Of a stretch of DNA of 64,000 nt, positions 1 through 64,000 are shown one piece after another. Origin of the DNA: Thioclava sediminum (GTDB lineage Bacteria; Pseudomonadota; Alphaproteobacteria; Rhodobacterales; Rhodobacteraceae); NCBI RefSeq assembly GCF_002020355.1, contig NZ_MPZV01000004.1:310001-374000 (forward strand), given 5' to 3'. The translations under genes were made by a program, and so were the position numbers. Every line of letters starts with the position of its first letter. Position 1 is the stretch's first letter. The notes beneath the pieces are model-generated. The model was not told the DNA's origin. It ran no database searches and saw only the letters and a program-made list of their open reading frames with translations.

Positions 1-52
1 CGCGGTCACGACCTATTTCACCGCCACCGCGAAGGACAAGCCCGATGAATGA
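1..52 (+). CDS. C-terminal tail of an upstream flagellar-cluster gene (partial)
   Basis: The first 52 bases read in one frame as the last 16 residues of a protein ending in KDKPDE and TGA at 50-52. The gene starts outside the window. Its stop overlaps the fliN start by 8 bases, so it is translationally coupled to fliN. In Rhodobacterales the gene before fliN is often a FliH-like flagellar export protein, but the visible tail is too short to identify it. Confidence 0.5.
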   Translation, partial: AVTTYFTATAKDKPDE

Positions 53-323
53 GACCGCGCCGGACGCTTCGACCGCCAATCCCTTCACGCAGGTTCCGAT
101 CGAGATCACCATCTCGGTTGGCAAGGCCCGCCCGCTGGTGCGCGATTTGCTGCGCCTGAAGCGCGACGCCGTGCTGCCGCTCGACCGGAAAGTGGAGGAC
201 CCGGTGGAGCTGTATGTCGGGGACAAGCTGATCGCGCGCGGCGAGCTGACAGAGATCGATGGCAGCGACGGGCAGCTTGCGGTGCGGCTTACCGAGGTGG
301 CCGATCTGCAAAACGGGTTGTGA
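45..323 (+). CDS. fliN: Flagellar motor switch protein FliN
   Basis: A 92-residue protein of the FliN/SpoA (SpoIIIAP C-ring) family. After a short variable N-terminus, residues from about 18 match the FliN core: PIEITISVGKARPLVRDLL, then LPLDRKVEDPVELYVG and a C-terminal IARGELTEID. FliN forms the base of the cytoplasmic C-ring that binds the export apparatus and sets rotation direction. The length is normal for short alphaproteobacterial FliN. The start overlaps the end of the preceding gene, and fliP begins one base after the fliN stop, so the three genes form one operon. Confidence 0.92.
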   Translation: MNETAPDASTANPFTQVPIEITISVGKARPLVRDLLRLKRDAVLPLDRKVEDPVELYVGDKLIARGELTEIDGSDGQLAVRLTEVADLQNGL

Positions 324-324
324 G

Positions 325-1109
325 ATGCGTCCTAGCCCGATCTCCCCCGGCGCCGCCACGATATGCCCGCCAGCGCTTTGGCTCGTCCCGCTCGCCGCAT
401 TAACCTTAACGCTCGCGGCGCTACCCGCGCAGGCTCAGGACATTACGCTCTCTGTCGGGGAGGGCGACAGCCTCGCGAGTCGCTCCTTGCTGATCATTGC
501 GGCGATCACGCTGCTCAGCCTCGCGCCCGGGCTCGCGATCATGGTCACGGCCTTTCCGTTCATCGTCACGGTGCTGTCGATTCTGCGCCAAGCCCTCGGG
601 TTGCAGCAATCGCCGCCGAATATGCTGATCATCAGCCTCGCGCTGTTCCTGACATGGTTCATCATGGAGCCGGTCTTCCTTGAGAGTTGGCGCGTCGCGG
701 GCCAGCCCCTGATCGACGGCGCGATCGACTGGCAGGAGGCTTTCACCAAGGGGATCGAGCCTTTCCGCGCCTTCATGGCCGGGCGCACGAATCCCGACAC
801 CTTCGCAGCCTTAGCCGAGTTGCGCAGCGGCACGCCCGCACCGGAAAGCCTGGAGGGCGCGCCGCTCTCGACCCTGGTACCGTCCTTCATGCTGTCCGAA
901 GTCACCCGCGCCTTCCAGATCGGCTTCCTCGTTTACCTGCCGTTTCTGATCATCGACCTCGTCGTCTCGTCGTCTCGGCGGTTCTGATGTCGATGGGGAT
1001 GATGATGGTGCCGCCCGCGGTCGTGGCGCTTCCGTTCAAGCTCGCCTTTTTCGTGGTGGCGGACGGCTGGGTGCTGCTCTCGGGGGCCTTGGTGCGCAGT
1101 TATTTCTGA
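325..1109 (+). pseudogene. fliP: Flagellar export protein FliP, frameshifted by an 8-bp duplication
   Basis: FliP is a core membrane subunit of the flagellar type III export gate. The start at 325 gives a cleavable signal peptide (hydrophobic LVPLAALTLTLAALPAQAQ), then SLLIIAAITLLSLAPGLAIM and the family motif FPFIVTVLSILRQALG. The frame is open through FLVYLPFLIIDLVV, then shifts and stops at 987. The expected C-terminus (SAVLMSMGMMMVPP through GALVRSYF) continues in another frame to 1109. The cause is a tandem copy of GTCGTCTC at 961-968 and 969-976; removing one copy restores a 258-residue FliP of normal length. As written, the last part of the protein, including its final membrane helix, is lost, so flagellar assembly should fail. 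A sequencing error cannot be excluded. Confidence 0.85.
961..976. repeat. 8-bp tandem duplication inside fliP
   Basis: GTCGTCTC occurs twice back to back, with partial extension on both sides (CTC GTCGTCTC GTCGTCTC GG). One copy gives the conserved FliP reading IDLVVSAVLMSMG; two copies shift the frame. Short tandem repeats of this kind arise and are lost by slipped-strand replication. Confidence 0.9.
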
Positions 1110-1147
1110 CGCCGAGGGCGGCTTACGTAACCGCAGACCCGAAAACG

Positions 1148-1176
1148 CAAAAACCCGGGCCGAAGCCCGGGTTTCT
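1148..1176 (-). terminator. Rho-independent terminator, probable ancestral tRNA-Lys terminator
   Basis: A perfect 10-bp stem (AAACCCGGGC / GCCCGGGTTT) with a CGAA loop, followed in the minus direction by TTTTT. It lies just outside the left repeat, where the chromosomal sequence downstream of tRNA-Lys would have been before the element inserted. It may also stop plus-strand transcription from the flagellar operon. Confidence 0.75.
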
Positions 1177-1181
1177 GAGGG

Positions 1182-1233
1182 TGATGGTGAGCCGTGCAGG
1201 ATTCGAACCTGCGACCCACTGATTAAAAGTCAG
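1182..1233. repeat. Left attachment repeat (attL), tRNA-Lys 3' fragment
   Basis: These 52 bases match 15084-15135 exactly. They hold the 3' part of tRNA-Lys, from the anticodon stem-loop to CCA, plus three bases. To the right the sequence diverges, so no 5' half follows and this copy is not a functional tRNA. Confidence 0.93.
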
Positions 1234-1396
1234 AAGGTCCATACGCCAGACGATCAATCTCATGCATAAGCATCCGTTCTCAGCGCATATTACGCAAAGT
1301 TTGCGAAATACTTTTTCGCACAAAATCAAATACTTGCTTAATAGTGTCGCGTGATCTACATTCCTATCAGGACGGATCATTCCGGCGCAGGCACTT

Positions 1397-1414
1397 TGTC
1401 CCCCATATGTCCCC
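1397..1414. repeat. Putative integrase arm-type site (left)
   Basis: TGTCCCCCATATGTCCCC, itself two TGTCCCC boxes, recurs exactly at 15010-15027 near the other end. It lies inside the element 163 bp from the left core repeat. The position at both ends, next to the integrase, fits arm-type binding sites for the N-terminal domain of the recombinase. Confidence 0.6.
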
Positions 1415-1468
1415 TGCAAGGTCTGTTCTCCATTTGATCGAGGGGTAAGGTTGCGGGTGATAGGCGCG

Positions 1469-2704
1469 ATGAAAGTTCAGCTGACCGACGCACTAGTTCG
1501 AACAATCGAGAACCCGGCAAAAGGTCGAGCCGAAATCTCTGACACCGTCCGGCAGGGCCTTCGGTTGAGGGTCTATGACAACGGGCGGCGTGTTTGGATC
1601 TTCGAGAAGCGTGTGAAGGGGGGGAAGAAGCGGAAGCACACCCTGGGTGAATACCCCTCAGTCTCGATCAAGGAAGCGAGACGGCTCGCCCTAGAGATTG
1701 AAAATGAAGCGGCCAATGGGATCGATCGGGTTCTGGAGAGGAAGAAGCAGGCTGCGGAGAAGAAGGAGAGGGACCGGACAGCGAAAACTGTCGAGGAAGT
1801 CATTGACCTCTTCGTGGCGATCCACCTGGAAAAGTTGAGAACAGGAGTAACGGTAGAAAGGACGCTACGTGCAAGTTTCGCCGGTCGTCTTCATGAGAAA
1901 GCGATCGATTTGACCGAAGCAGACTTTCAATCGTTGATCGACGAGAAGGCTGCTTCCGGTGCTCAAGTGATGGCAAATCGGCTCAAGGCATATCTCTCAA
2001 AGTTCTCGAAGTTCGCATACAAGAGGAAGTTCTTTCACGACGACATCGGAAGGCATCTTGAGAAAGCCGTGCGCGAAGTGCCGCGGGAGCGCGTGCTGTC
2101 GCTTGCTGAGATGAGGAGTATTTGGGCGGCCACCTATTCTCTTTCGTCGCTCACGGGCCCTCTTATTAGGCTGCTGATGCTGACAGGCCAGCGCCGCACC
2201 GAAATTGCAGCCCTCCAATGGAGCGAGATTGACTTCGAACGCAAATGGATAGCGCTTAGCGGCGCGCGAATGAAGAATGGCAGCTGGCACATTACGCATC
2301 TTTCAGATGCCGCGCTGGCTGAAATTGCTATCCGACGCGAGTTGTCGACTGGGGACTTCGTCTTCTCTTCAACCGGGACAACCCCGGTTTCGGGCTTCAC
2401 CAAGATCAAAGCTGCTCTCTTGAAGCACTTGCCCGAGGATATGGAGCCTTGGACGTTTCACGACTTCAGGACCAGTTTTGGCACCCACATGGCCGAAAGG
2501 AAGGCGCCAGAGGCAATCGTCGACAGAATACTCAACCACGCAGCCTCAGGGTCGGCGCCGAGTGCTGTTGCGAGGATCTACAATCGTGCAGAGTTCCTCG
2601 AGGAAAGACGCGAAATCTTGGACGCATGGGCAGACGTGATAACCGGCGACGAAGCCGAGGGCGAAGTCATCGCCTTCTCTCCGAGGCGATTAGCTAGGGG
2701 ATGA
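1469..2704 (+). CDS. int: Tyrosine recombinase/integrase (DUF4102 N-terminal arm domain)
   Basis: Integrates and excises the element at tRNA-Lys. The first 90 residues (start MKVQLTDALVRTI) match the DUF4102 arm-binding domain of P4-type integrases; a SAM-like core-binding domain spans roughly 100-190; the catalytic domain follows. Catalytic residues can be seen: Arg in LTGQRRTEIAALQW, His and Arg in HDFRTSFGTH, His in NHAAS and the nucleophile Tyr in ARIYNRAEFLEERR, about 40 residues from the end. At 411 residues it has normal length. An in-frame TTG at 1451 after GAGGGG could add six residues; I prefer the ATG because the family usually begins there. Unlike many P4-type islands, the gene sits by the detached repeat rather than by the intact tRNA. 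Confidence 0.93.
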   Translation: MKVQLTDALVRTIENPAKGRAEISDTVRQGLRLRVYDNGRRVWIFEKRVKGGKKRKHTLGEYPSVSIKEARRLALEIENEAANGIDRVLERKKQAAEKKERDRTAKTVEEVIDLFVAIHLEKLRTGVTVERTLRASFAGRLHEKAIDLTEADFQSLIDEKAASGAQVMANRLKAYLSKFSKFAYKRKFFHDDIGRHLEKAVREVPRERVLSLAEMRSIWAATYSLSSLTGPLIRLLMLTGQRRTEIAALQWSEIDFERKWIALSGARMKNGSWHITHLSDAALAEIAIRRELSTGDFVFSSTGTTPVSGFTKIKAALLKHLPEDMEPWTFHDFRTSFGTHMAERKAPEAIVDRILNHAASGSAPSAVARIYNRAEFLEERREILDAWADVITGDEAEGEVIAFSPRRLARG

Positions 2705-2707
2705 GGT

Positions 2708-3100
2708 ATGGAGCACCATAGAGACGAAGACGAGCTGCGGAAAATGCTCCGCGCATTCCAAGCTGGGTTTCAAGCAGGCATCAACGTTCAAGGCACGTCA
2801 GCAAGTTTCGCCAAGAGGCGTGGTCGGCCGCGCGGGTCAAAATATTTGGGAGACATCGACCGCACTCGCGTGATGGCTCTCAACGCGGCAATGGGACTGC
2901 TGCTTGAAACAGGAAGTGACGAGGTGCTGGAAATGACCGATCCAAAGTTGATCGAGCATATCCGCAAGGTTTTCCCGGTAGGTGTGAGTTCCGAAGTCGA
3001 GATGCTTATCCATGATCTTATCTGCGTGCCGACTATCGAAACGGTGCTCGTTTCTGTGCGCAAGGGACGTGCGCGGATAAAGTGTATGAAAAAATCCTGA
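2708..3100 (+). CDS. Hypothetical protein with an AT-hook-like motif
   Basis: A 130-residue protein of no family I recognise, three bases after the integrase stop and preceded by GGGGATGAGG, so probably co-transcribed with int. The N-terminus is charged and helical, followed by a basic KRRGRPRGSK stretch resembling an AT-hook, which suggests DNA binding. The rest is mixed alpha/beta with a basic C-terminus. Position next to int suggests a role in recombination or element control, but that is inference. Confidence 0.6.
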   Translation: MEHHRDEDELRKMLRAFQAGFQAGINVQGTSASFAKRRGRPRGSKYLGDIDRTRVMALNAAMGLLLETGSDEVLEMTDPKLIEHIRKVFPVGVSSEVEMLIHDLICVPTIETVLVSVRKGRARIKCMKKS

Positions 3101-3173
3101 GAATTTAACCTACGCGACTGATCAGGTCAGCTAATTCAATCTCACCTCATAGCAACTGCTTAGAGGAAGAACC

Positions 3174-3368
3174 ATGATTGCGTATGATCCGCTGATCCGC
3201 GACCGCGAAGCTGCACAGATGCTCGGGGCGTCTGTCGCCACGTTCTGGCGTCGTGTCCAAGACGGAACGATTTCTCGCCCTATCAAGATTGGCGGCCTTA
3301 GCCGCTGGCGTGCGAGTGAAATTCAAGCGGTTATTGAAGCCGCAGAAGCGTCCCGAAATGCAGCATAA
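3174..3368 (+). CDS. AlpA/MerR-type helix-turn-helix regulator (excisionase-like)
   Basis: A 64-residue protein typical of the AlpA family: RDREAAQMLGASVATFWRRV forms the helix-turn-helix and GGLSRWRASEIQAVIE the wing. Such proteins in islands and P4-like elements act as transcription activators of int or as recombination directionality factors. The RBS AGAGGAAG lies upstream at good spacing. It is the best excisionase candidate in the element. Confidence 0.82.
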   Translation: MIAYDPLIRDREAAQMLGASVATFWRRVQDGTISRPIKIGGLSRWRASEIQAVIEAAEASRNAA

Positions 3369-3471
3369 GAAACCCCCGCTCAGTCAAAGACCGGGCGAGG
3401 GCGAAATTCTTTTCTGCGACACAGTTGAGAATAGCCATTCGGCACCGGTCCTTCAACAAAAAGGATCGAGC

Positions 3472-3828
3472 ATGACCCAGAGCAAAAAGGCCCCTCCGCG
3501 CCACGCAAAGCGAGTGAACTGTGTCGCGGATCTCCCCAAAGACCGTAGCCCGGCGTCCTTCGAGGTCATCAACGCGAACAGCAAGAGCCGCGTTGTAATC
3601 CTCGAGAAGCGCCGCCGTCAGATCCTTGAACTGCTAACGCTTGGCCCCGTTTATTGCGCCTCGCCTGTTCGGATTTCCGACATCGTATATGTGCTGAAGC
3701 GTGAAATCGGGCTCGAAGTGGATACCGAGTTCTATCCTGGTGACCGCGCAACGGGCGCTGGTGACTACGGTGTGTATTTCCTTCGCAGCCGGGTGCGCCG
3801 TCTCGACGGCCAGGAGGTGGCGGCATGA
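3472..3828 (+). CDS. Small winged-helix-type protein of phage origin
   Basis: A 118-residue protein starting MTQSKKAPPRHAKR with GGATCGAGC upstream. The central part (RRRQILELLTLGPVYCASPVRISDIVYVL) has the spacing of a winged helix, and the C-terminus (DYGVYFLRSRVRRL) would supply the wing. Similar small helix-turn-helix proteins occur in Rhodobacterales prophages ahead of replication genes. The in-frame extension upstream overlaps the AlpA-like gene and is unlikely to be translated. Function is not known. Confidence 0.6.
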   Translation: MTQSKKAPPRHAKRVNCVADLPKDRSPASFEVINANSKSRVVILEKRRRQILELLTLGPVYCASPVRISDIVYVLKREIGLEVDTEFYPGDRATGAGDYGVYFLRSRVRRLDGQEVAA

Positions 3829-3932
3829 CCTCAATTCGCCTTGCCCGTCTTCGTCGTCTGCTCGGCGTCTCTGGCCCGCTTTCTCACGATTTGGCCTCGA
3901 TGGTTTGGGGAGGCAATCGTGGCGAGAGATAA
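3825..3932 (+). CDS. Possible 35-residue small protein
   Basis: An ATG at 3825 overlaps the preceding TGA (ATGA) and opens a 35-codon frame starting MTSIRLARLRRLLG and ending GGNRGER. It follows GGAGGTGGCGGC, a strong RBS, and overlaps the next gene's start. It may be a real basic peptide or a translational bridge; composition alone cannot decide. Confidence 0.35.
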   Translation: MTSIRLARLRRLLGVSGPLSHDLASMVWGGNRGER

Positions 3933-4470
3933 GAAAAATGAACACCGGACAGAGCAGTTCACGAAGTGGGTCTATGCTCACCGACTGCTACCAGCTTGGA
4001 AGGCTCTGACCTTTCCGGCCCGTGATGCCTACTTCCATCTCGCGGTGCGCTGCATGGCGGAAACCGCAGACAAGAATGGCAAGGTCCGAAACAACAACGG
4101 AGAGGTCTTTCGGTCTCTCCGTGAGCTTTCCGAAGACATGGGCTGCACCACGAAGACCGCAGGCGCCGCGCTTGCGGATCTTCAAGCGAAAGGCTGGATC
4201 GTCTGCACTGATCCGTGGGTCCGAGGAATGGATGGCCATGGGAAGGCTGCAAAGTTTCGTCTAACCATGATGTCTTCGAAAGACCGTCCCCCGACCGTCG
4301 AGCCGAAGCGTTGGGAGCCTGGGCATGATTACCCGGTCTCGGTGTATCGTGGCTACATGCCGAAGCCGCGAAGATGGCGCGCTGAGAACCTTTCGAAAAA
4401 ACAAAACCCACCCCCCCATTCGGGCACGGTCGTGTATCCGAATGGGGCACAGTTGAGGGTCGCCAAATGA
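3919..4470 (+). CDS. Helix-turn-helix protein, possible replication/regulatory protein
   Basis: A 183-residue protein. The GTG at 3919 is chosen because GGGGAGG lies five bases upstream. Residues 10-60 (FTKWVYAHRLLPAWKALTFP, then ARDAYFHLAVR) and the segment RSLRELSEDMGCTTKTAGAA form a helix-turn-helix like those at the N-terminus of phage and plasmid replication proteins; a winged segment (LADLQAKGWIVCTD) follows. The C-terminal third is basic and proline-rich. A cluster of 19-bp repeats starts inside its 3' end, so it may bind these as an origin or operator factor. No helicase or primase motif is present. The function is inference. Confidence 0.6.
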   Translation: MARDKKNEHRTEQFTKWVYAHRLLPAWKALTFPARDAYFHLAVRCMAETADKNGKVRNNNGEVFRSLRELSEDMGCTTKTAGAALADLQAKGWIVCTDPWVRGMDGHGKAAKFRLTMMSSKDRPPTVEPKRWEPGHDYPVSVYRGYMPKPRRWRAENLSKKQNPPPHSGTVVYPNGAQLRVAK

Positions 4471-4538
4471 AAAAGTGTGACCGAATGGGATACGGATTTG
4501 CCCTGTTTTGCCGCTATCAGTGTGCCCGAATAGGGGAC
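4413..4538. repeat. Iteron-like repeat cluster (three direct copies, one inverted partial)
   Basis: Three direct 19-bp repeats fit GTGTNNCCGAATNGGRNAC at 4432-4450, 4475-4493 and 4520-4538, spaced 43 and 45 bp. An inverted partial copy (GTGCCCGAATGG on the minus strand) lies at 4418-4429. The spacing of about four helical turns and the position between a helix-turn-helix gene and a terminase-like gene fit a replication origin, a packaging (pac/cos) recognition site or an operator. Confidence 0.65.
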
Positions 4539-4612
4539 ATATCTAATAGCCATCTCCTGAGAGAACTGCGCAGCCCACATGGCACCGCCCAAACTTTGGT
4601 GGAGGCTGTTCG

Positions 4613-5032
4613 ATGACCCGAAAAAGCGGACGAAATGCGGATGGCACTTTCGCAGAAGGCAATCCCGGCAAGCCTCGTGGCACCCGGCATCGGGTCACCC
4701 GTGCGGTTCTCGACCTGCTCGACGGTGAGGCCGAGAAGCTGACCGGGAAAGCCGTCGAGATGGCGCTGGGCGGTGATGCTACCGCGCTTCGGCTCTGCCT
4801 TGAGCGGATAGCGCCTCCCCGCAAGGACGCACCAGTGCAATTCGAGCTGCCCGCCATGGACGGGGCGGAGGATGCTGCAAAGGCGGCTAGTGCTGTCTTG
4901 GGGGCGGTCGCATCGGGCGAGCTGACCCCGACCGAGGGCGCGCATGTAATGGCTTTGATCGAGGCCTACCGACGCACACTCGAAACCACCGATATCGAAA
5001 AACGGCTGAGAGAATTGGAGGCGCAGAAATGA
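4613..5032 (+). CDS. DUF5681 phage protein (small-terminase-like)
   Basis: A 139-residue protein whose N-terminus, RNADGTFAEGNPGKPRGTRH, is the DUF5681 signature found in phage and prophage proteins near terminase genes. A helical body rich in Ala and Leu follows, with an acidic-basic C-terminus (DIEKRLRELEAQK) able to form a coiled coil. The RBS is GGTGGAGG. By context it may act as a DNA-recognition subunit for packaging. No large terminase is present in the element, so it would need one from a helper phage. The terminase link is family context, not direct evidence. Confidence 0.72.
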   Translation: MTRKSGRNADGTFAEGNPGKPRGTRHRVTRAVLDLLDGEAEKLTGKAVEMALGGDATALRLCLERIAPPRKDAPVQFELPAMDGAEDAAKAASAVLGAVASGELTPTEGAHVMALIEAYRRTLETTDIEKRLRELEAQK

Positions 5033-5292
5033 GCCTGAAACGCAGGATTGAGCAACTGGAGCATAGAGCAGGTAGCGCCGCAACGGACGGGCCTACCACC
5101 ATCTTGATCAGAAGCGTGACACGCAATGAAGCCGGGGAACTCGTCTCGGCCCCGGCATACGCAATCTTTCTCGGCTTCCCAGGACAGCTGCGCGCGCTGG
5201 AAGGCGAAACCGAGGACCAGTTCAGCGCCCGCGCAGAGAAGCGACTGGCAGAACTCAAAGCGGCAGGAAGCGCCGAGCAGAAAGGACAGTGA
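5029..5292 (+). CDS. Small conserved phage-type protein
   Basis: An 87-residue protein starting MSLKRRIEQLEHR, with an ATGA overlap to the DUF5681 gene, so translationally coupled. A short N-terminal coiled coil precedes a beta-rich part (TILIRSVTRNEAGEL) and an acidic-basic helical end (TEDQFSARAEKRLAEL). I do not recognise a defined domain. Coupling to the terminase-like gene suggests a joint role in packaging or DNA binding. Confidence 0.6.
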   Translation: MSLKRRIEQLEHRAGSAATDGPTTILIRSVTRNEAGELVSAPAYAIFLGFPGQLRALEGETEDQFSARAEKRLAELKAAGSAEQKGQ

Positions 5293-5293
5293 A

Positions 5294-5659
5294 ATGTTTA
5301 TGCAGAGACAGCGAGATCAGATTTCGCAGACGACCCCGCAGCTGTTGCGGGCTCGACAGATGTTGTTGGGAATGATGCAGCCCAACAATGGACAGGTCGA
5401 AAACGCTGACCAAGGCCCCGCGCAAACTGGATTTGGAGCCAGCGCCAGCCTTCCGGGCAACGGGAACGGTTCGCAGATAGACGGTTGGCGAAGTGAAGAT
5501 ACTACGCCTGACCTCTCGCAACTTGCGATGATCGGCAGCACGGGTCGCAACCATGGCGCTATCGCGATGGCCGAGAACCCGATGAAGTATGGCTGGGGCC
5601 CTTTCTACGATCAGCTTCAACAGATTCAACCAGGTCAGAGAAGTTCCCTCGGTCGCTGA
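5294..5659 (+). CDS. Hypothetical phage-type protein
   Basis: A 121-residue, Gln/Asn/Gly-rich protein starting at ATG 5294, one base after the preceding stop. The N-terminus (RDQISQTTPQLLRARQMLL) is helical and the middle is low complexity (GASASLPGNGNGS). No known domain is apparent. It stands between the terminase-like gene and the ejection-like gene, the place where small virion or head-completion proteins occur, but its function is not known. Confidence 0.5.
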   Translation: MFMQRQRDQISQTTPQLLRARQMLLGMMQPNNGQVENADQGPAQTGFGASASLPGNGNGSQIDGWRSEDTTPDLSQLAMIGSTGRNHGAIAMAENPMKYGWGPFYDQLQQIQPGQRSSLGR

Positions 5660-5687
5660 TCGAACCGACTTTTTGAAAGGAAAGACA

Positions 5688-7550
5688 ATGGCTACCTATC
5701 GAGAATTGATGGACGCAGCCCGCCGCGCTGATGCGGCTGGGGACTGGTCTGGGGCAAAGCGATTCCTTGAACTTGCGAGAGAAGCCCAGCGGTCAGGCAA
5801 TTCAGCTGGGCCGACTGCGCAGGGAGGCGACCTGATCCAAGTTCAAAGCACGGATGGAACCACCTTCCAATTCCCTGCCGGAACGGATCGTGCCACGATG
5901 AAAGGCGCATTGCAGAACCACTATTCCAAGCAGACGGATACGCCCCCGATCACGCTCGATTTTGGCGGCACGAAAGTGGAGGTGGATAGCTCTTTCCGAG
6001 ACCTTCCGGCTGACCGGCAAAACCGGATCGTGGACGAAATCGCACTACGGCTGAAAAACGGGACGCTCTCAGGCAACGCCAATCCTGCAACGGAACAAAA
6101 TCCGGGGCTTTGGCAAGCCCTGAAAGACAACGTGTTCGGCGACAACGATCCGAACAGCCAGAACTTCGGCGAGAAAGTTGGCTCCGCACTGAACAAGGCA
6201 GGCGAGGCGATGACGTTTGGCCTGATCGGTGATGAGGCTGGTGCTGCAGCAGATGCTGCGCTCGGTATCGGCAGCTACGACAACCGTCTGCAGCATTATC
6301 GCCAGCAAGAGCACGTCCTGCAGCGAGATAACCCCAAGACGGCGCTGGGCGCAGAGCTTGGCGGCGCTGTGCTTGGCGCTATGGCCCCAGGTGGCGCTAT
6401 CGGCACCCTTGGGCGTGGGGCGGGCCTCTTGCCTCGCCTTGCCGCTTCTACCGCGACCGGTGCGGCCATGGGCGGCACCTACGGTTTCATGGAAGGCGAA
6501 GGCGGTTTCGACAATCGGATGAGTGACGCGAAAACCGGAGCAAAGGTCGGTGCGGCTGTTGGCTTCGCAGCCCCTGTCGTGGGGCGTGGAGTGCAGAAAC
6601 TCGCAGACGGGCACGCGGCACGCCAAGCGATCACGAAAGCCATCAAAGGCGCTCCGAGCAGCGAGGCGCTCAGGGCAGAGGGGCGCGCGGCTTATGACGC
6701 CATCGACAGGGCCAACGTCCAGATCCAACCGCAGGCATTCGATCGAACCCGTCAGAGGATTCTCAACATGCTGCGCCAGAATACCGGCTTCGATGAATTG
6801 CCCGGTCCGGGGAGTCTCACCCCGAACTCTGCACGCGCGATGGAGATCATGCGACAGGCTGGTGACCGCATGGCAAAAGAGCCAACCGCCGCGTTGCCCT
6901 TCAAGAGCCTTGACCAGATGCGCCGTCAGGCAGGCGCTGCAGCAGGCAACTTCGCCAACAAGACAGACCAGAAGGCCGGGATGGAGATCATCAGCGGCTT
7001 GGATGACCTCGTGAAAAATCTGGCGCCTGGGGATGTGGTTTCCGGCGACGTTCAGGCGCTGAAAACCCTTATCCCGAAAGCCAGGGATGTTTGGTCGCGA
7101 ATGTCAAAAAGCCAGATGATCGATGACGCAATCGAGGCAGGGCAGAACAACTACCTGTCCGGTGGCGCCAGCGGCATCCGCAACCAGTTCAAACGCATCC
7201 TGAGCAACAAGAAGCTGGCGGCCAAGTTCACTGAGGCGGAGAAGGCGGCGATGCGGAAGGTGGTCAACGGTTCGATGGGCAGCCAAATCATGAACCTTCT
7301 GGGTGGCGGGCTCGGCCAACTCGGGCAAATCGGCGCTGGCTTCGGCCTTGGCGGGCCTGCTGGCGCTGCCGCAGGCGCTGTCACTGGCAGCTTGGCCCGA
7401 AGGGGATCGGAGGTCATAGCGTCGCGCAACGCTGAGATTGCACGAGCAATGGTCGCGAACGGAAAGCTGAACAGGCTTCCCGTCGCAAGCGAGTCGAGCA
7501 GGCGTGCAATTGAGGCGCTGATGCGGAGAGGGGCTGCACCGGCCAACTGA
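5688..7550 (+). CDS. Putative virion ejection/internal virion protein
   Basis: A 620-residue protein, start at ATG 5688 after GAAAGGAAAG. The N-terminus has short linkers seen in alphaproteobacterial phage ejection or structural proteins: LMDAARRADAAGDWSGAKR, then TFQFPAGTDRATMKGAL and VEVDSSFRDLPADRQNRIV. Residues about 195-290 and the C-terminal region (GGGLGQLGQIGAGFGLGG) are Gly/Ala-rich amphipathic or membrane-active segments, as in proteins that line the DNA-ejection channel of podoviruses. The central part is helical. No lytic transglycosylase motif is clear. It is the longest gene in the element and the only one resembling a structural protein. The role is inferred from composition and context. 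Confidence 0.55.
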   Translation: MATYRELMDAARRADAAGDWSGAKRFLELAREAQRSGNSAGPTAQGGDLIQVQSTDGTTFQFPAGTDRATMKGALQNHYSKQTDTPPITLDFGGTKVEVDSSFRDLPADRQNRIVDEIALRLKNGTLSGNANPATEQNPGLWQALKDNVFGDNDPNSQNFGEKVGSALNKAGEAMTFGLIGDEAGAAADAALGIGSYDNRLQHYRQQEHVLQRDNPKTALGAELGGAVLGAMAPGGAIGTLGRGAGLLPRLAASTATGAAMGGTYGFMEGEGGFDNRMSDAKTGAKVGAAVGFAAPVVGRGVQKLADGHAARQAITKAIKGAPSSEALRAEGRAAYDAIDRANVQIQPQAFDRTRQRILNMLRQNTGFDELPGPGSLTPNSARAMEIMRQAGDRMAKEPTAALPFKSLDQMRRQAGAAAGNFANKTDQKAGMEIISGLDDLVKNLAPGDVVSGDVQALKTLIPKARDVWSRMSKSQMIDDAIEAGQNNYLSGGASGIRNQFKRILSNKKLAAKFTEAEKAAMRKVVNGSMGSQIMNLLGGGLGQLGQIGAGFGLGGPAGAAAGAVTGSLARRGSEVIASRNAEIARAMVANGKLNRLPVASESSRRAIEALMRRGAAPAN

Positions 7551-7571
7551 AACATCACGAGGCGCGGAGAA

Positions 7572-7605
7572 GGCGGCGGCGGGATCAACCTTGCCGCCGT
7601 TTTCT
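7572..7605 (+). terminator. Probable rho-independent terminator
   Basis: A GC-rich stem built from GGCGGC and GCCGCC arms with an intervening loop, followed by GTTTTCT, 20 bp after the ejection-like gene. It closes the rightward early block. Confidence 0.6.
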
Positions 7606-7704
7606 AACGGTGACTATCGGTTGCTCGCTGTGATAATAAAGAGCGACAACAGAGCGGCCCGCACCGCTATTTAGCGGTAGAAACCGGCAATGCGCGGAGT
7701 CCCT

Positions 7705-8025
7705 TTATCGGTCCACTTCTGCGACATGGCTTACCGAAGCAGTTTGAGATAGGACCCAATCTGCTTCTCTTTCTTTCCGCGCCATGAATTCCCGGCGCTT
7801 CTCAAGCCGCAGAATTGTAACCTTGTTCTGATAGATGCCTCGCAGCCCCGCGAAGAGCGCCAGTCCCGCGAAGCCTTCGAATGCGCTTACGTGGGAAAAA
7901 TCGCGATACCCGGACATCCAGGCGAACAACGCGCTGGCTGCCAAGATGGCGAGAGGTAACCAGTCACGTTCGCGCTCAGTTTTCTTGATCGCGTCGGTGA
8001 GGCCAAAATCGTCGTCGTCCTTCAC
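7705..8025 (-). CDS. Small membrane protein
   Basis: A 106-residue protein from a GTG at 8025 with AAAGGAA six bases upstream. The N-terminus is acidic (MKDDDDFGL). Two hydrophobic segments (WLPLAILAASALFAWMSG and FEGFAGLALFAGLRGIY) are predicted membrane helices, and a charged helical tail (RLEKRREFMARKEREADW) follows. It is the last gene of a leftward group of four. Function unknown; small membrane proteins in this position of prophages often affect host entry or exclusion, which here is only a possibility. Confidence 0.6.
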   Translation of the reverse strand: MKDDDDFGLTDAIKKTERERDWLPLAILAASALFAWMSGYRDFSHVSAFEGFAGLALFAGLRGIYQNKVTILRLEKRREFMARKEREADWVLSQTASVSHVAEVDR

Positions 8026-8141
8026 TTGAGTTCCTTTCGTTGGGTTCTCTTAGGAGGAACACTCGGCAAGACCTTCGGCTGAAAACGGGTGATCTGAAGG
8101 ATGGGCTGTGAAATCACACGATGCAAATGCATCAAGCTATC

Positions 8142-8639
8142 TCAATTCCACGGAATAGGATGGTCTTTGACTTTGGCTAGAATTTCGTCCGTGAGCGTCA
8201 AGATGGCCCCTTTGATTACCTCATCAGAATTTTGCGGATCTGTCGTAGAAATTAACTCTTGAATCGTATGACGGTTGTATTCTCGACCGAAGCCAATCTT
8301 AAATTTCTCACCCTCAACCTCGATCACTAGAGGGCGACTCTCCATTCTATATCCATCTGACTTTCGGGCGAATGAACAGCAAGTTGCGGACGCGATGGCG
8401 CGAGCATTTACGGGCATGTCTTCGCTGAAATCGTCTTGAATTTTCAAGTCTAAGTCATTTTTCCGCAGGCTCGCTCGTGCGGAAAGCAACGTTGGAAGCG
8501 CGAATTCTTTCAATAGAGATATCGCCGAAGCTACGGCGTCCTGCTTTTTCAGCCGCGCCGCTTCGGCCTGCTTCTCTCGCTCCGCTTGCTCGTTATCAAA
8601 AGCTTTTCGGCGTTCCTGTAAGCGCTTTTCGAAATCCAT
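8142..8639 (-). CDS. Hypothetical protein with N-terminal coiled coil
   Basis: A 165-residue protein starting MDFEKRLQERRKAF. The first 40 residues are highly charged and form a likely coiled coil; the rest is mixed and ends in a helical segment (EVIKGAILTLTDEILAKV). The gene is noticeably richer in A+T than the flanking chromosome, as expected for transferred DNA. No family recognised. Confidence 0.6.
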   Translation of the reverse strand: MDFEKRLQERRKAFDNEQAEREKQAEAARLKKQDAVASAISLLKEFALPTLLSARASLRKNDLDLKIQDDFSEDMPVNARAIASATCCSFARKSDGYRMESRPLVIEVEGEKFKIGFGREYNRHTIQELISTTDPQNSDEVIKGAILTLTDEILAKVKDHPIPWN

Positions 8640-8819
8640 GTTGGTAGCCTCTCAATATTCTACGCCCTGCGCTCACGCCATCTTGCCGGGTGAATTCGCC
8701 CCAAGCGACTGTCAGGCGCGGCACTAGCGGCTTCAATGATAGCGTGAGCCGGGGGTGTTAAGCTAGTCTTGCGCTCTTCGACGTCGCCTGAGCATACGAA
8801 GTTCGGGCGCATCTCTAAC

Positions 8820-9356
8820 TTAGTCCTCAATCGCGACCTTGTTGCTGAGCAATGCTCCTCGACAGGTCAAGACTGGCGCGAATGAACCATCCTCATCGTC
8901 CAAGAAAACCATTTCCAGAACAAACTTTTTGTCGAGCTCTTTGATCGCTTCTGTATCCGGCACGCCATCGACCGTAGTCTCGAAGCCAGCGTGAAGGAAG
9001 AGCTCAGCAAACCGGCTCGTTCCGGTCGAACTGAACGGGCTTCCGGTTTCGGGATCCACAAAAGCGAACCGGCGCATTCCGAATATCCACACGCGACAAA
9101 GACGCTCGTTTTCTTCTACACTTTGGCTGTCGAATGGAGCGTGTCGCGTGACCTTAATCGCATCAGCGTCCCAATCATAAGCTACGTTAGGATAGCCACT
9201 CGGCATCTGCTCAAGAACTTCTCGCTGAAGTTTGTAGATGCCGAAATCCATCATGGATGCTGGTTGACTCAGAAACCGCTTGGATGTGGCGTCTGGTCCT
9301 GCGATGGCTGGGCTAGCCAGTGAAATCAAGAGTGCGAAAAGAACGGTGCGTCTCAT
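8820..9356 (-). CDS. Putative secreted protein
   Basis: A 178-residue protein with a clear Sec signal peptide (RRTVLFALLISLASPAIAGP, cleavage after AIA). The mature part has no domain I recognise and one or two cysteines. Its start overlaps the stop of the XRE repressor gene (ATGA), so it is translated together with the repressor from the lysogeny-type promoter and is probably expressed in the integrated state, like lysogenic-conversion genes. Confidence 0.65.
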   Translation of the reverse strand: MRRTVLFALLISLASPAIAGPDATSKRFLSQPASMMDFGIYKLQREVLEQMPSGYPNVAYDWDADAIKVTRHAPFDSQSVEENERLCRVWIFGMRRFAFVDPETGSPFSSTGTSRFAELFLHAGFETTVDGVPDTEAIKELDKKFVLEMVFLDDEDGSFAPVLTCRGALLSNKVAIED

Positions 9357-9601
9357 CCTGTGTGGCCCCCATCCGCTCGGACTGTGACGCCTGAACCGTC
9401 CGCAACTTGCCCGCTTTCGAGAAACTGGATTCCGTGTTCCTCAAGCGCCTTTCTGATCGCTTCCGCTGTAGAGTGCTGAAGGCCGCTTTTGCCCGTCTCA
9501 AAGCGGCTGATCGTCGTGAACGACACCCCCGCGATTTCCGCCAATTCTCGCACGCCAAGCTGTAGTGCTGCGCGCGCCATTCTTACCTGCTCCGGCCTCA
9601 T
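9353..9601 (-). CDS. XRE-family repressor
   Basis: An 82-residue protein with a Cro/C1 helix-turn-helix: MRPEQVRMARAALQLGVREL, then AEIAGVSFTTISRFETGKSG. It resembles the short XRE regulators found in Rhodobacterales elements (an EQVRMARALL-type start and a C-terminal LEEHGIQFLE). The ATG at 9601 is preferred, with AAGG eight bases upstream; ATGs at 9607 and 9619 are possible. It faces away from the rightward block and likely represses the divergent promoter through the dyad at 9629-9658. Confidence 0.85.
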   Translation of the reverse strand: MRPEQVRMARAALQLGVRELAEIAGVSFTTISRFETGKSGLQHSTAEAIRKALEEHGIQFLESGQVADGSGVTVRADGGHTG

Positions 9602-9628
9602 TTGCATACCTTGTTGCATATTTCGCTA

Positions 9629-9668
9629 ACAGGGTTATTGACAAATCGCCTACCCTGTATCATATCTA
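9629..9668 (+). promoter_or_regulatory. Divergent promoter with repressor operator
   Basis: A perfect inverted repeat, ACAGGGT (9629-9635) and ACCCTGT (9652-9658), flanks a consensus -35 TTGACA at 9638-9643. A weak -10 (CATATC or TATCTA) follows at 9661-9668. Occupancy of the dyad would block rightward transcription, so this looks like the lysogenic switch of the element. Confidence 0.55.
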
Positions 9669-9705
9669 TAACACGGTAAGTAAAAACGCAAACGGAGTTG
9701 CCGCC

Positions 9706-10326
9706 ATGACCTACGACCGCGCTGCCATCATGAGAGCCGCCTGGGTGATTGTTCGCCGCTTTAAGGGGCGCACTCACGAAACGCTTTCTCAGCTCCTGTC
9801 CCGGGCCCTCAAGCTCGCATGGTCGGACGCAAAGCAAGAGGCTCAGGTCGCCAAGGTGGTCGCTGCGAAGCGCGCCGAGGCTGACGCCCTCGCCCAACGC
9901 TCCAGCGCGGATCTCTTGGCGGAAATTGTGACCCTCGAAAACGCCGGCGTGTTGGGTGGCGCTGGGCGTGCCCGTCTCTCAGAACTGCAAGCTGCTCTCT
10001 GCAAGGCAGAGACACGCGAGGCTGCAGACTACATCGAGAAGCGCAAGCTGATCGCGAGCGCCAAAGGCCGCTTCGCCTCGATCACCTTCATCAAGAAAGA
10101 CGGCACGCGCCGTGTGATGTGGGTCCAGCCCGCCACGCTACGCCAGCATACCAAAGGCGCCGAGGCCTCCGATGCTGGCCGGAGAGCCGCTGAGACGCGC
10201 GCCCAGCGCCATCCCAACCTTCTTCCGGTTTGGGATGCCGAGAAGAAGGCGCCTCGCTCTGTGAACCTCGCGACCGTCAGCCAGATCAAGGTGAACGGTG
10301 TTACCCATGAATTTCGCGCCTGCTGA
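9706..10326 (+). CDS. Phage-type protein with SH3-like C-terminus, unknown function
   Basis: A 206-residue protein starting MTYDRAAIMRAAWVIVRR. The N-terminal stretch LSQLLSRALKLAWSDAK matches a motif (leucine-rich helix ending LKxAWxxAK) widespread in phage and plasmid proteins. A helical middle is followed by a beta-rich C-terminus (FASITFIKKDGTRRVMWVQP, ending KVNGVTHEF). It is the first gene after the switch promoter and so the first expressed on induction. It may be an early regulator or DNA-metabolism protein; I cannot assign a function. Confidence 0.6.
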   Translation: MTYDRAAIMRAAWVIVRRFKGRTHETLSQLLSRALKLAWSDAKQEAQVAKVVAAKRAEADALAQRSSADLLAEIVTLENAGVLGGAGRARLSELQAALCKAETREAADYIEKRKLIASAKGRFASITFIKKDGTRRVMWVQPATLRQHTKGAEASDAGRRAAETRAQRHPNLLPVWDAEKKAPRSVNLATVSQIKVNGVTHEFRAC

Positions 10327-10370
10327 TCAGCGGGCGCATCAACCAAACGAATAAAATAAAGGAGAGAAAC

Positions 10371-11174
10371 ATGCCGATGGACTTCCAGCTGAAATCCCCT
10401 AGTTACGCTGCTGACGCCGGGACCAAAACTGAAATTGGACGCCGTAGCCTTCTTCTGGCTCTCGCAGCAGGCGCTACCGCCGCAGCCGCGATGAAAGGCT
10501 CCAAGGCGGAGGCGCAAACGCAAGAAGACCCGGAACTACTAACTTTGGCAGATGCTCTGCCAGTTCTCGAACGTGATTATCTGGAAGCTTTGGCAACGAG
10601 GCAGGATATCGTTGACCGGTTCGCTCCAACTTGGCCCCGCGCGCCCCAGCAAATTTATCGCTATGGGAACCAATGCACCGAAGAGCGCGGCGTCGATGGG
10701 TTGGCGTTCGCGCACCCCGAAGACAGCAAGTCTGGTGTGCCGGGCGCCTTGATCAGTGTGGGAAAGCCTGAGCACTTCGAGGCCGACATCCGCTACAACA
10801 AAGAGCGCATTGCCCACATCATGAAAACCAAGAGCAAACGTGGGCTGAAATTCCACGAAACTTGGGTTGCTCGTTCCGAGGAGGCGCTGCCCCTTGCAAA
10901 AACCTACTGGGCGGATCTGGAAAAGGCGAAATCCGCATCCGGTATCGATGACGCCAACGGAAGGCTTGCCGCCGTCCGAGAGGCGCTTCACGCTCACGTG
11001 GATCAGATCATGCGCTTCCAGGAGAAGACGATGCAGGGCCTCGTGATCAAGGCTCAGGCCATGACCGCTTGGGGCAAGGTCGAGCCCTTCCAACGCGCTT
11101 TCAACATCCAGGCTAACGATTGGGCTGACGCGATGGCTGCAACCGTCATGCGCCAAGCCCAACTTTCAGCCTAA
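10371..11174 (+). CDS. Exported protein with Tat-type signal, unknown function
   Basis: A 267-residue protein, RBS GGAGAG. The N-terminus contains a twin-arginine signal: GRRSLLLALAAGATAAAA, with the arginine pair before a hydrophobic stretch and AEA-type cleavage near residue 45. The mature part is helical, with LEALATRQDIVDRFAPTWP and C-terminal segments resembling a bundle. No catalytic motif recognised. A Tat-exported protein in a phage-derived element is unusual and suggests cargo serving the host or the lysogen. Confidence 0.65.
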   Translation: MPMDFQLKSPSYAADAGTKTEIGRRSLLLALAAGATAAAAMKGSKAEAQTQEDPELLTLADALPVLERDYLEALATRQDIVDRFAPTWPRAPQQIYRYGNQCTEERGVDGLAFAHPEDSKSGVPGALISVGKPEHFEADIRYNKERIAHIMKTKSKRGLKFHETWVARSEEALPLAKTYWADLEKAKSASGIDDANGRLAAVREALHAHVDQIMRFQEKTMQGLVIKAQAMTAWGKVEPFQRAFNIQANDWADAMAATVMRQAQLSA

Positions 11175-11238
11175 CCGGCAAGACAGCACCGAGGCTCCGC
11201 GTTGTGCGGGGCCTTTCCCGCCTAAAATAGGCTGAAAA

Positions 11239-11751
11239 ATGAACGTGCCTTACAGCATCAATCGACAGTGGTCCGACCAATACCTGCCTGAGATACGGCG
11301 GATAGTTGGCGCTCACTTGCTGCAGGTCGCGCCGGATCACCTCGATCGACACCACGCGACAGACTTGCTGATGCTGGATGGCCGTGACCTACGGATTGCC
11401 GCACGGGTCCGGCGCCCTGGCTACGCCTCCCGCTACCCCTATGAGTTCACGATCCGCTCGCAAGTAGCATCAGGCGCCATGACGGAGTTGGCGAAGATTG
11501 TGAATGGCGAGGGCGACTGGCTGTTCTACGGCCACGCCAGCGAAGACGGCTGCGGGCTGGATCTGTGGTGGCTCATCGACCTGCGGGCGTTCAGGGCAGC
11601 ACTTATCCGGCGCAGCGCAAATGGCTTTCCTATCCGGTGTGGAGACAAGGCCAACGCTGACGGCACTTGCTTCAAGTGGTTCGACATTCGGTCTTTCCCG
11701 AATGACCCACCGCTCGTCGTAGCGAGCAGTGGACACCGACTGGTAATGTAA
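11239..11751 (+). CDS. Phage-type hypothetical protein, possible nuclease fold
   Basis: A 170-residue protein starting MNVPYSINRQWSDQYLPEI. The order of segments (ATDLLMLDGRDLRIAARVRR, then TIRSQ, then WLFYGHASEDG) recalls phage proteins with a PD-(D/E)xK-like arrangement, but the catalytic lysine is not certain. Related small proteins occur near phage replication genes. I give it no function. Confidence 0.5.
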   Translation: MNVPYSINRQWSDQYLPEIRRIVGAHLLQVAPDHLDRHHATDLLMLDGRDLRIAARVRRPGYASRYPYEFTIRSQVASGAMTELAKIVNGEGDWLFYGHASEDGCGLDLWWLIDLRAFRAALIRRSANGFPIRCGDKANADGTCFKWFDIRSFPNDPPLVVASSGHRLVM

Positions 11752-11849
11752 CATCCAGCTCGCATCTCGAGAGAAGACGCTCACGGCGGTGGAAATCACG
11801 AGGGCAAGAGCGTATATATATGCGCAGTTGATTTATGTAGGTCAAAGCT

Positions 11850-12275
11850 ATGCCCAGCGCCAGAGACGTTGCTCAGTTCATTCTCGACGGATGTGGACCG
11901 ATGACAACGATGAAGCTGCAGAAGCTCGTTTACTATTCTCAAGCGTGGTCGACCGTTTGGGACGACGATGTCATTTTTGATGAGCAAATCGAAGCTTGGA
12001 AAAATGGGCCCGTTGTCCGTGACCTCTGGGAAGCGACGCGCGGCAGGTTTCGCGTTGATGACATACCGGGAGGCGATGCCTCCAAGCTTTCGGATGTTCA
12101 AGCCGATACCGTCAAACGTGTGATTGAATTTTACGGCGAGAAAGACGCTCAGTGGCTCAGCGACCTGACGCACATGGAGCAACCTTGGCAAGACGCAATG
12201 GCACAAGGGCAAAATACGCCGATTGAGCCCGCGTCTCTCTCTGAATTTTATTCGAGCATTGCCCCACAGGTCTAA
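11850..12275 (+). CDS. Panacea-domain (PanA, DUF4065) antitoxin
   Basis: A 141-residue protein of the DUF4065/SocA-like Panacea family. The signature is present: MTTMKLQKLVYYSQAW, then EQIEAWKNGPVVRDLW and a C-terminal helical part with WLSDLTHMEQPWQDA. PanA domains are established as antitoxins that neutralise many unrelated toxins encoded next to them (PanAT systems). The downstream gene overlaps its 3' end, as expected of a toxin-antitoxin operon. An A/T-rich stretch before the gene (GTATATATATG) may hold the promoter. Confidence 0.85.
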   Translation: MPSARDVAQFILDGCGPMTTMKLQKLVYYSQAWSTVWDDDVIFDEQIEAWKNGPVVRDLWEATRGRFRVDDIPGGDASKLSDVQADTVKRVIEFYGEKDAQWLSDLTHMEQPWQDAMAQGQNTPIEPASLSEFYSSIAPQV

Positions 12276-12789
12276 AAAACAAGCTCGTATCGAGCGAAAG
12301 ACTGCTGCCAAATTGGCTGCAAAGGAAAAGTCTGCGCGACTGGTTGAACGAGTCCAGGAGAAGCTCCCGCAAGCGAGAACGCCGCGTGCGGGCGCAGACC
12401 CGAACTCCATCTACAGTATGAAGATGCGATGGTCCCGCGAAGGTGCTGACTGTGAAGGCACTTGGAGCTGGGGGGTGGATCGTGACTGCCTGAATAAATC
12501 ATGGGATTCTGAAATCGTTCAAAAGCTTGAGGAGTGGTCAAATCTCACCTGGGGAGAGATTGATAGCCATTCTTCGGAGAGTGGACACAAGATGCACCAC
12601 AACATGAGTTCGAATGACGTCTGTGACGAAGCGCAGGCCCGCCTCATCGAGATAGAGCGATATGCGAACAGTTTGTTCCGTTTCCGGCTGGGCGGAAAGC
12701 CACGCCTTTGGGGCGAACGAAATGTCGATAAATTCGAGATTCTTTGGTTCGATCCGACACATAGTGTTTACCCTGTGGGCGACGATTGA
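12223..12789 (+). CDS. Putative PanA-neutralised toxin
   Basis: The frame opens at TTG 12223 inside the panA 3' end; another TTG at 12259 is possible, and either gives 176-188 residues. The N-terminus is strongly basic (HRSKKQARIERKTAAKLAAK), suggesting RNA or ribosome contact. The C-terminus (FRFRLGGKPRLWG, then FEILWFDPTHSVYP) has the pattern of small RNase-type toxins whose last strands read R-G-x-R-L-W and ILW-DP-H-VYP. I infer a toxin from operon position and this resemblance; the exact family is not recognised. Confidence 0.5.
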   Translation: MSPRLSLNFIRALPHRSKKQARIERKTAAKLAAKEKSARLVERVQEKLPQARTPRAGADPNSIYSMKMRWSREGADCEGTWSWGVDRDCLNKSWDSEIVQKLEEWSNLTWGEIDSHSSESGHKMHHNMSSNDVCDEAQARLIEIERYANSLFRFRLGGKPRLWGERNVDKFEILWFDPTHSVYPVGDD

Positions 12790-13369
12790 TCTTTGATCGG
12801 CACAGGTTCGGGGAGGTTTATACCATTTTTCTTTTGGAAGCCCGGGCCGTTTCCGACTGAGCCACCACTGATCGTGGCATCGACGCGACGTCGTTGCCCC
12901 CTTGCAATCGATTGTAAGCTGCGCTGCTTCTATTGGCGCGAGCACTGGTCGGCGAGCGATATGGCTCCTCCCCCGAGTTTACGAGCCATACGGAATTGCG
13001 TGAAAAGCTACTGTTTGGTGGGCTACTGCAACCATCAGCGGCTTCAGCCTTTCTAGCTAGTAAGTTCCTCAAGCAAGTTGCTCCGGCTTTGCTTGAGAGG
13101 TTGGGGGGCAATCAAGAGTGGATCAAGAAAGTTTCTGACAACTTCTTGTAGCAGATCACTCCGATTGCCCAACCTATTGGGGTTTTCTAGCCTGCCGCTC
13201 GGCAAGGTAGGGATGGGCGTAAAGACTGAATCAAGAAAAAATTGAAACTCCAGTAAGCCATAAGTGCATGAAGGTGCTCAAAATTTTCTTGTTGCCACCT
13301 TTCGTTTGGCCCAATGAATCAAGAGTGGGTCAAGAGTCCATCGCATCCAGTTAAAAGGTCATAGTTGGC
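12790..13369. other. Intergenic stretch with a near-identical 19-bp direct repeat and a possible gene remnant
   Basis: About 580 bp without a convincing gene. A frame at 12933-13151 encodes a plausible 72-residue peptide (SHTELREKLLFGGLLQP, then ASKFLKQVAPALLERLGG) but lacks a good start and may be a degraded 3' fragment. AATCAAGAGTGGATCAAGA at 13110-13128 recurs with one change at 13317-13335. No terminator with a clear T tract is seen. Confidence 0.4.
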
Positions 13370-14824
13370 CTAAGCCCACCAAGGGTAGTAGCCCGCCCTA
13401 GGATGCTCAGCGTCAGCAACTTTGATGAGCTCCAACTCAAGTGCTTTTCGGATTACGCCAGAGGCTTGGGCGGCGTTCTTGGCATCGATGCCAAAGCGAG
13501 CGCACAGCGTGTTATTCCGCATCCTTTCGCCCCCCATGAACTGTAGGACCGCGTGAAAGTAACAAGCTCGGACACGCTCTTCAGCGCTCATTTCTGCAAA
13601 TCGCCTCGGCCCGTATAAAACGACTTGCATAGAGCTATCACCGGCTTTCAGAAGCGGCGCTGGCAGCTGGCACACCTCCACCTCTTTGAACACCTTATCA
13701 AGCCCGCTCCCTTGCTCTTCGCACATACCCATACGCCGCATAAGAGAAGCCATTGCTTCGTTGCGTGAACGTGGGGGCTGATCGATCATACGTTCCGTTT
13801 CCATCAACGGACGCCCTGGGTTCGTAATCTCGATCCTGTCTTCGAATAGTTCTATCTGCGGGCCTGCGCCGGAGATGGTCATATCTTGATGGATCAGAGC
13901 ATTCGCGACCAGCTCGCGTATCGAGAGAGTGGGGAAAAGAGGTTGAGCGACACGGAGCGCTTGCCCAATGTGTTCGTTTTGCGGAAGCAGGCCATTTATA
14001 AACTCGAGAAGGTTTTCGAAGCCAACAGCGTATCCCCTCTTACCATCACGCCTGTGGCTCACCGTAGCGGTGCGGTCGGAGCCCGCATATCGGACGAACC
14101 TTACCCCCTTCCGCGCTAAGCTTGTTTCAAACTCGTCCAGATCAGACGCGAACAAGATGGCGCCGAGATTGAGGATGTTCCAGCGGCCTCCGACATCGGC
14201 CTGGATAAGCTTATCAGATTGCAGCTTGGACAGAATCGCTTCGTCGTTGGTTGGGACAGATTGCCCGGTGAGCCTGAAATAGGAAGCAAAGTCTATCAGC
14301 TTCAGAACGTCTGACGCAGGCACGTAAGTCGCTGCTATGCCATGCTCCCAAGTATAGGGCCTCATTTTCTCAATGAGAGCTTGGTATCTGGCAGGATCGT
14401 CGGTCAACTTAGGTGTCGTGCTTCCGACGCGAACATAGGAAACGCTCTCAAACGCTGTTGGCGCCATAGTCGGAGCCGGGATTTCGAGAAGAACCAGCTT
14501 GCCCTCCGGGTGATCCACGGAACGAAATTTGAGCACTGGCGCTGGGCTGAGCCTTTGTCGCAGCCATAGTTCGAAAGGTTGCGCGCCAACCGTCTTGGTG
14601 AATGGATTGAACTTGGTGCCAACGACGTCATGCGTGCCGTCCTCAACGCCCCAGACCAGAAACGCATTTTCTTTCCCCTCGAGGCGCGCAGCGTTTGAAA
14701 GGGCAGAGATGAGTTTTCCTATGCGGTTTTCGTCACCCAAGTTCTCTTTGAACTCAAGCCAAGCTGTCTCCGTAGCTTGAGAGCGAAGTTCGTCTATCAA
14801 ATCAATGTCGCGCTGAGGATCCAC
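13370..14824 (-). CDS. AlbA_2 (Schlafen-type) DNA-binding and ATP-binding protein
   Basis: A 484-residue protein. The GTG at 14824 is chosen because GAAGGGA lies five bases upstream; an upstream TTG gives a less likely extension. Residues 10-130 form the AlbA_2/Schlafen domain (ETAWLEFKENLGDENRIGKL, then ENAFLVWGVEDG). The middle holds the HATPase_c_4-type region (LSIRELVANALIHQDM, then QIELFEDRIEITNPG), and a C-terminal winged helix follows (FGIDAKNAAQASGVIRKAL). Proteins of this architecture are common in mobile elements and defense islands and are usually called transcriptional regulators, though some Schlafen relatives are nucleases. It is transcribed toward the toxin-antitoxin pair from the right end. 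Likely cargo; the exact activity is not known. Confidence 0.8.
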   Translation of the reverse strand: MDPQRDIDLIDELRSQATETAWLEFKENLGDENRIGKLISALSNAARLEGKENAFLVWGVEDGTHDVVGTKFNPFTKTVGAQPFELWLRQRLSPAPVLKFRSVDHPEGKLVLLEIPAPTMAPTAFESVSYVRVGSTTPKLTDDPARYQALIEKMRPYTWEHGIAATYVPASDVLKLIDFASYFRLTGQSVPTNDEAILSKLQSDKLIQADVGGRWNILNLGAILFASDLDEFETSLARKGVRFVRYAGSDRTATVSHRRDGKRGYAVGFENLLEFINGLLPQNEHIGQALRVAQPLFPTLSIRELVANALIHQDMTISGAGPQIELFEDRIEITNPGRPLMETERMIDQPPRSRNEAMASLMRRMGMCEEQGSGLDKVFKEVEVCQLPAPLLKAGDSSMQVVLYGPRRFAEMSAEERVRACYFHAVLQFMGGERMRNNTLCARFGIDAKNAAQASGVIRKALELELIKVADAEHPRAGYYPWWA

Positions 14825-15009
14825 TTGTTCCCTTCTCCGAAGACGCCAAAACGTTCCCTGCCGAGTAAACGCTGCTCCAAGCAAGGGGCTCGAAACGCAG
14901 TTCGAAGCCTCAGTTTCGGGATAGCTGCATCTCGATCAGAATCAAAGTGCCGGATCGAACAGCTTGAGAGAGTAATGAGGTGAATTGGGTGGAGAAGGGC
15001 GGAGCGAAT

Positions 15010-15038
15010 TGTCCCCCATATGTCCCCCAGCGGGGGAC
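15010..15038. repeat. Putative integrase arm-type sites (right)
   Basis: TGTCCCCCATATGTCCCC (15010-15027) matches the left copy exactly, and GTCCCCC AGC GGGGGAC (15022-15038) adds an inverted box. This lies 45 bp inside the right core repeat. Confidence 0.6.
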
Positions 15039-15040
15039 TT

Positions 15041-15078
15041 AAAATTCAAAGGGCTCAGCCTTTTAAGGCTAAGCCCTT
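15041..15078 (-). terminator. Element-borne terminator for tRNA-Lys
   Basis: A 12-bp stem (AAGGGCTCAGCC / GGCTAAGCCCTT, one G-T pair) with loop TTTTAA, followed in the minus direction by TTTGAATTTT. It lies just downstream of tRNA-Lys and inside the element, so it supplies the terminator that insertion separated from the tRNA. Confidence 0.7.
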
Positions 15079-15083
15079 GAGAA

Positions 15084-15135
15084 TGATGGTGAGCCGTGCA
15101 GGATTCGAACCTGCGACCCACTGATTAAAAGTCAG
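15084..15135. repeat. Right attachment repeat (attR) within tRNA-Lys
   Basis: Exact copy of 1182-1233, covering tRNA-Lys from the anticodon stem to CCA and three bases beyond. Recombination between the repeats would excise a circle of 13,902 bp and leave one intact tRNA. Confidence 0.93.
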
Positions 15136-15162
15136 TTGCTCTACCAACTGAGCTAACGGCCC
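15087..15162 (-). tRNA. tRNA-Lys(UUU)
   Basis: A 76-nt tRNA with all arms: acceptor GGGCCGT pairing with ACGGCTC (one G-U), D arm GCTCAGTTGGTAGAGC, anticodon stem-loop ACTGA-CTTTTAA-TCAGT with anticodon TTT, T arm GCAGGTTCGAATCCTGC, and encoded CCA. It serves as integration site: the integrating element rebuilt its 3' half, so the gene stays functional. Confidence 0.97.
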
Positions 15163-15268
15163 ATCACAGGGCGCGTCTCTACAAACCCCCGCCGGGGGGG
15201 TCAAGGCATAAAATTCACAAAAATTGCACATCTGGAAAAAACCTTGGCGCGGGCGTATATCGCGCGCC

Positions 15269-16105
15269 ATGAATACAAAGCGCACACAGAGCGGACTGCC
15301 CTTCATGAAGATGCATGGGCTCGGCAATGACTTCGTCGTGATCGACGCCCGCGCGGGCGACGATCCGGTTACGCCTGCGCTCGCGCGTGCGCTCGGGGAT
15401 CGGCATCGCGGTGTGGGATTTGACCAGCTTGCTGTGATCCGCCCTGCACAAGGGGCTGATTTCACGCTCGAATTCTGGAATTCCGACGGTACGCGGGCCG
15501 GCGCTTGCGGGAATGCGACTCGCTGCGTGAGCGATTACATGATGCGCCAGCTCGACCGGACCGATGTCACGCTTCTGACCGAGCGGGGCCAGCTTGCCGC
15601 GGTGCGGCGCGAGGACGGGATGGTCTCGGTCAATATGGGCGCGCCGATTCTCGAAGCGGCGCAAATTCCGATTCTGCCCGGCATCGATCCGGCGCATCTG
15701 CCGCTTGGCGGCGACCCGATCGCGGTCGGCATGGGCAACCCGCATTGCGTCTTCTTCGTCGACGATGCCGAGGCGGTCGAAGTGGATCGCCAAGGCCCGG
15801 TGATCGAGCATGATCCCCTGTTCCCCGAGCGCACCAATGTCGAATTCGCCAGCGTGATCGGCCCCGACCATCTGCGGATGCGCGTCTGGGAGCGCGGTAC
15901 CGGCATCACGCTGGCCTGCGGCTCGGGCACCTGCGCAACCGCCGTCGCCGCGCATCTGCGGGGCCTCACCGGCAAGCGCGTCCTCGTCGATGTCGATGGC
16001 GGCCAGCTGGAGATCGACTGGCGCGACGATGGCGTCTGGATGACCGGCCCCACCGCGCATGTCTTCGATGCGACCCTCACCCAAGATTTTCTGGACGCGA
16101 TATGA
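15269..16105 (+). CDS. dapF: Diaminopimelate epimerase
   Basis: A 278-residue enzyme converting LL- to meso-diaminopimelate for lysine and peptidoglycan. Two-cysteine, cofactor-free racemase: [10 protein letters not shown] near the N-terminus, catalytic Cys80 in GACGNATRC and the second in ACGSGTCAT near residue 220. The ATG at 15269 is preferred; an upstream in-frame start would add an unusual basic leader. The next gene starts four bases before its end, so dapF and mtaB are coupled. Its position beside tRNA-Lys has no visible functional link. Confidence 0.95.
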
Positions 16106-17364
16106 AACCGCCCGTTTTCTCGACCCTCGGCTGCCGTCTCAATGCCTATGAGACGGAGGCGATGAAGGAATTGGCTGCAGGCGCCGGGCTCGAAGGGGCC
16201 GTGGTCGTCAATACCTGCGCCGTGACCGCCGAGGCCGTGCGCAAGGCCAAGCAGGAGATCCGCCGTCTGTCGCGCGAGAACCCGGACGTGCCGGTGATCG
16301 TGACCGGCTGCGCCGCGCAGACCGAGCCCGAGACGTTCGCCGCGATGCCCGAGGTCACCAAGATCATCGGCAATCACGAGAAGATGCAGGCCGACACCTG
16401 GGCGCAGCTCGCCCCGCAAGGCCCCGATTTCATCGGCGAGACCGAGCGCGTGATGGTCGACGACATCATGTCGGTGAAGGAGACCGCCGGTCACCTGATC
16501 GACGGGTTCGGCCGCCATCGCGCCTATGTGCAGGTGCAAAACGGCTGCGATCACCGCTGCACTTTCTGCATCATCCCCTTCGGGCGCGGCAATTCGCGCT
16601 CGGTGCCGGCGGGCGTCGTGGTCGAGCAGATCAAGCGCCTCGTGGATCGCGGCTTCAACGAGGTCGTCCTCACCGGGGTCGATCTGACCTCCTGGGGCGC
16701 GGACCTGCCGGGCGAGCCCCGTCTGGGCGATCTGGTGATGCGGATCCTGCGCCTCGTGCCGGACCTGCCGCGCCTGCGCATCTCTTCCATCGACTCGATC
16801 GAGGCCGATGAGAACCTGATGCTGGCGATCGCCACCGAGCCGCGCCTGATGCCGCATCTGCATCTCAGCCTTCAGGCGGGCGACGACATGATCCTCAAGC
16901 GGATGAAGCGCCGTCACCTGCGCGACGACGCCATCGCTTTCACCGAAGAGGCGCGCAAGCTGCGCCCCGGGATCGTCTTCGGCGCGGACATCATCGCGGG
17001 CTTCCCGACCGAGACCGAGGAGATGTTCGAGAACTCCCTGCGGCTCGTCGATGATTGCGGGCTGACCTTCCTTCATGTCTTCCCCTATTCCGCGCGCAAG
17101 GGCACGCCCGCCGCGCGGATGCCGGCCGTGAAGGGCCCGATCGTCAAGGAACGCGCGGCCCGACTGCGCGCGAAGGGCGAGGCCGCGCTTGCCGCCCATC
17201 TCGACGCGCAGGTCGGCACCGAACAGCTCGTACTGACCGAGACCCCGCGCGTCGCGCGCACCGAAGGCTTTGCCGAGGTGGCGTTCGAAGCGGACCAGCT
17301 CGAAGGCACGCTGATGACCGTGCGCATCACTGGCCATGACGGGGCGCGGTTGCTGGCGGGGTAA
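16102..17364 (+). CDS. mtaB: tRNA t6A37 methylthiotransferase MtaB
   Basis: A 420-residue radical-SAM enzyme that adds a methylthio group to N6-threonylcarbamoyladenosine 37 of ANN-decoding tRNAs. Three N-terminal cysteines of the MTTase domain are visible ([28 protein letters not shown]), then the radical-SAM motif [10 protein letters not shown]-terminal TRAM-like part is short. Length fits MtaB and is shorter than MiaB. Overlaps dapF by four bases. Confidence 0.93.
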
Positions 17365-17447
17365 AGGTGCGCTGCCCCCCGTCGCCGGAGGGCGACAATC
17401 TACAGAGAAAGAGGGGGCGCCGCCCCCTCGGCGCCGTGCGCCTCTCC

Positions 17448-17472
17448 CCCGGGATATTTGAGCCAAGCCGAA
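17448..17472. repeat. Copy of a dispersed Rhodobacterales intergenic repeat
   Basis: CCCCGGGATATTTGAGCCAAG followed by CCGAA recurs at 26437-26460 and, inverted, at 26481-26500. Here it lies between mtaB and arfB, after a GC-rich palindrome at 17412-17430 (GAGGGGGCGCCGCCCCCTC). Confidence 0.6.
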
Positions 17473-17513
17473 GGGGGCTTTCGTTTTTCGCAGCGTGAGC
17501 TAGCTTGTGGCCC

Positions 17514-17936
17514 ATGCTGCGGATCAACGATCAGATAACCATCGAGGATTGGGAAATCACCGAAACCTTCACCCGGGCGCAAGGTCCGGGGGGGCAGAAT
17601 GTGAACAAGGTCTCGACCGCGGTGGAGCTGCGCTTCGAGGCCGAACGCTCGCCGCACCTGCCGCAACCGGTGAAGAACCGCCTGCGTCGGATCGCGGGCC
17701 GCAGATGGACCAGCGACGGCGCGCTTCTGCTTCTGGTGCAGGACACGCGCAGTCAGGCGCGCAACCGCGAGATCGCGCGCGACCGCCTCGCCGAGATGAT
17801 CCGCAAGGCCTGCGAAAAGCCCAAGAAGCGCATCCCGACCCGGCCCACGCTCGGCTCGAAGAAGCGGCGGCTGAAGGCGAAGGCGATCCACGGCGAGAAG
17901 AAAGCGCTGCGCGGGAAGGTCTCGGATGGGGAATGA
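17514..17936 (+). CDS. arfB: Alternative ribosome-rescue factor ArfB (YaeJ)
   Basis: A 140-residue peptidyl-tRNA hydrolase of the class-I release factor domain type. The catalytic GGQ motif is present (RAQGPGGQNVNKVSTAVELR), and the basic C-terminal tail (RPTLGSKKRRLKAKAIHGEK) enters the empty mRNA channel of stalled ribosomes. No stop-codon recognition domain, as expected. The ATG at 17514 follows AGCTTGTGG without a strong RBS. The next gene starts 11 bases before its stop. Confidence 0.93.
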   Translation: MLRINDQITIEDWEITETFTRAQGPGGQNVNKVSTAVELRFEAERSPHLPQPVKNRLRRIAGRRWTSDGALLLLVQDTRSQARNREIARDRLAEMIRKACEKPKKRIPTRPTLGSKKRRLKAKAIHGEKKALRGKVSDGE

Positions 17937-19188
17937 TCTTTTGGCGCGGCGCGAGCGGCTTCTGGGGCCGAACGTGCCGACCTTCTATGCGCGTCCGGTC
18001 GAGATCGTGCGCGGGCAGGGCAGCTCGCTTTTCGACGCCGACGGCCAGCGTTACCTCGACGCCTATAACAACGTCGCCCATTGCGGCCATTGCCATCCGC
18101 GCATCGTGAAGGCGATCTGCGAACAGGCCGCGACGCTGAACACCCACACGCGCTATCTGCATGAGGGTATCCTCGATTATGCCGAGGCGCTGCTGGGCAA
18201 GTTCGGCTTTGACGGCCAGCTTCTGATGACCTGCACCGGGTCGGAGGCCAACGACGTCGCGCTGCGCATGGCGCAGGCGGTGACTGGCAAGCGCGGCTTC
18301 ATCGCGACCGACAACACCTATCACGGCAACACCACCGCAGTGGCGCATCTCTCGACTCGCCGCCCGCCGATCGGGGGCTGGCCGGACCATATCCGCCGGG
18401 TGCCCGCGCCCGACAGTCTCGCGCCTCTGGGCGGATCGCTTGACGCGCAGCCCGAGGCCTTCGCCGCGAATGTGGCCCAAGCGATTGCCGAGCTGGAAGA
18501 GAGCGGCCACGGCTTCGCGGGGTTCATGCTCTGCCCGATCTTCGCCAATGAAGGGATGCCCGGCATCGCGCCCGGTTTCCTAGGCCCGACCGTCGAGGTG
18601 ATCCGCCGCGCGGGCGGGTTGATCCTGTGCGACGAGGTGCAGCCGGGATTTGGTCGGATCGGCTCGCATTTTTGGGGCCACGAATGGTTGGGCTTCGAGC
18701 CCGACGTGGTCACGATGGGCAAGCCGATGGGCAATGGTCATCCGGTCGCGGGTCTGGTGGCGAAGCCCGATGTGATGGCCGCCTTCCGCGAGGCCTTCGG
18801 CTATTTCAACACGTTCGGCGGCAATCCCGTCTCGGTCGCCGCGGCGATGGAGACCCTGCGCGTGATCGAAGACGAAGGCTTGCAGGAGAACGCGGCGCAG
18901 GTCGGCGACTACCTTCTGCAAGGGCTGCGCGATCTGTCCCATCCTCTGATTACTGAGGCGCGCGGCTTGGGGTTCTTCCTCGGGATCGAACTTGCGCAAG
19001 ACGGCGAGCCCGCCAGCGAAGCCGCGGGCCGGATCGTCGAGGCGATGCGCGAGCGCCATGTATTGATGGGCCGGGTTGGCCGGGCACAACACATTCTCAA
19101 GATCCGCCCGCCGATGGTCTTCAATCGGGCCGATGCCGATGAAATGCTGGAGAAACTTGCGCAAAGTTTCGAGGAGCTTCCGGCATGA
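17926..19188 (+). CDS. Class III aminotransferase-fold enzyme (phospho-lyase-like)
   Basis: A 420-residue PLP enzyme of the class III aminotransferase fold. Typical sites are visible: the phosphate-binding CTGSEANDVALRMA, the Asp-Glu pair in LCDEVQPGFGR, and the Schiff-base lysine in TMGKPMGNGHPV. Its neighbour is an APH-family kinase translated with it (ATGA overlap). This pairing mirrors human HYKK/PHYKPL and the AGXT2L1/2 phospho-lyases, which act on phosphorylated hydroxylysine or ethanolamine. I infer a lyase acting on the kinase product; a plain aminotransferase is the alternative. Confidence 0.8.
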   Translation: MGNDLLARRERLLGPNVPTFYARPVEIVRGQGSSLFDADGQRYLDAYNNVAHCGHCHPRIVKAICEQAATLNTHTRYLHEGILDYAEALLGKFGFDGQLLMTCTGSEANDVALRMAQAVTGKRGFIATDNTYHGNTTAVAHLSTRRPPIGGWPDHIRRVPAPDSLAPLGGSLDAQPEAFAANVAQAIAELEESGHGFAGFMLCPIFANEGMPGIAPGFLGPTVEVIRRAGGLILCDEVQPGFGRIGSHFWGHEWLGFEPDVVTMGKPMGNGHPVAGLVAKPDVMAAFREAFGYFNTFGGNPVSVAAAMETLRVIEDEGLQENAAQVGDYLLQGLRDLSHPLITEARGLGFFLGIELAQDGEPASEAAGRIVEAMRERHVLMGRVGRAQHILKIRPPMVFNRADADEMLEKLAQSFEELPA

Positions 19189-20162
19189 TTTCGGACGAGA
19201 CCGCACAGGCGATGGCGGACTCCGCCCTCTATTCCTGGGGGCAGGCGAGCGCGCCGCCGCGTCTGGTGAAGAATCGCGAGAATATCGTCTTCGAGGCGCA
19301 TCTGAAGGATGGCCGCCATGTCGCGCTGCGGCTTCACCGTCCCGGCTATCAGGGCCGCGAAGGGATCGAGGCCGAGCTGCGCTGGTGCGAAAGCCTCGCC
19401 GATCAGGGGATGCCGGTGCCGCGCCCGGTGCGTGCGCTGAACGGGGCGCTGACGGGGAGCGTTCGCAACCGCGTGACCTCCTGCGTGGAGTGGTTGGATG
19501 GCGCGCCGATCGGCGCGGGCGACCAGCCGCTTTCCGGCTCGCCCGAGGCGGTGCGCGCCGAGGCTCATGCGCTGGGCCGCCTGATCGCGCAACTGCACAT
19601 CAGCAGCGATGCCGCCCCACCCGATGGGTTCGACCGGAACCCGTGGGATGGCGAGGGGTTTCTGGGGGAGAAGCCCCTTTGGGGACGTTTCTGGGAACAT
19701 CCTCAGCTTTCGGAAGTTGAGGCCGCAACGCTGTCTTCGGGCCGCGATCTTGCGCGTGCGCTCTTGGCGCAGGCGCAGGACTACGGTCCGATCCACGCCG
19801 ATTGCCTGCGTGAGAACGTGCTGTCGACCCCGCACGGGCTCGCTCTGATCGACTTCGACGATTGCGGGCCGGGCTACCGGCTCTACGACCTCGCGACGGC
19901 GCTGGTGCAGGGCTGGGGCGACCCGCTTTGGGGCGAACAGGCCGCAGGATTCGTCGAGGGCTATCGCAGCCTGCGCCCGCTTCCGCCCGATCAGGAGGCA
20001 CTTCTGCCGCTTTTCGTGGCGCTGAGAGCCTTCGCGTCTGCTGGCTGGATTGTGACCCGGGCACCGGGTTCCGATCCGCGCCAAAGACTATATTTAGAGC
20101 GTGCGCTTGAACTCGCACAGCATTTGGAGAACCGTACGCCGCCATGGGAGGCCAGTCGATGA
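19185..20162 (+). CDS. APH-fold phosphotransferase (hydroxylysine/amino-alcohol kinase-like)
   Basis: A 325-residue kinase of the aminoglycoside phosphotransferase/choline kinase fold. Catalytic HxDxxxxN is seen as HADCLREN and the metal-binding DFD as ALIDFDDCGPGYRLYDLA. The nucleotide lysine or arginine lies in VALRLHRPG. It overlaps the upstream aminotransferase gene by four bases and the downstream Nudix gene by four. Aminoglycoside resistance is unlikely; the genomic pairing suggests a small amino-alcohol substrate such as hydroxylysine. Confidence 0.8.
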   Translation: MISDETAQAMADSALYSWGQASAPPRLVKNRENIVFEAHLKDGRHVALRLHRPGYQGREGIEAELRWCESLADQGMPVPRPVRALNGALTGSVRNRVTSCVEWLDGAPIGAGDQPLSGSPEAVRAEAHALGRLIAQLHISSDAAPPDGFDRNPWDGEGFLGEKPLWGRFWEHPQLSEVEAATLSSGRDLARALLAQAQDYGPIHADCLRENVLSTPHGLALIDFDDCGPGYRLYDLATALVQGWGDPLWGEQAAGFVEGYRSLRPLPPDQEALLPLFVALRAFASAGWIVTRAPGSDPRQRLYLERALELAQHLENRTPPWEASR

Positions 20163-20602
20163 AATGGGCGAAATCCGTCGCGAAGGGCTTGCTGGGGTAT
20201 CGCCCCGCCTCTTTGCAGGTGGGGGCGCTCTGTCTGCGAATCCGTGACGGCAAGACCCAGGTCCTTCTGATCACCTCGCGCGACACAGGGCGCTGGGTGA
20301 TCCCGAAAGGCTGGCCGATGCGGGGCCGCTCGCTGTCCGGCGCGGCCAAGCAGGAGGCATGGGAAGAGGCCGGGGCGGTCGGCAAGATCGAAAAGGAGCC
20401 CGCCGGGGCGTTCCGCTACGACAAGGTTCTCGATAGCGGCTTGGCAACGCCCACCGATGTCGTGGTCTTCCCGATGCGGGTCGAGACCCTGATGAAGTCC
20501 TTTCCCGAAGAGCATCAGCGAAAGCGCAAATGGTTCGCGCCCAAGCAGGCCTCGAAGCTGGTCGCGGAAGAGGGGCTACAGAAGCTTTTGCGCAAGCTCT
20601 GA
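20159..20602 (+). CDS. Nudix hydrolase with degenerate Nudix box
   Basis: A 147-residue protein of the DIPP-like Nudix type: strand motif RWVIPKGWPMRG, then SLSGAAKQEAWEEAGAVG. In the Nudix box the first glutamate is replaced by Arg and RE by QE, while the EAWEEAG core that binds metal remains. The start at 20159 has GGGAGG upstream and an ATGA overlap with the kinase gene; an ATG at 20144 would add five residues. The substrate is not known; relatives hydrolyse diphosphoinositol or dinucleoside polyphosphates. Confidence 0.82.
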   Translation: MKWAKSVAKGLLGYRPASLQVGALCLRIRDGKTQVLLITSRDTGRWVIPKGWPMRGRSLSGAAKQEAWEEAGAVGKIEKEPAGAFRYDKVLDSGLATPTDVVVFPMRVETLMKSFPEEHQRKRKWFAPKQASKLVAEEGLQKLLRKL

Positions 20603-20685
20603 GCCCGAAAGCCGTCGAACGCCTTGTCACAACGGGTCAAACCCGCTAGGTCCGCGCGGACTTCTGACAATTAGATGACAGGTTC

Positions 20686-22173
20686 GTGACGGTGGCCAAT
20701 CAAGACAACGAGTCCCGCGTCAATCAGTGGAAAACGCTCGACAAGGATCTCAAGCGGATCGGGCGCGTCGAAAGTGCCGGGCAATTCGTGGCGCGCGGCA
20801 TGGTCGCGCCGGGAATTGCGCTGGCCTTCATCGTGCTCGTCGGTCTGGTGGCCGCCGTGTTGGTGGGCGGGCAGCCCGGCCAGTTGGTGGTGATCGCCGC
20901 CGCAGCGATCGGGGCCTATATGGCGCTGAATATCGGCGCCAATGACGTTGCCAACAACATGGGCCCCGCCGTGGGGTCGCGCGCGATGACGCTGATCGGG
21001 GCGCTGATCGTCGCCGCCATCTTCGAAAGCTTGGGCGCGCTCGTCGCGGGCGGCGATGTCGTCAAAACCGTCGCGAAGGGGATCATCGAGCCGACCGCCT
21101 TGCCCGATTCCGGGCATTTCGTCTGGGCGATGATGGCGGCCCTGCTGGCCGCGGCCCTGTGGCTGAACCTCGCGACATGGCTCGGCGCACCGGTCTCGAC
21201 CACCCACTCCATCGTCGGCGGCGTCGTCGGCGCGGGCATCGTCGCGGCAGGCTTCGGGGCGGTCGATTGGGTCTCGATGGCGAAGATCGCGGCAAGCTGG
21301 GTGATCTCTCCGGTCATGGGCGGCGTGATCGCGGCCGCCTTCCTCGCGCTGATCAAGACGAAGGTGATCTATGTCGATGACAAGATCGCCGCCGCGCGCC
21401 GATGGGTGCCGATCCTGATCGGCATCATGTCGGGGGCCTTCGCCGCCTATCTCGCGCTCAAGGGCCTCAAGCACCTGTTCAAGATCACGATTGTCGAAGC
21501 GGTCCTGATCGGCCTCGTCGTCGGTGTCATTGGATGGCTCGTCACGATCCCGATGATCCGCCGCCAATCCGAGGGGATGGAGAACCGCAAGAAATCGCTC
21601 AAGACGCTGTTCGGCCTGCCGCTCGTCGTCTCTGCCGCGCTGCTGAGCTTCGCCCACGGCGCGAATGACGTCGCCAATGCGGTCGGCCCGCTCGCGGCCA
21701 TCGTGCACACGGTGGAGCAGGGCGATATCGCCGCAGAGGTCGGCATCCCGTTCTGGGTGATGGCTGTTGGCGCGCTGGGGATTTCCGTCGGCCTGCTGCT
21801 GTTCGGGCCCAAGCTGATCCGCCTCGTCGGCAACGAGATCACCAAGCTCAACCCGATGCGCGCCTATTGCGTGGCGCTTTCGGCGGCGATCACGGTGATC
21901 GTGGCGTCGTGGCTGGGCCTGCCGGTCTCCTCGACCCATATCGCGGTCGGCGGCATCTTCGGCGTCGGCTTCTACCGCGAATGGCACGCCGAGAAGCGCG
22001 CCCGCGAGCTGGGCATCCGCAAGGGCAAGCCCGTCCCGCCGGAAGAGCGCAAGCGCCGCCTTCTGGTGCGCCGCTCGCATATGATGACGGTCGCCACGGC
22101 GTGGATCGTCACGGTGCCGGCCTCGGCTGCGCTCTCGGCGGTGGTCTACCTGATCCTGAACGCGATCACCTGA
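20686..22173 (+). CDS. pit: Low-affinity inorganic phosphate transporter (PiT family)
   Basis: A 495-residue membrane protein with the duplicated PiT signatures: IGANDVANNMGPAVGSRAMT near residue 85 and SFAHGANDVANAVGPLAAIV near residue 323, each with a partner motif (STTHSIVGGVVGAG; SSTHIAVGGIFGVG). Ten or more membrane helices. It carries phosphate with protons or metal-phosphate. The start GTG at 20686 follows GACAGGT. The gene meets pncB tail to tail, five bases apart. Confidence 0.92.
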   Translation: MTVANQDNESRVNQWKTLDKDLKRIGRVESAGQFVARGMVAPGIALAFIVLVGLVAAVLVGGQPGQLVVIAAAAIGAYMALNIGANDVANNMGPAVGSRAMTLIGALIVAAIFESLGALVAGGDVVKTVAKGIIEPTALPDSGHFVWAMMAALLAAALWLNLATWLGAPVSTTHSIVGGVVGAGIVAAGFGAVDWVSMAKIAASWVISPVMGGVIAAAFLALIKTKVIYVDDKIAAARRWVPILIGIMSGAFAAYLALKGLKHLFKITIVEAVLIGLVVGVIGWLVTIPMIRRQSEGMENRKKSLKTLFGLPLVVSAALLSFAHGANDVANAVGPLAAIVHTVEQGDIAAEVGIPFWVMAVGALGISVGLLLFGPKLIRLVGNEITKLNPMRAYCVALSAAITVIVASWLGLPVSSTHIAVGGIFGVGFYREWHAEKRARELGIRKGKPVPPEERKRRLLVRRSHMMTVATAWIVTVPASAALSAVVYLILNAIT

Positions 22174-22177
22174 CCGC

Positions 22178-23485
22178 TCAGACCATGACCTTCATCGCCT
22201 GCTGCTGGCCGACCTCGAAGACGCGCTTGTAGCGGGCGATCTCGTCCTCCGGGCCCATCGCCTTCGCGGGATTGTCCGACAGCTTCACCGTCGGGCGCCC
22301 ATCGGCCTCGACCGCTTTGCACACAAGGCTGAACGGCGCGAGCGCGTCATTCGGCACCAGCCCGCGGAAATCGTTCGTCAGCAGCGTGCCCCAGCCGAAG
22401 CTGACCTTCACCCGACCGGCGAACTGCGCGTGCAACTCGCGGATCTTGTCGACGGTCAGCCCGTCAGAAAAGATCACCAGCTTCTGGCGCGGGTCCTCGC
22501 CGCGGGCTTTCCACCAGTCGATCGCGATCTCGGCCCCCGTCGCCGGATCGCCCGAATCGATGCGGATGCCGGTCCAGCCCGCCAGCCAATCCGGCGCATG
22601 GTCGAGGAATCCCTTCGTGCCATAGGTGTCGGGGAGGATGATGCGCAGGTTGCCGTCATGCTCTTCGTGCCAATCGGCCAGCACCTTGTAGGGGGCCTTC
22701 GCCAGTTCCGCATCGCTATTGGTCAGCGCCGCATAGACCATCGGCATCTCATGCGCGTTGGTGCCCACCGCTTCGATGTCGCGGCGCATCGCGACCAGAC
22801 AGTTCGAGGTGCCGGTGAACGCGCCGCCTTCGGAGATGTCACCCAGCCCTTCGAGCATCGCCTGCACGCACCAGTCCTGCCACAGGAAGCTGTGCCGCCG
22901 CCGGGTGCCGAAATCCGCGATCCGCAGGTTGTCCAGCTCCCGCAGCGCCTCGATCTTCTCCCAGACCTTCGTCATCGCGCGCGCATAGAGCACCTGCAGC
23001 TCGAAACGTCCCATCGTGTTCAGCACCGCCCGGCCGCGCAACTCCATCAGGATCGCGAGCGCCGGAATCTCCCAGAGCATGACCTCGTGCCACTTGCCCT
23101 CGAAGGTCAGCTCGTACTGCCCGTCGCGCTTTTCCAGATGGTAGGGCGGCAGTTGATAGTCCTCGAACCACTCCATGAAATCCGAGCGGAACATCTGCCG
23201 CTTGCCGTAGAACGTGTTGCCGCGCAGCCAGGTGCTTTCCCCGCGCGACAGTTTCAGCGAGCGCGCATAGTCCAGCTGCTCGCGCAGTTCCGCCTCGTCG
23301 ATCAGCTCCGCCAGCCGGATCGACTTGCTGCGGTTGATCAGGCTGAACTTGACCCGCGTCTCCGGCTTGTTGCGGAAAATCGACTGACACATCAATAGCT
23401 TGTAGAAATCCGTGTCGATCAGAGACCGCACGATCGGGTCGATCTTCCACTTGTGGTTATAGACGCGGCTCGCGATGTCGACCAT
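22178..23485 (-). CDS. pncB: Nicotinate phosphoribosyltransferase
   Basis: A 435-residue enzyme that makes nicotinate mononucleotide from nicotinate and PRPP in the NAD salvage pathway. Family features: [17 protein letters not shown] near the N-terminus, [14 protein letters not shown] and [20 protein letters not shown] in the active-site half, and [20 protein letters not shown]. Starts three bases after the pncA stop, so pncA-pncB is one operon in pathway order. Confidence 0.96.
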
Positions 23486-23488
23486 GGA

Positions 23489-24088
23489 TCAGGCCTCCAG
23501 CTTCACACCGGCAGAGCGCATCTCGCTATGCGCCTCCTGCAGCGACCCATCGAGGTCGATCGCCCGGCAGGCGCCTTCGATCACCGTCGCGCGGAAGCCC
23601 AGCTTCGCCGCATCCAGCGCCGACCACGCGACGCAGAAATCGGTGGCGAGCCCCACGAAGGTCAGGTCCTCGACGCCCCGGTCACGCAGGTAGCCCGCAA
23701 GCCCGGTCGGTGTCTTGTGGTCGTTCTCGAAGAAGGCCGAATAGCTGTCGACGCCGCGCCGGAACCCCTTGCGGATGATCAGCTGCGCCCGGTCCACGGC
23801 CAGATCGGGGTGGAACTCCGCCCCCTTGCTGCCTTGGACGCAATGATCGGGCCAAAGCGTCTGCAGCCCATATTCCATATGCACCTGCGTGAAGGGCGCG
23901 CCGCCTTCGTGCTGGCTCGCGAAAGAGGAATGGTCCGCCGGGTGCCAATCCTGCGTCAGCACCACGGTGTCGAACTCGGTCATTAGCGTATTCACGCGCG
24001 GAAGGATCTCGTCGCCCTCCGACACCGCCAGCGCGCCGCCGGGGCAGAAATCGTTTTGCACGTCGATCACGATCAGGGCTTTGGTCAT
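23489..24088 (-). CDS. pncA: Nicotinamidase
   Basis: A 199-residue isochorismatase-fold amidase that converts nicotinamide to nicotinate for the next gene. Catalytic Asp in [15 protein letters not shown], metal ligands in [12 protein letters not shown] and the nucleophile Cys in [16 protein letters not shown]. The ATG at 24088 follows GGGAGAGACAAA; a longer frame lacks an RBS. Confidence 0.95.
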
Positions 24089-24186
24089 TTTGTCTCTCCC
24101 GCAGGGTCTCTCCATGGGTAGGGCGCGGGCCCCACATGGTCAACGGCTCTTGCCTAACGCCCCCGCACGGCGCTAATGCGGGGCCC

Positions 24187-25092
24187 ATGTTCACCGTTGC
24201 CGCCCTTTACCATTTCACCCGGTTCGAGTCCCCCGAGGCCCTGAAGGCCCCGCTGGCGAAGATCGCCTGCGCGCATGGCGTGAAAGGCTCGCTCCTGATC
24301 GCGCGCGAAGGGATCAACGGCACCATCGCAGGCACCCGTGAAGGGATCGACGCGGTGCTGGCCCATATCCGCAGCTTGCCGGGCTGTGCCGATCTGGAAT
24401 GGAAGGAAAGCGCGGCCGAGGAGATGCCCTTCGGCAAGATGAAGGTGCGGCTCAAGCGCGAGATCGTCACGATGGGCGAGCCCGATATCGATCCGAAGGC
24501 CCGCGTCGGCCATTACGTCGAGCCGCAGGACTGGAACGCGCTGATCTCCTCGCCCGACACGGTGGTGATCGACACGCGCAACGATTACGAGATCGAGATC
24601 GGCACCTTCGAGGGCGCCATCGACCCCGGCACGAAATCCTTCCGCGAATTTCCGCAATGGTGGCGCGACAATGCGCATCGCTTCCACAACAAGCGCGTCG
24701 CGATGTTCTGCACCGGCGGCATCCGCTGCGAGAAATCGACGAATTTCCTGCTCTCGGAAGGGGTGCCCGAGGTCTATCACCTCAAGGGCGGCATCCTGAA
24801 ATATCTCGAAGACATGCCCGAAGACGGCTCGCTCTGGCAGGGCGATTGCTTCGTCTTCGATCAGCGCGTGAGCCTGCGCCACGGGCTGAAACAGGGCGAT
24901 TACGACAGCTGTCACGCCTGTCGCCGCCCGGTCTCCGCGGAAGACAAACGCCATCCCGATTACGAGGAAGGCGTCTCCTGTCACCGCTGCATCGGCGAAT
25001 ATTCCGATGCCGATCGCGACCGCTTCCGCGAGCGCGAACGTCAGATGCGCCTCGCCGCCGAGCGGGGCGAAGCGCATCTCGGACGCGATTAA
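24187..25092 (+). CDS. trhO: tRNA uridine-34 hydroxylase TrhO (UPF0176, rhodanese domain)
   Basis: A 301-residue protein of the TrhO/YceA family, which makes 5-hydroxyuridine at tRNA position 34. An N-terminal alpha/beta domain ([15 protein letters not shown]) is followed by a rhodanese domain with the cysteine loop [15 protein letters not shown], and a C-terminal cysteine-rich segment ([12 protein letters not shown]...CHRC) that may bind metal. Length fits short alphaproteobacterial members. The stop overlaps the end of a small convergent gene. Confidence 0.92.
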
Positions 25093-25253
25093 TTATCCGC
25101 GCAGACCTGCGTCAGATCGTTGCAGCCTTGCGTGACGGTCGGAGCCCCGGTGGTCGGGAAGTCCAGACGCGGCAGCGAGAAATCCCCGATGCCAGCCGAT
25201 GCGGCGGTCGCGCCAAACACAGACAGAACAAGGGCGTAAGCGAGGCGTTTCAT
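25089..25253 (-). CDS. Small secreted peptide
   Basis: A 54-residue protein with a clear signal peptide ([19 protein letters not shown]) and a mature part of about 34 residues with two cysteines ([12 protein letters not shown]). The ATG at 25253 lacks a strong RBS (ACCGCT) but the coding pattern and signal are convincing. It overlaps the trhO stop and shares the regulatory region with mbfA. Three dyads lie upstream of it, so it looks tightly controlled. Function unknown. Confidence 0.6.
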
Positions 25254-25270
25254 AGCGGTTCTCCATAACT

Positions 25271-25341
25271 GAACTACTTGGTTCGGAATTGAATATGAAC
25301 CGTTCGGTTCGGAAATCAAGACCAAATGAACTGAACGGTTC
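25271..25341. promoter_or_regulatory. Three GAAC-N6-GTTC operator-like dyads
   Basis: GAACTACTTGGTTC (25271-25284), GAACCGTTCGGTTC (25297-25310) and GAACTGAACGGTTC (25328-25341) share GAACNNNNNNGTTC and are spaced 26 and 31 bp. They lie 18-88 bp upstream of the small secreted peptide start. A TetR-like dimeric regulator is one possibility; the sites do not fit alphaproteobacterial LexA (direct GTTC-N7-GTTC). Confidence 0.55.
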
Positions 25342-25377
25342 GAAAAACTGCCTTGCACTGGGCGCAACTCGGCATAT

Positions 25378-25394
25378 TTTAGAACCGTTCTAAA
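25378..25394. promoter_or_regulatory. Irr box (iron control element) of mbfA
   Basis: TTTAGAACCGTTCTAAA is an exact match to the iron control element TTTAGAA-N3-TTCTAAA bound by Irr in Alphaproteobacteria. It ends 13 bp before the mbfA start. In other species Irr represses mbfA when iron is low, which fits an exporter needed only in excess iron. Confidence 0.85.
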
Positions 25395-25407
25395 AAGAGG
25401 GCCTCCC

Positions 25408-26385
25408 ATGCTTCCCGGTTTCGCGTCACGCCGCCGTTTCGACGATCTCACTGAACAGGAAGTGCTTGCGCTCGCGATCTCCTCCGAGGAGGACGACGCC
25501 CGCATCTATCGCCAATATGCCGAACATCTGCGCGCCGAATTCCCAGCCTCCGCGAAGATCTTCGACGAGATGGCGAAAGAGGAAGACGAGCATCGCCGCC
25601 TCCTGATCGCCCGGCACACCGAACGCTTCGGCGATGTGATCCCGCTGATCCGTCGTGAACATGTCGCCGGCTTCTACAACCGCAAACCGATCTGGCTGAC
25701 GAAGAACCTGTCGCTCGACACGATCCGCGGCGAGGCCGAGGCGATGGAGCGCGAGGCGGGCAAGTTCTACACGCTGGCCGCCCAACGCAGCTCGGATGCC
25801 AGCACCCGCGAGTTGCTGGGCGATCTCGCCGCGGCCGAACTCGGTCACGAGCAAAAGGCCGAGGAGCTGACCTCGACCCACCTGCCCGAGAGCGAAAAGG
25901 AAGAAGAGGACCGTCAGGCCCACCGCCAGTTCATCCTGACCTGGGTGCAGCCGGGCCTCGCCGGGCTGATGGACGGCTCGGTCTCGACCCTCGCGCCGAT
26001 CTTCGCCACCGCCTTCGCGACGCAAAACCCCTGGACCACCTTCCTCGTGGGCCTCGCGGCCTCGGTCGGCGCGGGCATCTCGATGGGCTTCACCGAAGCG
26101 GCGCATGATGACGGCGTGATCTCGGGCCGCGGCTCGCCGATCAAACGCGGCATCGCCTCGGGCGTGATGACCATGCTGGGCGGCCTTGGCCACGCGCTGC
26201 CCTACCTGATCCCCGATTTCTGGACCGCCACCACCATCGCGATCATCGTCGTGTTCATCGAGCTCTGGGCCATCGCCTGGATCCAGAACCGCTTCATGGA
26301 AACGCCCTTCCTGCGCGCGGCCTTCCAGGTCGTGCTCGGCGGCGCGCTGGTCTTCGCAGCCGGTGTCTTGATCGGTGGCGGCTGA
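25408..26385 (+). CDS. mbfA: Membrane-bound ferritin-like iron exporter MbfA
   Basis: A 325-residue protein combining an N-terminal erythrin/ferritin-like di-iron domain (ISSEEDDARIYRQYAEHLR, EMAKEEDEHRRLL, EAEAMEREAGKFYTLAAQR, AELGHEQKAEEL: EExxH-type ligands) with a C-terminal VIT1/CCC1-type membrane domain of about five helices (QPGLAGLMDGSVSTLAPIFA). MbfA exports iron and protects against iron and peroxide stress. RBS GAGGG and an Irr box sit directly upstream. Confidence 0.93.
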   Translation: MLPGFASRRRFDDLTEQEVLALAISSEEDDARIYRQYAEHLRAEFPASAKIFDEMAKEEDEHRRLLIARHTERFGDVIPLIRREHVAGFYNRKPIWLTKNLSLDTIRGEAEAMEREAGKFYTLAAQRSSDASTRELLGDLAAAELGHEQKAEELTSTHLPESEKEEEDRQAHRQFILTWVQPGLAGLMDGSVSTLAPIFATAFATQNPWTTFLVGLAASVGAGISMGFTEAAHDDGVISGRGSPIKRGIASGVMTMLGGLGHALPYLIPDFWTATTIAIIVVFIELWAIAWIQNRFMETPFLRAAFQVVLGGALVFAAGVLIGGG

Positions 26386-26431
26386 CACAGCCTTACCTCC
26401 GACCCGCGCGCCAGCGGCACATGCGGGACGC

Positions 26432-26507
26432 TCCGCGGGGGATATTTGAGCCAAGGCGAAAACAGGCGCTTTGCCTTCGGCTTGGCAAAAATATCCCCGC
26501 CGGAGGC
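26432..26507. repeat. Inverted pair of the dispersed repeat (hairpin)
   Basis: TCCGCGGGGGATATTTGAGC at 26432-26451 and its near inverted copy (CTTGGCAAAAATATCCCCGC at 26481-26500, extending to CCGGA) can form a long stem with about 30 bases between. The arms match the copy at 17448-17472. It lies between mbfA and an AEC transporter and may be a REP-like element and/or bidirectional terminator. Confidence 0.6.
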
Positions 26508-26583
26508 TTCCCGACCCCGCCACGGGCGCGCAGACCTCATTCCATAGCTGGCACTTGCCAAAACCGCATGCTAGCCCTTGGCC

Positions 26584-27501
26584 ATGCTTGAGATCTTTCT
26601 GAAGACCTTGCCCTTTTTTGCCCTGATCGGGCTTGGCTGGTTCGCCGGACAGATCCGCTTTTTCACCGCCGAGGCGACCGCGTGGCTGACGAAATTCGTC
26701 TTCTACTTCGCGCTCTCGGCGATGCTGTTCAAATTCTCCGCCAATCTCGATCTGGCCGCGCTCGTCGATCCGCAGTTCATCCTCGCCTATCTGACCGGAT
26801 CGGGCGCGGTCTGGCTGATCACTTTCGCCGTCGCCAAGGCGCGCAAGCTGCCCACCGCGCTTTCCGCGATGGAGGCGCATACCTCGATGACCGGCAATAC
26901 CGGCTTTCTCGGCGTGCCGATGCTGGTGGTGCTGCTGGGACCGGCGGCGGTCGGGCCGGTGCTGATGGTGTTGAGCTGCGATCTGATCGTGTTTTCCTCG
27001 ATCATCACGATCTTCATCACCGCCGCGCGACACGGGAAGGTCTCGCTCGCGCCGATCGCGCTGGGGCTGGTGAAGAACCCGATGATCGTCTCGATGGTGG
27101 CGGGGCTCGCCTGGGCCGGGCTGAAGCTGCCGATGCCGGGCCCGCTGTCGGAATTCGTGACGCTGTTGGGCGCCGCCGCGACGCCCGGGGCGCTGTTCGC
27201 TATCGGCGCCTCGCTTGCGGGCAAATCGGCCGAGAAGCCCGCGCCGGCGGTCTGGCTGTCCTTCGGCAAGCTCTTCCTGCACCCGGCCGCCATCGCGATC
27301 ACCTCGCTTCTGATCTTCGATGTCGATCCCTTCGCGGCAGGCGTGATGATCGCCGCCGCTGCCCTTCCTGTCGCGGGCAATGTCTATATTCTGGCGCAGC
27401 ATTTCGGGGTGGCGCCGCAGCGCGTCTCGGCGTCCATCCTCGTCTCGACCGCCGTTTCGATCCTCACGGTTCCGGCGGTCATCCATTGGGTTCACGGCTA
27501 A
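26584..27501 (+). CDS. AEC-family transporter (auxin efflux carrier type)
   Basis: A 305-residue membrane protein with about ten helices in two inverted halves: LPFFALIGLGWFAGQIRFF at the start, a loop with AMEAHTSMTGNTGFLGVP (the conserved crossover, N-x-G-F-L-G), and a second half from FGKLFLHPAAIA. Bacterial members export or take up dicarboxylates and similar anions; the substrate cannot be told. Ends 10 bases before fghA with AAGGAGG between, so the two are likely co-transcribed. Confidence 0.88.
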   Translation: MLEIFLKTLPFFALIGLGWFAGQIRFFTAEATAWLTKFVFYFALSAMLFKFSANLDLAALVDPQFILAYLTGSGAVWLITFAVAKARKLPTALSAMEAHTSMTGNTGFLGVPMLVVLLGPAAVGPVLMVLSCDLIVFSSIITIFITAARHGKVSLAPIALGLVKNPMIVSMVAGLAWAGLKLPMPGPLSEFVTLLGAAATPGALFAIGASLAGKSAEKPAPAVWLSFGKLFLHPAAIAITSLLIFDVDPFAAGVMIAAAALPVAGNVYILAQHFGVAPQRVSASILVSTAVSILTVPAVIHWVHG

Positions 27502-27511
27502 GGAGGCTTTG

Positions 27512-28342
27512 ATGAAAACGATCTCGGAAAACCGCTGTTTCGGAGGCGTCCAAGGCGTCTATTCGCATGCGTCGAAGGTCAATGATTGCGAAATGACCTT
27601 CGGGCTGTTCCTGCCGCGAGAGGCCGAGGACGGTCCGGTGCCGGTGCTGTGGTATCTCTCGGGACTGACCTGCACCCATGAGAACGCGATGACCAAGGCG
27701 GGCGCGCAGGCTTTCGCGGCCGAGCACGGGATCGCGCTCGTGTTCCCCGACACCTCGCCGCGCGGCGAGGGCGTGGCCAACCACGAGGATTACGATCTGG
27801 GCCAAGGCGCGGGCTTCTATGTCAACGCGACGCAGGACCCGTGGGCGCCGCATTTCCGGATGTGGGATTACATCGCCGAGGAATTGCCGAACGCCATCGA
27901 CGCCGCCTTCGAGATCGACCCCGAGCGGCAGGCGATAACCGGCCATTCGATGGGCGGGCATGGCGCGCTGACTCTGGCGATGCACCAGCCCGAGCGCTTC
28001 CGGTCCGTCTCGGCCTTTGCGCCGATCGCGAACCCGACGCAAAGCGACTGGGGCCGCAAGCAGTTCAGCGCCTATCTGGGCGACAACGAGGCCGCATGGG
28101 CCGCGCATGACGCGACGCTACTGGTCCGCGAGCGCGGATTTGCGGGCGAAATGCTGATCGACCAAGGCGGCTCGGACCAGTTCCTCGATCTCCTGAAGCC
28201 CGAGGCGCTGGCCGAAGCGATGGCCGCGCGCCGTCAGCCCGGCACTTTCCGGATTCAGGAAGGTTACGATCACAGCTACTATTTCGTCTCGACCTTCATT
28301 CCCGATCACATCGAGTTCCACGCCGAGGCGCTCTGGGCGTGA
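27512..28342 (+). CDS. fghA: S-formylglutathione hydrolase
   Basis: A 276-residue esterase-D family serine hydrolase that cleaves S-formylglutathione to formate and glutathione in formaldehyde detoxification. Features: [18 protein letters not shown] (oxyanion region), nucleophile elbow [10 protein letters not shown], Asp and His near the end ([12 protein letters not shown]). The RBS AAGGAGG is strong. The glutathione-dependent formaldehyde dehydrogenase is not in this window. Overlaps the next gene by four bases (GTGA). Confidence 0.95.
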
Positions 28343-28797
28343 TCTGGGTCGACGCGGATGCCTGCCCGGTGAAGGCTGAGGCCGAGAAGGTCGCGACCCG
28401 TCTCGGCGTCAAGCTGATGCTTGTCTCCAATGGCGGGCTGCGACCCTCGCCCAATCCGCTGGTCGAGATGGTCTATGTCGATCAGGGGCCGGACGTGGCC
28501 GATATGTATATCGCCGAGCGGGCGAGGGTCGGCGATGTGGTCATCACCAATGACATTCCGCTGGCGGCGAAATGCGTCGAGGCGGGCGCGCGGGTACTGC
28601 GTCCCGATGGCGAGGCGCTGACCCCCGCCAATATCGGTAACGTCCTGGCGACACGGGATTTGATGGCGGATCTGCGCTCCGCCGATCCGTTCCGGCAGGG
28701 CGGCGGCAAGCCGTTTTCCAAGGCCGACCGGGCGCGGTTCTCGGATGCGCTCGACCGGGTCGCGCGGGCGGCAGCAAGAGAGGTTAAGAATGGTTAA
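28339..28797 (+). CDS. UPF0178 (DUF188, YaiI/YqxD) protein
   Basis: A 152-residue PIN-like-fold protein of the UPF0178 family. Typical parts: [55 protein letters not shown] with the conserved acidic residues. A GTG start overlaps the fghA stop. A nuclease role is suggested by the fold, but the cellular function is not established. Confidence 0.92.
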
Positions 28798-29407
28798 GGC
28801 AGTTATCTTCGACATCGGTAACGTGCTGATCGAATGGCAGCCGGAGCGGCATTACGACCGGATCATGCCGCGCGAGACGCGCGAGCAGATGTTCGCGGAG
28901 GTCGATCTGCACGGCATGAATGACGAGATCGACCGCGGCGCGCCGTTCCGCGAGACGATCTACGCATGGGCCGAGAAATACCCGAGCTGGCGCGATGCGA
29001 TCCGGCGCTGGCACGATGATTGGATCGAGATGGCCGCGCCCGAGATCCCGCATTCCCTGCGTCTGATGAAATCCTTGCAGGCCAAGGGGATGCCGGTTTT
29101 CTCCCTGACGAATTTCGGAATTCAAAGCTACGATTTCGCGGCCACGCATTACCCGTTCCTGCGCGATTTCGACCGGGATTTCATCTCGGGACATATGGGC
29201 GTCACGAAGCCCGACCCGAAGATCTATCAGATGGTCGAGGACGCGTCGGGGCTGTCCGGCTCGGATCTGATCTTCACCGATGATCGTGCCGACAATATCG
29301 CGACCGCGCACACGTTTGGCTGGAAGACGCATCTGTTCGACGGGCCGGAGGGCTGGGCGCGGCGGCTGGTCGAGGAAGGCCTGCTGGAGGAGGCGGAGGC
29401 CGCATAA
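28790..29407 (+). CDS. HAD-IA family hydrolase
   Basis: A 205-residue haloacid-dehalogenase-like phosphatase. Motif [11 protein letters not shown] (nucleophile Asp, YihX-like DxG variant), motif II FSLTNF, motif III Lys in [10 protein letters not shown] and motif [13 protein letters not shown] helical cap lies between I and II. Overlaps the DUF188 gene by eight bases. Substrate not known; the E. coli YihX relative acts on glucose-1-phosphate. Confidence 0.88.
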
Positions 29408-29449
29408 GTTCGACTTATGCAGCCGCCGCGAAAATAAGGATAACTTATC

Positions 29450-31372
29450 TCAGGCGCGTTTCGCGACCGCGACGCCCAGAAGCTCGAGCACCTTCGCCTC
29501 GATCTGCGGCGCATCCATGCCTGCCGAGTGATACATGTCCTCGGGCGAGGCGTGGTCGATGAACGTGTCGGGCAGGACCATCGAGCGGAACTTGAACCCG
29601 TGATCGAAGACGCCCTGCTCCGACAGATATTGCGCGACATGGCTGCCGAAGCCGCCGATCGCACCTTCCTCGATACAGATCAGCGCCTCGTGTCCGGCGA
29701 CCAGACGGTCGATCAGATCGGTGTCGAGCGGTTTGACGAAACGTGCATCGGCGACAGTCGGCGCAAGGCCGCGGGCCTGCAGCGCCTCGCGCGCTTTCAG
29801 CACTTCGGCGAGACGGGTGCCATAGGACAAGATTGCGACGCGCGCGCCTTCCGCGATCATCCGGCCCTTGCCGATTTCCAGCGGCACACCTTCTTCGGGC
29901 ATGTCGACGCCCATGCCTTCACCGCGCGGATAGCGGAAGGCGATCGGGCCGTCATCATATGCTGCGGCGGTGGCAACCATATGAACCAGCTCGGCCTCGT
30001 CGGCGGCGGCCATCACGACCATGCCGGGCAGGGACGACATGAAGCCCACATCGAACGAGCCCGCATGGGTCGCACCATCCGCGCCCACCAGACCGGCGCG
30101 GTCGATGGCGAAGCGCACGGGCAGGCGCTGGATTGCGACATCGTGGACGATCTGGTCGTAGCCGCGCTGCAGGAAGGTCGAGTAGATCGCGCAGAACGGT
30201 TTCATTCCCGAGGCGGCGAGACCGGCGGAGAAGGTGACGGCGTGCTGCTCGGCGATGCCCACGTCGAAGCAGCGGCGCGGATAGACGCCCGCGAATTGCT
30301 TCAGCCCCGTGCCATCGGGCATGGCGGCAGTGATGCCGACGATCTTCTCGTCTTTCGCGGCTTCCTTGATCAGGCTTTCGGCAAAGACCTTGGTGTAGCT
30401 CGGCGCGTTGGAGGGCGATTTCTTCTGCTCGCCGGTGCTGAGATCGAATTTCGCGGTGGCATGACCGCCATCGGGGCGGTTCTCGGCCGGGCCGTAGCCT
30501 TTGCCCTTTTTCGTCACCGCGTGGATCAGGACCGGACCGGTCGCGCGGGCCTTGAGCGTGCGCAGCAGCGGCAGCAACTGGTCGAGATCGTGGCCATCGA
30601 CCGGGCCGACATAGGAGAAACCCAGCTCCTCGAACAGGGTGCCGCCCATGGCGATGCCCTTGAGCATTTCCTTCGCCCGGCGCGCGCCTTGCTGGAACGG
30701 AACGGGCAGCAGACCGACCGCGCCTTTGGCGGCGGATTTCAGGTCCTGCAGCGGGGCCTCGGAATAAAGCCGGGTGAGGTAGGACGACAGCGCGCCGACG
30801 GGCGGGGCGATCGACATCTCGTTGTCGTTGAGCACGACGAACATGCGTTTGCCCAAGTGGCCCGCGTGGTTCATCGCCTCGAAGGCCATGCCGCCCGACA
30901 TCGCGCCGTCACCGATCACGGCGATCGCGTCGCCCGTTTCGGCGCCCAGCTCGCGGCCCATCGTGAAGCCGGTCGCGGCCGAAATCGAAGTGGAGCTATG
31001 GCCCGCGCCGAACGGATCGTAGGGCGACTCGGAGCGCTTGGTGAAGCCCGACAGCCCGCCCTTGGTGCGCAGCGTGCGGATGCGGTCGCGGCGCCCGGTC
31101 AGGATCTTGTGCGGGTAGCACTGGTGGCCCACGTCCCAGACGATCTTGTCGCGCGGCGCGTCGAACACGGCATGCAGCGCGACCGTCAACTCGACCACGC
31201 CCAGGCCCGCACCCAGATGCCCGCCGGTTTGCGACACGGCCGAGATGGTCTCGGCGCGCAATTCGGTGGCGAGCGTTTTCAGCTCGGGATCGGAAAGGCC
31301 TTTCAGATCGGACGGCAGTCGCACCTTGTCGAGGAGCGGCGTGGCCGTTTGGTCGTTCGGGTTATCGCTCAT
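29450..31372 (-). CDS. dxs: 1-deoxy-D-xylulose-5-phosphate synthase
   Basis: A 640-residue thiamine-diphosphate enzyme that joins pyruvate and glyceraldehyde 3-phosphate, the first step of the MEP isoprenoid pathway. Seen: [18 protein letters not shown], the ThDP-binding [15 protein letters not shown], and the transketolase middle domain with [15 protein letters not shown]. It is the last gene of xseB-ispA-dxs, 19 bp after ispA. Rhodobacterales often carry a second dxs elsewhere. Confidence 0.97.
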
Positions 31373-31391
31373 TGGCTGCCCCCTAGGCGCG

Positions 31392-32258
31392 CTACATCTC
31401 GCGGGAGATAACGAAACGCGCAGCGGCCCGCAAGTTTTCCGCTTCCTCGCCGTAAGGCGAAAGCGCGTCTATGGCTTGCTCGATCAGCTCGCCCTCCCGG
31501 AGCCGCGCGCCGGTGAGGCCGAGCAGCGAGACGAAGGTGGCTTTTCCGGCCTCGGCATCCTTGCCGACCCGTTTCCCGGCGGCCTTTTCGCAACCCGTCA
31601 CATCTAGGATGTCATCGTGAATTTGAAAGGCCAGACCGACCGCATCGGCGAAATCGCTGAGGGGGCCCTCGTCCTCGCCCGCGAGGATCGCGCCGGTGCG
31701 AGACGCGAACGAGATCAGCGCCCCGGTCTTGCCCGCCTGCAGCGCGGTGATCTGGCTGAGCGAGAGCGGATCGGTGGCGCTTTCGGCGGCGATGTCGAGC
31801 GCCTGACCGTGGCCCATCCCAGCCGCGCCGGAGGCTTTCGCAAGCGCGAGGCTCAGCGCGATGCGCCGCTCTGCCGGGCCGAGGACGGGGTCGGCGCAAA
31901 GCTCAAACGCAAGCGTCTGCAACACGTCGCCGGTCAGCACGGCGGTGGCCTCGTCCCATTTCACGTGAACTGTCGGCTGGCCGCGGCGCAGATCGTCGTC
32001 ATCCATGCAGGGCAGGTCGTCATGCACGAGGCTATAGGCGTGCAGCGCCTCGACCGCGGCTGCAGCGGGCATCACCTGCGCCTCCGGGATGCCGAAGATC
32101 GCGGCGCTTTCGATCGCGAGGAAGGCGCGCAGGCGTTTGCCGCCCTGCAGCGCGTAATGCATCGGGGCGCGCAGCGGCCCCTCGGGCTGGCGCGCCACGG
32201 CGGCATCGAGCGCGACCTGAACGGTCGTATGCACCTCTTTCAAACGGGAGGTGAACAT
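31392..32258 (-). CDS. ispA: Polyprenyl diphosphate synthase (farnesyl/geranyl type)
   Basis: A 288-residue trans-prenyltransferase. First aspartate-rich motif [15 protein letters not shown], second motif QIHDDILD, and [18 protein letters not shown] near the start. It condenses IPP with allylic diphosphates to make C15 (or C20) for quinones, hopanoids or carotenoids. Sits directly after xseB (stop and start adjacent) and before dxs, the classic bacterial cluster. Confidence 0.95.
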
Positions 32259-32498
32259 TTACAGACCTTCGGCGGGGGTCGTGCCTTTCGGAGCGCCGTC
32301 GGCATTGAGCGTGATTTTCTCAACGCGCGCCTCGGCCTCTTTCAGAAGCTTGGCGCAATGCTCTTTCAGCTTGGCGCCGCGCTCATAGAGTTTGATCGAC
32401 TCGTCCAGGGGCACGTCGCCATGTTCCAGTTTGCCCACGACTTCCTCGAGAGCCTTCATCGCCTCTTCGAAGCTCAACGCGTCAATATCGCTCATCAA
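32259..32498 (-). CDS. xseB: Exodeoxyribonuclease VII small subunit
   Basis: A 79-residue protein with the XseB core: SFEEAMKALEEVVGKLEHGD, then PLDESIKLYERGAKLKEHCA and LLKEAEARVEKI. It binds the large subunit XseA (not in this window) for degradation of single-stranded DNA. Length is normal. The ispA start follows its stop immediately. Confidence 0.95.
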   Translation of the reverse strand: MMSDIDALSFEEAMKALEEVVGKLEHGDVPLDESIKLYERGAKLKEHCAKLLKEAEARVEKITLNADGAPKGTTPAEGL

Positions 32499-32620
32499 TC
32501 TGCATTCCCGGTGATATGTCGTCCAATAAGGCTCTGACGCCCGGGTTCCTGCAAACCATATCCGGCTCGCGGAGTCGAGATCACCCCGCGAGACCAGTGC
32601 TATCGTGAACGTCTTATCGC

Positions 32621-33016
32621 CTATTTCTGAAGCGACTCAAGATATGTCGCGAGTGAAAGGACGCGCCCGCGCGTGGCCAGAACGTCGGTGTAATACGGCG
32701 CACCGTGTCCGCCCTGTTCCATGAAGACATCGCCGAAGACCGGCATCGGCCCGCCATGCGCCCGCACGCCCGTGCGTCCGTCGATGATGTGGATCGCCTT
32801 GAGCATCGGGAACTCGCCGTCATTGGCGGCGGCAAGGCCGGTCAGATCGGCGGGTTTCACGTTCAGATATTCTGCCATCGGCCCGGTGCCCGTGCCATCG
32901 TCGCCATGACAGCTGGCGCAATATTGGCCGTAGAGAGCTTTGCCGACATCGCCGTCCTGAGCGATAGCCGGGGTCGCGGCGAGACAGGCCGCAGCGATGA
33001 GGTAAGTGAAGCGCAT
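32621..33016 (-). CDS. Small periplasmic c-type cytochrome
   Basis: A 131-residue protein: signal peptide MRFTYLIAAACLAATPAIAQ, then a single heme c site YCASCHGDDGTGTGP and a region with methionines that could be the distal ligand (GGPMPVFGDVFM). The ATG at 33016 follows AGGACACT. Single-domain class I cytochromes of this kind shuttle electrons in the periplasm; partner unknown. The upstream 350 bp contain a separate transcription unit (see 33125-33345). Confidence 0.88.
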   Translation of the reverse strand: MRFTYLIAAACLAATPAIAQDGDVGKALYGQYCASCHGDDGTGTGPMAEYLNVKPADLTGLAAANDGEFPMLKAIHIIDGRTGVRAHGGPMPVFGDVFMEQGGHGAPYYTDVLATRGRVLSLATYLESLQK

Positions 33017-33128
33017 AGTGTCCTCCCACACAAGTTGACGCATAGGAAGGTTGGGCGCGAAATGAGGCCGAGTCGATGATCGACGTCAATGACGAAGGGC
33101 GCTCCTTTTTGCTAAGGAACGCCCCACG

Positions 33129-33157
33129 AAAAGGGCCATCTCTGTTCGAGATGGCCC
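33129..33157 (-). terminator. Strong rho-independent terminator
   Basis: A perfect 10-bp stem GGGCCATCTC / GAGATGGCCC with a 5-nt loop, followed in the minus direction by TTTTC. The 5' arm sequence CCATCTC also occurs just upstream on the same strand (from 33171-33177), so an alternative pairing could disrupt the hairpin. Confidence 0.8.
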
Positions 33158-33239
33158 TCCGAGATCTACGGAGATGGTCCGGTTAGGGTCCGAAGGATCC
33201 AGCCGTCCCAGTCAGGGTTCTTTGCCCCAGGGTTTGCCC

Positions 33240-33296
33240 TCAGGCCACGGCCCCCCTCACTGTCCCGACACCTCTCTCCACTATCACTCTAGACAC
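33240..33296 (-). CDS. Possible 18-residue leader peptide
   Basis: A GTG at 33296 stands seven bases after GGAGG of an extended Shine-Dalgarno and opens MSRVIVERGVGTVRGAVA then stop. An ATG at 33314 overlapping the Shine-Dalgarno would add six residues (MKGGGP). Ideal RBS spacing for the GTG favours translation; no homology is claimed. Confidence 0.35.
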   Translation of the reverse strand: MSRVIVERGVGTVRGAVA

Positions 33297-33365
33297 TGGA
33301 CCACCTCCTTTCATGCGTTGCCGTTATCCACAGCGTGCCACAGATTTTGTGTGTGGCAAGAAAAA

Positions 33366-33998
33366 TTACGCAATCCTTGGAGAAAGTTTCGTAACAAGTG
33401 CCTTGAAAGGCAGCAGTGCGATCAAAGTCAGGGCAAGTTTGACAAGCCAGTCTGCGGTGGCCAGCGACACCCAGAGCGGCACCGTTGGCCCGAAGCCCAA
33501 CAGGGGCAGGGTTTCATTGGCCCAGGACACGTCATTCGACGGCTCGAGGAAGATGAGCGCGCTCGAGAAGGCGACCGAGAAGAAGATCAGCGTGTCGAGC
33601 GACGCGCCGATCAGGGTCGAGATCGCAGGCGCGCGCCACCAGACACCATTGCGCAGCTTGTCGAAGACGAAGATGTCGGTCATCTGCGCCACGAGGAAGG
33701 CCGCGCCGGAGCCGAGCGCGATGCGCAGCGTGACGGCGGGATAGGTGTAGCCGTCGCCCTGCAGCATGATCTGGCTGCCGATGAGCGAGCAGATCACGCC
33801 CACGACGAAACCGGCGGCCACGACGCGGCGCGCGGCGCCCGGGCCGTAGACGCGGTTCATCACGTCATTGACGAGGAAGGCGAAGGGGTAGGTGAAGGCG
33901 CCCCAGGTCAGCCAGTCGCCGACGAGGAATTGCACCAGGATGTTCGAGGCCACGACGATAATGGCCATGGCAATGATGCCAGGAATATAGCGGGTCAT
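33366..33998 (-). CDS. yhhQ: Queuosine precursor transporter YhhQ
   Basis: A 210-residue membrane protein of the VUT/YhhQ family that imports queuine precursors. Six or so helices; typical parts FTYPFAFLVNDVMNRVYG, LRIALGSGAAFLVAQMTDIF and LIGASLDTLIFF. The ATG at 33998 is preferred; a TTG at 34007 could add three residues. I looked for a preQ1 riboswitch in the short upstream region and did not see one. Confidence 0.93.
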   Translation of the reverse strand: MTRYIPGIIAMAIIVVASNILVQFLVGDWLTWGAFTYPFAFLVNDVMNRVYGPGAARRVVAAGFVVGVICSLIGSQIMLQGDGYTYPAVTLRIALGSGAAFLVAQMTDIFVFDKLRNGVWWRAPAISTLIGASLDTLIFFSVAFSSALIFLEPSNDVSWANETLPLLGFGPTVPLWVSLATADWLVKLALTLIALLPFKALVTKLSPRIA

Positions 33999-34085
33999 GA
34001 TGTTCAACCGTTTTTACATGGTAGCGGAGACATGGCCCGGAACCCTCCGGGCAAGGGCGCGCGATACGCGCTCGAACGCGTTGCG

Positions 34086-35015
34086 TCAATCCTTTTTGGC
34101 GGTGCGGCGCGTCTCAGGCAGGACGTATTCCACGATCTCGGTGCGCTGCAGGAACCGGAAATTATCGTCGGAAATCATCGTCAGACGGATCGCGCCACTG
34201 TCGTCGCGCCAGACCGCGAGGCCTTCGAGATTGTCGTGACGCCCGGCGCCGGTTTCCAGAAGAACCTCGCCGCCCGAGATCGAGTCGCCGTTGATGTCGA
34301 ATACCTGAACGCGCGTCCGAAAGCCCAGTAGCCCCCAGAAGTCGCGCTCCAGCAGGTAGAAGCGGCCATCGGGGCCGAAATCCGCACCGACGGGTAGCCA
34401 GTTCTCGGAGCGCGGGATGGCGAAGGGTTGATCCCATTTGCCGTCGCGATAGCGCCAGACCGGGTAGGGCCTGTCTTTCGCGCCCGAGCGTTCGGGCATC
34501 GTGTAGAGAGTGCCCTGATCGTCGATCGCCAGCGCCTCGAGCGAGGAGTTGTTCTGCATCTTCGCAAAGGCATCCGGGCGCGGCAGCAATTCGGCCGGGC
34601 CGCCATCGGTCGGGAAATGCGACACCCGCGCCAGACCCTCGAAGGAGATATAGACCGAACCGTCCGGCGCCAGCGCCAAGCCTTCGCTGTCACCCAGATG
34701 ACGGGTCAACGCCTCTCCCTTGGAGCTGTGCAGCCAGTTCGGCCCTTGGGTGACCCTCACGTCCTTGATCTGGCCAGCGGCGTCGCGATCGAGATGCCCG
34801 CGCCAGATCGTCGTGCGATCCGACTGGGTGACGAAATCGCCTCCGTCCGGTCCCAGCTCAAGCCCTGAAAACCCGCCGAAGACGAACACGCCCGGCATGG
34901 TCCAGTGATAGCTTTGCAGGAATTGCGCGCGGGGATGCGGCCCGGCGGGCGCGAGCCCTCCGAGAATGGCCAGCCCCGCACCTGCAATCAGCGCGAGGTA
35001 AGAACGGCGCGGCAT
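34086..35015 (-). CDS. Phytase-like-domain esterase (secreted)
   Basis: A 309-residue protein with a signal-like N-terminus ([19 protein letters not shown]) and a beta-propeller 'esterase-like activity of phytase' domain: [74 protein letters not shown]. The repeated E-L/G-L-A-x-D-x-G pattern marks the blades. Its start lies inside the 3' end of mepA (28-base overlap). The substrate is not known. Confidence 0.85.
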
Positions 35016-35884
35016 TGGTTGGGCAGGTCCGACATGACGTAGGTTTTGGCGTTTTTCTTCGGCGGCCCTTTCGGCTTGGGCTTGGCCGCAGTCTTCGGCG
35101 GGTTGAGATAATCGGTCACCCACCAGTTCAGCGTGTCGTCACAGCCATCGCCTCCCTTCGACAGCTGCGCCACGGTCGGCTTCTGCGTCTCGCAATAGCG
35201 CGCACCGGGCGGGCATTTCAGGCGGACGTGGAAATGGGTGTTGTGGCCATACATCGGACGAATCTTCTGCAGCCATGCGCGATCGTTGCGCGGCACCGTG
35301 TTGCACATCGCGATCTTCACGGCTGCGGCGACGAAGATACGGTCGACGCGCGGATCGGCAGCGGCGTGGCGCATCAGCGCGAGGTGCTGCGGCGTCCAGT
35401 TGGAATTGGTGTGGCGCTGATCGGCGGTGCGCACCGAGATCGAGGAGATTTTCTCCCGCTGGGCTCGGCTGAGATTCAGGTTCGTCGCGGGCAGCATCCA
35501 GATATCGGCATCCAGTCCGATCTGGTGGCTCGCATGGCCGCCGGTCATCGGGCCGCCGCGCGGCTGGGAAATGTCACCGATATAGAGACCGTTCCAGCCC
35601 GGCAGCGACGCGGCGTAGCGCGACAGATCCTGCAGGTAGGTCAGCATCGCGGGCTGGCCCCAGTTACGGTTGCGCGACAGGCGCATCGCCTGCCATGTCG
35701 GGCCGCTCTCGGGCATGCGCTGGAGGCCTGCGGCGCAGCCACGCGAGTAAAACCCGATGGCCGAAGGCGCCTGCGCCGAAGCGCTCGCCTTGGAGCCGAA
35801 AAGTTGGCGGGCGAGCGGTTCGGCGAATGTGGGCGCAGAAATAAGGCTGAAAGAAAGAGCGGCGACGAGAAATTTCGCGATCAT
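34988..35884 (-). CDS. mepA: Penicillin-insensitive murein endopeptidase
   Basis: A 298-residue LAS-family metallopeptidase that cuts D-Ala-mDAP cross-links in the periplasm. Signal peptide ([19 protein letters not shown]); zinc and active-site residues in [17 protein letters not shown] and [16 protein letters not shown]; cysteines typical of MepA. Its start overlaps the stop of the upstream MFS gene. A basic Lys/Pro-rich C-terminus follows. Confidence 0.94.
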
Positions 35885-37236
35885 GATGAGGGGGGTCCTT
35901 CGGGCGCAGGGTCTCCGTGACTTCTCACGAATCCTAGCAGGACCAGCCCCAAAAGCAAAAGAACGATGATCGGTGTGATGCCCGTCGACTGATTTCCGCT
36001 TATCTGCGTCGTGATCCCGATGGCGAGCGGCGCGATGAAGGCCGTGGCCTTGCCCGAAAGCGCGTAGAGGCCGAAATGCTCGGTGATCTTTTCCGGGTCG
36101 GCCTGACGGACCATCATCGTGCGCGAGGCCGATTGCAGGGCGCCGCCGCAGGCTCCGATCATCCCGCCCAGCACCATGAAGGCGATGTCTGGCAGTTTGC
36201 TGTCGGGGGTGACGGCCATTCCGAAGACGCTTTCGCGCGAGATCATCACGATGCCGATCACGACCAGCGTCAGGATCACCAGCGAGGTGATGATGACCAT
36301 GCGCGGCCCCCAGCGGTCATCGGCCTTGCCGCCGAGCCATGCGAAGGTCGCCCCGGTGATCGTGCCGAGGATGCCGAAGATGCCGATCAGCGTGATCGAC
36401 CAGTTCAGCACGCCCGCCGCATAGAGCCCGCCGAAGGTGTAGATGCCGTTGAGCGCGTCGCGGTAGAACATCGAGCTGAGCAGGAAAGAGGTCAGCGAGC
36501 GCCGGCGCGGCAGCGCCTTCAGCGTCGCGCGCAGTTCCGGCCATGCGCCGCGCAGCGCCGTGCCGATGGGCAGCGCGTCGGGTTTGCGCGGCTCGCGCAC
36601 CCAGAAGAAGAAGGGGATCATGAAGACCGCATACCAGATCGCGGTGAGCGGCCCGACCGCACGGGTATCCTCTCGCGTGGCGACGTCGAGACCGAAGAGC
36701 GGGTCGATCCCCAGCATCGTCTTCCCGGTCGTCGGGCTCGCCTGCAGCAGCAGAAGCATGATGAACAGCGTGATCATCCCACCGATATAGCCGAACGCCC
36801 AGCCCGAGCCGGAGATGCGCCCGATCTCTTCGCGGGGCCCGAGGTCAGGCAGGATCGCATTGGTGAAGGTGGTCGCGAATTCCATGCCGATCATGCCGAT
36901 GGCGAAGCTGATCATGATCGCCATCAGCTTGAAATCGCCCGGCACCGCATACCACAGGCCCCATGCGCCCAGCACATACATCACCGAGAAGACCCAGATG
37001 AACGGCATCCGCCGTCCCGAGCGGTCCGCGACCGCACCGAGGAAGGGCGAGCCGAGCGCGATCAGGATCCCGGCGATGCCGACGCCATAGCCCCAGACGG
37101 TCTGCGCCGCCGTGCCCGAGCCCATCAGGTCTTTCACGAAGGGGGCGAAGATGAAGGTGACCAGCAGCGTGTTATAGGGTTGGCTCGCCCAGTCGAAGAA
37201 CCACCAGCCCCAGATGCGTTTCTTCGCCGTGATCAT
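35881..37236 (-). CDS. MFS transporter, UMF1 (Atg22-like) family
   Basis: A 451-residue, 12-helix transporter. N-terminus KKRIWGWWFFDWASQPYNTL is characteristic of the UMF1/Atg22-like branch; the loop after helix 2 has GAVADRSGRRMPFIW (MFS motif A). Family members export amino acids or peptides. It is translationally coupled to mepA, so it may import murein fragments, which is speculation. Confidence 0.9.
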   Translation of the reverse strand: MITAKKRIWGWWFFDWASQPYNTLLVTFIFAPFVKDLMGSGTAAQTVWGYGVGIAGILIALGSPFLGAVADRSGRRMPFIWVFSVMYVLGAWGLWYAVPGDFKLMAIMISFAIGMIGMEFATTFTNAILPDLGPREEIGRISGSGWAFGYIGGMITLFIMLLLLQASPTTGKTMLGIDPLFGLDVATREDTRAVGPLTAIWYAVFMIPFFFWVREPRKPDALPIGTALRGAWPELRATLKALPRRRSLTSFLLSSMFYRDALNGIYTFGGLYAAGVLNWSITLIGIFGILGTITGATFAWLGGKADDRWGPRMVIITSLVILTLVVIGIVMISRESVFGMAVTPDSKLPDIAFMVLGGMIGACGGALQSASRTMMVRQADPEKITEHFGLYALSGKATAFIAPLAIGITTQISGNQSTGITPIIVLLLLGLVLLGFVRSHGDPAPEGPPSS

Positions 37237-37339
37237 GTCGCCCTCTCCCCGCCGCGCCAGTAATTGCGGCGATCAAGCCCGAAAAGGGACGATCTGGCAA
37301 GGGTTTCGACGGGTTAGGCAGGCCGCGCTGGCGGCAGTG

Positions 37340-37873
37340 TTACATCTGCGGCGGCCAGGGGCGCATGTGGTCGGCCTCGGCCCAGGCGGTCACGAATTCG
37401 GGAAGCGGCGGCGAGGTCGCGTCCTGCCCCATCTCGGCCAGAACCTGCGCGGGCGGGATCATACCTTTCTTGGAGGTCACCGCCCCGCGGATCAGCACAT
37501 GCGAGGTGCAATCTCCGTCCTTCGTGAACATCGCATGTTCGAGCCAGATCCAGCGATCGTCCCAGCCGAGGCAGCGCGAGCGCATCTCGAATTTCTGGAA
37601 GGCCTGCACGCGGCGGCGATACCGCGTGGTGTTCCCGGCGACCACGATGCCCCATTTGTTGCGCTTGAGCGCGTCCCAGAGCCCGGTGCGGATCGCGAGC
37701 GGAATCCGCCCCAGATCGAAAAGCGTCAGCGTGCGCCCGTTGTTGAGCTCCATCCACAGGTCGATGTCCCACGGCCAGCAGATATGCTGGCTGACATGGG
37801 TGCCCGTGATCGGCAACGCCGGGGCGTTGCGGAACTTCACGATCTCTTTGGCCATGCGGATAACGGGATACAT
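37340..37873 (-). CDS. Acyl-CoA thioesterase-like (4HBT/hotdog) protein
   Basis: A 177-residue hotdog-fold protein: HVSQHICWPWDIDLWMELNN resembles the hotdog helix with the Asp/Asn region of 4-hydroxybenzoyl-CoA thioesterase relatives, then GRTLTLFDLGRIPLAIRTGL and a long strand block. The ATG at 37873 is preferred over upstream in-frame codons. Substrate unknown; usual annotation is thioesterase family protein. Confidence 0.82.
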   Translation of the reverse strand: MYPVIRMAKEIVKFRNAPALPITGTHVSQHICWPWDIDLWMELNNGRTLTLFDLGRIPLAIRTGLWDALKRNKWGIVVAGNTTRYRRRVQAFQKFEMRSRCLGWDDRWIWLEHAMFTKDGDCTSHVLIRGAVTSKKGMIPPAQVLAEMGQDATSPPLPEFVTAWAEADHMRPWPPQM

Positions 37874-38000
37874 GCGCCAAGAGGTGCTGCGCCGCAGCGG
37901 GGCGGTCAAGAGAGACGTTACGGAAAATGCGCGCCAGCCTGCGGTTGCAATGGGGCTACGCCTCGCTTACCTGTCTTTGCGATCCAAAGCGGAGGTTTCG

Positions 38001-38300
38001 ATGGTCACGCTCTTTCAGGCCCTGGTGCTGATCCTGAACGTCATCTGGTTCGTCATGATCGCCCATATCATCATGAGCTGGCTTATCAATTTTCAGGTGC
38101 TGAACCTGCGCCAACCCTTGGTGGCGCAAATCTGGTTCGGGCTGAATAACCTGCTGGAGCCGATCTACGGGCGCATCCGGCGCTTCCTGCCCGATACGGG
38201 CGGGCTCGATCTGGCGCCGCTGGTGGCCTTCATCATCCTGATCATCATCCGTCAGGCGCTGTTCAACAACGCGGCCTTCTTCTACGGCAACAGCTTCTGA
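38001..38300 (+). CDS. YggT family membrane protein
   Basis: A 99-residue protein with two YggT-type hydrophobic segments (FQALVLILNVIWFVMIAHII and LAPLVAFIILIIIRQALF) and the conserved LLEPIYGRIRRFLP between them. RBS GGAGG at good distance. YggT proteins are linked to osmotic tolerance and envelope functions. Its stop overlaps the recQ start by one base. Confidence 0.92.
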   Translation: MVTLFQALVLILNVIWFVMIAHIIMSWLINFQVLNLRQPLVAQIWFGLNNLLEPIYGRIRRFLPDTGGLDLAPLVAFIILIIIRQALFNNAAFFYGNSF

Positions 38301-40363
38301 TGCCAGCGGCTGCGGCAGCCGAGGCACCCGCAGAGCTACTGGCGCGGGTCTGGGGGTTCGACGCCTTCCGGCCCGGTCAGGAAGAGATCGTGCGCGCGGT
38401 GATCGACGGTCGGAACGTGCTGGCGATCATGCCGACGGGTGGCGGGAAATCCTTATGTTATCAATTGCCTGCGCTGGCGCGCGAGGGCGTGACGGTGGTG
38501 ATCTCGCCGCTGATCGCCCTGATGCGCGATCAGGTCCGCGCGCTACGGCAGGCAGGTGTCGAGGCGGGCGCGCTGACCTCGGGCAATACCGAGGAGGAGA
38601 CCGAAGAGGTCTTCACCGCGATCGACGAGGGTCGGCTGAAGCTTCTCTACATGGCGCCCGAACGTCTGGCCTCGGGCGGGGCGCAGCACTTGCTGAAGCG
38701 GGCGGGCGTCAGTCTGATCGCGGTGGACGAGGCGCATTGCGTTAGCCAATGGGGCCATGATTTCCGCCCCGATTACCTGCGCATCGGCGAGCTGCGCCGC
38801 AGCCTCGGCGTGCCGCTCGCGGCCTTCACCGCGACCGCCGACGAAGAAACCCGCACCGAGATCGTCACGCGCCTGTTCGACGGGCAGCCCCCCGAGAGCT
38901 TCCTGCGCGGCTTCGACCGTCCGAATATTCATCTGGCGTTCTCACCCAAGGATCAGCCGCGCCAACAGATTTTGCGTTTCGCCTCGGCGCGCAAAGGGCA
39001 GTCGGGCATCGTCTATTGCGGCACGAGGGCGAAGACCGAGGCTCTGGCCAAGGCGCTGAGCGAGGCCGGGCATCTGGCCTGTCACTATCACGGCGGGATG
39101 GAGGCCGATGACCGCCGCGCTGTGGAGACCCGTTTCCAGCAGGAAGACGGGCTGATCGTGGTCGCGACGGTGGCCTTCGGGATGGGCGTCGACAAGCCCG
39201 ATATCCGCTGGGTCGCCCATGCCGATCTGCCCAAAAGCATCGAGGCTTACTATCAGGAGATCGGCCGCGCCGGTCGCGATGGCGCTGCCGCCGAGACGCT
39301 AACGCTTTACGGGCCCGACGACATCAAGCTGCGGCGGTCCCAGATCGACGAGGGGCTCGCCCCGCCCGAGCGCAAGGAGGCCGATCACGGACGTCTCAAT
39401 GCGCTTCTGGGTCTGGCCGAGGCGACCGAATGCCGCCGGGTGAAGCTGCTGCGCTATTTCGGCGAAGAGGCCGCGCCCTGCGGCCATTGCGATCTGTGCG
39501 ATACGCCGCCCGAGCTGTTCGACGGGACCGAGGCCGTGCGCAAGGCGCTGTCGGCTGCGCTGCGCTCGGAAGAACGCTTCGGCGCGGGACATCTGATCGA
39601 GATCCTGCTGGGCTCGCAGACCGACAAGATCAAGCAATGGGGCCATGACAAGCTGCCGACCTACGGGGTCGGGCGCGATCTGAGCCGTCCGCAATGGCAG
39701 GCGGTGTTCCGGCAGATGATGGGGCATGACCTGATCCGGCCCGACGCTGCGCGGCACGGCGCGCTGGTGATGACCCAGACCGCCCATCCGATCCTGCGCG
39801 GCGAGCAGTCGATCACCCTGCGCCGCGATCTGGTGGCGAAGGCGAAGACCAAACATGTGGTGCGGACGCTGGTGAGCGACGACGACGCGCCGCTCCTGTC
39901 GGCGCTGAAGGCGAAGCGGCGCGCGCTGGCCGAGGCGCAGGGCGTGCCCGCCTATGTCGTTTTCACCGACCGAACCCTGATCGAGATGGCCGAGAAACGC
40001 CCCGGAACGCTCGACGAGATGGCCGGGATCAGCGGTGTCGGTGCCAAGAAGCTGGAAAGCTATGGCGCGGAGTTTCTGGAGGTGATCGCGGGCGCGGTGG
40101 AAGAGATGCACCCGCTGCGCCGCAAGCTGGCAGGTTCGACCGAGGGGGAGATATACGACCGTCTGGCCGATGCGCAGCGAAATCTCGAACGCGGCGCGGA
40201 TGGCTATGATCGCCCGCTCTCCTGTTCGGCCTCGACGATCCGCAAGATCGCCGAGACGAAGCCGCGCTCGCGCGATGACCTCGCCCGGATTTCGAACCTG
40301 CCCGAGGCGAAGCTCGACCGCTTTGCGGAGGCGTTTCTGGCGGTGTTGGCCGACTACCGCTAA
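38300..40363 (+). CDS. recQ: ATP-dependent DNA helicase RecQ
   Basis: A 687-residue 3'-5' helicase for recombination and replication repair. Walker A IMPTGGGKSLCYQLPAL, DEAH box VDEAHCVSQWGHDFRP, motif VI QEIGRAGRDG, zinc ligands C-x-x-C in APCGHCDLC, then RQC winged helix. Two HRDC-type domains can be seen at the C-terminus (around residues 530-600 and 615-687). It meets the histidine kinase gene tail to tail with overlapping stops. Confidence 0.96.
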   Translation: MPAAAAAEAPAELLARVWGFDAFRPGQEEIVRAVIDGRNVLAIMPTGGGKSLCYQLPALAREGVTVVISPLIALMRDQVRALRQAGVEAGALTSGNTEEETEEVFTAIDEGRLKLLYMAPERLASGGAQHLLKRAGVSLIAVDEAHCVSQWGHDFRPDYLRIGELRRSLGVPLAAFTATADEETRTEIVTRLFDGQPPESFLRGFDRPNIHLAFSPKDQPRQQILRFASARKGQSGIVYCGTRAKTEALAKALSEAGHLACHYHGGMEADDRRAVETRFQQEDGLIVVATVAFGMGVDKPDIRWVAHADLPKSIEAYYQEIGRAGRDGAAAETLTLYGPDDIKLRRSQIDEGLAPPERKEADHGRLNALLGLAEATECRRVKLLRYFGEEAAPCGHCDLCDTPPELFDGTEAVRKALSAALRSEERFGAGHLIEILLGSQTDKIKQWGHDKLPTYGVGRDLSRPQWQAVFRQMMGHDLIRPDAARHGALVMTQTAHPILRGEQSITLRRDLVAKAKTKHVVRTLVSDDDAPLLSALKAKRRALAEAQGVPAYVVFTDRTLIEMAEKRPGTLDEMAGISGVGAKKLESYGAEFLEVIAGAVEEMHPLRRKLAGSTEGEIYDRLADAQRNLERGADGYDRPLSCSASTIRKIAETKPRSRDDLARISNLPEAKLDRFAEAFLAVLADYR

Positions 40364-42573
40364 GCGGGTTGGTCGATAGCGGGCGGGCGCGAATCTGCGG
40401 GGCGGTCCGACAGGATGCGTTCGGTAATCTCACGCTTTTTCAGCGGCTTGGTCAGGTAATGATCAATCCCGGCGGCGAGGATGCCCTCGCTGTCGCCCTC
40501 CATCGCATGGGCGGTAAGCGCGCAGATCGGCACGTGGTCGGCCCCTTCCGCGGCCCGGATTTTGCGCGCCGCCTCGCGCCCGTCCATGCCGGGCATCGAG
40601 ATGTCCATGAAGATCAGATCGGGCTGGAAGCTGCGCCACAGCGCGACCGCCTCATGGCCGTTATTGGCGAAGCGCAGATCGATATCGAGATCTTTCACCA
40701 TCTTGGAAAAGACCAGCTGATTGGTGCGGTTATCCTCGGCGGCGAGGACGCGCATCGCGCGCCGCTCGGTCAGGTCTGGCGGCGGGCAAGGGGGCGGTGG
40801 ATCAGGCGTGGCATCGGCGGCCCGCGACAGGTCCTGCAATGCGCGGAACAGCTCCGAGCGCAGCACCGGTTTTTGCAGGCAGCCGGTGATACCCTCGGCC
40901 ATCGCGGCCTTCGCAGCCTCCGGGTCGGAGCTGAGCAGCAGGATCGGCACGTCACCACCATCCGCCCGCAGCCTCTGCGCCAGTGCTACCCCGTCGAGCG
41001 CGGGCATTTGGTGATCGGTCAGTATCACGTCGAAGGCGCTGCCATCCTCGATCACCTGCAACGCCTCCTCGCCGGAGCGGCACAGCGTCACCTCCAGCCC
41101 GTAGGTCTGCAACTGCCGTTCCAGAATGACGCGATTGACCAGAAGGTCGTCGACCACCAGCGCCGCGCGCAGCGTGATCGGCGGGGAGGGGGCGTCGATC
41201 GGCTCGATCGGTTCGGCGCGGGGCAGCACGATCTTCAGGCCAAAGCACGAGCCTTCGCCAAGCGCGCTGTCCACCCAGACCTCGCCGCCCATCAGCTCCA
41301 CCAGTTGGCGGGTGATCGCGAGACCGAGGCCTGTGCCTTCGAATTTGCGATTGGTCTCGGCCTCGACCTGATTGAACTCGCCGAAGACGTGATCAAGCAG
41401 CTCGGGCGCGATGCCGATGCCGGTGTCTTCGACGGTGATATGCAGCTCGTAGTGACCGGGCTCGCGTTCGACCCCCACGACGCGGGCGAGGACGTGACCG
41501 GCATCGGTGAATTTCACCGCATTGCCCAGAAGGTTGGTCAGGATCTGTCGCATCCGCCCGGGATCGGCCTCGAACCGGGTGGGCAGGAACAGGTCGTAAT
41601 CCACCAGCAGCTTCACCTCGCGGTCCTTGGCGGAGGGCTGCAACAGCACCATGACCTCGTGCAGGCACCGCTCCAGATCGAAGGGCTCGGGGTAAAGCCG
41701 CATCCGCTCCGCCTCGATCTTCGAGTAATCCAGCACGTCGTTGATGATGGTCAGAAGCGCCTCGCCCGACGACCGGATGGTCTCAGCGAACAGGCGCTGT
41801 TCCTCGGTCAGATCGGTCTCGGCCAGCAGGTCTGCCATGCCCACGACGCCGTTCATCGGGGTGCGGATCTCGTGGCTCATATTGGCGAGGAAGGCGGATT
41901 TCGCGCGGTTCGCCGCCTCCGCCCGGTCGCGGGCCTCGCGCAGTTCGACCTCGCGCGCAACGGCGCCGGTGATGTCCTGCGCAAAGGTGACCAGATCGCC
42001 CTGCGCGCCCCATGTGTCGTTGAGCCGGAACCAGCGGCCATCCTGCGTGCGCAGCTCCATCGGGGGGATGTCGGTGCGGCGGATGCGTTCGCACATCTCG
42101 AAATGCCAATCGAGCGGGTCGCGCCCCTGCAGGTCGAAGAAGCCGCTTTCTGCCGCGATGCGCGTCACCTCGTCATAGGAGACGCCGGGGCCGATCGCGA
42201 TTTCCCCTTCGAAGAAGGCCAGAAACAGTTCGTTGGCGGCGACGAGGCGCAGGTCGCTGTCGAACACCGCGAAGCCGTCCGAGATCGAATTGACCGCATG
42301 CCAGAGCCGCGCCTGCGCGATCTGGGCGAGCGAATTGGCCCGCTCGAGATCGTCGCGCACGCGGCTGTTTTCGCCCAGCAGGGTTTCGCGTTCGCTGAGC
42401 GCACGGGCAAGACCTTCGCGCTGCTCCACCACCTGATCGGAGAGCATGCGCGCGTGCTGGGCCAGCTTCTGGTTGGCGGCGAAGAGCTCCTGGCGCTTCT
42501 GCTCCAACAGCTTTTCCGCCGCGAGCCGTCCGCGGCGTTCCTGTGCCAGTTTCTCTGCGATCGCCTTGTGCAT
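40360..42573 (-). CDS. Cytosolic hybrid sensor histidine kinase with two receiver domains
   Basis: A 737-residue protein without membrane segments. Order: N-terminal coiled coil (1-80), PAS domain (about 85-205), HisKA with phospho-acceptor His234 in NMSHEIRTPMNGVVG, HATPase (GTGLGLAITRQLVELMGG), receiver 1 (VILTDHQMPALDG) and receiver 2 (LIFMDISMPGMDG). No Hpt domain, so phosphate probably passes to a separate Hpt protein. The signal is unknown. It stands alone with no cognate regulator next to it. Confidence 0.92.
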   Translation of the reverse strand: MHKAIAEKLAQERRGRLAAEKLLEQKRQELFAANQKLAQHARMLSDQVVEQREGLARALSERETLLGENSRVRDDLERANSLAQIAQARLWHAVNSISDGFAVFDSDLRLVAANELFLAFFEGEIAIGPGVSYDEVTRIAAESGFFDLQGRDPLDWHFEMCERIRRTDIPPMELRTQDGRWFRLNDTWGAQGDLVTFAQDITGAVAREVELREARDRAEAANRAKSAFLANMSHEIRTPMNGVVGMADLLAETDLTEEQRLFAETIRSSGEALLTIINDVLDYSKIEAERMRLYPEPFDLERCLHEVMVLLQPSAKDREVKLLVDYDLFLPTRFEADPGRMRQILTNLLGNAVKFTDAGHVLARVVGVEREPGHYELHITVEDTGIGIAPELLDHVFGEFNQVEAETNRKFEGTGLGLAITRQLVELMGGEVWVDSALGEGSCFGLKIVLPRAEPIEPIDAPSPPITLRAALVVDDLLVNRVILERQLQTYGLEVTLCRSGEEALQVIEDGSAFDVILTDHQMPALDGVALAQRLRADGGDVPILLLSSDPEAAKAAMAEGITGCLQKPVLRSELFRALQDLSRAADATPDPPPPCPPPDLTERRAMRVLAAEDNRTNQLVFSKMVKDLDIDLRFANNGHEAVALWRSFQPDLIFMDISMPGMDGREAARKIRAAEGADHVPICALTAHAMEGDSEGILAAGIDHYLTKPLKKREITERILSDRPADSRPPAIDQPA

Positions 42574-42716
42574 GGACGCGGCAAAGCCCCCCTTATGGTC
42601 CGGGAGGCAGAGTTGCAGTGCTGCGTGAAATGCGGGTTAACCGCGATGAGGGGCGGGCGAGAAAATCCTTAAATTGTTATGGATTGCCCGCTCGCTTGAC
42701 CCTCAAAGATCGGGTC

Positions 42717-43892
42717 TCAGAGACGCTCGATCGAGAGCGCGATGCCTTGGCCGCCGCCGATGCACATGGTGACGAGGCCGTGCTTGCCGCCGGTGCGCTC
42801 CAGCGCGTGCAGCGCCTTCACGATCAGGATCGCGCCGGTGGCGCCGACCGGGTGACCCAGCGCGATCGCGCCGCCGTCGGGGTTCACCTTCGACGCATCC
42901 AGACCCAGCTCGCGCGAGACGGCCAGCGCCTGCGAGGCGAAGGCTTCGTTGCTTTCGATCCAGTCGAAATCCGAGGCTTGCATGCCGGTCTTTTCCAGCA
43001 GCGCGCGCACGGCGGGGATCGGCCCGAGGCCCATCACCTCGGGGCGCACGCCCGCGATGGCGTAGCCGGTGATCTTGGCGCGCGGGGTCAGGCCCGCCTC
43101 TTTCGCGGCCTCTTCGCGGGCCAGAACCAGTGCCGCCGCACCGTCATTGATGCCCGAGGCGTTGCCCGCGGTGACCGAGCCGTCCTTCTGGAAAACCGGC
43201 TTGAGCGAGCCGAGCTTTTCGAGGCTCGTCTGCTTCGGGTGCTCGTCGGTGTCGAAGACGGTCGTGCCCTTGCGCGTGGTGATCTCGACGGGGGCGATCT
43301 CTTCCTTGAAGTGACCCTCGGAGATCGCTTTCGCCGCGCGCTCCTGGCTTTCCATCGCGAAGGCGTCCTGCTCTTCGCGCGAAATCGAACACTCGGCGGC
43401 CACGTTCTCGGCGGTCACGCCCATATGGCCGGTGCCGAAGGGGCACGAGAGCGCGCCGGTCATCATGTCGAGCATCTTCGCGTCGCCCATCTTCTGACCG
43501 AAGCGGGCGGCGGGCAGGATATAGGGCGATTTACTCATCACCTCGGCGCCGCCGGCCAGTGCGAAATCGGCATCGCCCATCATCAGCATCTGCGCCGCCG
43601 AGATGACCGCCTGCACGCCGGAGCCGCAAAGGCGGTTCACGTTCATCGCGGGCGTGCCGACCGGGACGCCTGCATTCACCGCCGCCACGCGGCTGAGATA
43701 CATGTCGCGCGGTTCGGTGTTGATGATATGGCCGAAGACCACCTGACCGATCTTGTCCGCCGACACGCCCGCCCGCGAGATCGCCTCTTTCGAGACATGG
43801 GTGGCGAGGTCGATCGGCGCGAAGCCGGACAGCGTGCCGCCGAACGTGCCGATAGGCGTGCGGGTGCCGGAGAGAATGACGATACCGGTCAT
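42717..43892 (-). CDS. Acetyl-CoA C-acetyltransferase (thiolase)
   Basis: A 391-residue biosynthetic-type thiolase. Nucleophile Cys in [15 protein letters not shown], catalytic His in [15 protein letters not shown] and Cys in [16 protein letters not shown]. Condenses or cleaves acetoacetyl-CoA for PHB or ketone metabolism; the usual phaB partner is not adjacent. Upstream GGAGGCTACCC gives the RBS. Confidence 0.93.
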
Positions 43893-44055
43893 GGGTAGCC
43901 TCCAATGTTTGGGTCGGCGCGAGGGTAGCGAATGGGCTGAACCCGCGCCAGCAGGGCCACGCGGTTATGACGAGACGTCATTTGGCCGGGCGGTGGGTTG
44001 AAACTCTCGGCCAAGAGGACACATTCTAGAAAGCGAATATGACTAGGAGGCCGAC

Positions 44056-44928
44056 ATGACTGCCAACCCGATCGTCAAAGGGTTCTGGGATAAACCCACC
44101 GGAAGCTGGCAATACGTCTTTCACGACCCCGATACGATGAAGGGGGCCGTGGTCGATCCGGTCTGGGATTACGACCATCAGGCGGGTGCCACGACGCTGG
44201 GCAACGCCGAGAAAATTCTCGATTACGTCAAGGCCGAGGGGATCGACGTGGAGTGGGTGCTCGATACGCATCCCCATGCCGACCACTTTTCTTCCGCCGT
44301 CTGGCTGGCCGAGAAGCTGGGTGCGAAGCGCGGCATCGGCGAGCGCGTGCGCAAGGTGCAAAGCCTCTGGGCCGAGATCTACAACACGCCCGAGCTGCCG
44401 CAGGACGGGCGGCAATGGGATCACCTGTTCGCCGAGGGCGAGACGTTCAGGATCGGCAATCTCGATGTGAAGGTGATGTTGTCGACCGGGCATACGCTGG
44501 CCTCGATCACCTATGTCGTGGGCGATGCGGCCTTCGTGCATGATACGCTGATGCAGCCCGAAAGCGGCACGAGCCGGGCGGATTTCCCGGGCGGCTCTGC
44601 GGCCGAGCTGTGGGATTCGATCCGGGCGATCCTCGATCTGCCCGCCGAGACGCGGCTGTTCATCGGGCACGACTATCCCGGCGAGGGCAAGGAGCCGCAG
44701 ACCGGCGCGACCGTGGCTGATCACCGCAAGCGCAACAAGCACGTCAAGGACGGCATCACCCGCGAGGAGTACATCAAGACGCGTGAAGAGCGTGATGCGA
44801 CCCTGCCGCTGCCGAAACTGATGCTGGCTGCGTTGCAGGTGAATATCCGCGGCGGGCGCAAGCCCGAGGCCGAGGGGGACGGGCGGTCTTACCTGAAAAT
44901 CCCGCTCGACTATTTCGAGCCGCGGTAA
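44056..44928 (+). CDS. MBL-fold hydrolase, persulfide dioxygenase-like (ETHE1/Blh type)
   Basis: A 290-residue metallo-beta-lactamase-fold protein: zinc motif DTHPHADHFSSAVWL, STGHTLASITYVVGD, HDTLMQP and FIGHDYPGEGKEPQ. The order and length resemble ETHE1/Blh persulfide dioxygenases that oxidise glutathione persulfide, but glyoxalase-II relatives share the motifs. RBS GGAGGCC. It is divergent from the thiolase with about 160 bp between; no BigR-type regulator is adjacent. Confidence 0.85.
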   Translation: MTANPIVKGFWDKPTGSWQYVFHDPDTMKGAVVDPVWDYDHQAGATTLGNAEKILDYVKAEGIDVEWVLDTHPHADHFSSAVWLAEKLGAKRGIGERVRKVQSLWAEIYNTPELPQDGRQWDHLFAEGETFRIGNLDVKVMLSTGHTLASITYVVGDAAFVHDTLMQPESGTSRADFPGGSAAELWDSIRAILDLPAETRLFIGHDYPGEGKEPQTGATVADHRKRNKHVKDGITREEYIKTREERDATLPLPKLMLAALQVNIRGGRKPEAEGDGRSYLKIPLDYFEPR

Positions 44929-44931
44929 CGC

Positions 44932-45666
44932 TCAGCCGCGCGGCAGTTCGGCCCGGCCCTCGGGCGTGAGTAACCACGCGTCGCGGCCTTCGATGACTGC
45001 TGTCGAGAGCGGGTGGCCATAGCCCGCGCCGGAATCGAGATTGAGGCGGTTACCGTAATGGGTGGCCGCCTTGATGTTTGTATGGCCGTGCACGATCAGC
45101 GCCCCGTGGTCGCGGCTGTCGGTCAGGAAGGGTTTGCGGATCCACAGAAGGTCATCCTCCACCTGATCCTCCATCGCCACGCCGGGGCGAATGCCCGCAT
45201 GAACGAAGATCGCCTCGCCGCGAGGGAAATAGGCGGGCTGTCCCGCGAGCCAGTCGCGATGGGCCTGCGGGATGGCGGATAGCTCCTTTGCGACCTCGTC
45301 GAGGGGGCGGGTGAACGCGTCGGAGATGCCGTAGCTTTCCAGCGTCGCCTCGCCGCCGACGCGCGGATTGAGATAGGAGACCTCCGCGCTCAGGATCGGA
45401 TCTTCGGTATAGGGATCGTCGAGGAAACCGAGGAACATCCGGTCGTGATTGCCGCGCAGCACGATCCAGTTCTCGCCGTTTTGCTGACCTTTCATCAGGT
45501 AGTCGATCACCCCGGCAGAATCCGGCCCGCGATCGACCAGATCGCCGACATGCACGATCGGGGCCTCTGTCTCGCCGCAGGCCGCGCGATCCGCTGCGAT
45601 CAGCTCATGCGCGTGCTTGAGCTTGTCGAGATGTCCGTGAATGTCGCCGATCGCATAGGTGCGCAT
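44932..45666 (-). CDS. Calcineurin-like metallophosphatase
   Basis: A 244-residue protein of the PPP/diadenosine tetraphosphatase-like metallophosphoesterase family. Motifs: AIGDIHGHLDKLK, VHVGDLVDRGPDSAGV, LRGNHDRMFLG, VHAGIRPG and IVHGHTN. These bind the two metals. The ATG at 45666 is preferred over one five codons upstream. Substrate may be a phosphoprotein or dinucleoside polyphosphate. Confidence 0.88.
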   Translation of the reverse strand: MRTYAIGDIHGHLDKLKHAHELIAADRAACGETEAPIVHVGDLVDRGPDSAGVIDYLMKGQQNGENWIVLRGNHDRMFLGFLDDPYTEDPILSAEVSYLNPRVGGEATLESYGISDAFTRPLDEVAKELSAIPQAHRDWLAGQPAYFPRGEAIFVHAGIRPGVAMEDQVEDDLLWIRKPFLTDSRDHGALIVHGHTNIKAATHYGNRLNLDSGAGYGHPLSTAVIEGRDAWLLTPEGRAELPRG

Positions 45667-45683
45667 GCCTGTCCCTTCCAATG

Positions 45684-45713
45684 AAAAGGCCCCCCGCGCG
45701 CGGCGGAGGGCCC
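45684..45713 (-). terminator. Terminator of serC-serA
   Basis: A GC-rich stem (GGGCCCTCCG against CGGGGGGCC with a wobble pair) followed by TTTTC in the minus direction, 20 bp after serA. Confidence 0.65.
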
Positions 45714-45734
45714 GGATTCAACCGTTCAGCTAGA

Positions 45735-47330
45735 TCAGCCGAGGACGAATTCCAGCGGTTTGACCTGCTTGAAGCCACCCGAGGTTTTCAGCGCGTCGAC
45801 CACGTCCTGGCCGACGGCCTCGTCGACATAGGCGATCGCGATCGCTTCGCCGCCCTGCTTGGAGCGACCGAGGGTGAAGTTCGCGAGGTTCACGCCCTTC
45901 TCGCCGAGGATCGTGCCGAGTTTGCCGATGATGCCGGGCACGTCGTCGTTGGTGGTGTAGAGCATGTGCTCGCCCACTTCGGCGTCGATGTTGATGCCCT
46001 TGATCTGGATGAAGCGCGGCTTGCCATCCGAGAACACGGTGCCCGCGATCGAGCGTTCCTTGCTTTCCGAGACGACGGTGACCTTGATGTAGCCCTCGAA
46101 GATACCGGTCTGGTCCTGAGAGGTGGTCGAGATCTGGATGCCGCGCTCTTTCGCGATGACCGGGGCGGAGACCATGTTCACGTCCGGCTGGCTGGCTTTC
46201 AGGATGCCCGAAACCACGGCGGCGTCGAGCGCCTTGAGGTTCATCTCGGACGCCACACCGTCGAAGGTGATGTTGATCGCCTTGATCGCATCCTCGGTCA
46301 TCTGACCGATGAAGCCGCCGAGGTGCTGCGCGAGTTTCACCCACGGGCCCATGACTTTCGCCTCTTCGGCGGTCATCGAGGGCATGTTGAGCGCATTCTC
46401 GACCGCACCGTCCAGCAGGTAGTTCGACATCTGCTCTGCGACTTGCAGGGCGACGTTTTCCTGCGCTTCGGTGGTCGAGGCGCCGAGGTGCGGCGTGCAG
46501 ACCACGTTCGGCAGGCCGAACAGGACGTTGTCGGTCGCCGGTTCCTCGGCGAAGACGTCGAAGGCCGCGCCCGCGACATGGCCCGACTTGATGAGATCGG
46601 CCAGCGCCTGCTCGTCCACCAGACCGCCACGCGCACAGTTGATGATGCGCACACCGGGCTTGGTCTTCTGCAGGTTCTCTTTCGAGAGGATGTTGCGGGT
46701 CGAATCCGTCAGCGGCACGTGCAGCGTGATGAAATCGGCGCGACGCAGCAGCTCGTCCAGCTCGACCTTCTCGACGCCCATGTTGGCCGCCTTCTCTTCG
46801 CTCAGGAAGGGGTCATAGGCCACGACCTTCATCTTCAGGCCGCGCGCACGGTCGCAGACGATGCCACCGATATTGCCCGCACCGATCACGCCGAGGGTCT
46901 TGGCGGTCAGCTCGACCCCCATGAATTTCGACTTCTCCCATTTGCCAGCCTGCGTCGAGGCATCGGCTTCGGGGATCTGGCGCGCGACCGCGAACATCAT
47001 CGCGATGGCGTGCTCGGCGGTGGTGATCATGTTGCCGAAGGGCGTGTTCATCACGATCACGCCTTTCTTGCTCGAGGCTTCCTTGTCGACATTGTCGGTG
47101 CCGATACCGGCGCGGCCGACGACTTTCAGGTTGGTCGCGTTTTCGAGCAGTTTCGCCGTGACCTTGGTGGCCGAGCGGATGGCGAGACCGTCATACTTGC
47201 CGATCACCTCGGCGAGCTTTTCCTTGTCCTTGCCGAGCGAGGGCTCGAAATCGACCTCGATGCCACGGTCGCGGAAGATCTGGACGGCGGTTTCCGAGAG
47301 TTTATCGGAGACGAGAACCTTGGGGGCCAT
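45735..47330 (-). CDS. serA: D-3-phosphoglycerate dehydrogenase
   Basis: A 531-residue enzyme, first step of serine synthesis. Substrate domain, NAD-binding VIGAGNIGGIVCDRARGL, catalytic His region TPHLGASTTEAQENV, intervening ASB domain, and a C-terminal ACT domain (IGKLGTILGEKGVNLANFTL). The long form is typical of Alphaproteobacteria. Lies 71 bp after serC in the same direction. Confidence 0.96.
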   Translation of the reverse strand: MAPKVLVSDKLSETAVQIFRDRGIEVDFEPSLGKDKEKLAEVIGKYDGLAIRSATKVTAKLLENATNLKVVGRAGIGTDNVDKEASSKKGVIVMNTPFGNMITTAEHAIAMMFAVARQIPEADASTQAGKWEKSKFMGVELTAKTLGVIGAGNIGGIVCDRARGLKMKVVAYDPFLSEEKAANMGVEKVELDELLRRADFITLHVPLTDSTRNILSKENLQKTKPGVRIINCARGGLVDEQALADLIKSGHVAGAAFDVFAEEPATDNVLFGLPNVVCTPHLGASTTEAQENVALQVAEQMSNYLLDGAVENALNMPSMTAEEAKVMGPWVKLAQHLGGFIGQMTEDAIKAINITFDGVASEMNLKALDAAVVSGILKASQPDVNMVSAPVIAKERGIQISTTSQDQTGIFEGYIKVTVVSESKERSIAGTVFSDGKPRFIQIKGINIDAEVGEHMLYTTNDDVPGIIGKLGTILGEKGVNLANFTLGRSKQGGEAIAIAYVDEAVGQDVVDALKTSGGFKQVKPLEFVLG

Positions 47331-47400
47331 TTTCTGGGCTCCTTGAATTTTCAGAATATCGGGAAAGGACGGGCCCGGAGGCCCGCCAATCTGTCACGGA

Positions 47401-48546
<1,146 letters not shown>

Positions 48547-48548
48547 TG

Positions 48549-48625
48549 CTGGTATCCTTCCAGATATATGCCCTTCGTTGGGGAAGGGTGTCCCGCCGCC
48601 GCAGATACGCTCGCGCCCGCTCTGG
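48549..48625 (-). promoter_or_regulatory. Leader resembling the serC RNA motif
   Basis: Directly upstream of serC on the minus strand: CGGGACACCCTTCCCCAACG, then a GAAGGG arm completing a six-pair hairpin (48571-48588), and ATATATCTGGAAGGATACC up to the RBS. A conserved serC RNA motif before serC in Alphaproteobacteria is established; assignment here is from memory of its sequence and position. Confidence 0.55.
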
Positions 48626-48705
48626 TGCAAGGAGAATTTTTGGTCTAATGCGCCGCATCAGGTCACGGATACGACATTTGAACCGACATTCCCCAAGGAG
48701 CGCGC

Positions 48706-49578
48706 ATGTTTACCGCCACGCTGATCGCTGACCCGAAAGAGGCCAATCTGGATCAAGGCACGCTGGATGCGCTTTGCGGTGCATGGGGCGGCGGCGCGGC
48801 GCGTTGGCTCAACCCCAATGTCGCGGCGGAGTTCATGGTGGACCGCGTGCCGTCGAATCGTTGGGAGGCTTGGGAGGGTCTGCAGGGGCTGGGCGTCGAT
48901 CTGGTCGTGCAGCCCACCGAGGGGCGGCGCAAGCAGATGCTGCTGGCCGATATGGACTCGACGATGATCCAGCAGGAATGCATCGACGAGCTGGCCGATG
49001 TGGCGGGCGTGGGCGAGCGGGTGAAAGAGATCACCGCGCGGGCGATGAATGGCGAGCTGGATTTCGAAGGCGCGCTGACAGAGCGGGTGGGGCTGCTGAA
49101 AGGTCTGCCCGAGAGCGTGATTTCCGAGGTGATCGAAAAGCGCATCAGCTTCATGCCGGGCGGGCACGATCTGGTCGCGACGATGAAGGCCAACGGCGCC
49201 TATTGCGCGCTGGTCTCGGGCGGGTTCACGGCGTTCACCGGCTATGTCGCAAAGACGCTTGGGTTTGACGAGAACCGCGCGAACCTGCTGCTGGTCGAGG
49301 ATGGCAAGCTGACGGGCGTGCCCTCGCAGCCGATCCTCGGGCGTGAAGCCAAAGTTCAGGCTTTACTGGAAATTTCGGAAAAGCTGAAACTAGATCACGC
49401 GCAGGTTATGGCGGTGGGCGATGGGGCGAACGATCTGGGGATGCTGAAGCTCGCCGGTGCGGGCGTGGCGCTGCATGCTAAACCCTCGGTCGCGGCGGAA
49501 TGCGACATCCGGATCAACTTCGGCGATCTAAGCGCGCTGCTCTACATTCAGGGCTACGCGGTCGAGGATTTCGCCTGA
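48706..49578 (+). CDS. serB: Phosphoserine phosphatase
   Basis: A 290-residue HAD phosphatase, last step of serine synthesis. Nucleophile motif LLADMDSTMIQQECIDELA, VSGGFTAFTGYVAKTLGF, lysine in GREAKVQALLEI and MAVGDGANDLGMLKLAGAG. An N-terminal ACT-like part precedes the catalytic domain. Divergent from serC, so the three serine genes share one region. The 3' end overlaps nagA by 25 bases tail to tail. Confidence 0.96.
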   Translation: MFTATLIADPKEANLDQGTLDALCGAWGGGAARWLNPNVAAEFMVDRVPSNRWEAWEGLQGLGVDLVVQPTEGRRKQMLLADMDSTMIQQECIDELADVAGVGERVKEITARAMNGELDFEGALTERVGLLKGLPESVISEVIEKRISFMPGGHDLVATMKANGAYCALVSGGFTAFTGYVAKTLGFDENRANLLLVEDGKLTGVPSQPILGREAKVQALLEISEKLKLDHAQVMAVGDGANDLGMLKLAGAGVALHAKPSVAAECDIRINFGDLSALLYIQGYAVEDFA

Positions 49579-50696
49579 CCGCCCTGCCAGACTTCCGTTA
49601 GGCGCCAGTCGCCATCGAAATGCACCAGATCCCCGGCGAAGCCCGGCGCGATCCGACCCACCGGCGCGCCGATCGCCTCTGCCGGGATGCGGCTTGCCAT
49701 TGCGAGCGCCTGTTCCGGTGACACACCCACCGTCTCGATCATGAAACGCACCGCCTGCGGTAGAGACAGATCGGCCCCGGCAAGCGTGCCATCCTCCAGC
49801 CGCAGCGCCCCGTCACTGCGCAGGATGCGGCGACCGGCGAGCTCGAATTCCATCAGATCGGACCCGGCGCAGGCCATCGCGTCGGAGACAAGGAAGACCT
49901 CGCCCTGCCGTTTCGCCGCCAGCGCCAGCCGGATCGTCTCGGGATGCACATGGATGCCATCCGCGATCAGCCCGACGGAGACCCGCTGCGACAGCGCCGC
50001 GCCGACGAGGCCCGGCTCGCGCGAACCCAGCTGACTCATCGCGTTGAAGAGATGCGTGACCATCCGCGCGCCCGCCGCGATGGCCTCCTGAGCCTCGGCA
50101 AAACTGCACTCGGAATGGCCGAGGCTGACGACGATCCCGGCCTCGGACAGGCGCGCGATCTGCTCGGGCGTCGCATTGGCGGGCGAGAGCGTCATGATCA
50201 GCGCAGGCAACCCGGTCTTCGCCTCCAGCAGCGTCTCGATGTCTTCCTCGTCCAGCGGGCGAATGCAGCCGGGCGGATGGCAGCCGGGGCGCTTGGGGTC
50301 GAGATGCGGGCCTTCCAGATGAAGCCCGCCGAATCCCGGAACGCGGGTCACGGCGGCGATGCCTGCCGCCAGCACCGTCTGGGTCGCGGCGCGGGTATCG
50401 GTGATCAGCGTCGGCAGGATCGTGGTCTCGCCGAGATGGGCATGCGCGGCGCAGATGGTGGAGATCGTCTCGAGCGTCGCGTGCCCGTCGAGCATCACGC
50501 CGCCGCCGCCATTCACCTGCAGATCGACGAGGCCGGGCGCGAGCGTGCCGCCCGGAAACTCGACCACCTCGCCCTCGGGCATCTCCGCGATCGGACACAG
50601 CGCCGAAATTCGACCCTGTTCCAGCACAATCGCATGGTTTTCATGGAAGGCGGTGCCGTCGAAAACGCGCGCGCCCGTCAGGATCAGCTTGTCCAA
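49554..50696 (-). CDS. nagA: N-acetylglucosamine-6-phosphate deacetylase
   Basis: A 380-residue amidohydrolase removing acetate from GlcNAc-6-P. Motifs: APGLVDLQVNGGGGVMLDG, GLHLEGPHLDPKRPG, VTHLFNAMSQLGSREPG and the catalytic Asp in FLVSDAMACAGSD. Overlaps the downstream-of-promoter kinase gene by 13 bases; together they channel amino sugar from cell-wall turnover. Confidence 0.94.
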   Translation of the reverse strand: MDKLILTGARVFDGTAFHENHAIVLEQGRISALCPIAEMPEGEVVEFPGGTLAPGLVDLQVNGGGGVMLDGHATLETISTICAAHAHLGETTILPTLITDTRAATQTVLAAGIAAVTRVPGFGGLHLEGPHLDPKRPGCHPPGCIRPLDEEDIETLLEAKTGLPALIMTLSPANATPEQIARLSEAGIVVSLGHSECSFAEAQEAIAAGARMVTHLFNAMSQLGSREPGLVGAALSQRVSVGLIADGIHVHPETIRLALAAKRQGEVFLVSDAMACAGSDLMEFELAGRRILRSDGALRLEDGTLAGADLSLPQAVRFMIETVGVSPEQALAMASRIPAEAIGAPVGRIAPGFAGDLVHFDGDWRLTEVWQGGQAKSSTA

Positions 50697-51505
50697 AACG
50701 TATCCTCCATCGCCAATGCCAAGGCGCCGTCCAGCGCGTTGCCTTTCGCAGCCCGTTGCGGCCAGTCACCCAGCGCAAGACCTTGCCCAAGCCCGCCGAG
50801 CCACGTCACCGGAAGCGGTTCCTCGGGTTGCAGCAGCGCAATCGCTTCGCGGATTTCGGCCTGCGCCGCCTCGCGCACCGCCACGGCTGCAGGGTCGGTC
50901 GATTGCAGAATGCGCGGCGCAAACCGCGCCCAATCGGCGGGGGTCGCGTCGAGGCTGAAAGCAATCAGCCCGTTGCGGCCATCCATCTCCTCGAGCAGTT
51001 CGCGCAGGAGCGGCGTCACCGGGCAGAACCCGTCGAGCGCACGTCCGGCCCGCATCCCGAGCGCCCGGCCGATCCACGCGCCCGAGCCTTCATCGCCCAG
51101 CCGCAAGCCCCAGCCGCCGATGGCATGCTGCTCCCCGTCCAGCTGCCGCGCGAAGAACGAGCCGGTGCCTATGGCCGCGACGATCCCGTCCTCGGGCCCC
51201 AGCGCACCGCGCACCGAGGTCGTCACGTCCTGCACGACGCGGGCGGGAAACGGCAGATCTACAGCCAGCGCCTCGGCGGCGGGCGCATGGTTCGCCCCCG
51301 CCAGCCCGAGCACCGCGCGGATCTCGCGCGCGTCGATAGTGCCCATCGCGGTTTCGATGGCGGTGAAGATGTGATGGCGCGCCTCGTCATAGTCCGAGGC
51401 GATATTCGCAGGGCCGGAGTCGCCACGCCCGATGACGCGGCCAGAACCGTCGGCGAACACCGCCCGGCACCCGCTGCCTCCGCCATCGACTGCAATGAAA
51501 TGCAT
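50684..51505 (-). CDS. BadF/BadG-type ATPase, probable N-acetylglucosamine kinase
   Basis: A 273-residue ASKHA-fold kinase: phosphate-1 loop AVDGGGSGCRAVFADG, RVIGRGDSGPANI, phosphate-2 region VAAIGTGSFFAR and GWGLRLGDEGSGAWIGR. These fit the BadF family that includes glucosamine and GlcNAc kinases. It precedes nagA in one operon, so phosphorylation of GlcNAc before NagA is the natural reading. No sugar transporter or SIS regulator is adjacent. Confidence 0.87.
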   Translation of the reverse strand: MHFIAVDGGGSGCRAVFADGSGRVIGRGDSGPANIASDYDEARHHIFTAIETAMGTIDAREIRAVLGLAGANHAPAAEALAVDLPFPARVVQDVTTSVRGALGPEDGIVAAIGTGSFFARQLDGEQHAIGGWGLRLGDEGSGAWIGRALGMRAGRALDGFCPVTPLLRELLEEMDGRNGLIAFSLDATPADWARFAPRILQSTDPAAVAVREAAQAEIREAIALLQPEEPLPVTWLGGLGQGLALGDWPQRAAKGNALDGALALAMEDTFWTS

Positions 51506-51639
51506 CCCCGCCTCCGTTTTCTGCGTAACAGTGCCAAATAGCGGCTCCGAGAGAAAGCGCGTAACGAAATCCGCGCGCGAAACGTCTTGGGGAAAGATCG
51601 CATCGCCTCTATCACTGGGGCGTGACCCACGGGAGGACC

Positions 51640-53754
51640 ATGCGCAAACCTCTGATATTCCTTGGCCTGATCGCTTTGGCGGTGATCGCGGCCTTTTTGG
51701 TGGCCGATCCCGACCCCGAGCGGCTGCGCGCTTTGCGCGACAGCCTTGCCGCGTGGCGCGAGGCGCATCCGCTGGCGCTGCCCATCGGGTTCTTCGTCAC
51801 TTACGTCGTGGTGACGGCGCTGTCGCTGCCCTTCGCGGTCTGGTTGACGCTGCTGGGTGCGGCGCTTTTGGGGTTCTGGCAGGGGTTGGTGCTGATCTCT
51901 TTCGCGTCTTCGATCGGGGCGCTGCTGGCCTTTCTGGTCGCGCGCTATCTGATGCGCGACTGGGTGCGCGGACGGCTTGGCCCGAGGTTGGCGAAGATCG
52001 AGAAGGGTGCGGCGCGCGACGGGGAATTCTACCTGTTCTCGCTGCGCCTGATCCCGGTCGTGCCGTTCTTCGTCATTAACCTCGCCTTCGGGCTGACCCG
52101 GATGAAGGGGTGGAAATTCTATGCGGTGTCGCAGCTCGGCATGCTGCCCGGCACCGCGGTATATGTCGCGGCGGGCGCGCAACTGGGTGACCTGAACAGC
52201 CTGTCGGGGATCGTCTCGCCGGGGCTGCTGGGTGCCTTCGCGGCGCTGGCGGTGTTTCCCTGGGTGGCGCGCGCGGCGCTGCGGTTCTGGGCACGCAAGC
52301 GGGCCTATCGCGGCTATGAGCGCCCGGCGAAGTTCGACCGCAACCTGATCGTCATCGGCGCGGGCGCGGCGGGGCTGGTGGCCTCTTATGTCGCAGCTCA
52401 AGCCAAGGCGAAGGTGACGCTGGTGCAGGAAGGCCCGATGGGCGGCGACTGCCTGAATTACGGCTGCGTGCCGTCAAAGGCGCTGATTGCCTCGGCACGG
52501 GCGGCAGGCGTGGCGCGCGGCTCCGAGGCGCTGGGCGTACGCGCGGATGTCTCGGTCGATTGGCCGGTGGTGACGCGGCGGATATCCGAGGTGATCGCGC
52601 AGATCGAGCCGAATGATTCCGTGGAGCGCTATGAAGGTCTCGGCGTCGAGGTGATCGAAGGTCATGCGCGGCTAGAAGACCCTTGGACCGTGCGCGTGGG
52701 CGATGAGCGCCTGACCGCGCGCGGGGTGGTGCTCGCGACCGGCGCGGCCCCGGTGATCCCGCCGATCGAGGGGATCGGATCGGTCGAGCCGCTGACCTCG
52801 GACACGCTGTGGGAGTCGCTCGCCGCGATGCCCGCGCCGCCCGAGAGAATGGTGATCCTCGGCGGTGGTCCGATTGGCTGCGAGATCGCGCAGGCGCTGG
52901 CGCGGCTGGGCGCGGGCGTCACCGTGGTCGAGGCGGCGGAACGGTTGTTGATCCGTGAAGATACGGAGGCCTCGGATGCCATCGCGGCGGCCTTGCGCGC
53001 CGATGGGGTCGACCTGAAGCTCGGCGCGAAGGCGATCCGCTTCGGGCACGATGACAGCAAATGGCTGGAACTGGAGGACGGCTCCAAACTCGGCTTCGAC
53101 ACGCTTCTGGTCGCGGTCGGGCGAAAGGCGCGGCTCGAAGGCTTCGGGCTTGAGGAGCTGGGCATTCCGGCGAACAAGGTGATCGAGACGAACGACTACC
53201 TCGAGACGCTGATGCCCAATATCTACGCTGCGGGCGATGCGGCAGGGCCGTTGCAGCTGACCAATGCCGCCGGCCATCAGGGCTGGATCGCGGCGGCGAA
53301 TTCGCTGGCCTCGCCGTTCTGGCGCTTCAAGGCCCATGCCGCGCCGATCCCGCATGCGGTCTTCACCTCGCCCGAACTGGCACGGGTGGGAATGACGGCG
53401 GCGGAAGCCGAGGCCGAGGGCGTGCATCACGAGGTCACGACCTATCCGCTGGGCGATCTCGACCGTGCGCTTGCCGAAGGGGCGGGGCAGGGCTTCGTGC
53501 GGATCGTCACCGCGAAAGGCTCCGACAAGATCCTCGGCGCGACGGTTTGCGGGGCGCACGCGGCCGAGGTGCTGGCGGAATTCGCGCTGGCGATGCGGCA
53601 CGGGCTGGGCTTGGGCAAGATTCTCTCGACGCCGCATATCTATCCCAGCTGGTCCGAGGCCGCGAAGAACGCCGCCGGGCGCTGGCGGCAGGCCCATGTG
53701 AACCCGCGCACGCTGCGGATCGCCGAGCGCTTCATGGCGTGGAGGCGCGGATGA
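51640..53754 (+). CDS. VTT/TMEM64 membrane domain fused to FAD disulfide reductase
   Basis: A 704-residue fusion. Residues 1-220 are a TVP38/TMEM64 (DedA-related) membrane domain with about five helices (FVTYVVVTALSLPFAVWLTL; FYLFSLRLIPVVPFFVINLA). From about 235 comes a pyridine-nucleotide disulfide oxidoreductase like mercuric reductase: FAD loop IGAGAAGLVASYVAA, redox pair GGDCLNYGCVPSKAL, NAD loop ILGGGPIGCEIAQAL and dimerisation domain. The RBS is GGGAGGACC. Such fusions occur in Alphaproteobacteria but the substrate is not defined; there is no N-terminal HMA domain or C-terminal Cys pair of true MerA. Confidence 0.88.
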   Translation: MRKPLIFLGLIALAVIAAFLVADPDPERLRALRDSLAAWREAHPLALPIGFFVTYVVVTALSLPFAVWLTLLGAALLGFWQGLVLISFASSIGALLAFLVARYLMRDWVRGRLGPRLAKIEKGAARDGEFYLFSLRLIPVVPFFVINLAFGLTRMKGWKFYAVSQLGMLPGTAVYVAAGAQLGDLNSLSGIVSPGLLGAFAALAVFPWVARAALRFWARKRAYRGYERPAKFDRNLIVIGAGAAGLVASYVAAQAKAKVTLVQEGPMGGDCLNYGCVPSKALIASARAAGVARGSEALGVRADVSVDWPVVTRRISEVIAQIEPNDSVERYEGLGVEVIEGHARLEDPWTVRVGDERLTARGVVLATGAAPVIPPIEGIGSVEPLTSDTLWESLAAMPAPPERMVILGGGPIGCEIAQALARLGAGVTVVEAAERLLIREDTEASDAIAAALRADGVDLKLGAKAIRFGHDDSKWLELEDGSKLGFDTLLVAVGRKARLEGFGLEELGIPANKVIETNDYLETLMPNIYAAGDAAGPLQLTNAAGHQGWIAAANSLASPFWRFKAHAAPIPHAVFTSPELARVGMTAAEAEAEGVHHEVTTYPLGDLDRALAEGAGQGFVRIVTAKGSDKILGATVCGAHAAEVLAEFALAMRHGLGLGKILSTPHIYPSWSEAAKNAAGRWRQAHVNPRTLRIAERFMAWRRG

Positions 53755-54356
53755 TCGACGCTGCTCTCCTGCCGCTGCAACGTGCGATGATGCAGCCCCC
53801 CGCCGAGGCGTTGGCCGCGCGCGGTATCCGCGCCGATCAGGTGACGGTGGCGGGCTTCGCGCTGGGCCTTCTGGCGATCCCGGCGCTGGCGTTTCACGCC
53901 TATTGGCTGGCGCTGGCGCTGATCCTCATCAACCGGATCGCGGACGGGCTCGACGGGGCCATCGCGCGGATCAAGGGGCCGACTGATCGCGGGGCGTTCC
54001 TCGATATCGCGCTGGATTTCCTGTTCTACGCGCTGATCCCGGTGGGCTTCGCGCTGGCCGATCCTGCGCGCAACGCGCTGGCCGCGACCATCCTGATCGC
54101 GGCCTTCGTCGGCACCGGATCGAGCTTCCTCGCCTTCGCCTCCATCGCCGCCAAGCGCGGGATGAGCACCGATGCCTATCCGACCAAGGGCATCTACTAC
54201 CTCGGCGGGCTCACTGAAGGGGCCGAGACGATCCTGTTTTTCGCAGCGATCTGCCTGTTTCCGCAAGCCTTCCCGATCCTCGCGGGCCTCTTCGCCGCCG
54301 CCTGTTTCGTGACCACCGTGACCCGCTGGCTGATGGGCTGGCGGGCGTTTTCCTGA
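53751..54356 (+). CDS. CDP-alcohol phosphatidyltransferase
   Basis: A 201-residue membrane enzyme with the full catalytic motif D-G-x2-A-R-x8-G-x3-D-x3-D as DGLDGAIARIKGPTDRGAFL followed by DIALD. Six helices. Overlaps the fusion gene by four bases (ATGA). The product, phosphatidylglycerol or another alcohol lipid, cannot be told from sequence. Ends 11 bases before the ynjB-like gene, so all may be one operon. Confidence 0.9.
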   Translation: MIDAALLPLQRAMMQPPAEALAARGIRADQVTVAGFALGLLAIPALAFHAYWLALALILINRIADGLDGAIARIKGPTDRGAFLDIALDFLFYALIPVGFALADPARNALAATILIAAFVGTGSSFLAFASIAAKRGMSTDAYPTKGIYYLGGLTEGAETILFFAAICLFPQAFPILAGLFAAACFVTTVTRWLMGWRAFS

Positions 54357-54367
54357 ACGGAGAGAGT

Positions 54368-55567
54368 ATGAGAAACCTTCTTGCCGCCCCGGTTCTTGCC
54401 GCGAGTCTCGCGCTGCCGCTCGCATCCCCCGCCTTCGCCGATTGGGCGCAGACGAAGGCCGAGGCGAAGGGCCAGACGGTCTATTTCAATGCCTGGGGCG
54501 GCGATCCGCGCACCAATGCGTTCATCGATTGGGTGTCCGACCAGATGCAGGAGAAATACGGCGTCACGGTCGAGCAGGTGAAGCTGTCCGACACCGCCGA
54601 GGCCGTCTCGCGCGTGCAGGCCGAGAAGGCGGCAGGTAAGAATGACGGCGGTGCGGTGGACCTCATCTGGATCAACGGGCCGAACTTCCTCGCGATGAAA
54701 GAGGCAGGGTTGCTGCATGGACCGTTCGTTTCCGATCTGCCCAATGCGAAATATCTCGACCTGTCGGAGGGCTCGGCGGCCACGACCGATTTCACCGTTC
54801 CGACCGAAGGCTATGAGAGCCCGTGGCGGCTCGCGAAATTCGCCTTCGCCTATGATGCGGAGCGGGTGAGCGATCCGCCGAAGGATATGGCGGGGCTTCT
54901 GGACTGGGCAAAGGCGCATCCGGGCCGCTTCACCCACCCCAACCCGTCGAATTTCATGGGGGCGAGCTTCCTCAAGCAGGCTTTGGTCGAGCTGGCGCCC
55001 GACCCGGCGGCGCTGTCGCAGCCCGTGACGGATGAGGCTTATGCCAAGGAAACCGCGCCGCTCTGGGCGTGGTATGACGCGCTGCGCCCGCTGATGTGGC
55101 GCGAGGGCAAAGCCTTCCCCGAGAATGAGAGCGCGCAGGCGCAATTGCTGGCCGATGGCGAGGTCGATTTCGCGATGTTCTTCGATCCGGCCGCGCCCGC
55201 CGCGATGATCGAGCAGGGCGTTCTGCCGCCTTCGGTCCGCGTCTGGGTGCCCGAAGGCGGCACGATCGGGAATATCTCCTACGTCGCGATTCCCTATAAC
55301 GCCGCGCATCAGGCCGGGGCGGAGCTGGTCGCGAATTTCCTGCTCGATCCGGCCACGCAGGCGCATATGCAGGACATCCGCGTGCTGGGCAGTTTCTCGG
55401 TGCTCGATCCGGGCAAGCTGGATGCCGACGCGAAACAGGCTTTCGCGGACCTGCCCACCGCGCCCGCGCTGCCGACGCTGGACGATCTCGGGCCGACGCT
55501 CCCCGAGCCGCATCCGAGCTGGATGACGAAGCTCACCGAGGACTGGGCGCAGCGCTACACGAAGTGA
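54368..55567 (+). CDS. ynjB: ABC transporter substrate-binding protein (YnjB-like)
   Basis: A 399-residue periplasmic binding protein. Signal peptide RNLLAAPVLAASLALPLASP, cleavage after FA near residue 25; the mature part begins with DWAQTKAEAKGQTVYFNAWG. Type-II binding fold with SDTAEAVSRVQAEKAAGKND and DLIWINGPNFLAMKEAGLL. The three following genes match the E. coli ynjBCD order. Substrate is not established; thiamine-type or anion uptake has been suggested for relatives. No TPP riboswitch lies in the short gap upstream. Confidence 0.88.
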   Translation: MRNLLAAPVLAASLALPLASPAFADWAQTKAEAKGQTVYFNAWGGDPRTNAFIDWVSDQMQEKYGVTVEQVKLSDTAEAVSRVQAEKAAGKNDGGAVDLIWINGPNFLAMKEAGLLHGPFVSDLPNAKYLDLSEGSAATTDFTVPTEGYESPWRLAKFAFAYDAERVSDPPKDMAGLLDWAKAHPGRFTHPNPSNFMGASFLKQALVELAPDPAALSQPVTDEAYAKETAPLWAWYDALRPLMWREGKAFPENESAQAQLLADGEVDFAMFFDPAAPAAMIEQGVLPPSVRVWVPEGGTIGNISYVAIPYNAAHQAGAELVANFLLDPATQAHMQDIRVLGSFSVLDPGKLDADAKQAFADLPTAPALPTLDDLGPTLPEPHPSWMTKLTEDWAQRYTK

Positions 55568-55574
55568 GGGTTTG

Positions 55575-57230
55575 ATGCGGCTCGCCGGGGCGATCCTGAC
55601 GCTGGTGATCGGCGCGCCGGTACTGCTCGGCGCGGCGCTGACGCTGGCGACCGGTTTCGGCTGGCAGCCGGGGCTGGGGCGCGTCGCGCTGGGCTGGGAG
55701 GGCTTCGCCGAGGCCCTGGCCGCGCCCGGAATCTTCACCTCGCTGCGGCTGACATTGGTGACCGGCCTGGGGGCTGCGCTGCTGTCGCTCGCGGCCTCGA
55801 TCCCGCTGGCGCGCTGGCTGGTGACGCGACAATCGGCGTCGCGCTGGCTGACGCCGCTGCTGGCGGTGCCCCATGCGGCGCTGGCGATCGGGCTGGCATT
55901 TCTCATCGCGCCCTCGGGTTGGGCCGCGCGGTTGATCTCGCCCTGGGCGACCGGCTGGGATCTGCCGCCGCAGATCGTGACGCTGGGCGATCCGTGGGGG
56001 CTGTCGCTGATCCTCGGGCTGATGCTGAAAGAGGTGCCGTTCCTAACGTTGATGACGCTGGTGGCCGCGGCGCAGCGCCCGGTTGCCGAGCAGATGGCGG
56101 CGGGCCGGGCGCTTGGCTATGCGCCGGGCCGCGTCTGGGCGCGGATCGTCTGGCCGCAGCTTTACCCGGCGCTGCGGCTGCCGGTGCTGATCGTGCTGGC
56201 CTTCTCGCTGTCGGTCGTCGACATGGCGCTGATCCTCGGGCCGTCGAACCCGCCGACGCTGGCGGTGCGCATCCTGCGGCTCTACGGCGCGCCCGACCCG
56301 GCGCAGGCGGTGCCCGCCTCGGCGCTGGCGGTGATCTTGCTGGCCGTGATGGGGGCGAGTGCGGCGCTGTGGATGGTCGGCGAACGCGCGGTGGCGCGAC
56401 TCGGCAAGGCGTTGATCCGCAACGGGCATCGCGGCGCTTCGCGGCGGAACTGGAGCGGTGCTGGTTTGATCGGGGCGGGAGGGCTGTTGGCGATCGGATC
56501 GCTCGGCGCGCTGATCCTGTGGAGCCTTGCGAGCTTCTGGCGTTTTCCCGATTCCATGCCAGCCGATCTGACACTCAAACGCTGGGCCAGCGCCGATTGG
56601 ACGGGGCCTGCGCTGACCAGCCTGACCCTTGCGCTGATCTCGACCGCTTTGGCGCTGATCCTCGCGATGCTCTGGCTGGAAAGCGAGGATCGCTCCGGCA
56701 AGCGCCTGCCGCTCGGCGCGCTGATCGTCCTGCCGCTTCTGCTGCCGCAGATCGGGTTTCTGCAAGGTCTGACCACCGGGTTTCTCTGGCTTGGCCTGCC
56801 GCCGGGGCCGGTCGCGGTGACATGGGCCGAACTGCTCTTCGTCTTTCCCTATGTGATGATCGCACTGGCCGGGCCGTGGCGCGCGCTCGACCCGGTGCAT
56901 CTTGCCAGTGCGGCGAGCCTCGGGGCCGGGCCGACGCGCCGGCTACTGCGGATCAAGCTGCCGATGCTGCTTGGCCCGATATGTGCGGCGGCGGCGATCG
57001 GGGTCGCGGTGTCGGTCGCGCAATATCTCGCAGTTCTGCTGCCCGGGGCGGGACGCGTGCAGGCGCTGGCCACGGAGGCCGTGGCACTGGCCTCGGGGGC
57101 GGACCGGCGGCTGGCCGCGATCCTTGCGCTGATGCAGGCGGCGCTGCCATGGGTAGGTTTCGCGCTGGCGCTCGCGGTCCCGGCATGGTGGCATCGCAAC
57201 CGGCGTGGCTTGCGCGGAGGAGTGGCATGA
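55575..57230 (+). CDS. ynjC: ABC transporter permease (YnjC-like, fused two-domain)
   Basis: A 551-residue inner-membrane permease with two ThiP-like halves. EAA-type loops: EQMAAGRALGYAPGRVWARI in the first half and LASAASLGAGPTRRLLRIK in the second. About 12 helices. The ATG at 55575 is seven bases after the ynjB stop. Overlaps the ATPase gene by four bases. Confidence 0.9.
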   Translation: MRLAGAILTLVIGAPVLLGAALTLATGFGWQPGLGRVALGWEGFAEALAAPGIFTSLRLTLVTGLGAALLSLAASIPLARWLVTRQSASRWLTPLLAVPHAALAIGLAFLIAPSGWAARLISPWATGWDLPPQIVTLGDPWGLSLILGLMLKEVPFLTLMTLVAAAQRPVAEQMAAGRALGYAPGRVWARIVWPQLYPALRLPVLIVLAFSLSVVDMALILGPSNPPTLAVRILRLYGAPDPAQAVPASALAVILLAVMGASAALWMVGERAVARLGKALIRNGHRGASRRNWSGAGLIGAGGLLAIGSLGALILWSLASFWRFPDSMPADLTLKRWASADWTGPALTSLTLALISTALALILAMLWLESEDRSGKRLPLGALIVLPLLLPQIGFLQGLTTGFLWLGLPPGPVAVTWAELLFVFPYVMIALAGPWRALDPVHLASAASLGAGPTRRLLRIKLPMLLGPICAAAAIGVAVSVAQYLAVLLPGAGRVQALATEAVALASGADRRLAAILALMQAALPWVGFALALAVPAWWHRNRRGLRGGVA

Positions 57231-57862
57231 GCCTGGAACTGATCGATCTGAGCCTGACCGCGCCCGGCGCCTCCGCCCCGCTTTTCGCGCCGCTCTCGCT
57301 GGTCGTGTCGCCCGGAGAGACCGTCTGCCTGATGGGGCCCTCCGGGATTGGCAAGTCGAGCCTGCTCGCCCATATCGGGGGCCATCTGCCGCGGGGCTTC
57401 ACGGCTTCGGGCGATGTCCGGCTCGATGGCGAAAGCGTTACGCATCTGCCCGCCGAGAAACGCGGCATCGGGATGCTGTTCCAGCAGGCGCAGCTGTTCC
57501 CACATCTCTCGGTCGGCGACAATCTGGCCTTTGGGTTGTCGGCGCAGGTGAAGGGCAAGGTCGCCCGGCGCGCGGCGGTGGAGGCCGCGCTGGAACAGGC
57601 CGGGCTTGCAGGCATGGCGGATCGCGACCCGGCGACGCTATCGGGCGGGCAGCGCACCCGCGCCGCGCTAATGCGTACGCTACTTGCGCGGCCCCGTGCG
57701 GTGCTGATCGACGAACCCTTCGCCGCGCTCGATGCGGAGTTGCGGGCCGAGATCCGCAGCTTCACGCTGCAGCATCTCCAAGCCGAGCGTATCCCCTGCC
57801 TCATGGTCAGCCACGATCCGGATGACGGCGCGGCTGCGGCGCGCCGGATCGCGTTGGGCTGA
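57227..57862 (+). CDS. ynjD: ABC transporter ATP-binding protein (YnjD-like)
   Basis: A 211-residue ATPase: Walker A MGPSGIGKSSLLAHIGG, Q-loop MLFQQAQLFPHLSVGDN, signature LSGGQRTRAALMRTLL, Walker B AVLIDEPFAALD and switch His in MVSHDPDD. No C-terminal regulatory domain. Completes the ynjBCD-type importer. ATG at 57227 with GGAGGAG. Confidence 0.93.
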   Translation: MSLELIDLSLTAPGASAPLFAPLSLVVSPGETVCLMGPSGIGKSSLLAHIGGHLPRGFTASGDVRLDGESVTHLPAEKRGIGMLFQQAQLFPHLSVGDNLAFGLSAQVKGKVARRAAVEAALEQAGLAGMADRDPATLSGGQRTRAALMRTLLARPRAVLIDEPFAALDAELRAEIRSFTLQHLQAERIPCLMVSHDPDDGAAAARRIALG

Positions 57863-57935
57863 ACCCCGCGCAGCCGCAATGCGGCGAAACCCGGCAGACT
57901 TGCGCGATGAGGGCGCTGAGGCTATTTCCAAGCGC

Positions 57936-58595
57936 ATGATTTTTGCTGTCGGACACCGCTCGTCACGTCTTTTGAAGCCCCTCGCCCTCGCGCTGGGGAT
58001 GACCGGTTTGCTGGCCGCCTGCCAGCCGACGGCCTTCGGCACGGCGCAGGTCGCGAAGGCCCGCACCACGCTGGCCAGTGGCGCGTTGACGGTGGCGGCG
58101 CCGAAAGGCTGGTGCATCGATCCGAAAAGCCTGCGCAATTCCGGCGCGGGGGGCTTCGCGCTCTTCGGCAATTGCGCGGCGATCTCGGGCAATGCCGAGG
58201 ATGCCCATGCACCCGAACCCGCGCTGCTGAGCGTCACGGTCGGGCCGCCGGCCTTGGAGGATGGCTCCGGCAAGCTGTCGCAGGACCGTCTCAAGAAGAT
58301 CGGCGATTTCTTCCATTCCGAAATCGGGCGCGCGGCGCTGTCGCGCTCGGGCGAAGCCGCTGACGTCACGATCAAGGGCACCGATATCTCGAATGGTACA
58401 TTACTGCTTCGGGTCGAGGACCGCTCCGGCACGGGCGGGCCGCCGATTGCGAAGACCTATCTGCGGGGCGTCACGGCCCTTGGCGGGCGGATCACAGCGC
58501 TGTCGGTGATGCCGCTGAAGGAAGGCGAAATGAGCTATGCCCAGCAGCGGCAATTGCTGGAGACATTCATCGCCGCGATCCGCGCCGCGAATTGA
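57936..58595 (+). CDS. Putative outer-membrane lipoprotein
   Basis: A 219-residue protein with a lipoprotein signal: LKPLALALGMTGLLAACQP, lipobox LLAAC. The mature part has VAAPKGWCIDPKSLRNSG and a Ser/Thr-rich middle, with no known domain apparent. A start at 57936 is chosen (GCGC before ATG, weak RBS). Similar lipoproteins occur in Rhodobacterales with unknown role. Confidence 0.75.
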   Translation: MIFAVGHRSSRLLKPLALALGMTGLLAACQPTAFGTAQVAKARTTLASGALTVAAPKGWCIDPKSLRNSGAGGFALFGNCAAISGNAEDAHAPEPALLSVTVGPPALEDGSGKLSQDRLKKIGDFFHSEIGRAALSRSGEAADVTIKGTDISNGTLLLRVEDRSGTGGPPIAKTYLRGVTALGGRITALSVMPLKEGEMSYAQQRQLLETFIAAIRAAN

Positions 58596-58746
58596 CCGCC
58601 CAAGCCGACGCGCAGTCACCTTCCCGGTCAAAACCCGGAACGTGATGAGTTCGTGCGGAAATTCCCCCTTTCTCGCAACCCGATGATAAGGAATAACTGC
58701 TGTGATGCCGCAGATGGCACCGGCAGGCGGGAAAGAAGGGCAGCAC

Positions 58747-59520
58747 ATGGCAGGACGGAACGGCGGATCGCTGTTGCAACGGATTGCCGAGCGACGCAGC
58801 TTGCGGCGCTGGCGCGATGCGGCGTCCAAGGTCCCTGCATTGGATCCGGAGGGGCTTCGCGGTTTGCGCGCACGGGCGCGTGCCCTGCGCAACGAAGTCG
58901 ACACGGTGCTGCGCGCGACCGAGCAGCGGCTGACGGCCTTTCCCGGCGATAGCTCTGTGCGCAAACCATCGGGCAGCGATTGGGCGTGGCGTCCGCCGCT
59001 ATGGCGCGTGAAGGCGCATCCGCATGGCATCGCGGGGGCGCAAAGCCGCGACAAGCTTGGCGATGACCTCACCCTGTTCCATGACTGCCCGCGCTCCGAG
59101 ATCACGCTGCGCCAGATCCGCAATACGAAGGGCGAGACGCTCGCGCCGTTCGGGCTGCGGCTCGATGTGCTGCGGTTCGAAGGGTCGTTCCTGTCGCTGG
59201 TGCTCGATCTGCCCGACGCGGCGCTTGGCGGGCTGCAGCTCAACCATCTCATCCGGCTGGAGATGCAGCTGGACTGCGAGCGGGAGCTGGAAGTGTTCTG
59301 CCGCCTCAACATCAAGCACGGCCCCAATTCGGAGCAGCTGGTGCGCGAACTGCCGCATGGCGAGGGCGCGCGCTCTGTCGAATTCGATCTAGCCTATACG
59401 CGGATGAACGAGCGGCGATTGGAAAAGGCGTGGGTCGATCTGATTTTCGAGAACCCACGGATGAATGAGGTGGTGATCCGCGATCTCACCTTCGCGCGCT
59501 ACCCGCGCGCCGAACTGTGA
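58747..59520 (+). CDS. DUF6478 family protein
   Basis: A 257-residue protein. Basic N-terminus (AERRSLRRWRDAASKVP), then a beta-rich middle (SDWAWRPPLWRVKAHPHGIA; TLFHDCPRSEITLRQIRNTK) and NPRMNEVVIRDLTFARYPRA at the end, fitting DUF6478, a family confined largely to Rhodobacterales. The ATG at 58747 has GAAGGG upstream; one 15 codons earlier is less likely. Overlaps or nearly touches the next gene. Function unknown. Confidence 0.75.
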   Translation: MAGRNGGSLLQRIAERRSLRRWRDAASKVPALDPEGLRGLRARARALRNEVDTVLRATEQRLTAFPGDSSVRKPSGSDWAWRPPLWRVKAHPHGIAGAQSRDKLGDDLTLFHDCPRSEITLRQIRNTKGETLAPFGLRLDVLRFEGSFLSLVLDLPDAALGGLQLNHLIRLEMQLDCERELEVFCRLNIKHGPNSEQLVRELPHGEGARSVEFDLAYTRMNERRLEKAWVDLIFENPRMNEVVIRDLTFARYPRAEL

Positions 59521-59531
59521 CGGAGGCGAGG

Positions 59532-59882
59532 ATGCTGGACAGCACGCGGATCAAGGCAGGGCGCTGGGAAGCGGTGAGCCATGAGAAAGAGGCGCCCGAT
59601 CTGGAGGTGCGCCATCAGGGCGAGGTGCTCGAAGGGCTGTCGGTCAGCGGCGCGCCCGGCGACTGGCGCATCGCGCAGCCGATCCCGGCGGAGTTGCTGA
59701 GCGAGGGGGTGCTGACCTTCCTCGTCTGCCGCAAGGCGGATGGCGAGGTGATCGACCGCTTCTCGCTGGTCGCAGGCGCGCCGCTGGCGGGCGATCTGCG
59801 CGCTGAGATCGACCTGCTGCGCGCCGAGCTGGACATGCTGTCGCGCGCCTTCCGCCAGCATTGCGCCGAGAGCGAAAGCTGA
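59532..59882 (+). CDS. Hypothetical protein, partner of the DUF6478 gene
   Basis: A 116-residue protein starting MLDSTRIKAGRWEAV, from an ATG with GGAGG five to six bases upstream; a GTG overlapping the previous stop would add five residues. Beta-rich (GEVLEGLSVSGAPGDWRIAQ) with a C-terminal helix (LRAEIDLLRAELDMLSR) able to form a coiled coil. Conserved next to DUF6478 as far as I recall. Function unknown. Confidence 0.7.
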   Translation: MLDSTRIKAGRWEAVSHEKEAPDLEVRHQGEVLEGLSVSGAPGDWRIAQPIPAELLSEGVLTFLVCRKADGEVIDRFSLVAGAPLAGDLRAEIDLLRAELDMLSRAFRQHCAESES

Positions 59883-59935
59883 GCACTTCACGCGCGCCCC
59901 TCGCGCGCGGGCGCGCGCACGCGTAGAAAGTAGCC

Positions 59936-61564
59936 CTAATCGTCGAGCAGTTTGGCGACCGCTCGCAGCTCGAATTTCTGGATCTTTCCGGTCGAGGTTT
60001 TCGGCAGTTCCGAGAAGATCACGCGCTTGGGCGTCTTGAAGCCCGCAAGCCGCGCGCGGCAGAACTTGATCAGTTCTTCTTCGGTCGCCTCCTTGCCCTC
60101 CTTCAGCTCGACAAAGGCGCAGGGCACCTCGCCCCAGGTCTCGTCGGGCTTGGCCACGACCGAGGCGAGCGACACCGCCGGATGGGCGCAGATCACGCCC
60201 TCCACCTCGACCGAGGAGACGTTCTCGCCGCCCGAGATGATGATGTCCTTCGCGCGGTCGGTGATCTTGATGTAGCCGTCGGGATGCATGAAGGCGATGT
60301 CGCCCGAATGGAACACGCCGCCCTCGAAGGCCTCGCGCGTGGCCTGCGGGTTCTTGAAATAGCCCTTCATCACCATGTTGCCGCGGAAGACGATTTCGCC
60401 CAGGTGCTGGGCGTCGCGCGCGACCTCGCGGCCCTGATCGTAGACGGTGACTTTCTCGAGCATCGGCATCGAGACCCCGGTGCGCGCCTTCAGATCGGCG
60501 CGCGCCTCGCCCTCGGTTCCCTCCCAGGAGGGTTTCCAGGTACATTCCACCGCAGGGCCATAGGTTTCGGTCAGCCCGTAGACCTGCGTGACGTTGAAGC
60601 CCAGCGGCTCGATCGCGGCCAGCGTCGAGGCGGGCGGGGGCGCACCGGCGGTGAAGACCTCCACCACATGATCGAAGGCGCGGCGATGTTCGTCCTTGGC
60701 GTTGATGATGGTGTTCAGCACGATCGGCGCGCCGCCGAAATGCGTCACGCCATGATCGGCAATCGCGTCGTAGATCGCCTTCGCAGTCACGTCCCGGCAG
60801 CCGACGACCGTGCCGCCCATCATCGGCACCATCCAGCTATGGGTCCACGAGTTGCAATGGAACAGCGGCACGATGGTCAGCAGAACCGGATAAAGCTGCA
60901 TCCGCCACGAGATCGCATTCGCCTGAGTCGAGAGATAAGCGCCCCGGTGATGATAGACGACGCCCTTGGGCCGCCCCGTCGTGCCGGAGGTGTAGTTGAG
61001 CGCGATGCTCTCCCATTCGTCCTCGGGCATGATCCAGGCGAACATCGGATCGCCTTCGGCGACCAGCGCCTCGTATTCGAGGTAATGCCCGGTCGGCTCG
61101 AAGCCGTGCTCGGGGTCGGCCACTTCGATGATCTGGGGCGCGGGGCCCTTCATCTTCTTCACGGCCTCTTCGGCCACCGGCAGGAAGGCCACGTCGCAAA
61201 GCACGATTTTCGCACCGCCATGTTCGAAGATATAGGCGACGGTATCGACATCGAGCCGCGTATTGATCGCGTTGAGCACCGCGCCACAGGCGGGCACGCC
61301 GAAATGCGCCTCGATCTGGGGCAGGGTGTTGGGCAGGATCGTCGCCACCACGTCGCCGGGGGTCACGCCGCGCGCCTTGAGGGCGGAGGCCAGCTGACTC
61401 ACGCGCGCGTGGTAATCAACGTAATTATAGGAGCGGCTGCCGTAGATCACCGCCGGTCGCTCGGGGAAAACCTCCAGCGCGCGGTTGAGATGCGACAAAG
61501 GTGTAAGCGGTGCGTAATTCGCCGCGCATTTCTCCAGACCCGTCTCGTCGGCAAGCCAGCCCAT
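59936..61564 (-). CDS. Acyl-CoA synthetase (AMP-forming)
   Basis: A 542-residue ANL-superfamily ligase. P-loop NYTSGTTGRPKGVVYHHRGA, YGLTETYGPAVEC, GDIAFMHPDGYIKITDRAKD and the C-terminal Lys in PKTSTGKIQKFELR. Activates a fatty or short-chain acid to acyl-CoA. The ATG at 61564 is chosen for GGAGG five bases upstream and fits the usual family length; upstream in-frame codons would add 33 residues. Confidence 0.93.
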   Translation of the reverse strand: MGWLADETGLEKCAANYAPLTPLSHLNRALEVFPERPAVIYGSRSYNYVDYHARVSQLASALKARGVTPGDVVATILPNTLPQIEAHFGVPACGAVLNAINTRLDVDTVAYIFEHGGAKIVLCDVAFLPVAEEAVKKMKGPAPQIIEVADPEHGFEPTGHYLEYEALVAEGDPMFAWIMPEDEWESIALNYTSGTTGRPKGVVYHHRGAYLSTQANAISWRMQLYPVLLTIVPLFHCNSWTHSWMVPMMGGTVVGCRDVTAKAIYDAIADHGVTHFGGAPIVLNTIINAKDEHRRAFDHVVEVFTAGAPPPASTLAAIEPLGFNVTQVYGLTETYGPAVECTWKPSWEGTEGEARADLKARTGVSMPMLEKVTVYDQGREVARDAQHLGEIVFRGNMVMKGYFKNPQATREAFEGGVFHSGDIAFMHPDGYIKITDRAKDIIISGGENVSSVEVEGVICAHPAVSLASVVAKPDETWGEVPCAFVELKEGKEATEEELIKFCRARLAGFKTPKRVIFSELPKTSTGKIQKFELRAVAKLLDD

Positions 61565-61661
61565 GAAATCCTCCACGTAAATTGTCCGGGCATCTTCAGG
61601 CGGCATCGCGCGAAATGAAAGAGGGTTTGCGTCATCTTTCGTCACAGCTAGTGTCGCGCGC

Positions 61662-62309
61662 ATGATCGTTTCGCATGGCCGTCGCTACATCTTCGTTCAT
61701 ATCCCGAAGACGGGGGGCACGGCGCTGACGCTCGCGCTGGAGAACCGCGCGATGGCGGATGACCTGCTGATCGGCGATACGCCCAAGGCGCGGCGGCGCA
61801 AACGCAGGCTGGAAGGGCGCGAGACCCGGGGGCGGCTTTGGAAGCATTCCACGCTGAGCGACGGGCTGGGGCTCTATAGCGAAGATGAGGCGCGCGCCTA
61901 TTTCACCTTCACGCTGGTGCGGAACCCGTGGGACCGGGTGGTCAGCTACTACCATTGGTTGCGCGAGCAGCGGATGGCGCATCCCGCCGTGGCGTTAGCA
62001 AAGTCGCTCAGCTTTTCGGACTTCCTTAACCATCCGCACACGCAGGCATCGCTCGCGGCGGCCCCCTATGGCAGCTACATGCGGCTGCCGGACGGGGAGG
62101 AGATTTGCGGCCTTTATATTCGCCTCGAAGATGTAGAGGCCGATGCCGCCCCCCTCGCGTCACATCTCGGTTTTTCCGTGACACCCCTCGCGAGATGCAA
62201 CATCTCCGAGCGGAAGCGCAACTGGCGCGGGTATTTTTCAGATTTCGATGCTGAAGTGGTTTCGAAACTCTGTGCCGAGGACATCGCGCGGTTCGGTTAC
62301 CGATTCTAA
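61662..62309 (+). CDS. Sulfotransferase family 2 domain protein
   Basis: A 215-residue protein with PAPS-binding 5'-PSB motif FVHIPKTGGTALTLAL and 3'-PB motif RNPWDRVVSYYHW. The short length and acceptor pocket give no substrate; such proteins modify surface polysaccharides or lipids in Rhodobacterales. It diverges from the acyl-CoA synthetase gene with about 100 bp between. Confidence 0.88.
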   Translation: MIVSHGRRYIFVHIPKTGGTALTLALENRAMADDLLIGDTPKARRRKRRLEGRETRGRLWKHSTLSDGLGLYSEDEARAYFTFTLVRNPWDRVVSYYHWLREQRMAHPAVALAKSLSFSDFLNHPHTQASLAAAPYGSYMRLPDGEEICGLYIRLEDVEADAAPLASHLGFSVTPLARCNISERKRNWRGYFSDFDAEVVSKLCAEDIARFGYRF

Positions 62310-62350
62310 ATTTTCGCGCAATTGCAATTTGCGACGCAATTTGGGCGATT

Positions 62351-62465
62351 CTCACGGGTCTGTGAGCGCCCCCCTATCCAAAAAGATAGGTCAAACGCGC
62401 GAACCCCTATCCAAAAAGATAGGTCAATCACGGGTCCGTGAGCAACTTACTGTCCGAAAGTATAG
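62351..62465. promoter_or_regulatory. Tandem regulatory dyads upstream of the Hint-domain gene
   Basis: Two kinds of dyad alternate. CTATCCAAAAAGATAG at 62374-62389 and 62407-62422 (identical, in an identical 24-bp context) and a weaker CTGTCCGAAAGTATAG at 62450-62465 all fit CT-N12-AG, the LuxR-type half-site rule. TCACGGGTCTGTGAGC (62352-62367) and TCACGGGTCCGTGAGC (62428-62443) form the second kind. The order is A-B-B-A-B'. Confidence 0.6.
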
Positions 62466-62538
62466 GTTTGCCACATTTCGGTCACCTTTCGGCCCCGGAA
62501 ACTCCCCAGGAATCAATTGATCTAGGTAGGACGAAGAA

Positions 62539-63240
62539 ATGGCCTCGCCGACTTTCAGAAGGAAGACCGACATGACCCGCAGTGCAACGACGACTTGGAA
62601 CGACGATTGCGCCTTTGATTCCGCTCTGGCGGGCGCAACCTCCGGGCGAGTGCTCGATAACGGGGCTGCTTCGGGGATCGTTGCCGGAACGCGAATCGCG
62701 ACCGCTATGGGCTGGCGCCCGGTGGAAGCAATTGCGGTTGGCGACATGGTCATGACCTTCGACAGTGGCCTGCGTCCCGTCGTGGACGTCAAGCGAACTC
62801 AACTCTGGCTCGGTCACGGGCGTTGCCCGGACCATCGCAAGCCGCTCGCCGTGCCGGTCGGCGCGTTGGGCAACAAAACCCCGATGCTGCTTTTGCCTGA
62901 ACAGAACATGATGGTGGAAAGCGACATGGCTGAGGCAATTTACGGTGACCCCTTCGCCGTAATCCCTGCCTCTGCTCTTGAAGGCTATCGTGGGATCGAT
63001 CGGATTACACCCCACCGTCCGATCGACGTGATCGTGCTGGAGTTTGAGGAGGAGGAGATCGTCTACGCAAATGGTTCTGGCATGGTCCATTGCGGTTCGG
63101 TCAACAGCCACCGGCTCGAAGCACTCTTCGACGATGATGCAGGCCCGAACTACGAGACGCTGTCGCTTGAAATGGCACGCTCGATCGTTGCAGGGCTCAT
63201 CGACGAAGATCTGACCGCGCACGCTTACGCGGCAGAGTGA
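62539..63240 (+). CDS. Hint (Hedgehog/intein) domain protein
   Basis: A 233-residue protein with a Hint-type fold: SGIVAGTRIATAMGWRPVEA replaces the usual Cys1 context, then AVGDMVMTFDSGLRPVVDVK, a block with His and Asp (HGRCPDHRKPLAVPVGALG), and a late part VVLEFEEEEIVYANGSGM. The ATG at 62539 follows AGGACGAAG; one at 62572 follows AAGGAAG. Hint-domain proteins in Rhodobacterales are often secreted or surface linked; no signal peptide is seen. Whether it self-splices is not clear. Confidence 0.82.
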   Translation: MASPTFRRKTDMTRSATTTWNDDCAFDSALAGATSGRVLDNGAASGIVAGTRIATAMGWRPVEAIAVGDMVMTFDSGLRPVVDVKRTQLWLGHGRCPDHRKPLAVPVGALGNKTPMLLLPEQNMMVESDMAEAIYGDPFAVIPASALEGYRGIDRITPHRPIDVIVLEFEEEEIVYANGSGMVHCGSVNSHRLEALFDDDAGPNYETLSLEMARSIVAGLIDEDLTAHAYAAE

Positions 63241-63279
63241 TAGCCCGGCCTGATTCCCTCCTGATCAACTGACAGGCCG

Positions 63280-63317
63280 AACGCCGCACCCGTGACCAGG
63301 GTGCGGCGTTTTCCTTT
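63280..63317 (+). terminator. Rho-independent terminator of the Hint gene
   Basis: Perfect 12-bp stem AACGCCGCACCC / GGGTGCGGCGTT, 7-nt loop, followed by TTTTCCTTT. Confidence 0.85.
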
Positions 63318-63366
63318 GTCCTGGAGGTAGATGAGCGTCTCGGTGTTGAAGTGCGTTTTGGGCACA

Positions 63367-63400
63367 GAAAAACGCCGGGGCCTTTCGGTCCCGGCGTTCT
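63367..63400 (-). terminator. Rho-independent terminator of the fadJ-like gene
   Basis: Nine-bp stem AACGCCGGG / CCCGGCGTT with a 10-nt loop and TTTTT in the minus direction, just downstream of the fadJ-like stop. Confidence 0.8.
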
Positions 63401-63421
63401 GGTTTCTCTGGCGCTGTCGGA

Positions 63422-64000
63422 TCAGGCGGCTTTCGCGGCCTGACCGTCGCCGTAGCGACCGTAGAAGGTCTCGCCCTTGGCCGCGATGTCGCGCAGCAGG
63501 GCCGGGGCCTCGAAGCGCGGGCCGTATTGCGCGGTGAGCGCCTCGCAGATCGTGACGGCCTTGCCGGCACCGAGGATGTCGAGCCAGCTGAACGGGCCAC
63601 CCGACCACGGGGCGAAGCCCCAGCCGAGGATCGCGCCCACGTCACCCTCGCGGATGTCTTCCAGCACGCCCTGCTCGAAGGCACGGACCGCTTCCAGCAC
63701 CTGCGCCATCAGCAGGCGATGCTGCACGTGATGCACGTCGGGCTGCTCGTCGGCGCGCGGGAACTTGGCGTCGAGGCCTTCCCAGAGGCCCTGACGCTTG
63801 CCCTTCTCGTCATAGTCGTAGAAGCCCGCGTTCGACTTGCGGCCCATCCGGCCTTCGTCGGCCATCCAGAACAGCACGTCATCGACCGCCTCATCGGGAT
63901 AGGCATCGCCCATCGCCGCCTTGGTGGCCTTGGCGATCTTCACGCCGAGGTCGATCGAGGTCTCGTCCACCAGCTGCAGCGGACCAAGCGGCATACCGAC
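63422..64000 (-). CDS. fadJ: 3-hydroxyacyl-CoA dehydrogenase/enoyl-CoA hydratase (FadJ/FadB), C-terminal part
   Basis: The frame runs off the right edge; about 190 C-terminal residues are visible. They match the second half of the 3-hydroxyacyl-CoA dehydrogenase C-terminal domain: VGMPLGPLQLVDETSIDLGV, GRKSNAGFYDYDEKGKRQG and the second repeat VGAILGWGFAPWSGGPFSWL. Acts in fatty acid beta-oxidation. The fadJ/fadB split cannot be decided without the N-terminus. Confidence 0.9.
   Translation of the reverse strand, partial: VGMPLGPLQLVDETSIDLGVKIAKATKAAMGDAYPDEAVDDVLFWMADEGRMGRKSNAGFYDYDEKGKRQGLWEGLDAKFPRADEQPDVHHVQHRLLMAQVLEAVRAFEQGVLEDIREGDVGAILGWGFAPWSGGPFSWLDILGAGKAVTICEALTAQYGPRFEAPALLRDIAAKGETFYGRYGDGQAAKAA

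Follow-up and report, generated by a model that had tools for sequence, protein, structure and literature searches.

A tRNA-Lys-borne element of Thioclava sediminum with a podovirus-type ejection protein homologue, probably a member of a family of phage satellites in Rhodobacteraceae

A 13.9-kb unit enclosed by perfect 52-bp direct repeats (Table 1) was found in Thioclava sediminum, within the 64,000-nt stretch of DNA analysed here as a whole (NZ_MPZV01000004.1, positions 310,001–374,000 of the forward strand), hereafter the window. The repeat corresponds to the 3' end of tRNA-Lys and extends by 0 bases beyond 52 bp on either side; a second ARAGORN call, a 72-base tRNA at 1185–1256, has only its 3' portion in common with the intact tRNA-Lys. 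The GC content is 56.2% in the element versus 65.2% in the remaining window. An exact empty site was present in 4 of 15 other genomes of the genus, where the left and right flanks overlap by exactly 52 bp, and this match between occupied and empty sites makes the element boundaries more than chance. The perfect tRNA-Lys repeat and the element of about 13.9 kb reported in a preliminary description of this DNA were thus confirmed as a discrete unit. TGTCCCC was rejected as a rare motif (6 found versus 6.6 expected), and only the 19-bp repeat TTGTCCCCCATATGTCCCC held up. End repeats were not a family trait, as a shared end repeat of 10–19 bp was present in only 6 of 15 units.

Table 1. Features of the element, with positions in the window (L numbers denote related loci).
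Feature	Positions	Strand	Remarks
Left att copy	1182–1233		52 bp, tRNA-Lys 3' end; flank overlap in empty sites
19-bp perfect repeat TTGTCCCCCATATGTCCCC, first copy	1396–1414	+	possible integrase arm site, role inferred
Tyrosine integrase	1457–2704	+	PF00589 1.3e-22; PF13356 (Arm-DNA-bind_3) 2.6e-17; phrog_1 1.3e-53; ORF open from 1451
130-aa protein, function not assigned	2708–3100	+	ORF; no Pfam or PHROG family match
AlpA/excisionase-like HTH protein	3174–3368	+	phrog_66 (excisionase and regulator) 1.7e-8
118-aa core gene	3472–3828	+	present in 13/26 clustered element loci
Replication-initiator-like protein	3919–4470	+	weak: PHROG replication initiation O-like 5.2e-4, HTH_36 6.4e-5
Iteron-like cluster of CCGAATGGG	4415–4534		3 exact + 1 one-mismatch copy
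DUF5681-like protein, probable small-terminase-type DNA-recognition protein	4613–5032	+	Pfam 1.4e-4
87-aa small protein	5029–5292	+	common to L023 and L061
121-aa ORF	5294–5659	+	no relatives in local protein set
620-aa ejection (internal virion/injection) protein homologue	5688–7550	+	phiGT1 homology; phrog_5880
106-aa accessory protein	7705–8025	-	no Pfam or PADLOC match
165-aa accessory protein	8142–8639	-	no Pfam or PADLOC match
178-aa accessory protein	8820–9356	-	no Pfam or PADLOC match
XRE-type regulator	9353–9619	-	HTH_3 1.4e-6; 86% identical to L029; gene prediction starts at 9580
WYL_2-like protein, divergent from XRE	9706–10326	+	PF10902 9.4e-5, under cut-off; in 10/26 clustered element loci
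267-aa protein	10371–11174	+	common to L024 and L030; putative twin-arginine-like start, by eye
170-aa core gene	11239–11751	+	61–93% identical to versions in six other aligned elements
SocA/Panacea antitoxin-type protein	11850–12275	+	PF13274 4.2e-16
Possible partner of 11850–12275	12223–12789	+	weak PADLOC NsnC 5.5e-6; no Pfam; gene prediction starts at 12475
AlbA_2/Schlafen plus HATPase_c_4 protein, cargo	13370–14824	-	Pfam, scanned as 13370–14884
19-bp repeat TTGTCCCCCATATGTCCCC, second copy	15009–15027	+	perfect repeat of 1396–1414
Right att copy	15084–15135		mostly within tRNA-Lys
Intact tRNA-Lys (TTT)	15087–15162	-	tRNA call

The integrase and the XRE regulator claimed earlier were both borne out by Pfam. 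The AlpA-like regulator found support in its PHROG match, but its Pfam matches (HTH_17, 9.5e-6; AlpA, 0.0027) were both under the cut-offs, that to AlpA with 18 bits versus 21. The weak matches of the replication-initiator-like protein were obtained with the ORF scanned from 3841, and from 3919 no PHROG was matched at 1e-5; relatives of the element have primase/helicase-type genes in the replication module. Iteron-like repeats had also been proposed, and three exact copies of CCGAATGGG at 4415–4489 with a one-mismatch copy at 4526 do form a local cluster, but the one-mismatch count over the whole window (23 versus 27 expected) is not above chance, so the argument for iterons comes entirely from that cluster.

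The gene described as DUF5681 small-terminase-like has a match to this family (PF18932) that is weak, with 22.8 bits, under the Pfam cut-off of 27.5, while a close relative in L173 reaches 29.8 bits, over it. Of 394 genomes belonging to the same family, 33 encode a relative, its own genome being one of them. As canonical DUF5681 genes lie before that of the large terminase (TerL) in five of the six cases tested, the protein is likely to act as a small terminase. Its predicted structure gave no PDB match (best E 0.72; model pTM 0.48), and a BFVD search with the model returned one nameless match at 4.5e-4, plus weak DUF5681 or phBC6A51-type matches. None of five IMG/VR contigs found via DUF5681 carried a recognised ejection gene.

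Ejection proteins are thought to push DNA into cells for short-tailed phages. The 620-mer previously called ejection-like proved to be homologous to a protein of the podovirus phiGT1 annotated as "putative internal virion protein/injection protein" (tblastn E 6e-77, two pieces, 58% covered), with cores 54–55% identical. Its match among the PHROGs, phrog_5880 (2e-21), is listed there as of unknown function, and the ejection label derives from the phiGT1 annotation and from gene order; the homology to phiGT1 gp19 and phrog_5880 is significant over the core. The start at 5688 was preferred because an extended ORF beginning at 5589 runs into the 121-aa ORF. A second copy of the ejection gene was not found in the host genome, and a first scan of genome contigs with the ejection protein yielded no matches. 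The terminase search in the host genome covered Terminase_3, Terminase_6C and phrog_9; the first two gave no match, the third gave one TerL with adjoining ORFs siphovirus-like by eye, and no podovirus prophage was detected.

Among the element proteins scanned with Pfam and PHROGs (some small ORFs by Pfam only, the 121-aa ORF by neither), there was no portal, capsid, tail-tube, lysis or large terminase match, which agrees with the absence of portal, capsid, tail, lysis and large terminase genes noted earlier, tail-tube standing for tail. The 170-aa core gene lies downstream of an MT-A70 methyltransferase in two viral contigs tested. A single podovirus structural-type gene without the others, in a tRNA-Lys that is occupied in genome G580 by a podovirus-like prophage of about 40 kb, would also fit a deletion remnant of a podovirus prophage.

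Related elements with variable cargo were found at other tRNAs across Rhodobacteraceae. Fifty of 105 loci were kept as the family (integrase; AlpA- or 3472-type gene; at least 9 kb), 18 second copies having first been taken out manually; L061, a copy without the integrase end, is outside the 50, and several loci are truncated at a contig end or at the limit of the stretch retrieved. Repeats of 14–52 bp linked to tRNAs of 10 types were present in 18 of 40 loci scanned, three of them only 14 bp long in a scan without shuffled control; further ones among the named loci are those of L227 (tRNA-Met, 50 bp) and L175 (tRNA-Ala, 21 bp). The family keeps the integrase, the AlpA-type regulator, replication genes and, usually, the DUF5681-like gene.

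Podovirus-type ejection genes, one to three each, are carried by 29 of the 50 loci, 25 recognised via an ejection-protein HMM and four (L064, L192, L212, L239) via a two-gene pair only; the latter depend on the podovirus match of the L061 gene, since this gene was contained in the "IVP1" query set, and L236, with a 64-aa fragment, was dropped from the count. Without the window and five loci found through the ejection protein alone, the share is 23 of 44. These genes are co-directional with the nearest DUF5681/AlpA gene in all 29 loci, with no opposing gene in between in 26 (exceptions L024, L173 and L176); those of L173 and L176, located 5.7–6.4 kb from DUF5681 and past opposing genes, might belong to a neighbouring element. 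They fall within a tRNA-repeat-bounded unit in 8 of the 29, the other 21 being loci without established ends. In L069, the ejection protein shares its cassette with a VanY/tape-measure-type protein and with a match to phrog_4287 "DNA ejection protein" (1.2e-15). Six bounded units with ejection genes, one of which (L029) owes its bounds to a weak 14-bp repeat, were covered through 37 proteins of at least 170 aa. These matched 24 PHROG families, and the families that bear a name are replication or integrase ones; the 37 come from a list of 43, from which the six proteins of L063, a locus lacking an ejection gene, were excluded. Large non-core genes were rejected as tail spikes and taken as cargo, as the 807-aa protein of L060 is a hybrid histidine kinase and the candidates of L023 are a 575-aa LuxR/hydrolase-type protein and a 529-aa BCCT transporter. 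The preliminary description suggested that a DUF5681 plus ejection pair without capsid genes would be a distinct type; the pair is not obligate, as ejection-bearing L027, L028, L029 and L030 have no DUF5681 match and 21 of the 50 loci have no recognised ejection gene.

The 21 of 50 loci without a recognised ejection gene, together with the lack of a detected podovirus helper in the host genome, could be taken to indicate a genomic island that is driven by its integrase and loaded with phage-derived cargo, and that general transduction or the conjugation of other elements would move, as opposed to a specific satellite. Packaging-type and ejection genes are, however, in line with the replication genes, the phage kin of the ejection genes in the fetched loci are podoviruses, and a precedent exists in EcCIMP1 (see below), so that we hold such an island to be quite improbable.

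A tree of 74 ejection proteins needs a minimum of 9 switches of label between satellite and phage, 5 of them forced by well-supported branches; the window protein is grouped with 9 phage proteins (98), and 8 satellite proteins form one clade (99). On this reconstruction, switches between satellites and podoviruses must have recurred. Proteins with the same label also cluster, since the 9 changes compare with 17.8 in shuffled trees and none of 500 shuffles came as low. The tree was built by a quick method, has several long branches and omits 16 listed loci (near-duplicates, matches with E >1e-40, short domains and loci lacking both markers). The dN/dS of the ejection gene, about 0.06 in two close pairs, points to strong purifying selection in these two measurable pairs. 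Between the window element and L029, of the same genus, backbone blocks are 80–86% identical in DNA (118-aa core gene: dN 0.118, dS 0.941), and the ejection, integrase and replication genes differ. As for the prophage remnant, the same block was sought in full prophages, and loci bearing satellite markers never matched podovirus references for terminase, portal, capsid or tail tube: the TERL, PORTAL, MCP, TTA and TTB references gave no match in 50 of 50 loci, and L205 and L246 matched two other reference proteins. With this gene layout recurring across many genera at tRNA sites of their own, selection on the ejection gene, a satellite-only clade and no other podovirus structural match, this reading is largely refuted and, for us, barely credible.

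A satellite could also use the ejection-like protein as a weapon, a faulty or competing part that enters helper procapsids or the membrane and spoils progeny or blocks superinfection. Helper interference is known for satellites (PMC6092414), EcCIMP1 confers superinfection immunity (PMC11773190), and several satellite ejection proteins show in the alignment longer, variable N-termini than their phage homologues. Against this, the core is recognisably conserved, with purifying selection in the two pairs, and the two- or three-gene cassettes of some members go beyond the needs of a decoy; we consider it unlikely.

The reading we prefer, with a probability of about 0.7 and in support of the preliminary description, is that of a phage satellite, integrated and PICI-like in its layout, which would be packaged by a helper and place its own ejection protein in hijacked podovirus particles; mobilisation by a helper phage is what we infer from sequence. 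During growth of a podovirus with a phiGT1- or P22-like virion (P22 is itself a podovirus) in the host cell, excision would be permitted by the XRE/AlpA switch, the excised element would replicate from the RepO/iteron origin, and the DUF5681 protein would mark its DNA for the large terminase of the helper. The satellite ejection protein, incorporated into the hijacked particle either alongside the helper homologue or instead of it, would then provide a satellite-chosen machinery for DNA delivery, followed by integration at the tRNA-Lys of the recipient. That the family has its own version of this protein suggests that it re-equips hijacked phage particles. More tentatively, and with somewhat less than an even chance, these elements may form an alphaproteobacterial satellite class with an exchangeable ejection module as its hallmark, combining DUF5681 packaging takeover with an own ejectosome matched to changing helpers or recipients. 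An exchangeable ejection protein would make DNA delivery a further, testable step contested by satellites. If true, this would assign a function to DUF5681 and to "unknown" genes in marine bacteria, account for islands easily mistaken for broken prophages, and make matching ejection genes a handle to predict the podovirus helper of each satellite.

Known satellites redirect packaging, capsid size or tails. The P4 core genes are psu, delta, sid and the alpha primase, and these names were absent from the general Pfam/PHROG result tables of the element, obtained with general profiles, none P4-specific. In phiGT1 (MT584811), unlike here, gp19 belongs to a complete set of virion genes, for all its core identity with the 620-mer. 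Gram-positive PICIs are described in PMC6092414 as being without phage structural or lytic genes and as having att sites never used by prophages; measured against these, the element departs on both counts, with an ejection homologue present (no other structural gene found) and the G580 prophage in the same tRNA-Lys. For Gram-negative PICIs such as EcCICFT073, the same paper gives integrase and alpA at one end, a replication module, about 15 kb and, in some, a small terminase. The element resembles these in having integrase and then AlpA regulator at one end, a weak O-like initiator and iteron-like cluster after the regulator, and a size of 13.9 versus about 15 kb; relative to the EcCICFT073 type, it adds an ejection-protein homologue, has a DUF5681-type protein in place of a known TerS and lies in an att site that a prophage uses as well. 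The cfPICIs (PMC11389934) share with it the possession of some own virion-type genes, whereas Pfam/PHROG scans of the element found no own capsid, portal or TerL genes. EcCIMP1 (NZ_CP139039), a 20-kb PICI of E. coli MP1, is transduced by the helper Kapi1, a close relative of P22 (PMC11773190). Like the family described here, it has a tRNA site and no capsid genes, and its integrase, AlpA and primase are followed by genes annotated as DUF2824, "phage DNA ejection protein" and lytic transglycosylase (NZ_CP139039); unlike the element here, it is 20 kb long, and its authors recognised no terminase gene (PMC11773190). With phmmer, its ejection protein and transglycosylase had no match in the family, and its 225-aa protein had only weak matches to two viral contigs. 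Since EcCIMP1 already carries such genes, satellites equipped with ejection genes are not entirely unprecedented, which corrects the distinct type proposed in the preliminary description, and EcCIMP1 is the closest precedent.

The unit at 1182-15135 is bounded on each side by a perfect 52-bp copy of the 3' end of tRNA-Lys, with zero extension either way; the intact tRNA-Lys lies at the right end (15087-15162), and the integrase at the opposite end, adjoining the partial copy. The GC content is 56.2% within the element and 65.2% in the remaining window. A right-flank search covering 16 genomes of the genus, its own included, detected an empty attB in four others (L279, L280, L282, and L283), where both flanks join with an exact 52-bp overlap. 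The tRNA-Lys element with a perfect direct repeat put forward in the preliminary description was confirmed. Apart from these four and G580, the other same-genus genomes were uninformative on the empty site, because their left flank is unrecognisable past the tRNA end. In one genome of the genus, G580, the copy is 48 bp long and lies some 40 kb off, and the element in between is a different one. This was a podovirus-like prophage of about 40 kb at the same tRNA-Lys (L300-L302, G580:C1:178001-222500), in which gene prediction and PHROGs revealed genes for a large terminase (4.3e-10), a head-tail adaptor, a major head protein, tail, and tail fibres; it is a candidate competitor or helper type. 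In other genera, two relatives (L066, L067) were found close to tRNA-Lys together with the host genes neighbouring the element in the window (15269, 16102), and perhaps reuse the same integration site.

The gene order obtained from Pfam, PHROG, and PADLOC scans is listed below, and the earlier observations from the sequence were judged correct.

Gene content of the element, in order from the integrase end (window positions)
Feature	Position	Place and direction
Integrase		First gene; sets reading direction of left block
130-aa protein, unknown		After integrase, same direction
AlpA/excisionase-like HTH protein		After 130-aa gene, same direction
118-aa core gene	3472-3828	After AlpA-like gene, same direction
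O-like replication initiator (weak)		After 118-aa gene; iteron-like cluster at its end
DUF5681-like protein	4613-5032	After initiator, same direction
Two small ORFs		Between DUF5681-like and 620-aa genes
620-aa protein	5688-7550	Last of integrase-direction left block
Three unknown genes and XRE regulator		Next, convergent to left block
WYL_2-like gene, 267-aa protein, 170-aa core gene	170-aa gene: 11239-11751	Divergent from XRE, in that order
SocA/Panacea antitoxin-type gene and possible partner	11850-12789	After 170-aa core gene
AlbA_2/HATPase gene		Last in element, opposite strand

The ORF placed after the SocA/Panacea-type gene overlaps it and has a weak NsnC match, and this pair could be cargo with a toxin-antitoxin or defence role. 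Relatives of the 170-aa core gene number 29 in IMG/VR contigs (L304-L332) and zero in 50,697 phage records; an MT-A70 methyltransferase directly precedes the relative in both loci tested (L304, L313), and the core gene may serve in restriction or anti-restriction.

The element belongs to a real family with a PICI-like plan, and gene maps showed this plan to be common to the family loci. Among 292 genomes of the order, 16 have the 620-aa protein, and among 394 genomes of the taxonomic family, 33 have the DUF5681-like protein, own genome included in both. The latter also turned up in 142 out of 356 candidate GTDB stretches, from which 79 loci were retained, mostly titled as Rhodobacterales (Ruegeria, Roseovarius, Marivita, Thalassovita, Sulfitobacter, Paracoccus, and others). 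In 18 of 40 loci (a raw count), a direct repeat of 14-52 bp linked to a tRNA has its partner more than 2.5 kb distant. The tRNAs are those for Lys, Leu, Thr, Ser, His, Phe, Met, Asn, Arg, and Pro, and the resulting units span roughly 4.6 to 16.5 kb; the three repeats of 14 bp are weak cases, and many repeat-negative loci had no tRNA in the fetched stretch. A minimal member (L058:5175-9835, 4.6 kb, tRNA-Leu) contains integrase, AlpA, repO, DUF5681, and small ORFs. A second subfamily (L083, L084, L085, L086), with a distant DUF5681 (31-33% identity over the alignment), shares genes c13-c15 and has 46-50 bp att repeats at tRNAs Met, Asn, Arg, and Pro. One genome, G426, has three DUF5681 matches (L074, L075, L078).

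The 620-aa protein matched six of 50,697 phage records (tblastn), the best being phiGT1 (E 6e-77), whose homologue is annotated as a putative internal virion/injection protein and comes after the gene of a second such protein with a muramidase-like domain. Its core identity (blastp) was 54% to phiGT1, 50% to EBPR podovirus 2, and 46% to the podovirus-like prophage L020. PHROGs labels its family as of unknown function, and phiGT1 is described as weakly similar to P22 ejection proteins in the accessible text of PMC10386132. Homology, gene order, and annotation, rather than a solved structure, make the product a putative ejection protein.

For the family count, 50 of 105 loci were kept (integrase, AlpA- or 3472-type gene, at least 9 kb) after removal of 18 second copies. 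Podovirus-type ejection genes were found in 29 of them, 25 through the ejection-protein HMM and four (L064, L192, L212, L239) through a two-gene pair, the first member of which is related to podovirus proteins directly preceding the ejection gene; L236, with only a 64-aa fragment, was excluded (the script gave 30). The count was 23 of 44 once the window and the loci found via the ejection protein alone (L025, L027-L030) were removed. In all 29, these genes are co-directional with the DUF5681/AlpA gene closest to them, and in 26 no opposing gene intervenes. In L173 and L176, opposing genes and a distance of 5.7-6.4 kb separate the two, and the ejection genes might be a neighbour's. Element ends are established, as tRNA repeats enclosing these genes, for eight of the 29 (the window element, L024, L027, L028, L029, L030, L175, and L227), L029 being bounded by 14 bp only. 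No match to podovirus TerL, portal, major capsid, or tail-tube references was detected in the 50 loci (blastp 1e-4); L205 and L246 match two other reference proteins, labelled HEAD and SC. As these references were all podoviral, a PHROG scan was added on 37 proteins of at least 170 aa from six bounded ejection-bearing units, excluding integrase, AlpA, XRE, DUF5681, and ejection clusters; it gave 24 families at 1e-5, and every named one corresponds to replication or integrase. In L069 a cassette combines the ejection protein with phrog_4287 "DNA ejection protein" (1.2e-15) and a VanY/tape-measure-type protein; three such ejection-type genes are present in L173, and L176, L183, L191, L202, L205, and L224 have two each.

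Comparison with L029, of the same genus, showed DNA identities of 86% for XRE-WYL (1007 bp), 85% for the 170-aa gene (521 bp), and 80% for the 118-aa gene (516 bp), whereas the ejection genes gave no DNA alignment (25-26% identity between the proteins), the integrases share 22% identity, and the two elements have different replication genes. A quick maximum-likelihood tree was built from 74 proteins (54 phage, 20 satellite). On it the satellite/phage label has to change nine times or more, five of these changes being forced by starred branches; the labels are clustered by descent too, since shuffled ones needed 17.8 changes on average and none of 500 shuffles was as low as nine. The window protein groups with phage proteins (set of 10, 98*), its nearest neighbour being viral contig L093 at 66% over 499 columns, and eight satellite proteins form a separate clade (99*); single placements are unsure, as several rows are long-branched. 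Two close ejection pairs were informative, L194-L209 (dN 0.039, dS 0.616) and L173-L176 (dN 0.083, dS 1.46), dS being saturated or very large in three further pairs. The ejection genes are maintained, not decaying, and many members carry the module as a part that is under selection and exchangeable.

Close relatives of the DUF5681-like protein were found in one of 50,697 phage records (E up to 1) and 8 of 72,556 plasmid records, two Roseomonas plasmid relatives being annotated as terminase small subunit. The protein falls below the Pfam DUF5681 cut-off, and its relative in L173 above it; its predicted fold (pLDDT 79.7, pTM 0.48) gave one BFVD match (4.5e-4) and none in the PDB. At E up to 1e-8, 33 of 149 genomes from the order have canonical DUF5681 genes. 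Among 30 loci fetched, the following gene is a large terminase in five of six tested; the sixth (L274), which is not one, follows a tandem DUF5681 copy. The preceding gene encodes a ParB/DNA-methyltransferase protein in three of three. These Rhodobacterales loci (L248-L277) have similar neighbourhoods, sometimes with tandem copies. A small-terminase role is our best guess for the window protein, not a result. In viral contig L090:4274-8487, a close relative has a large terminase gene about 2.8 kb downstream that the contig end truncates; this may be a version that forms capsids or belongs to a phage. An 8.7-kb faecal contig (L167, MT836812.1) has a 52% relative and, at some distance, genes for tail tube, neck, and tape measure, which may be the siphovirus equivalent of the ejection module.

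We infer a helper, induction, and packaging for the element, and likewise the exact role of its ejection protein. Searches of the host genome yielded no podovirus prophage: a second ejection gene was not found, nor was a match to Terminase_3 or Terminase_6C, and one TerL that did turn up is of another type. The element is about one third of the 40-kb phiGT1 genome in length, a size that would suit small heads or a tandem of three copies.

In layout and size, the element agrees with Gram-negative PICIs as delimited in the accessible text of PMC6092414; it departs from two features given in that text for Gram-positive PICIs, namely a lack of structural genes and att sites of their own that prophages do not use. 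According to the accessible text of PMC11773190, EcCIMP1 is a tRNA-Thr PICI that excises with, and is transduced by, Kapi1, called a close relative of P22, and has genes that its authors find similar to DNA transfer proteins. Its RefSeq annotation includes a phage DNA ejection protein and a lytic transglycosylase. Both P22 and Kapi1 are presumably podoviruses. No such Rhodobacterales elements were found described in the literature searched, which leaves out most subscription papers and does not prove absence, and a term search found no "satellite" in the accessible text of two Rhodobacteraceae papers (PMC8224337, PMC13386836). Ejection genes in a satellite were already known from EcCIMP1, which is the decisive precedent for an ejection-bearing satellite.
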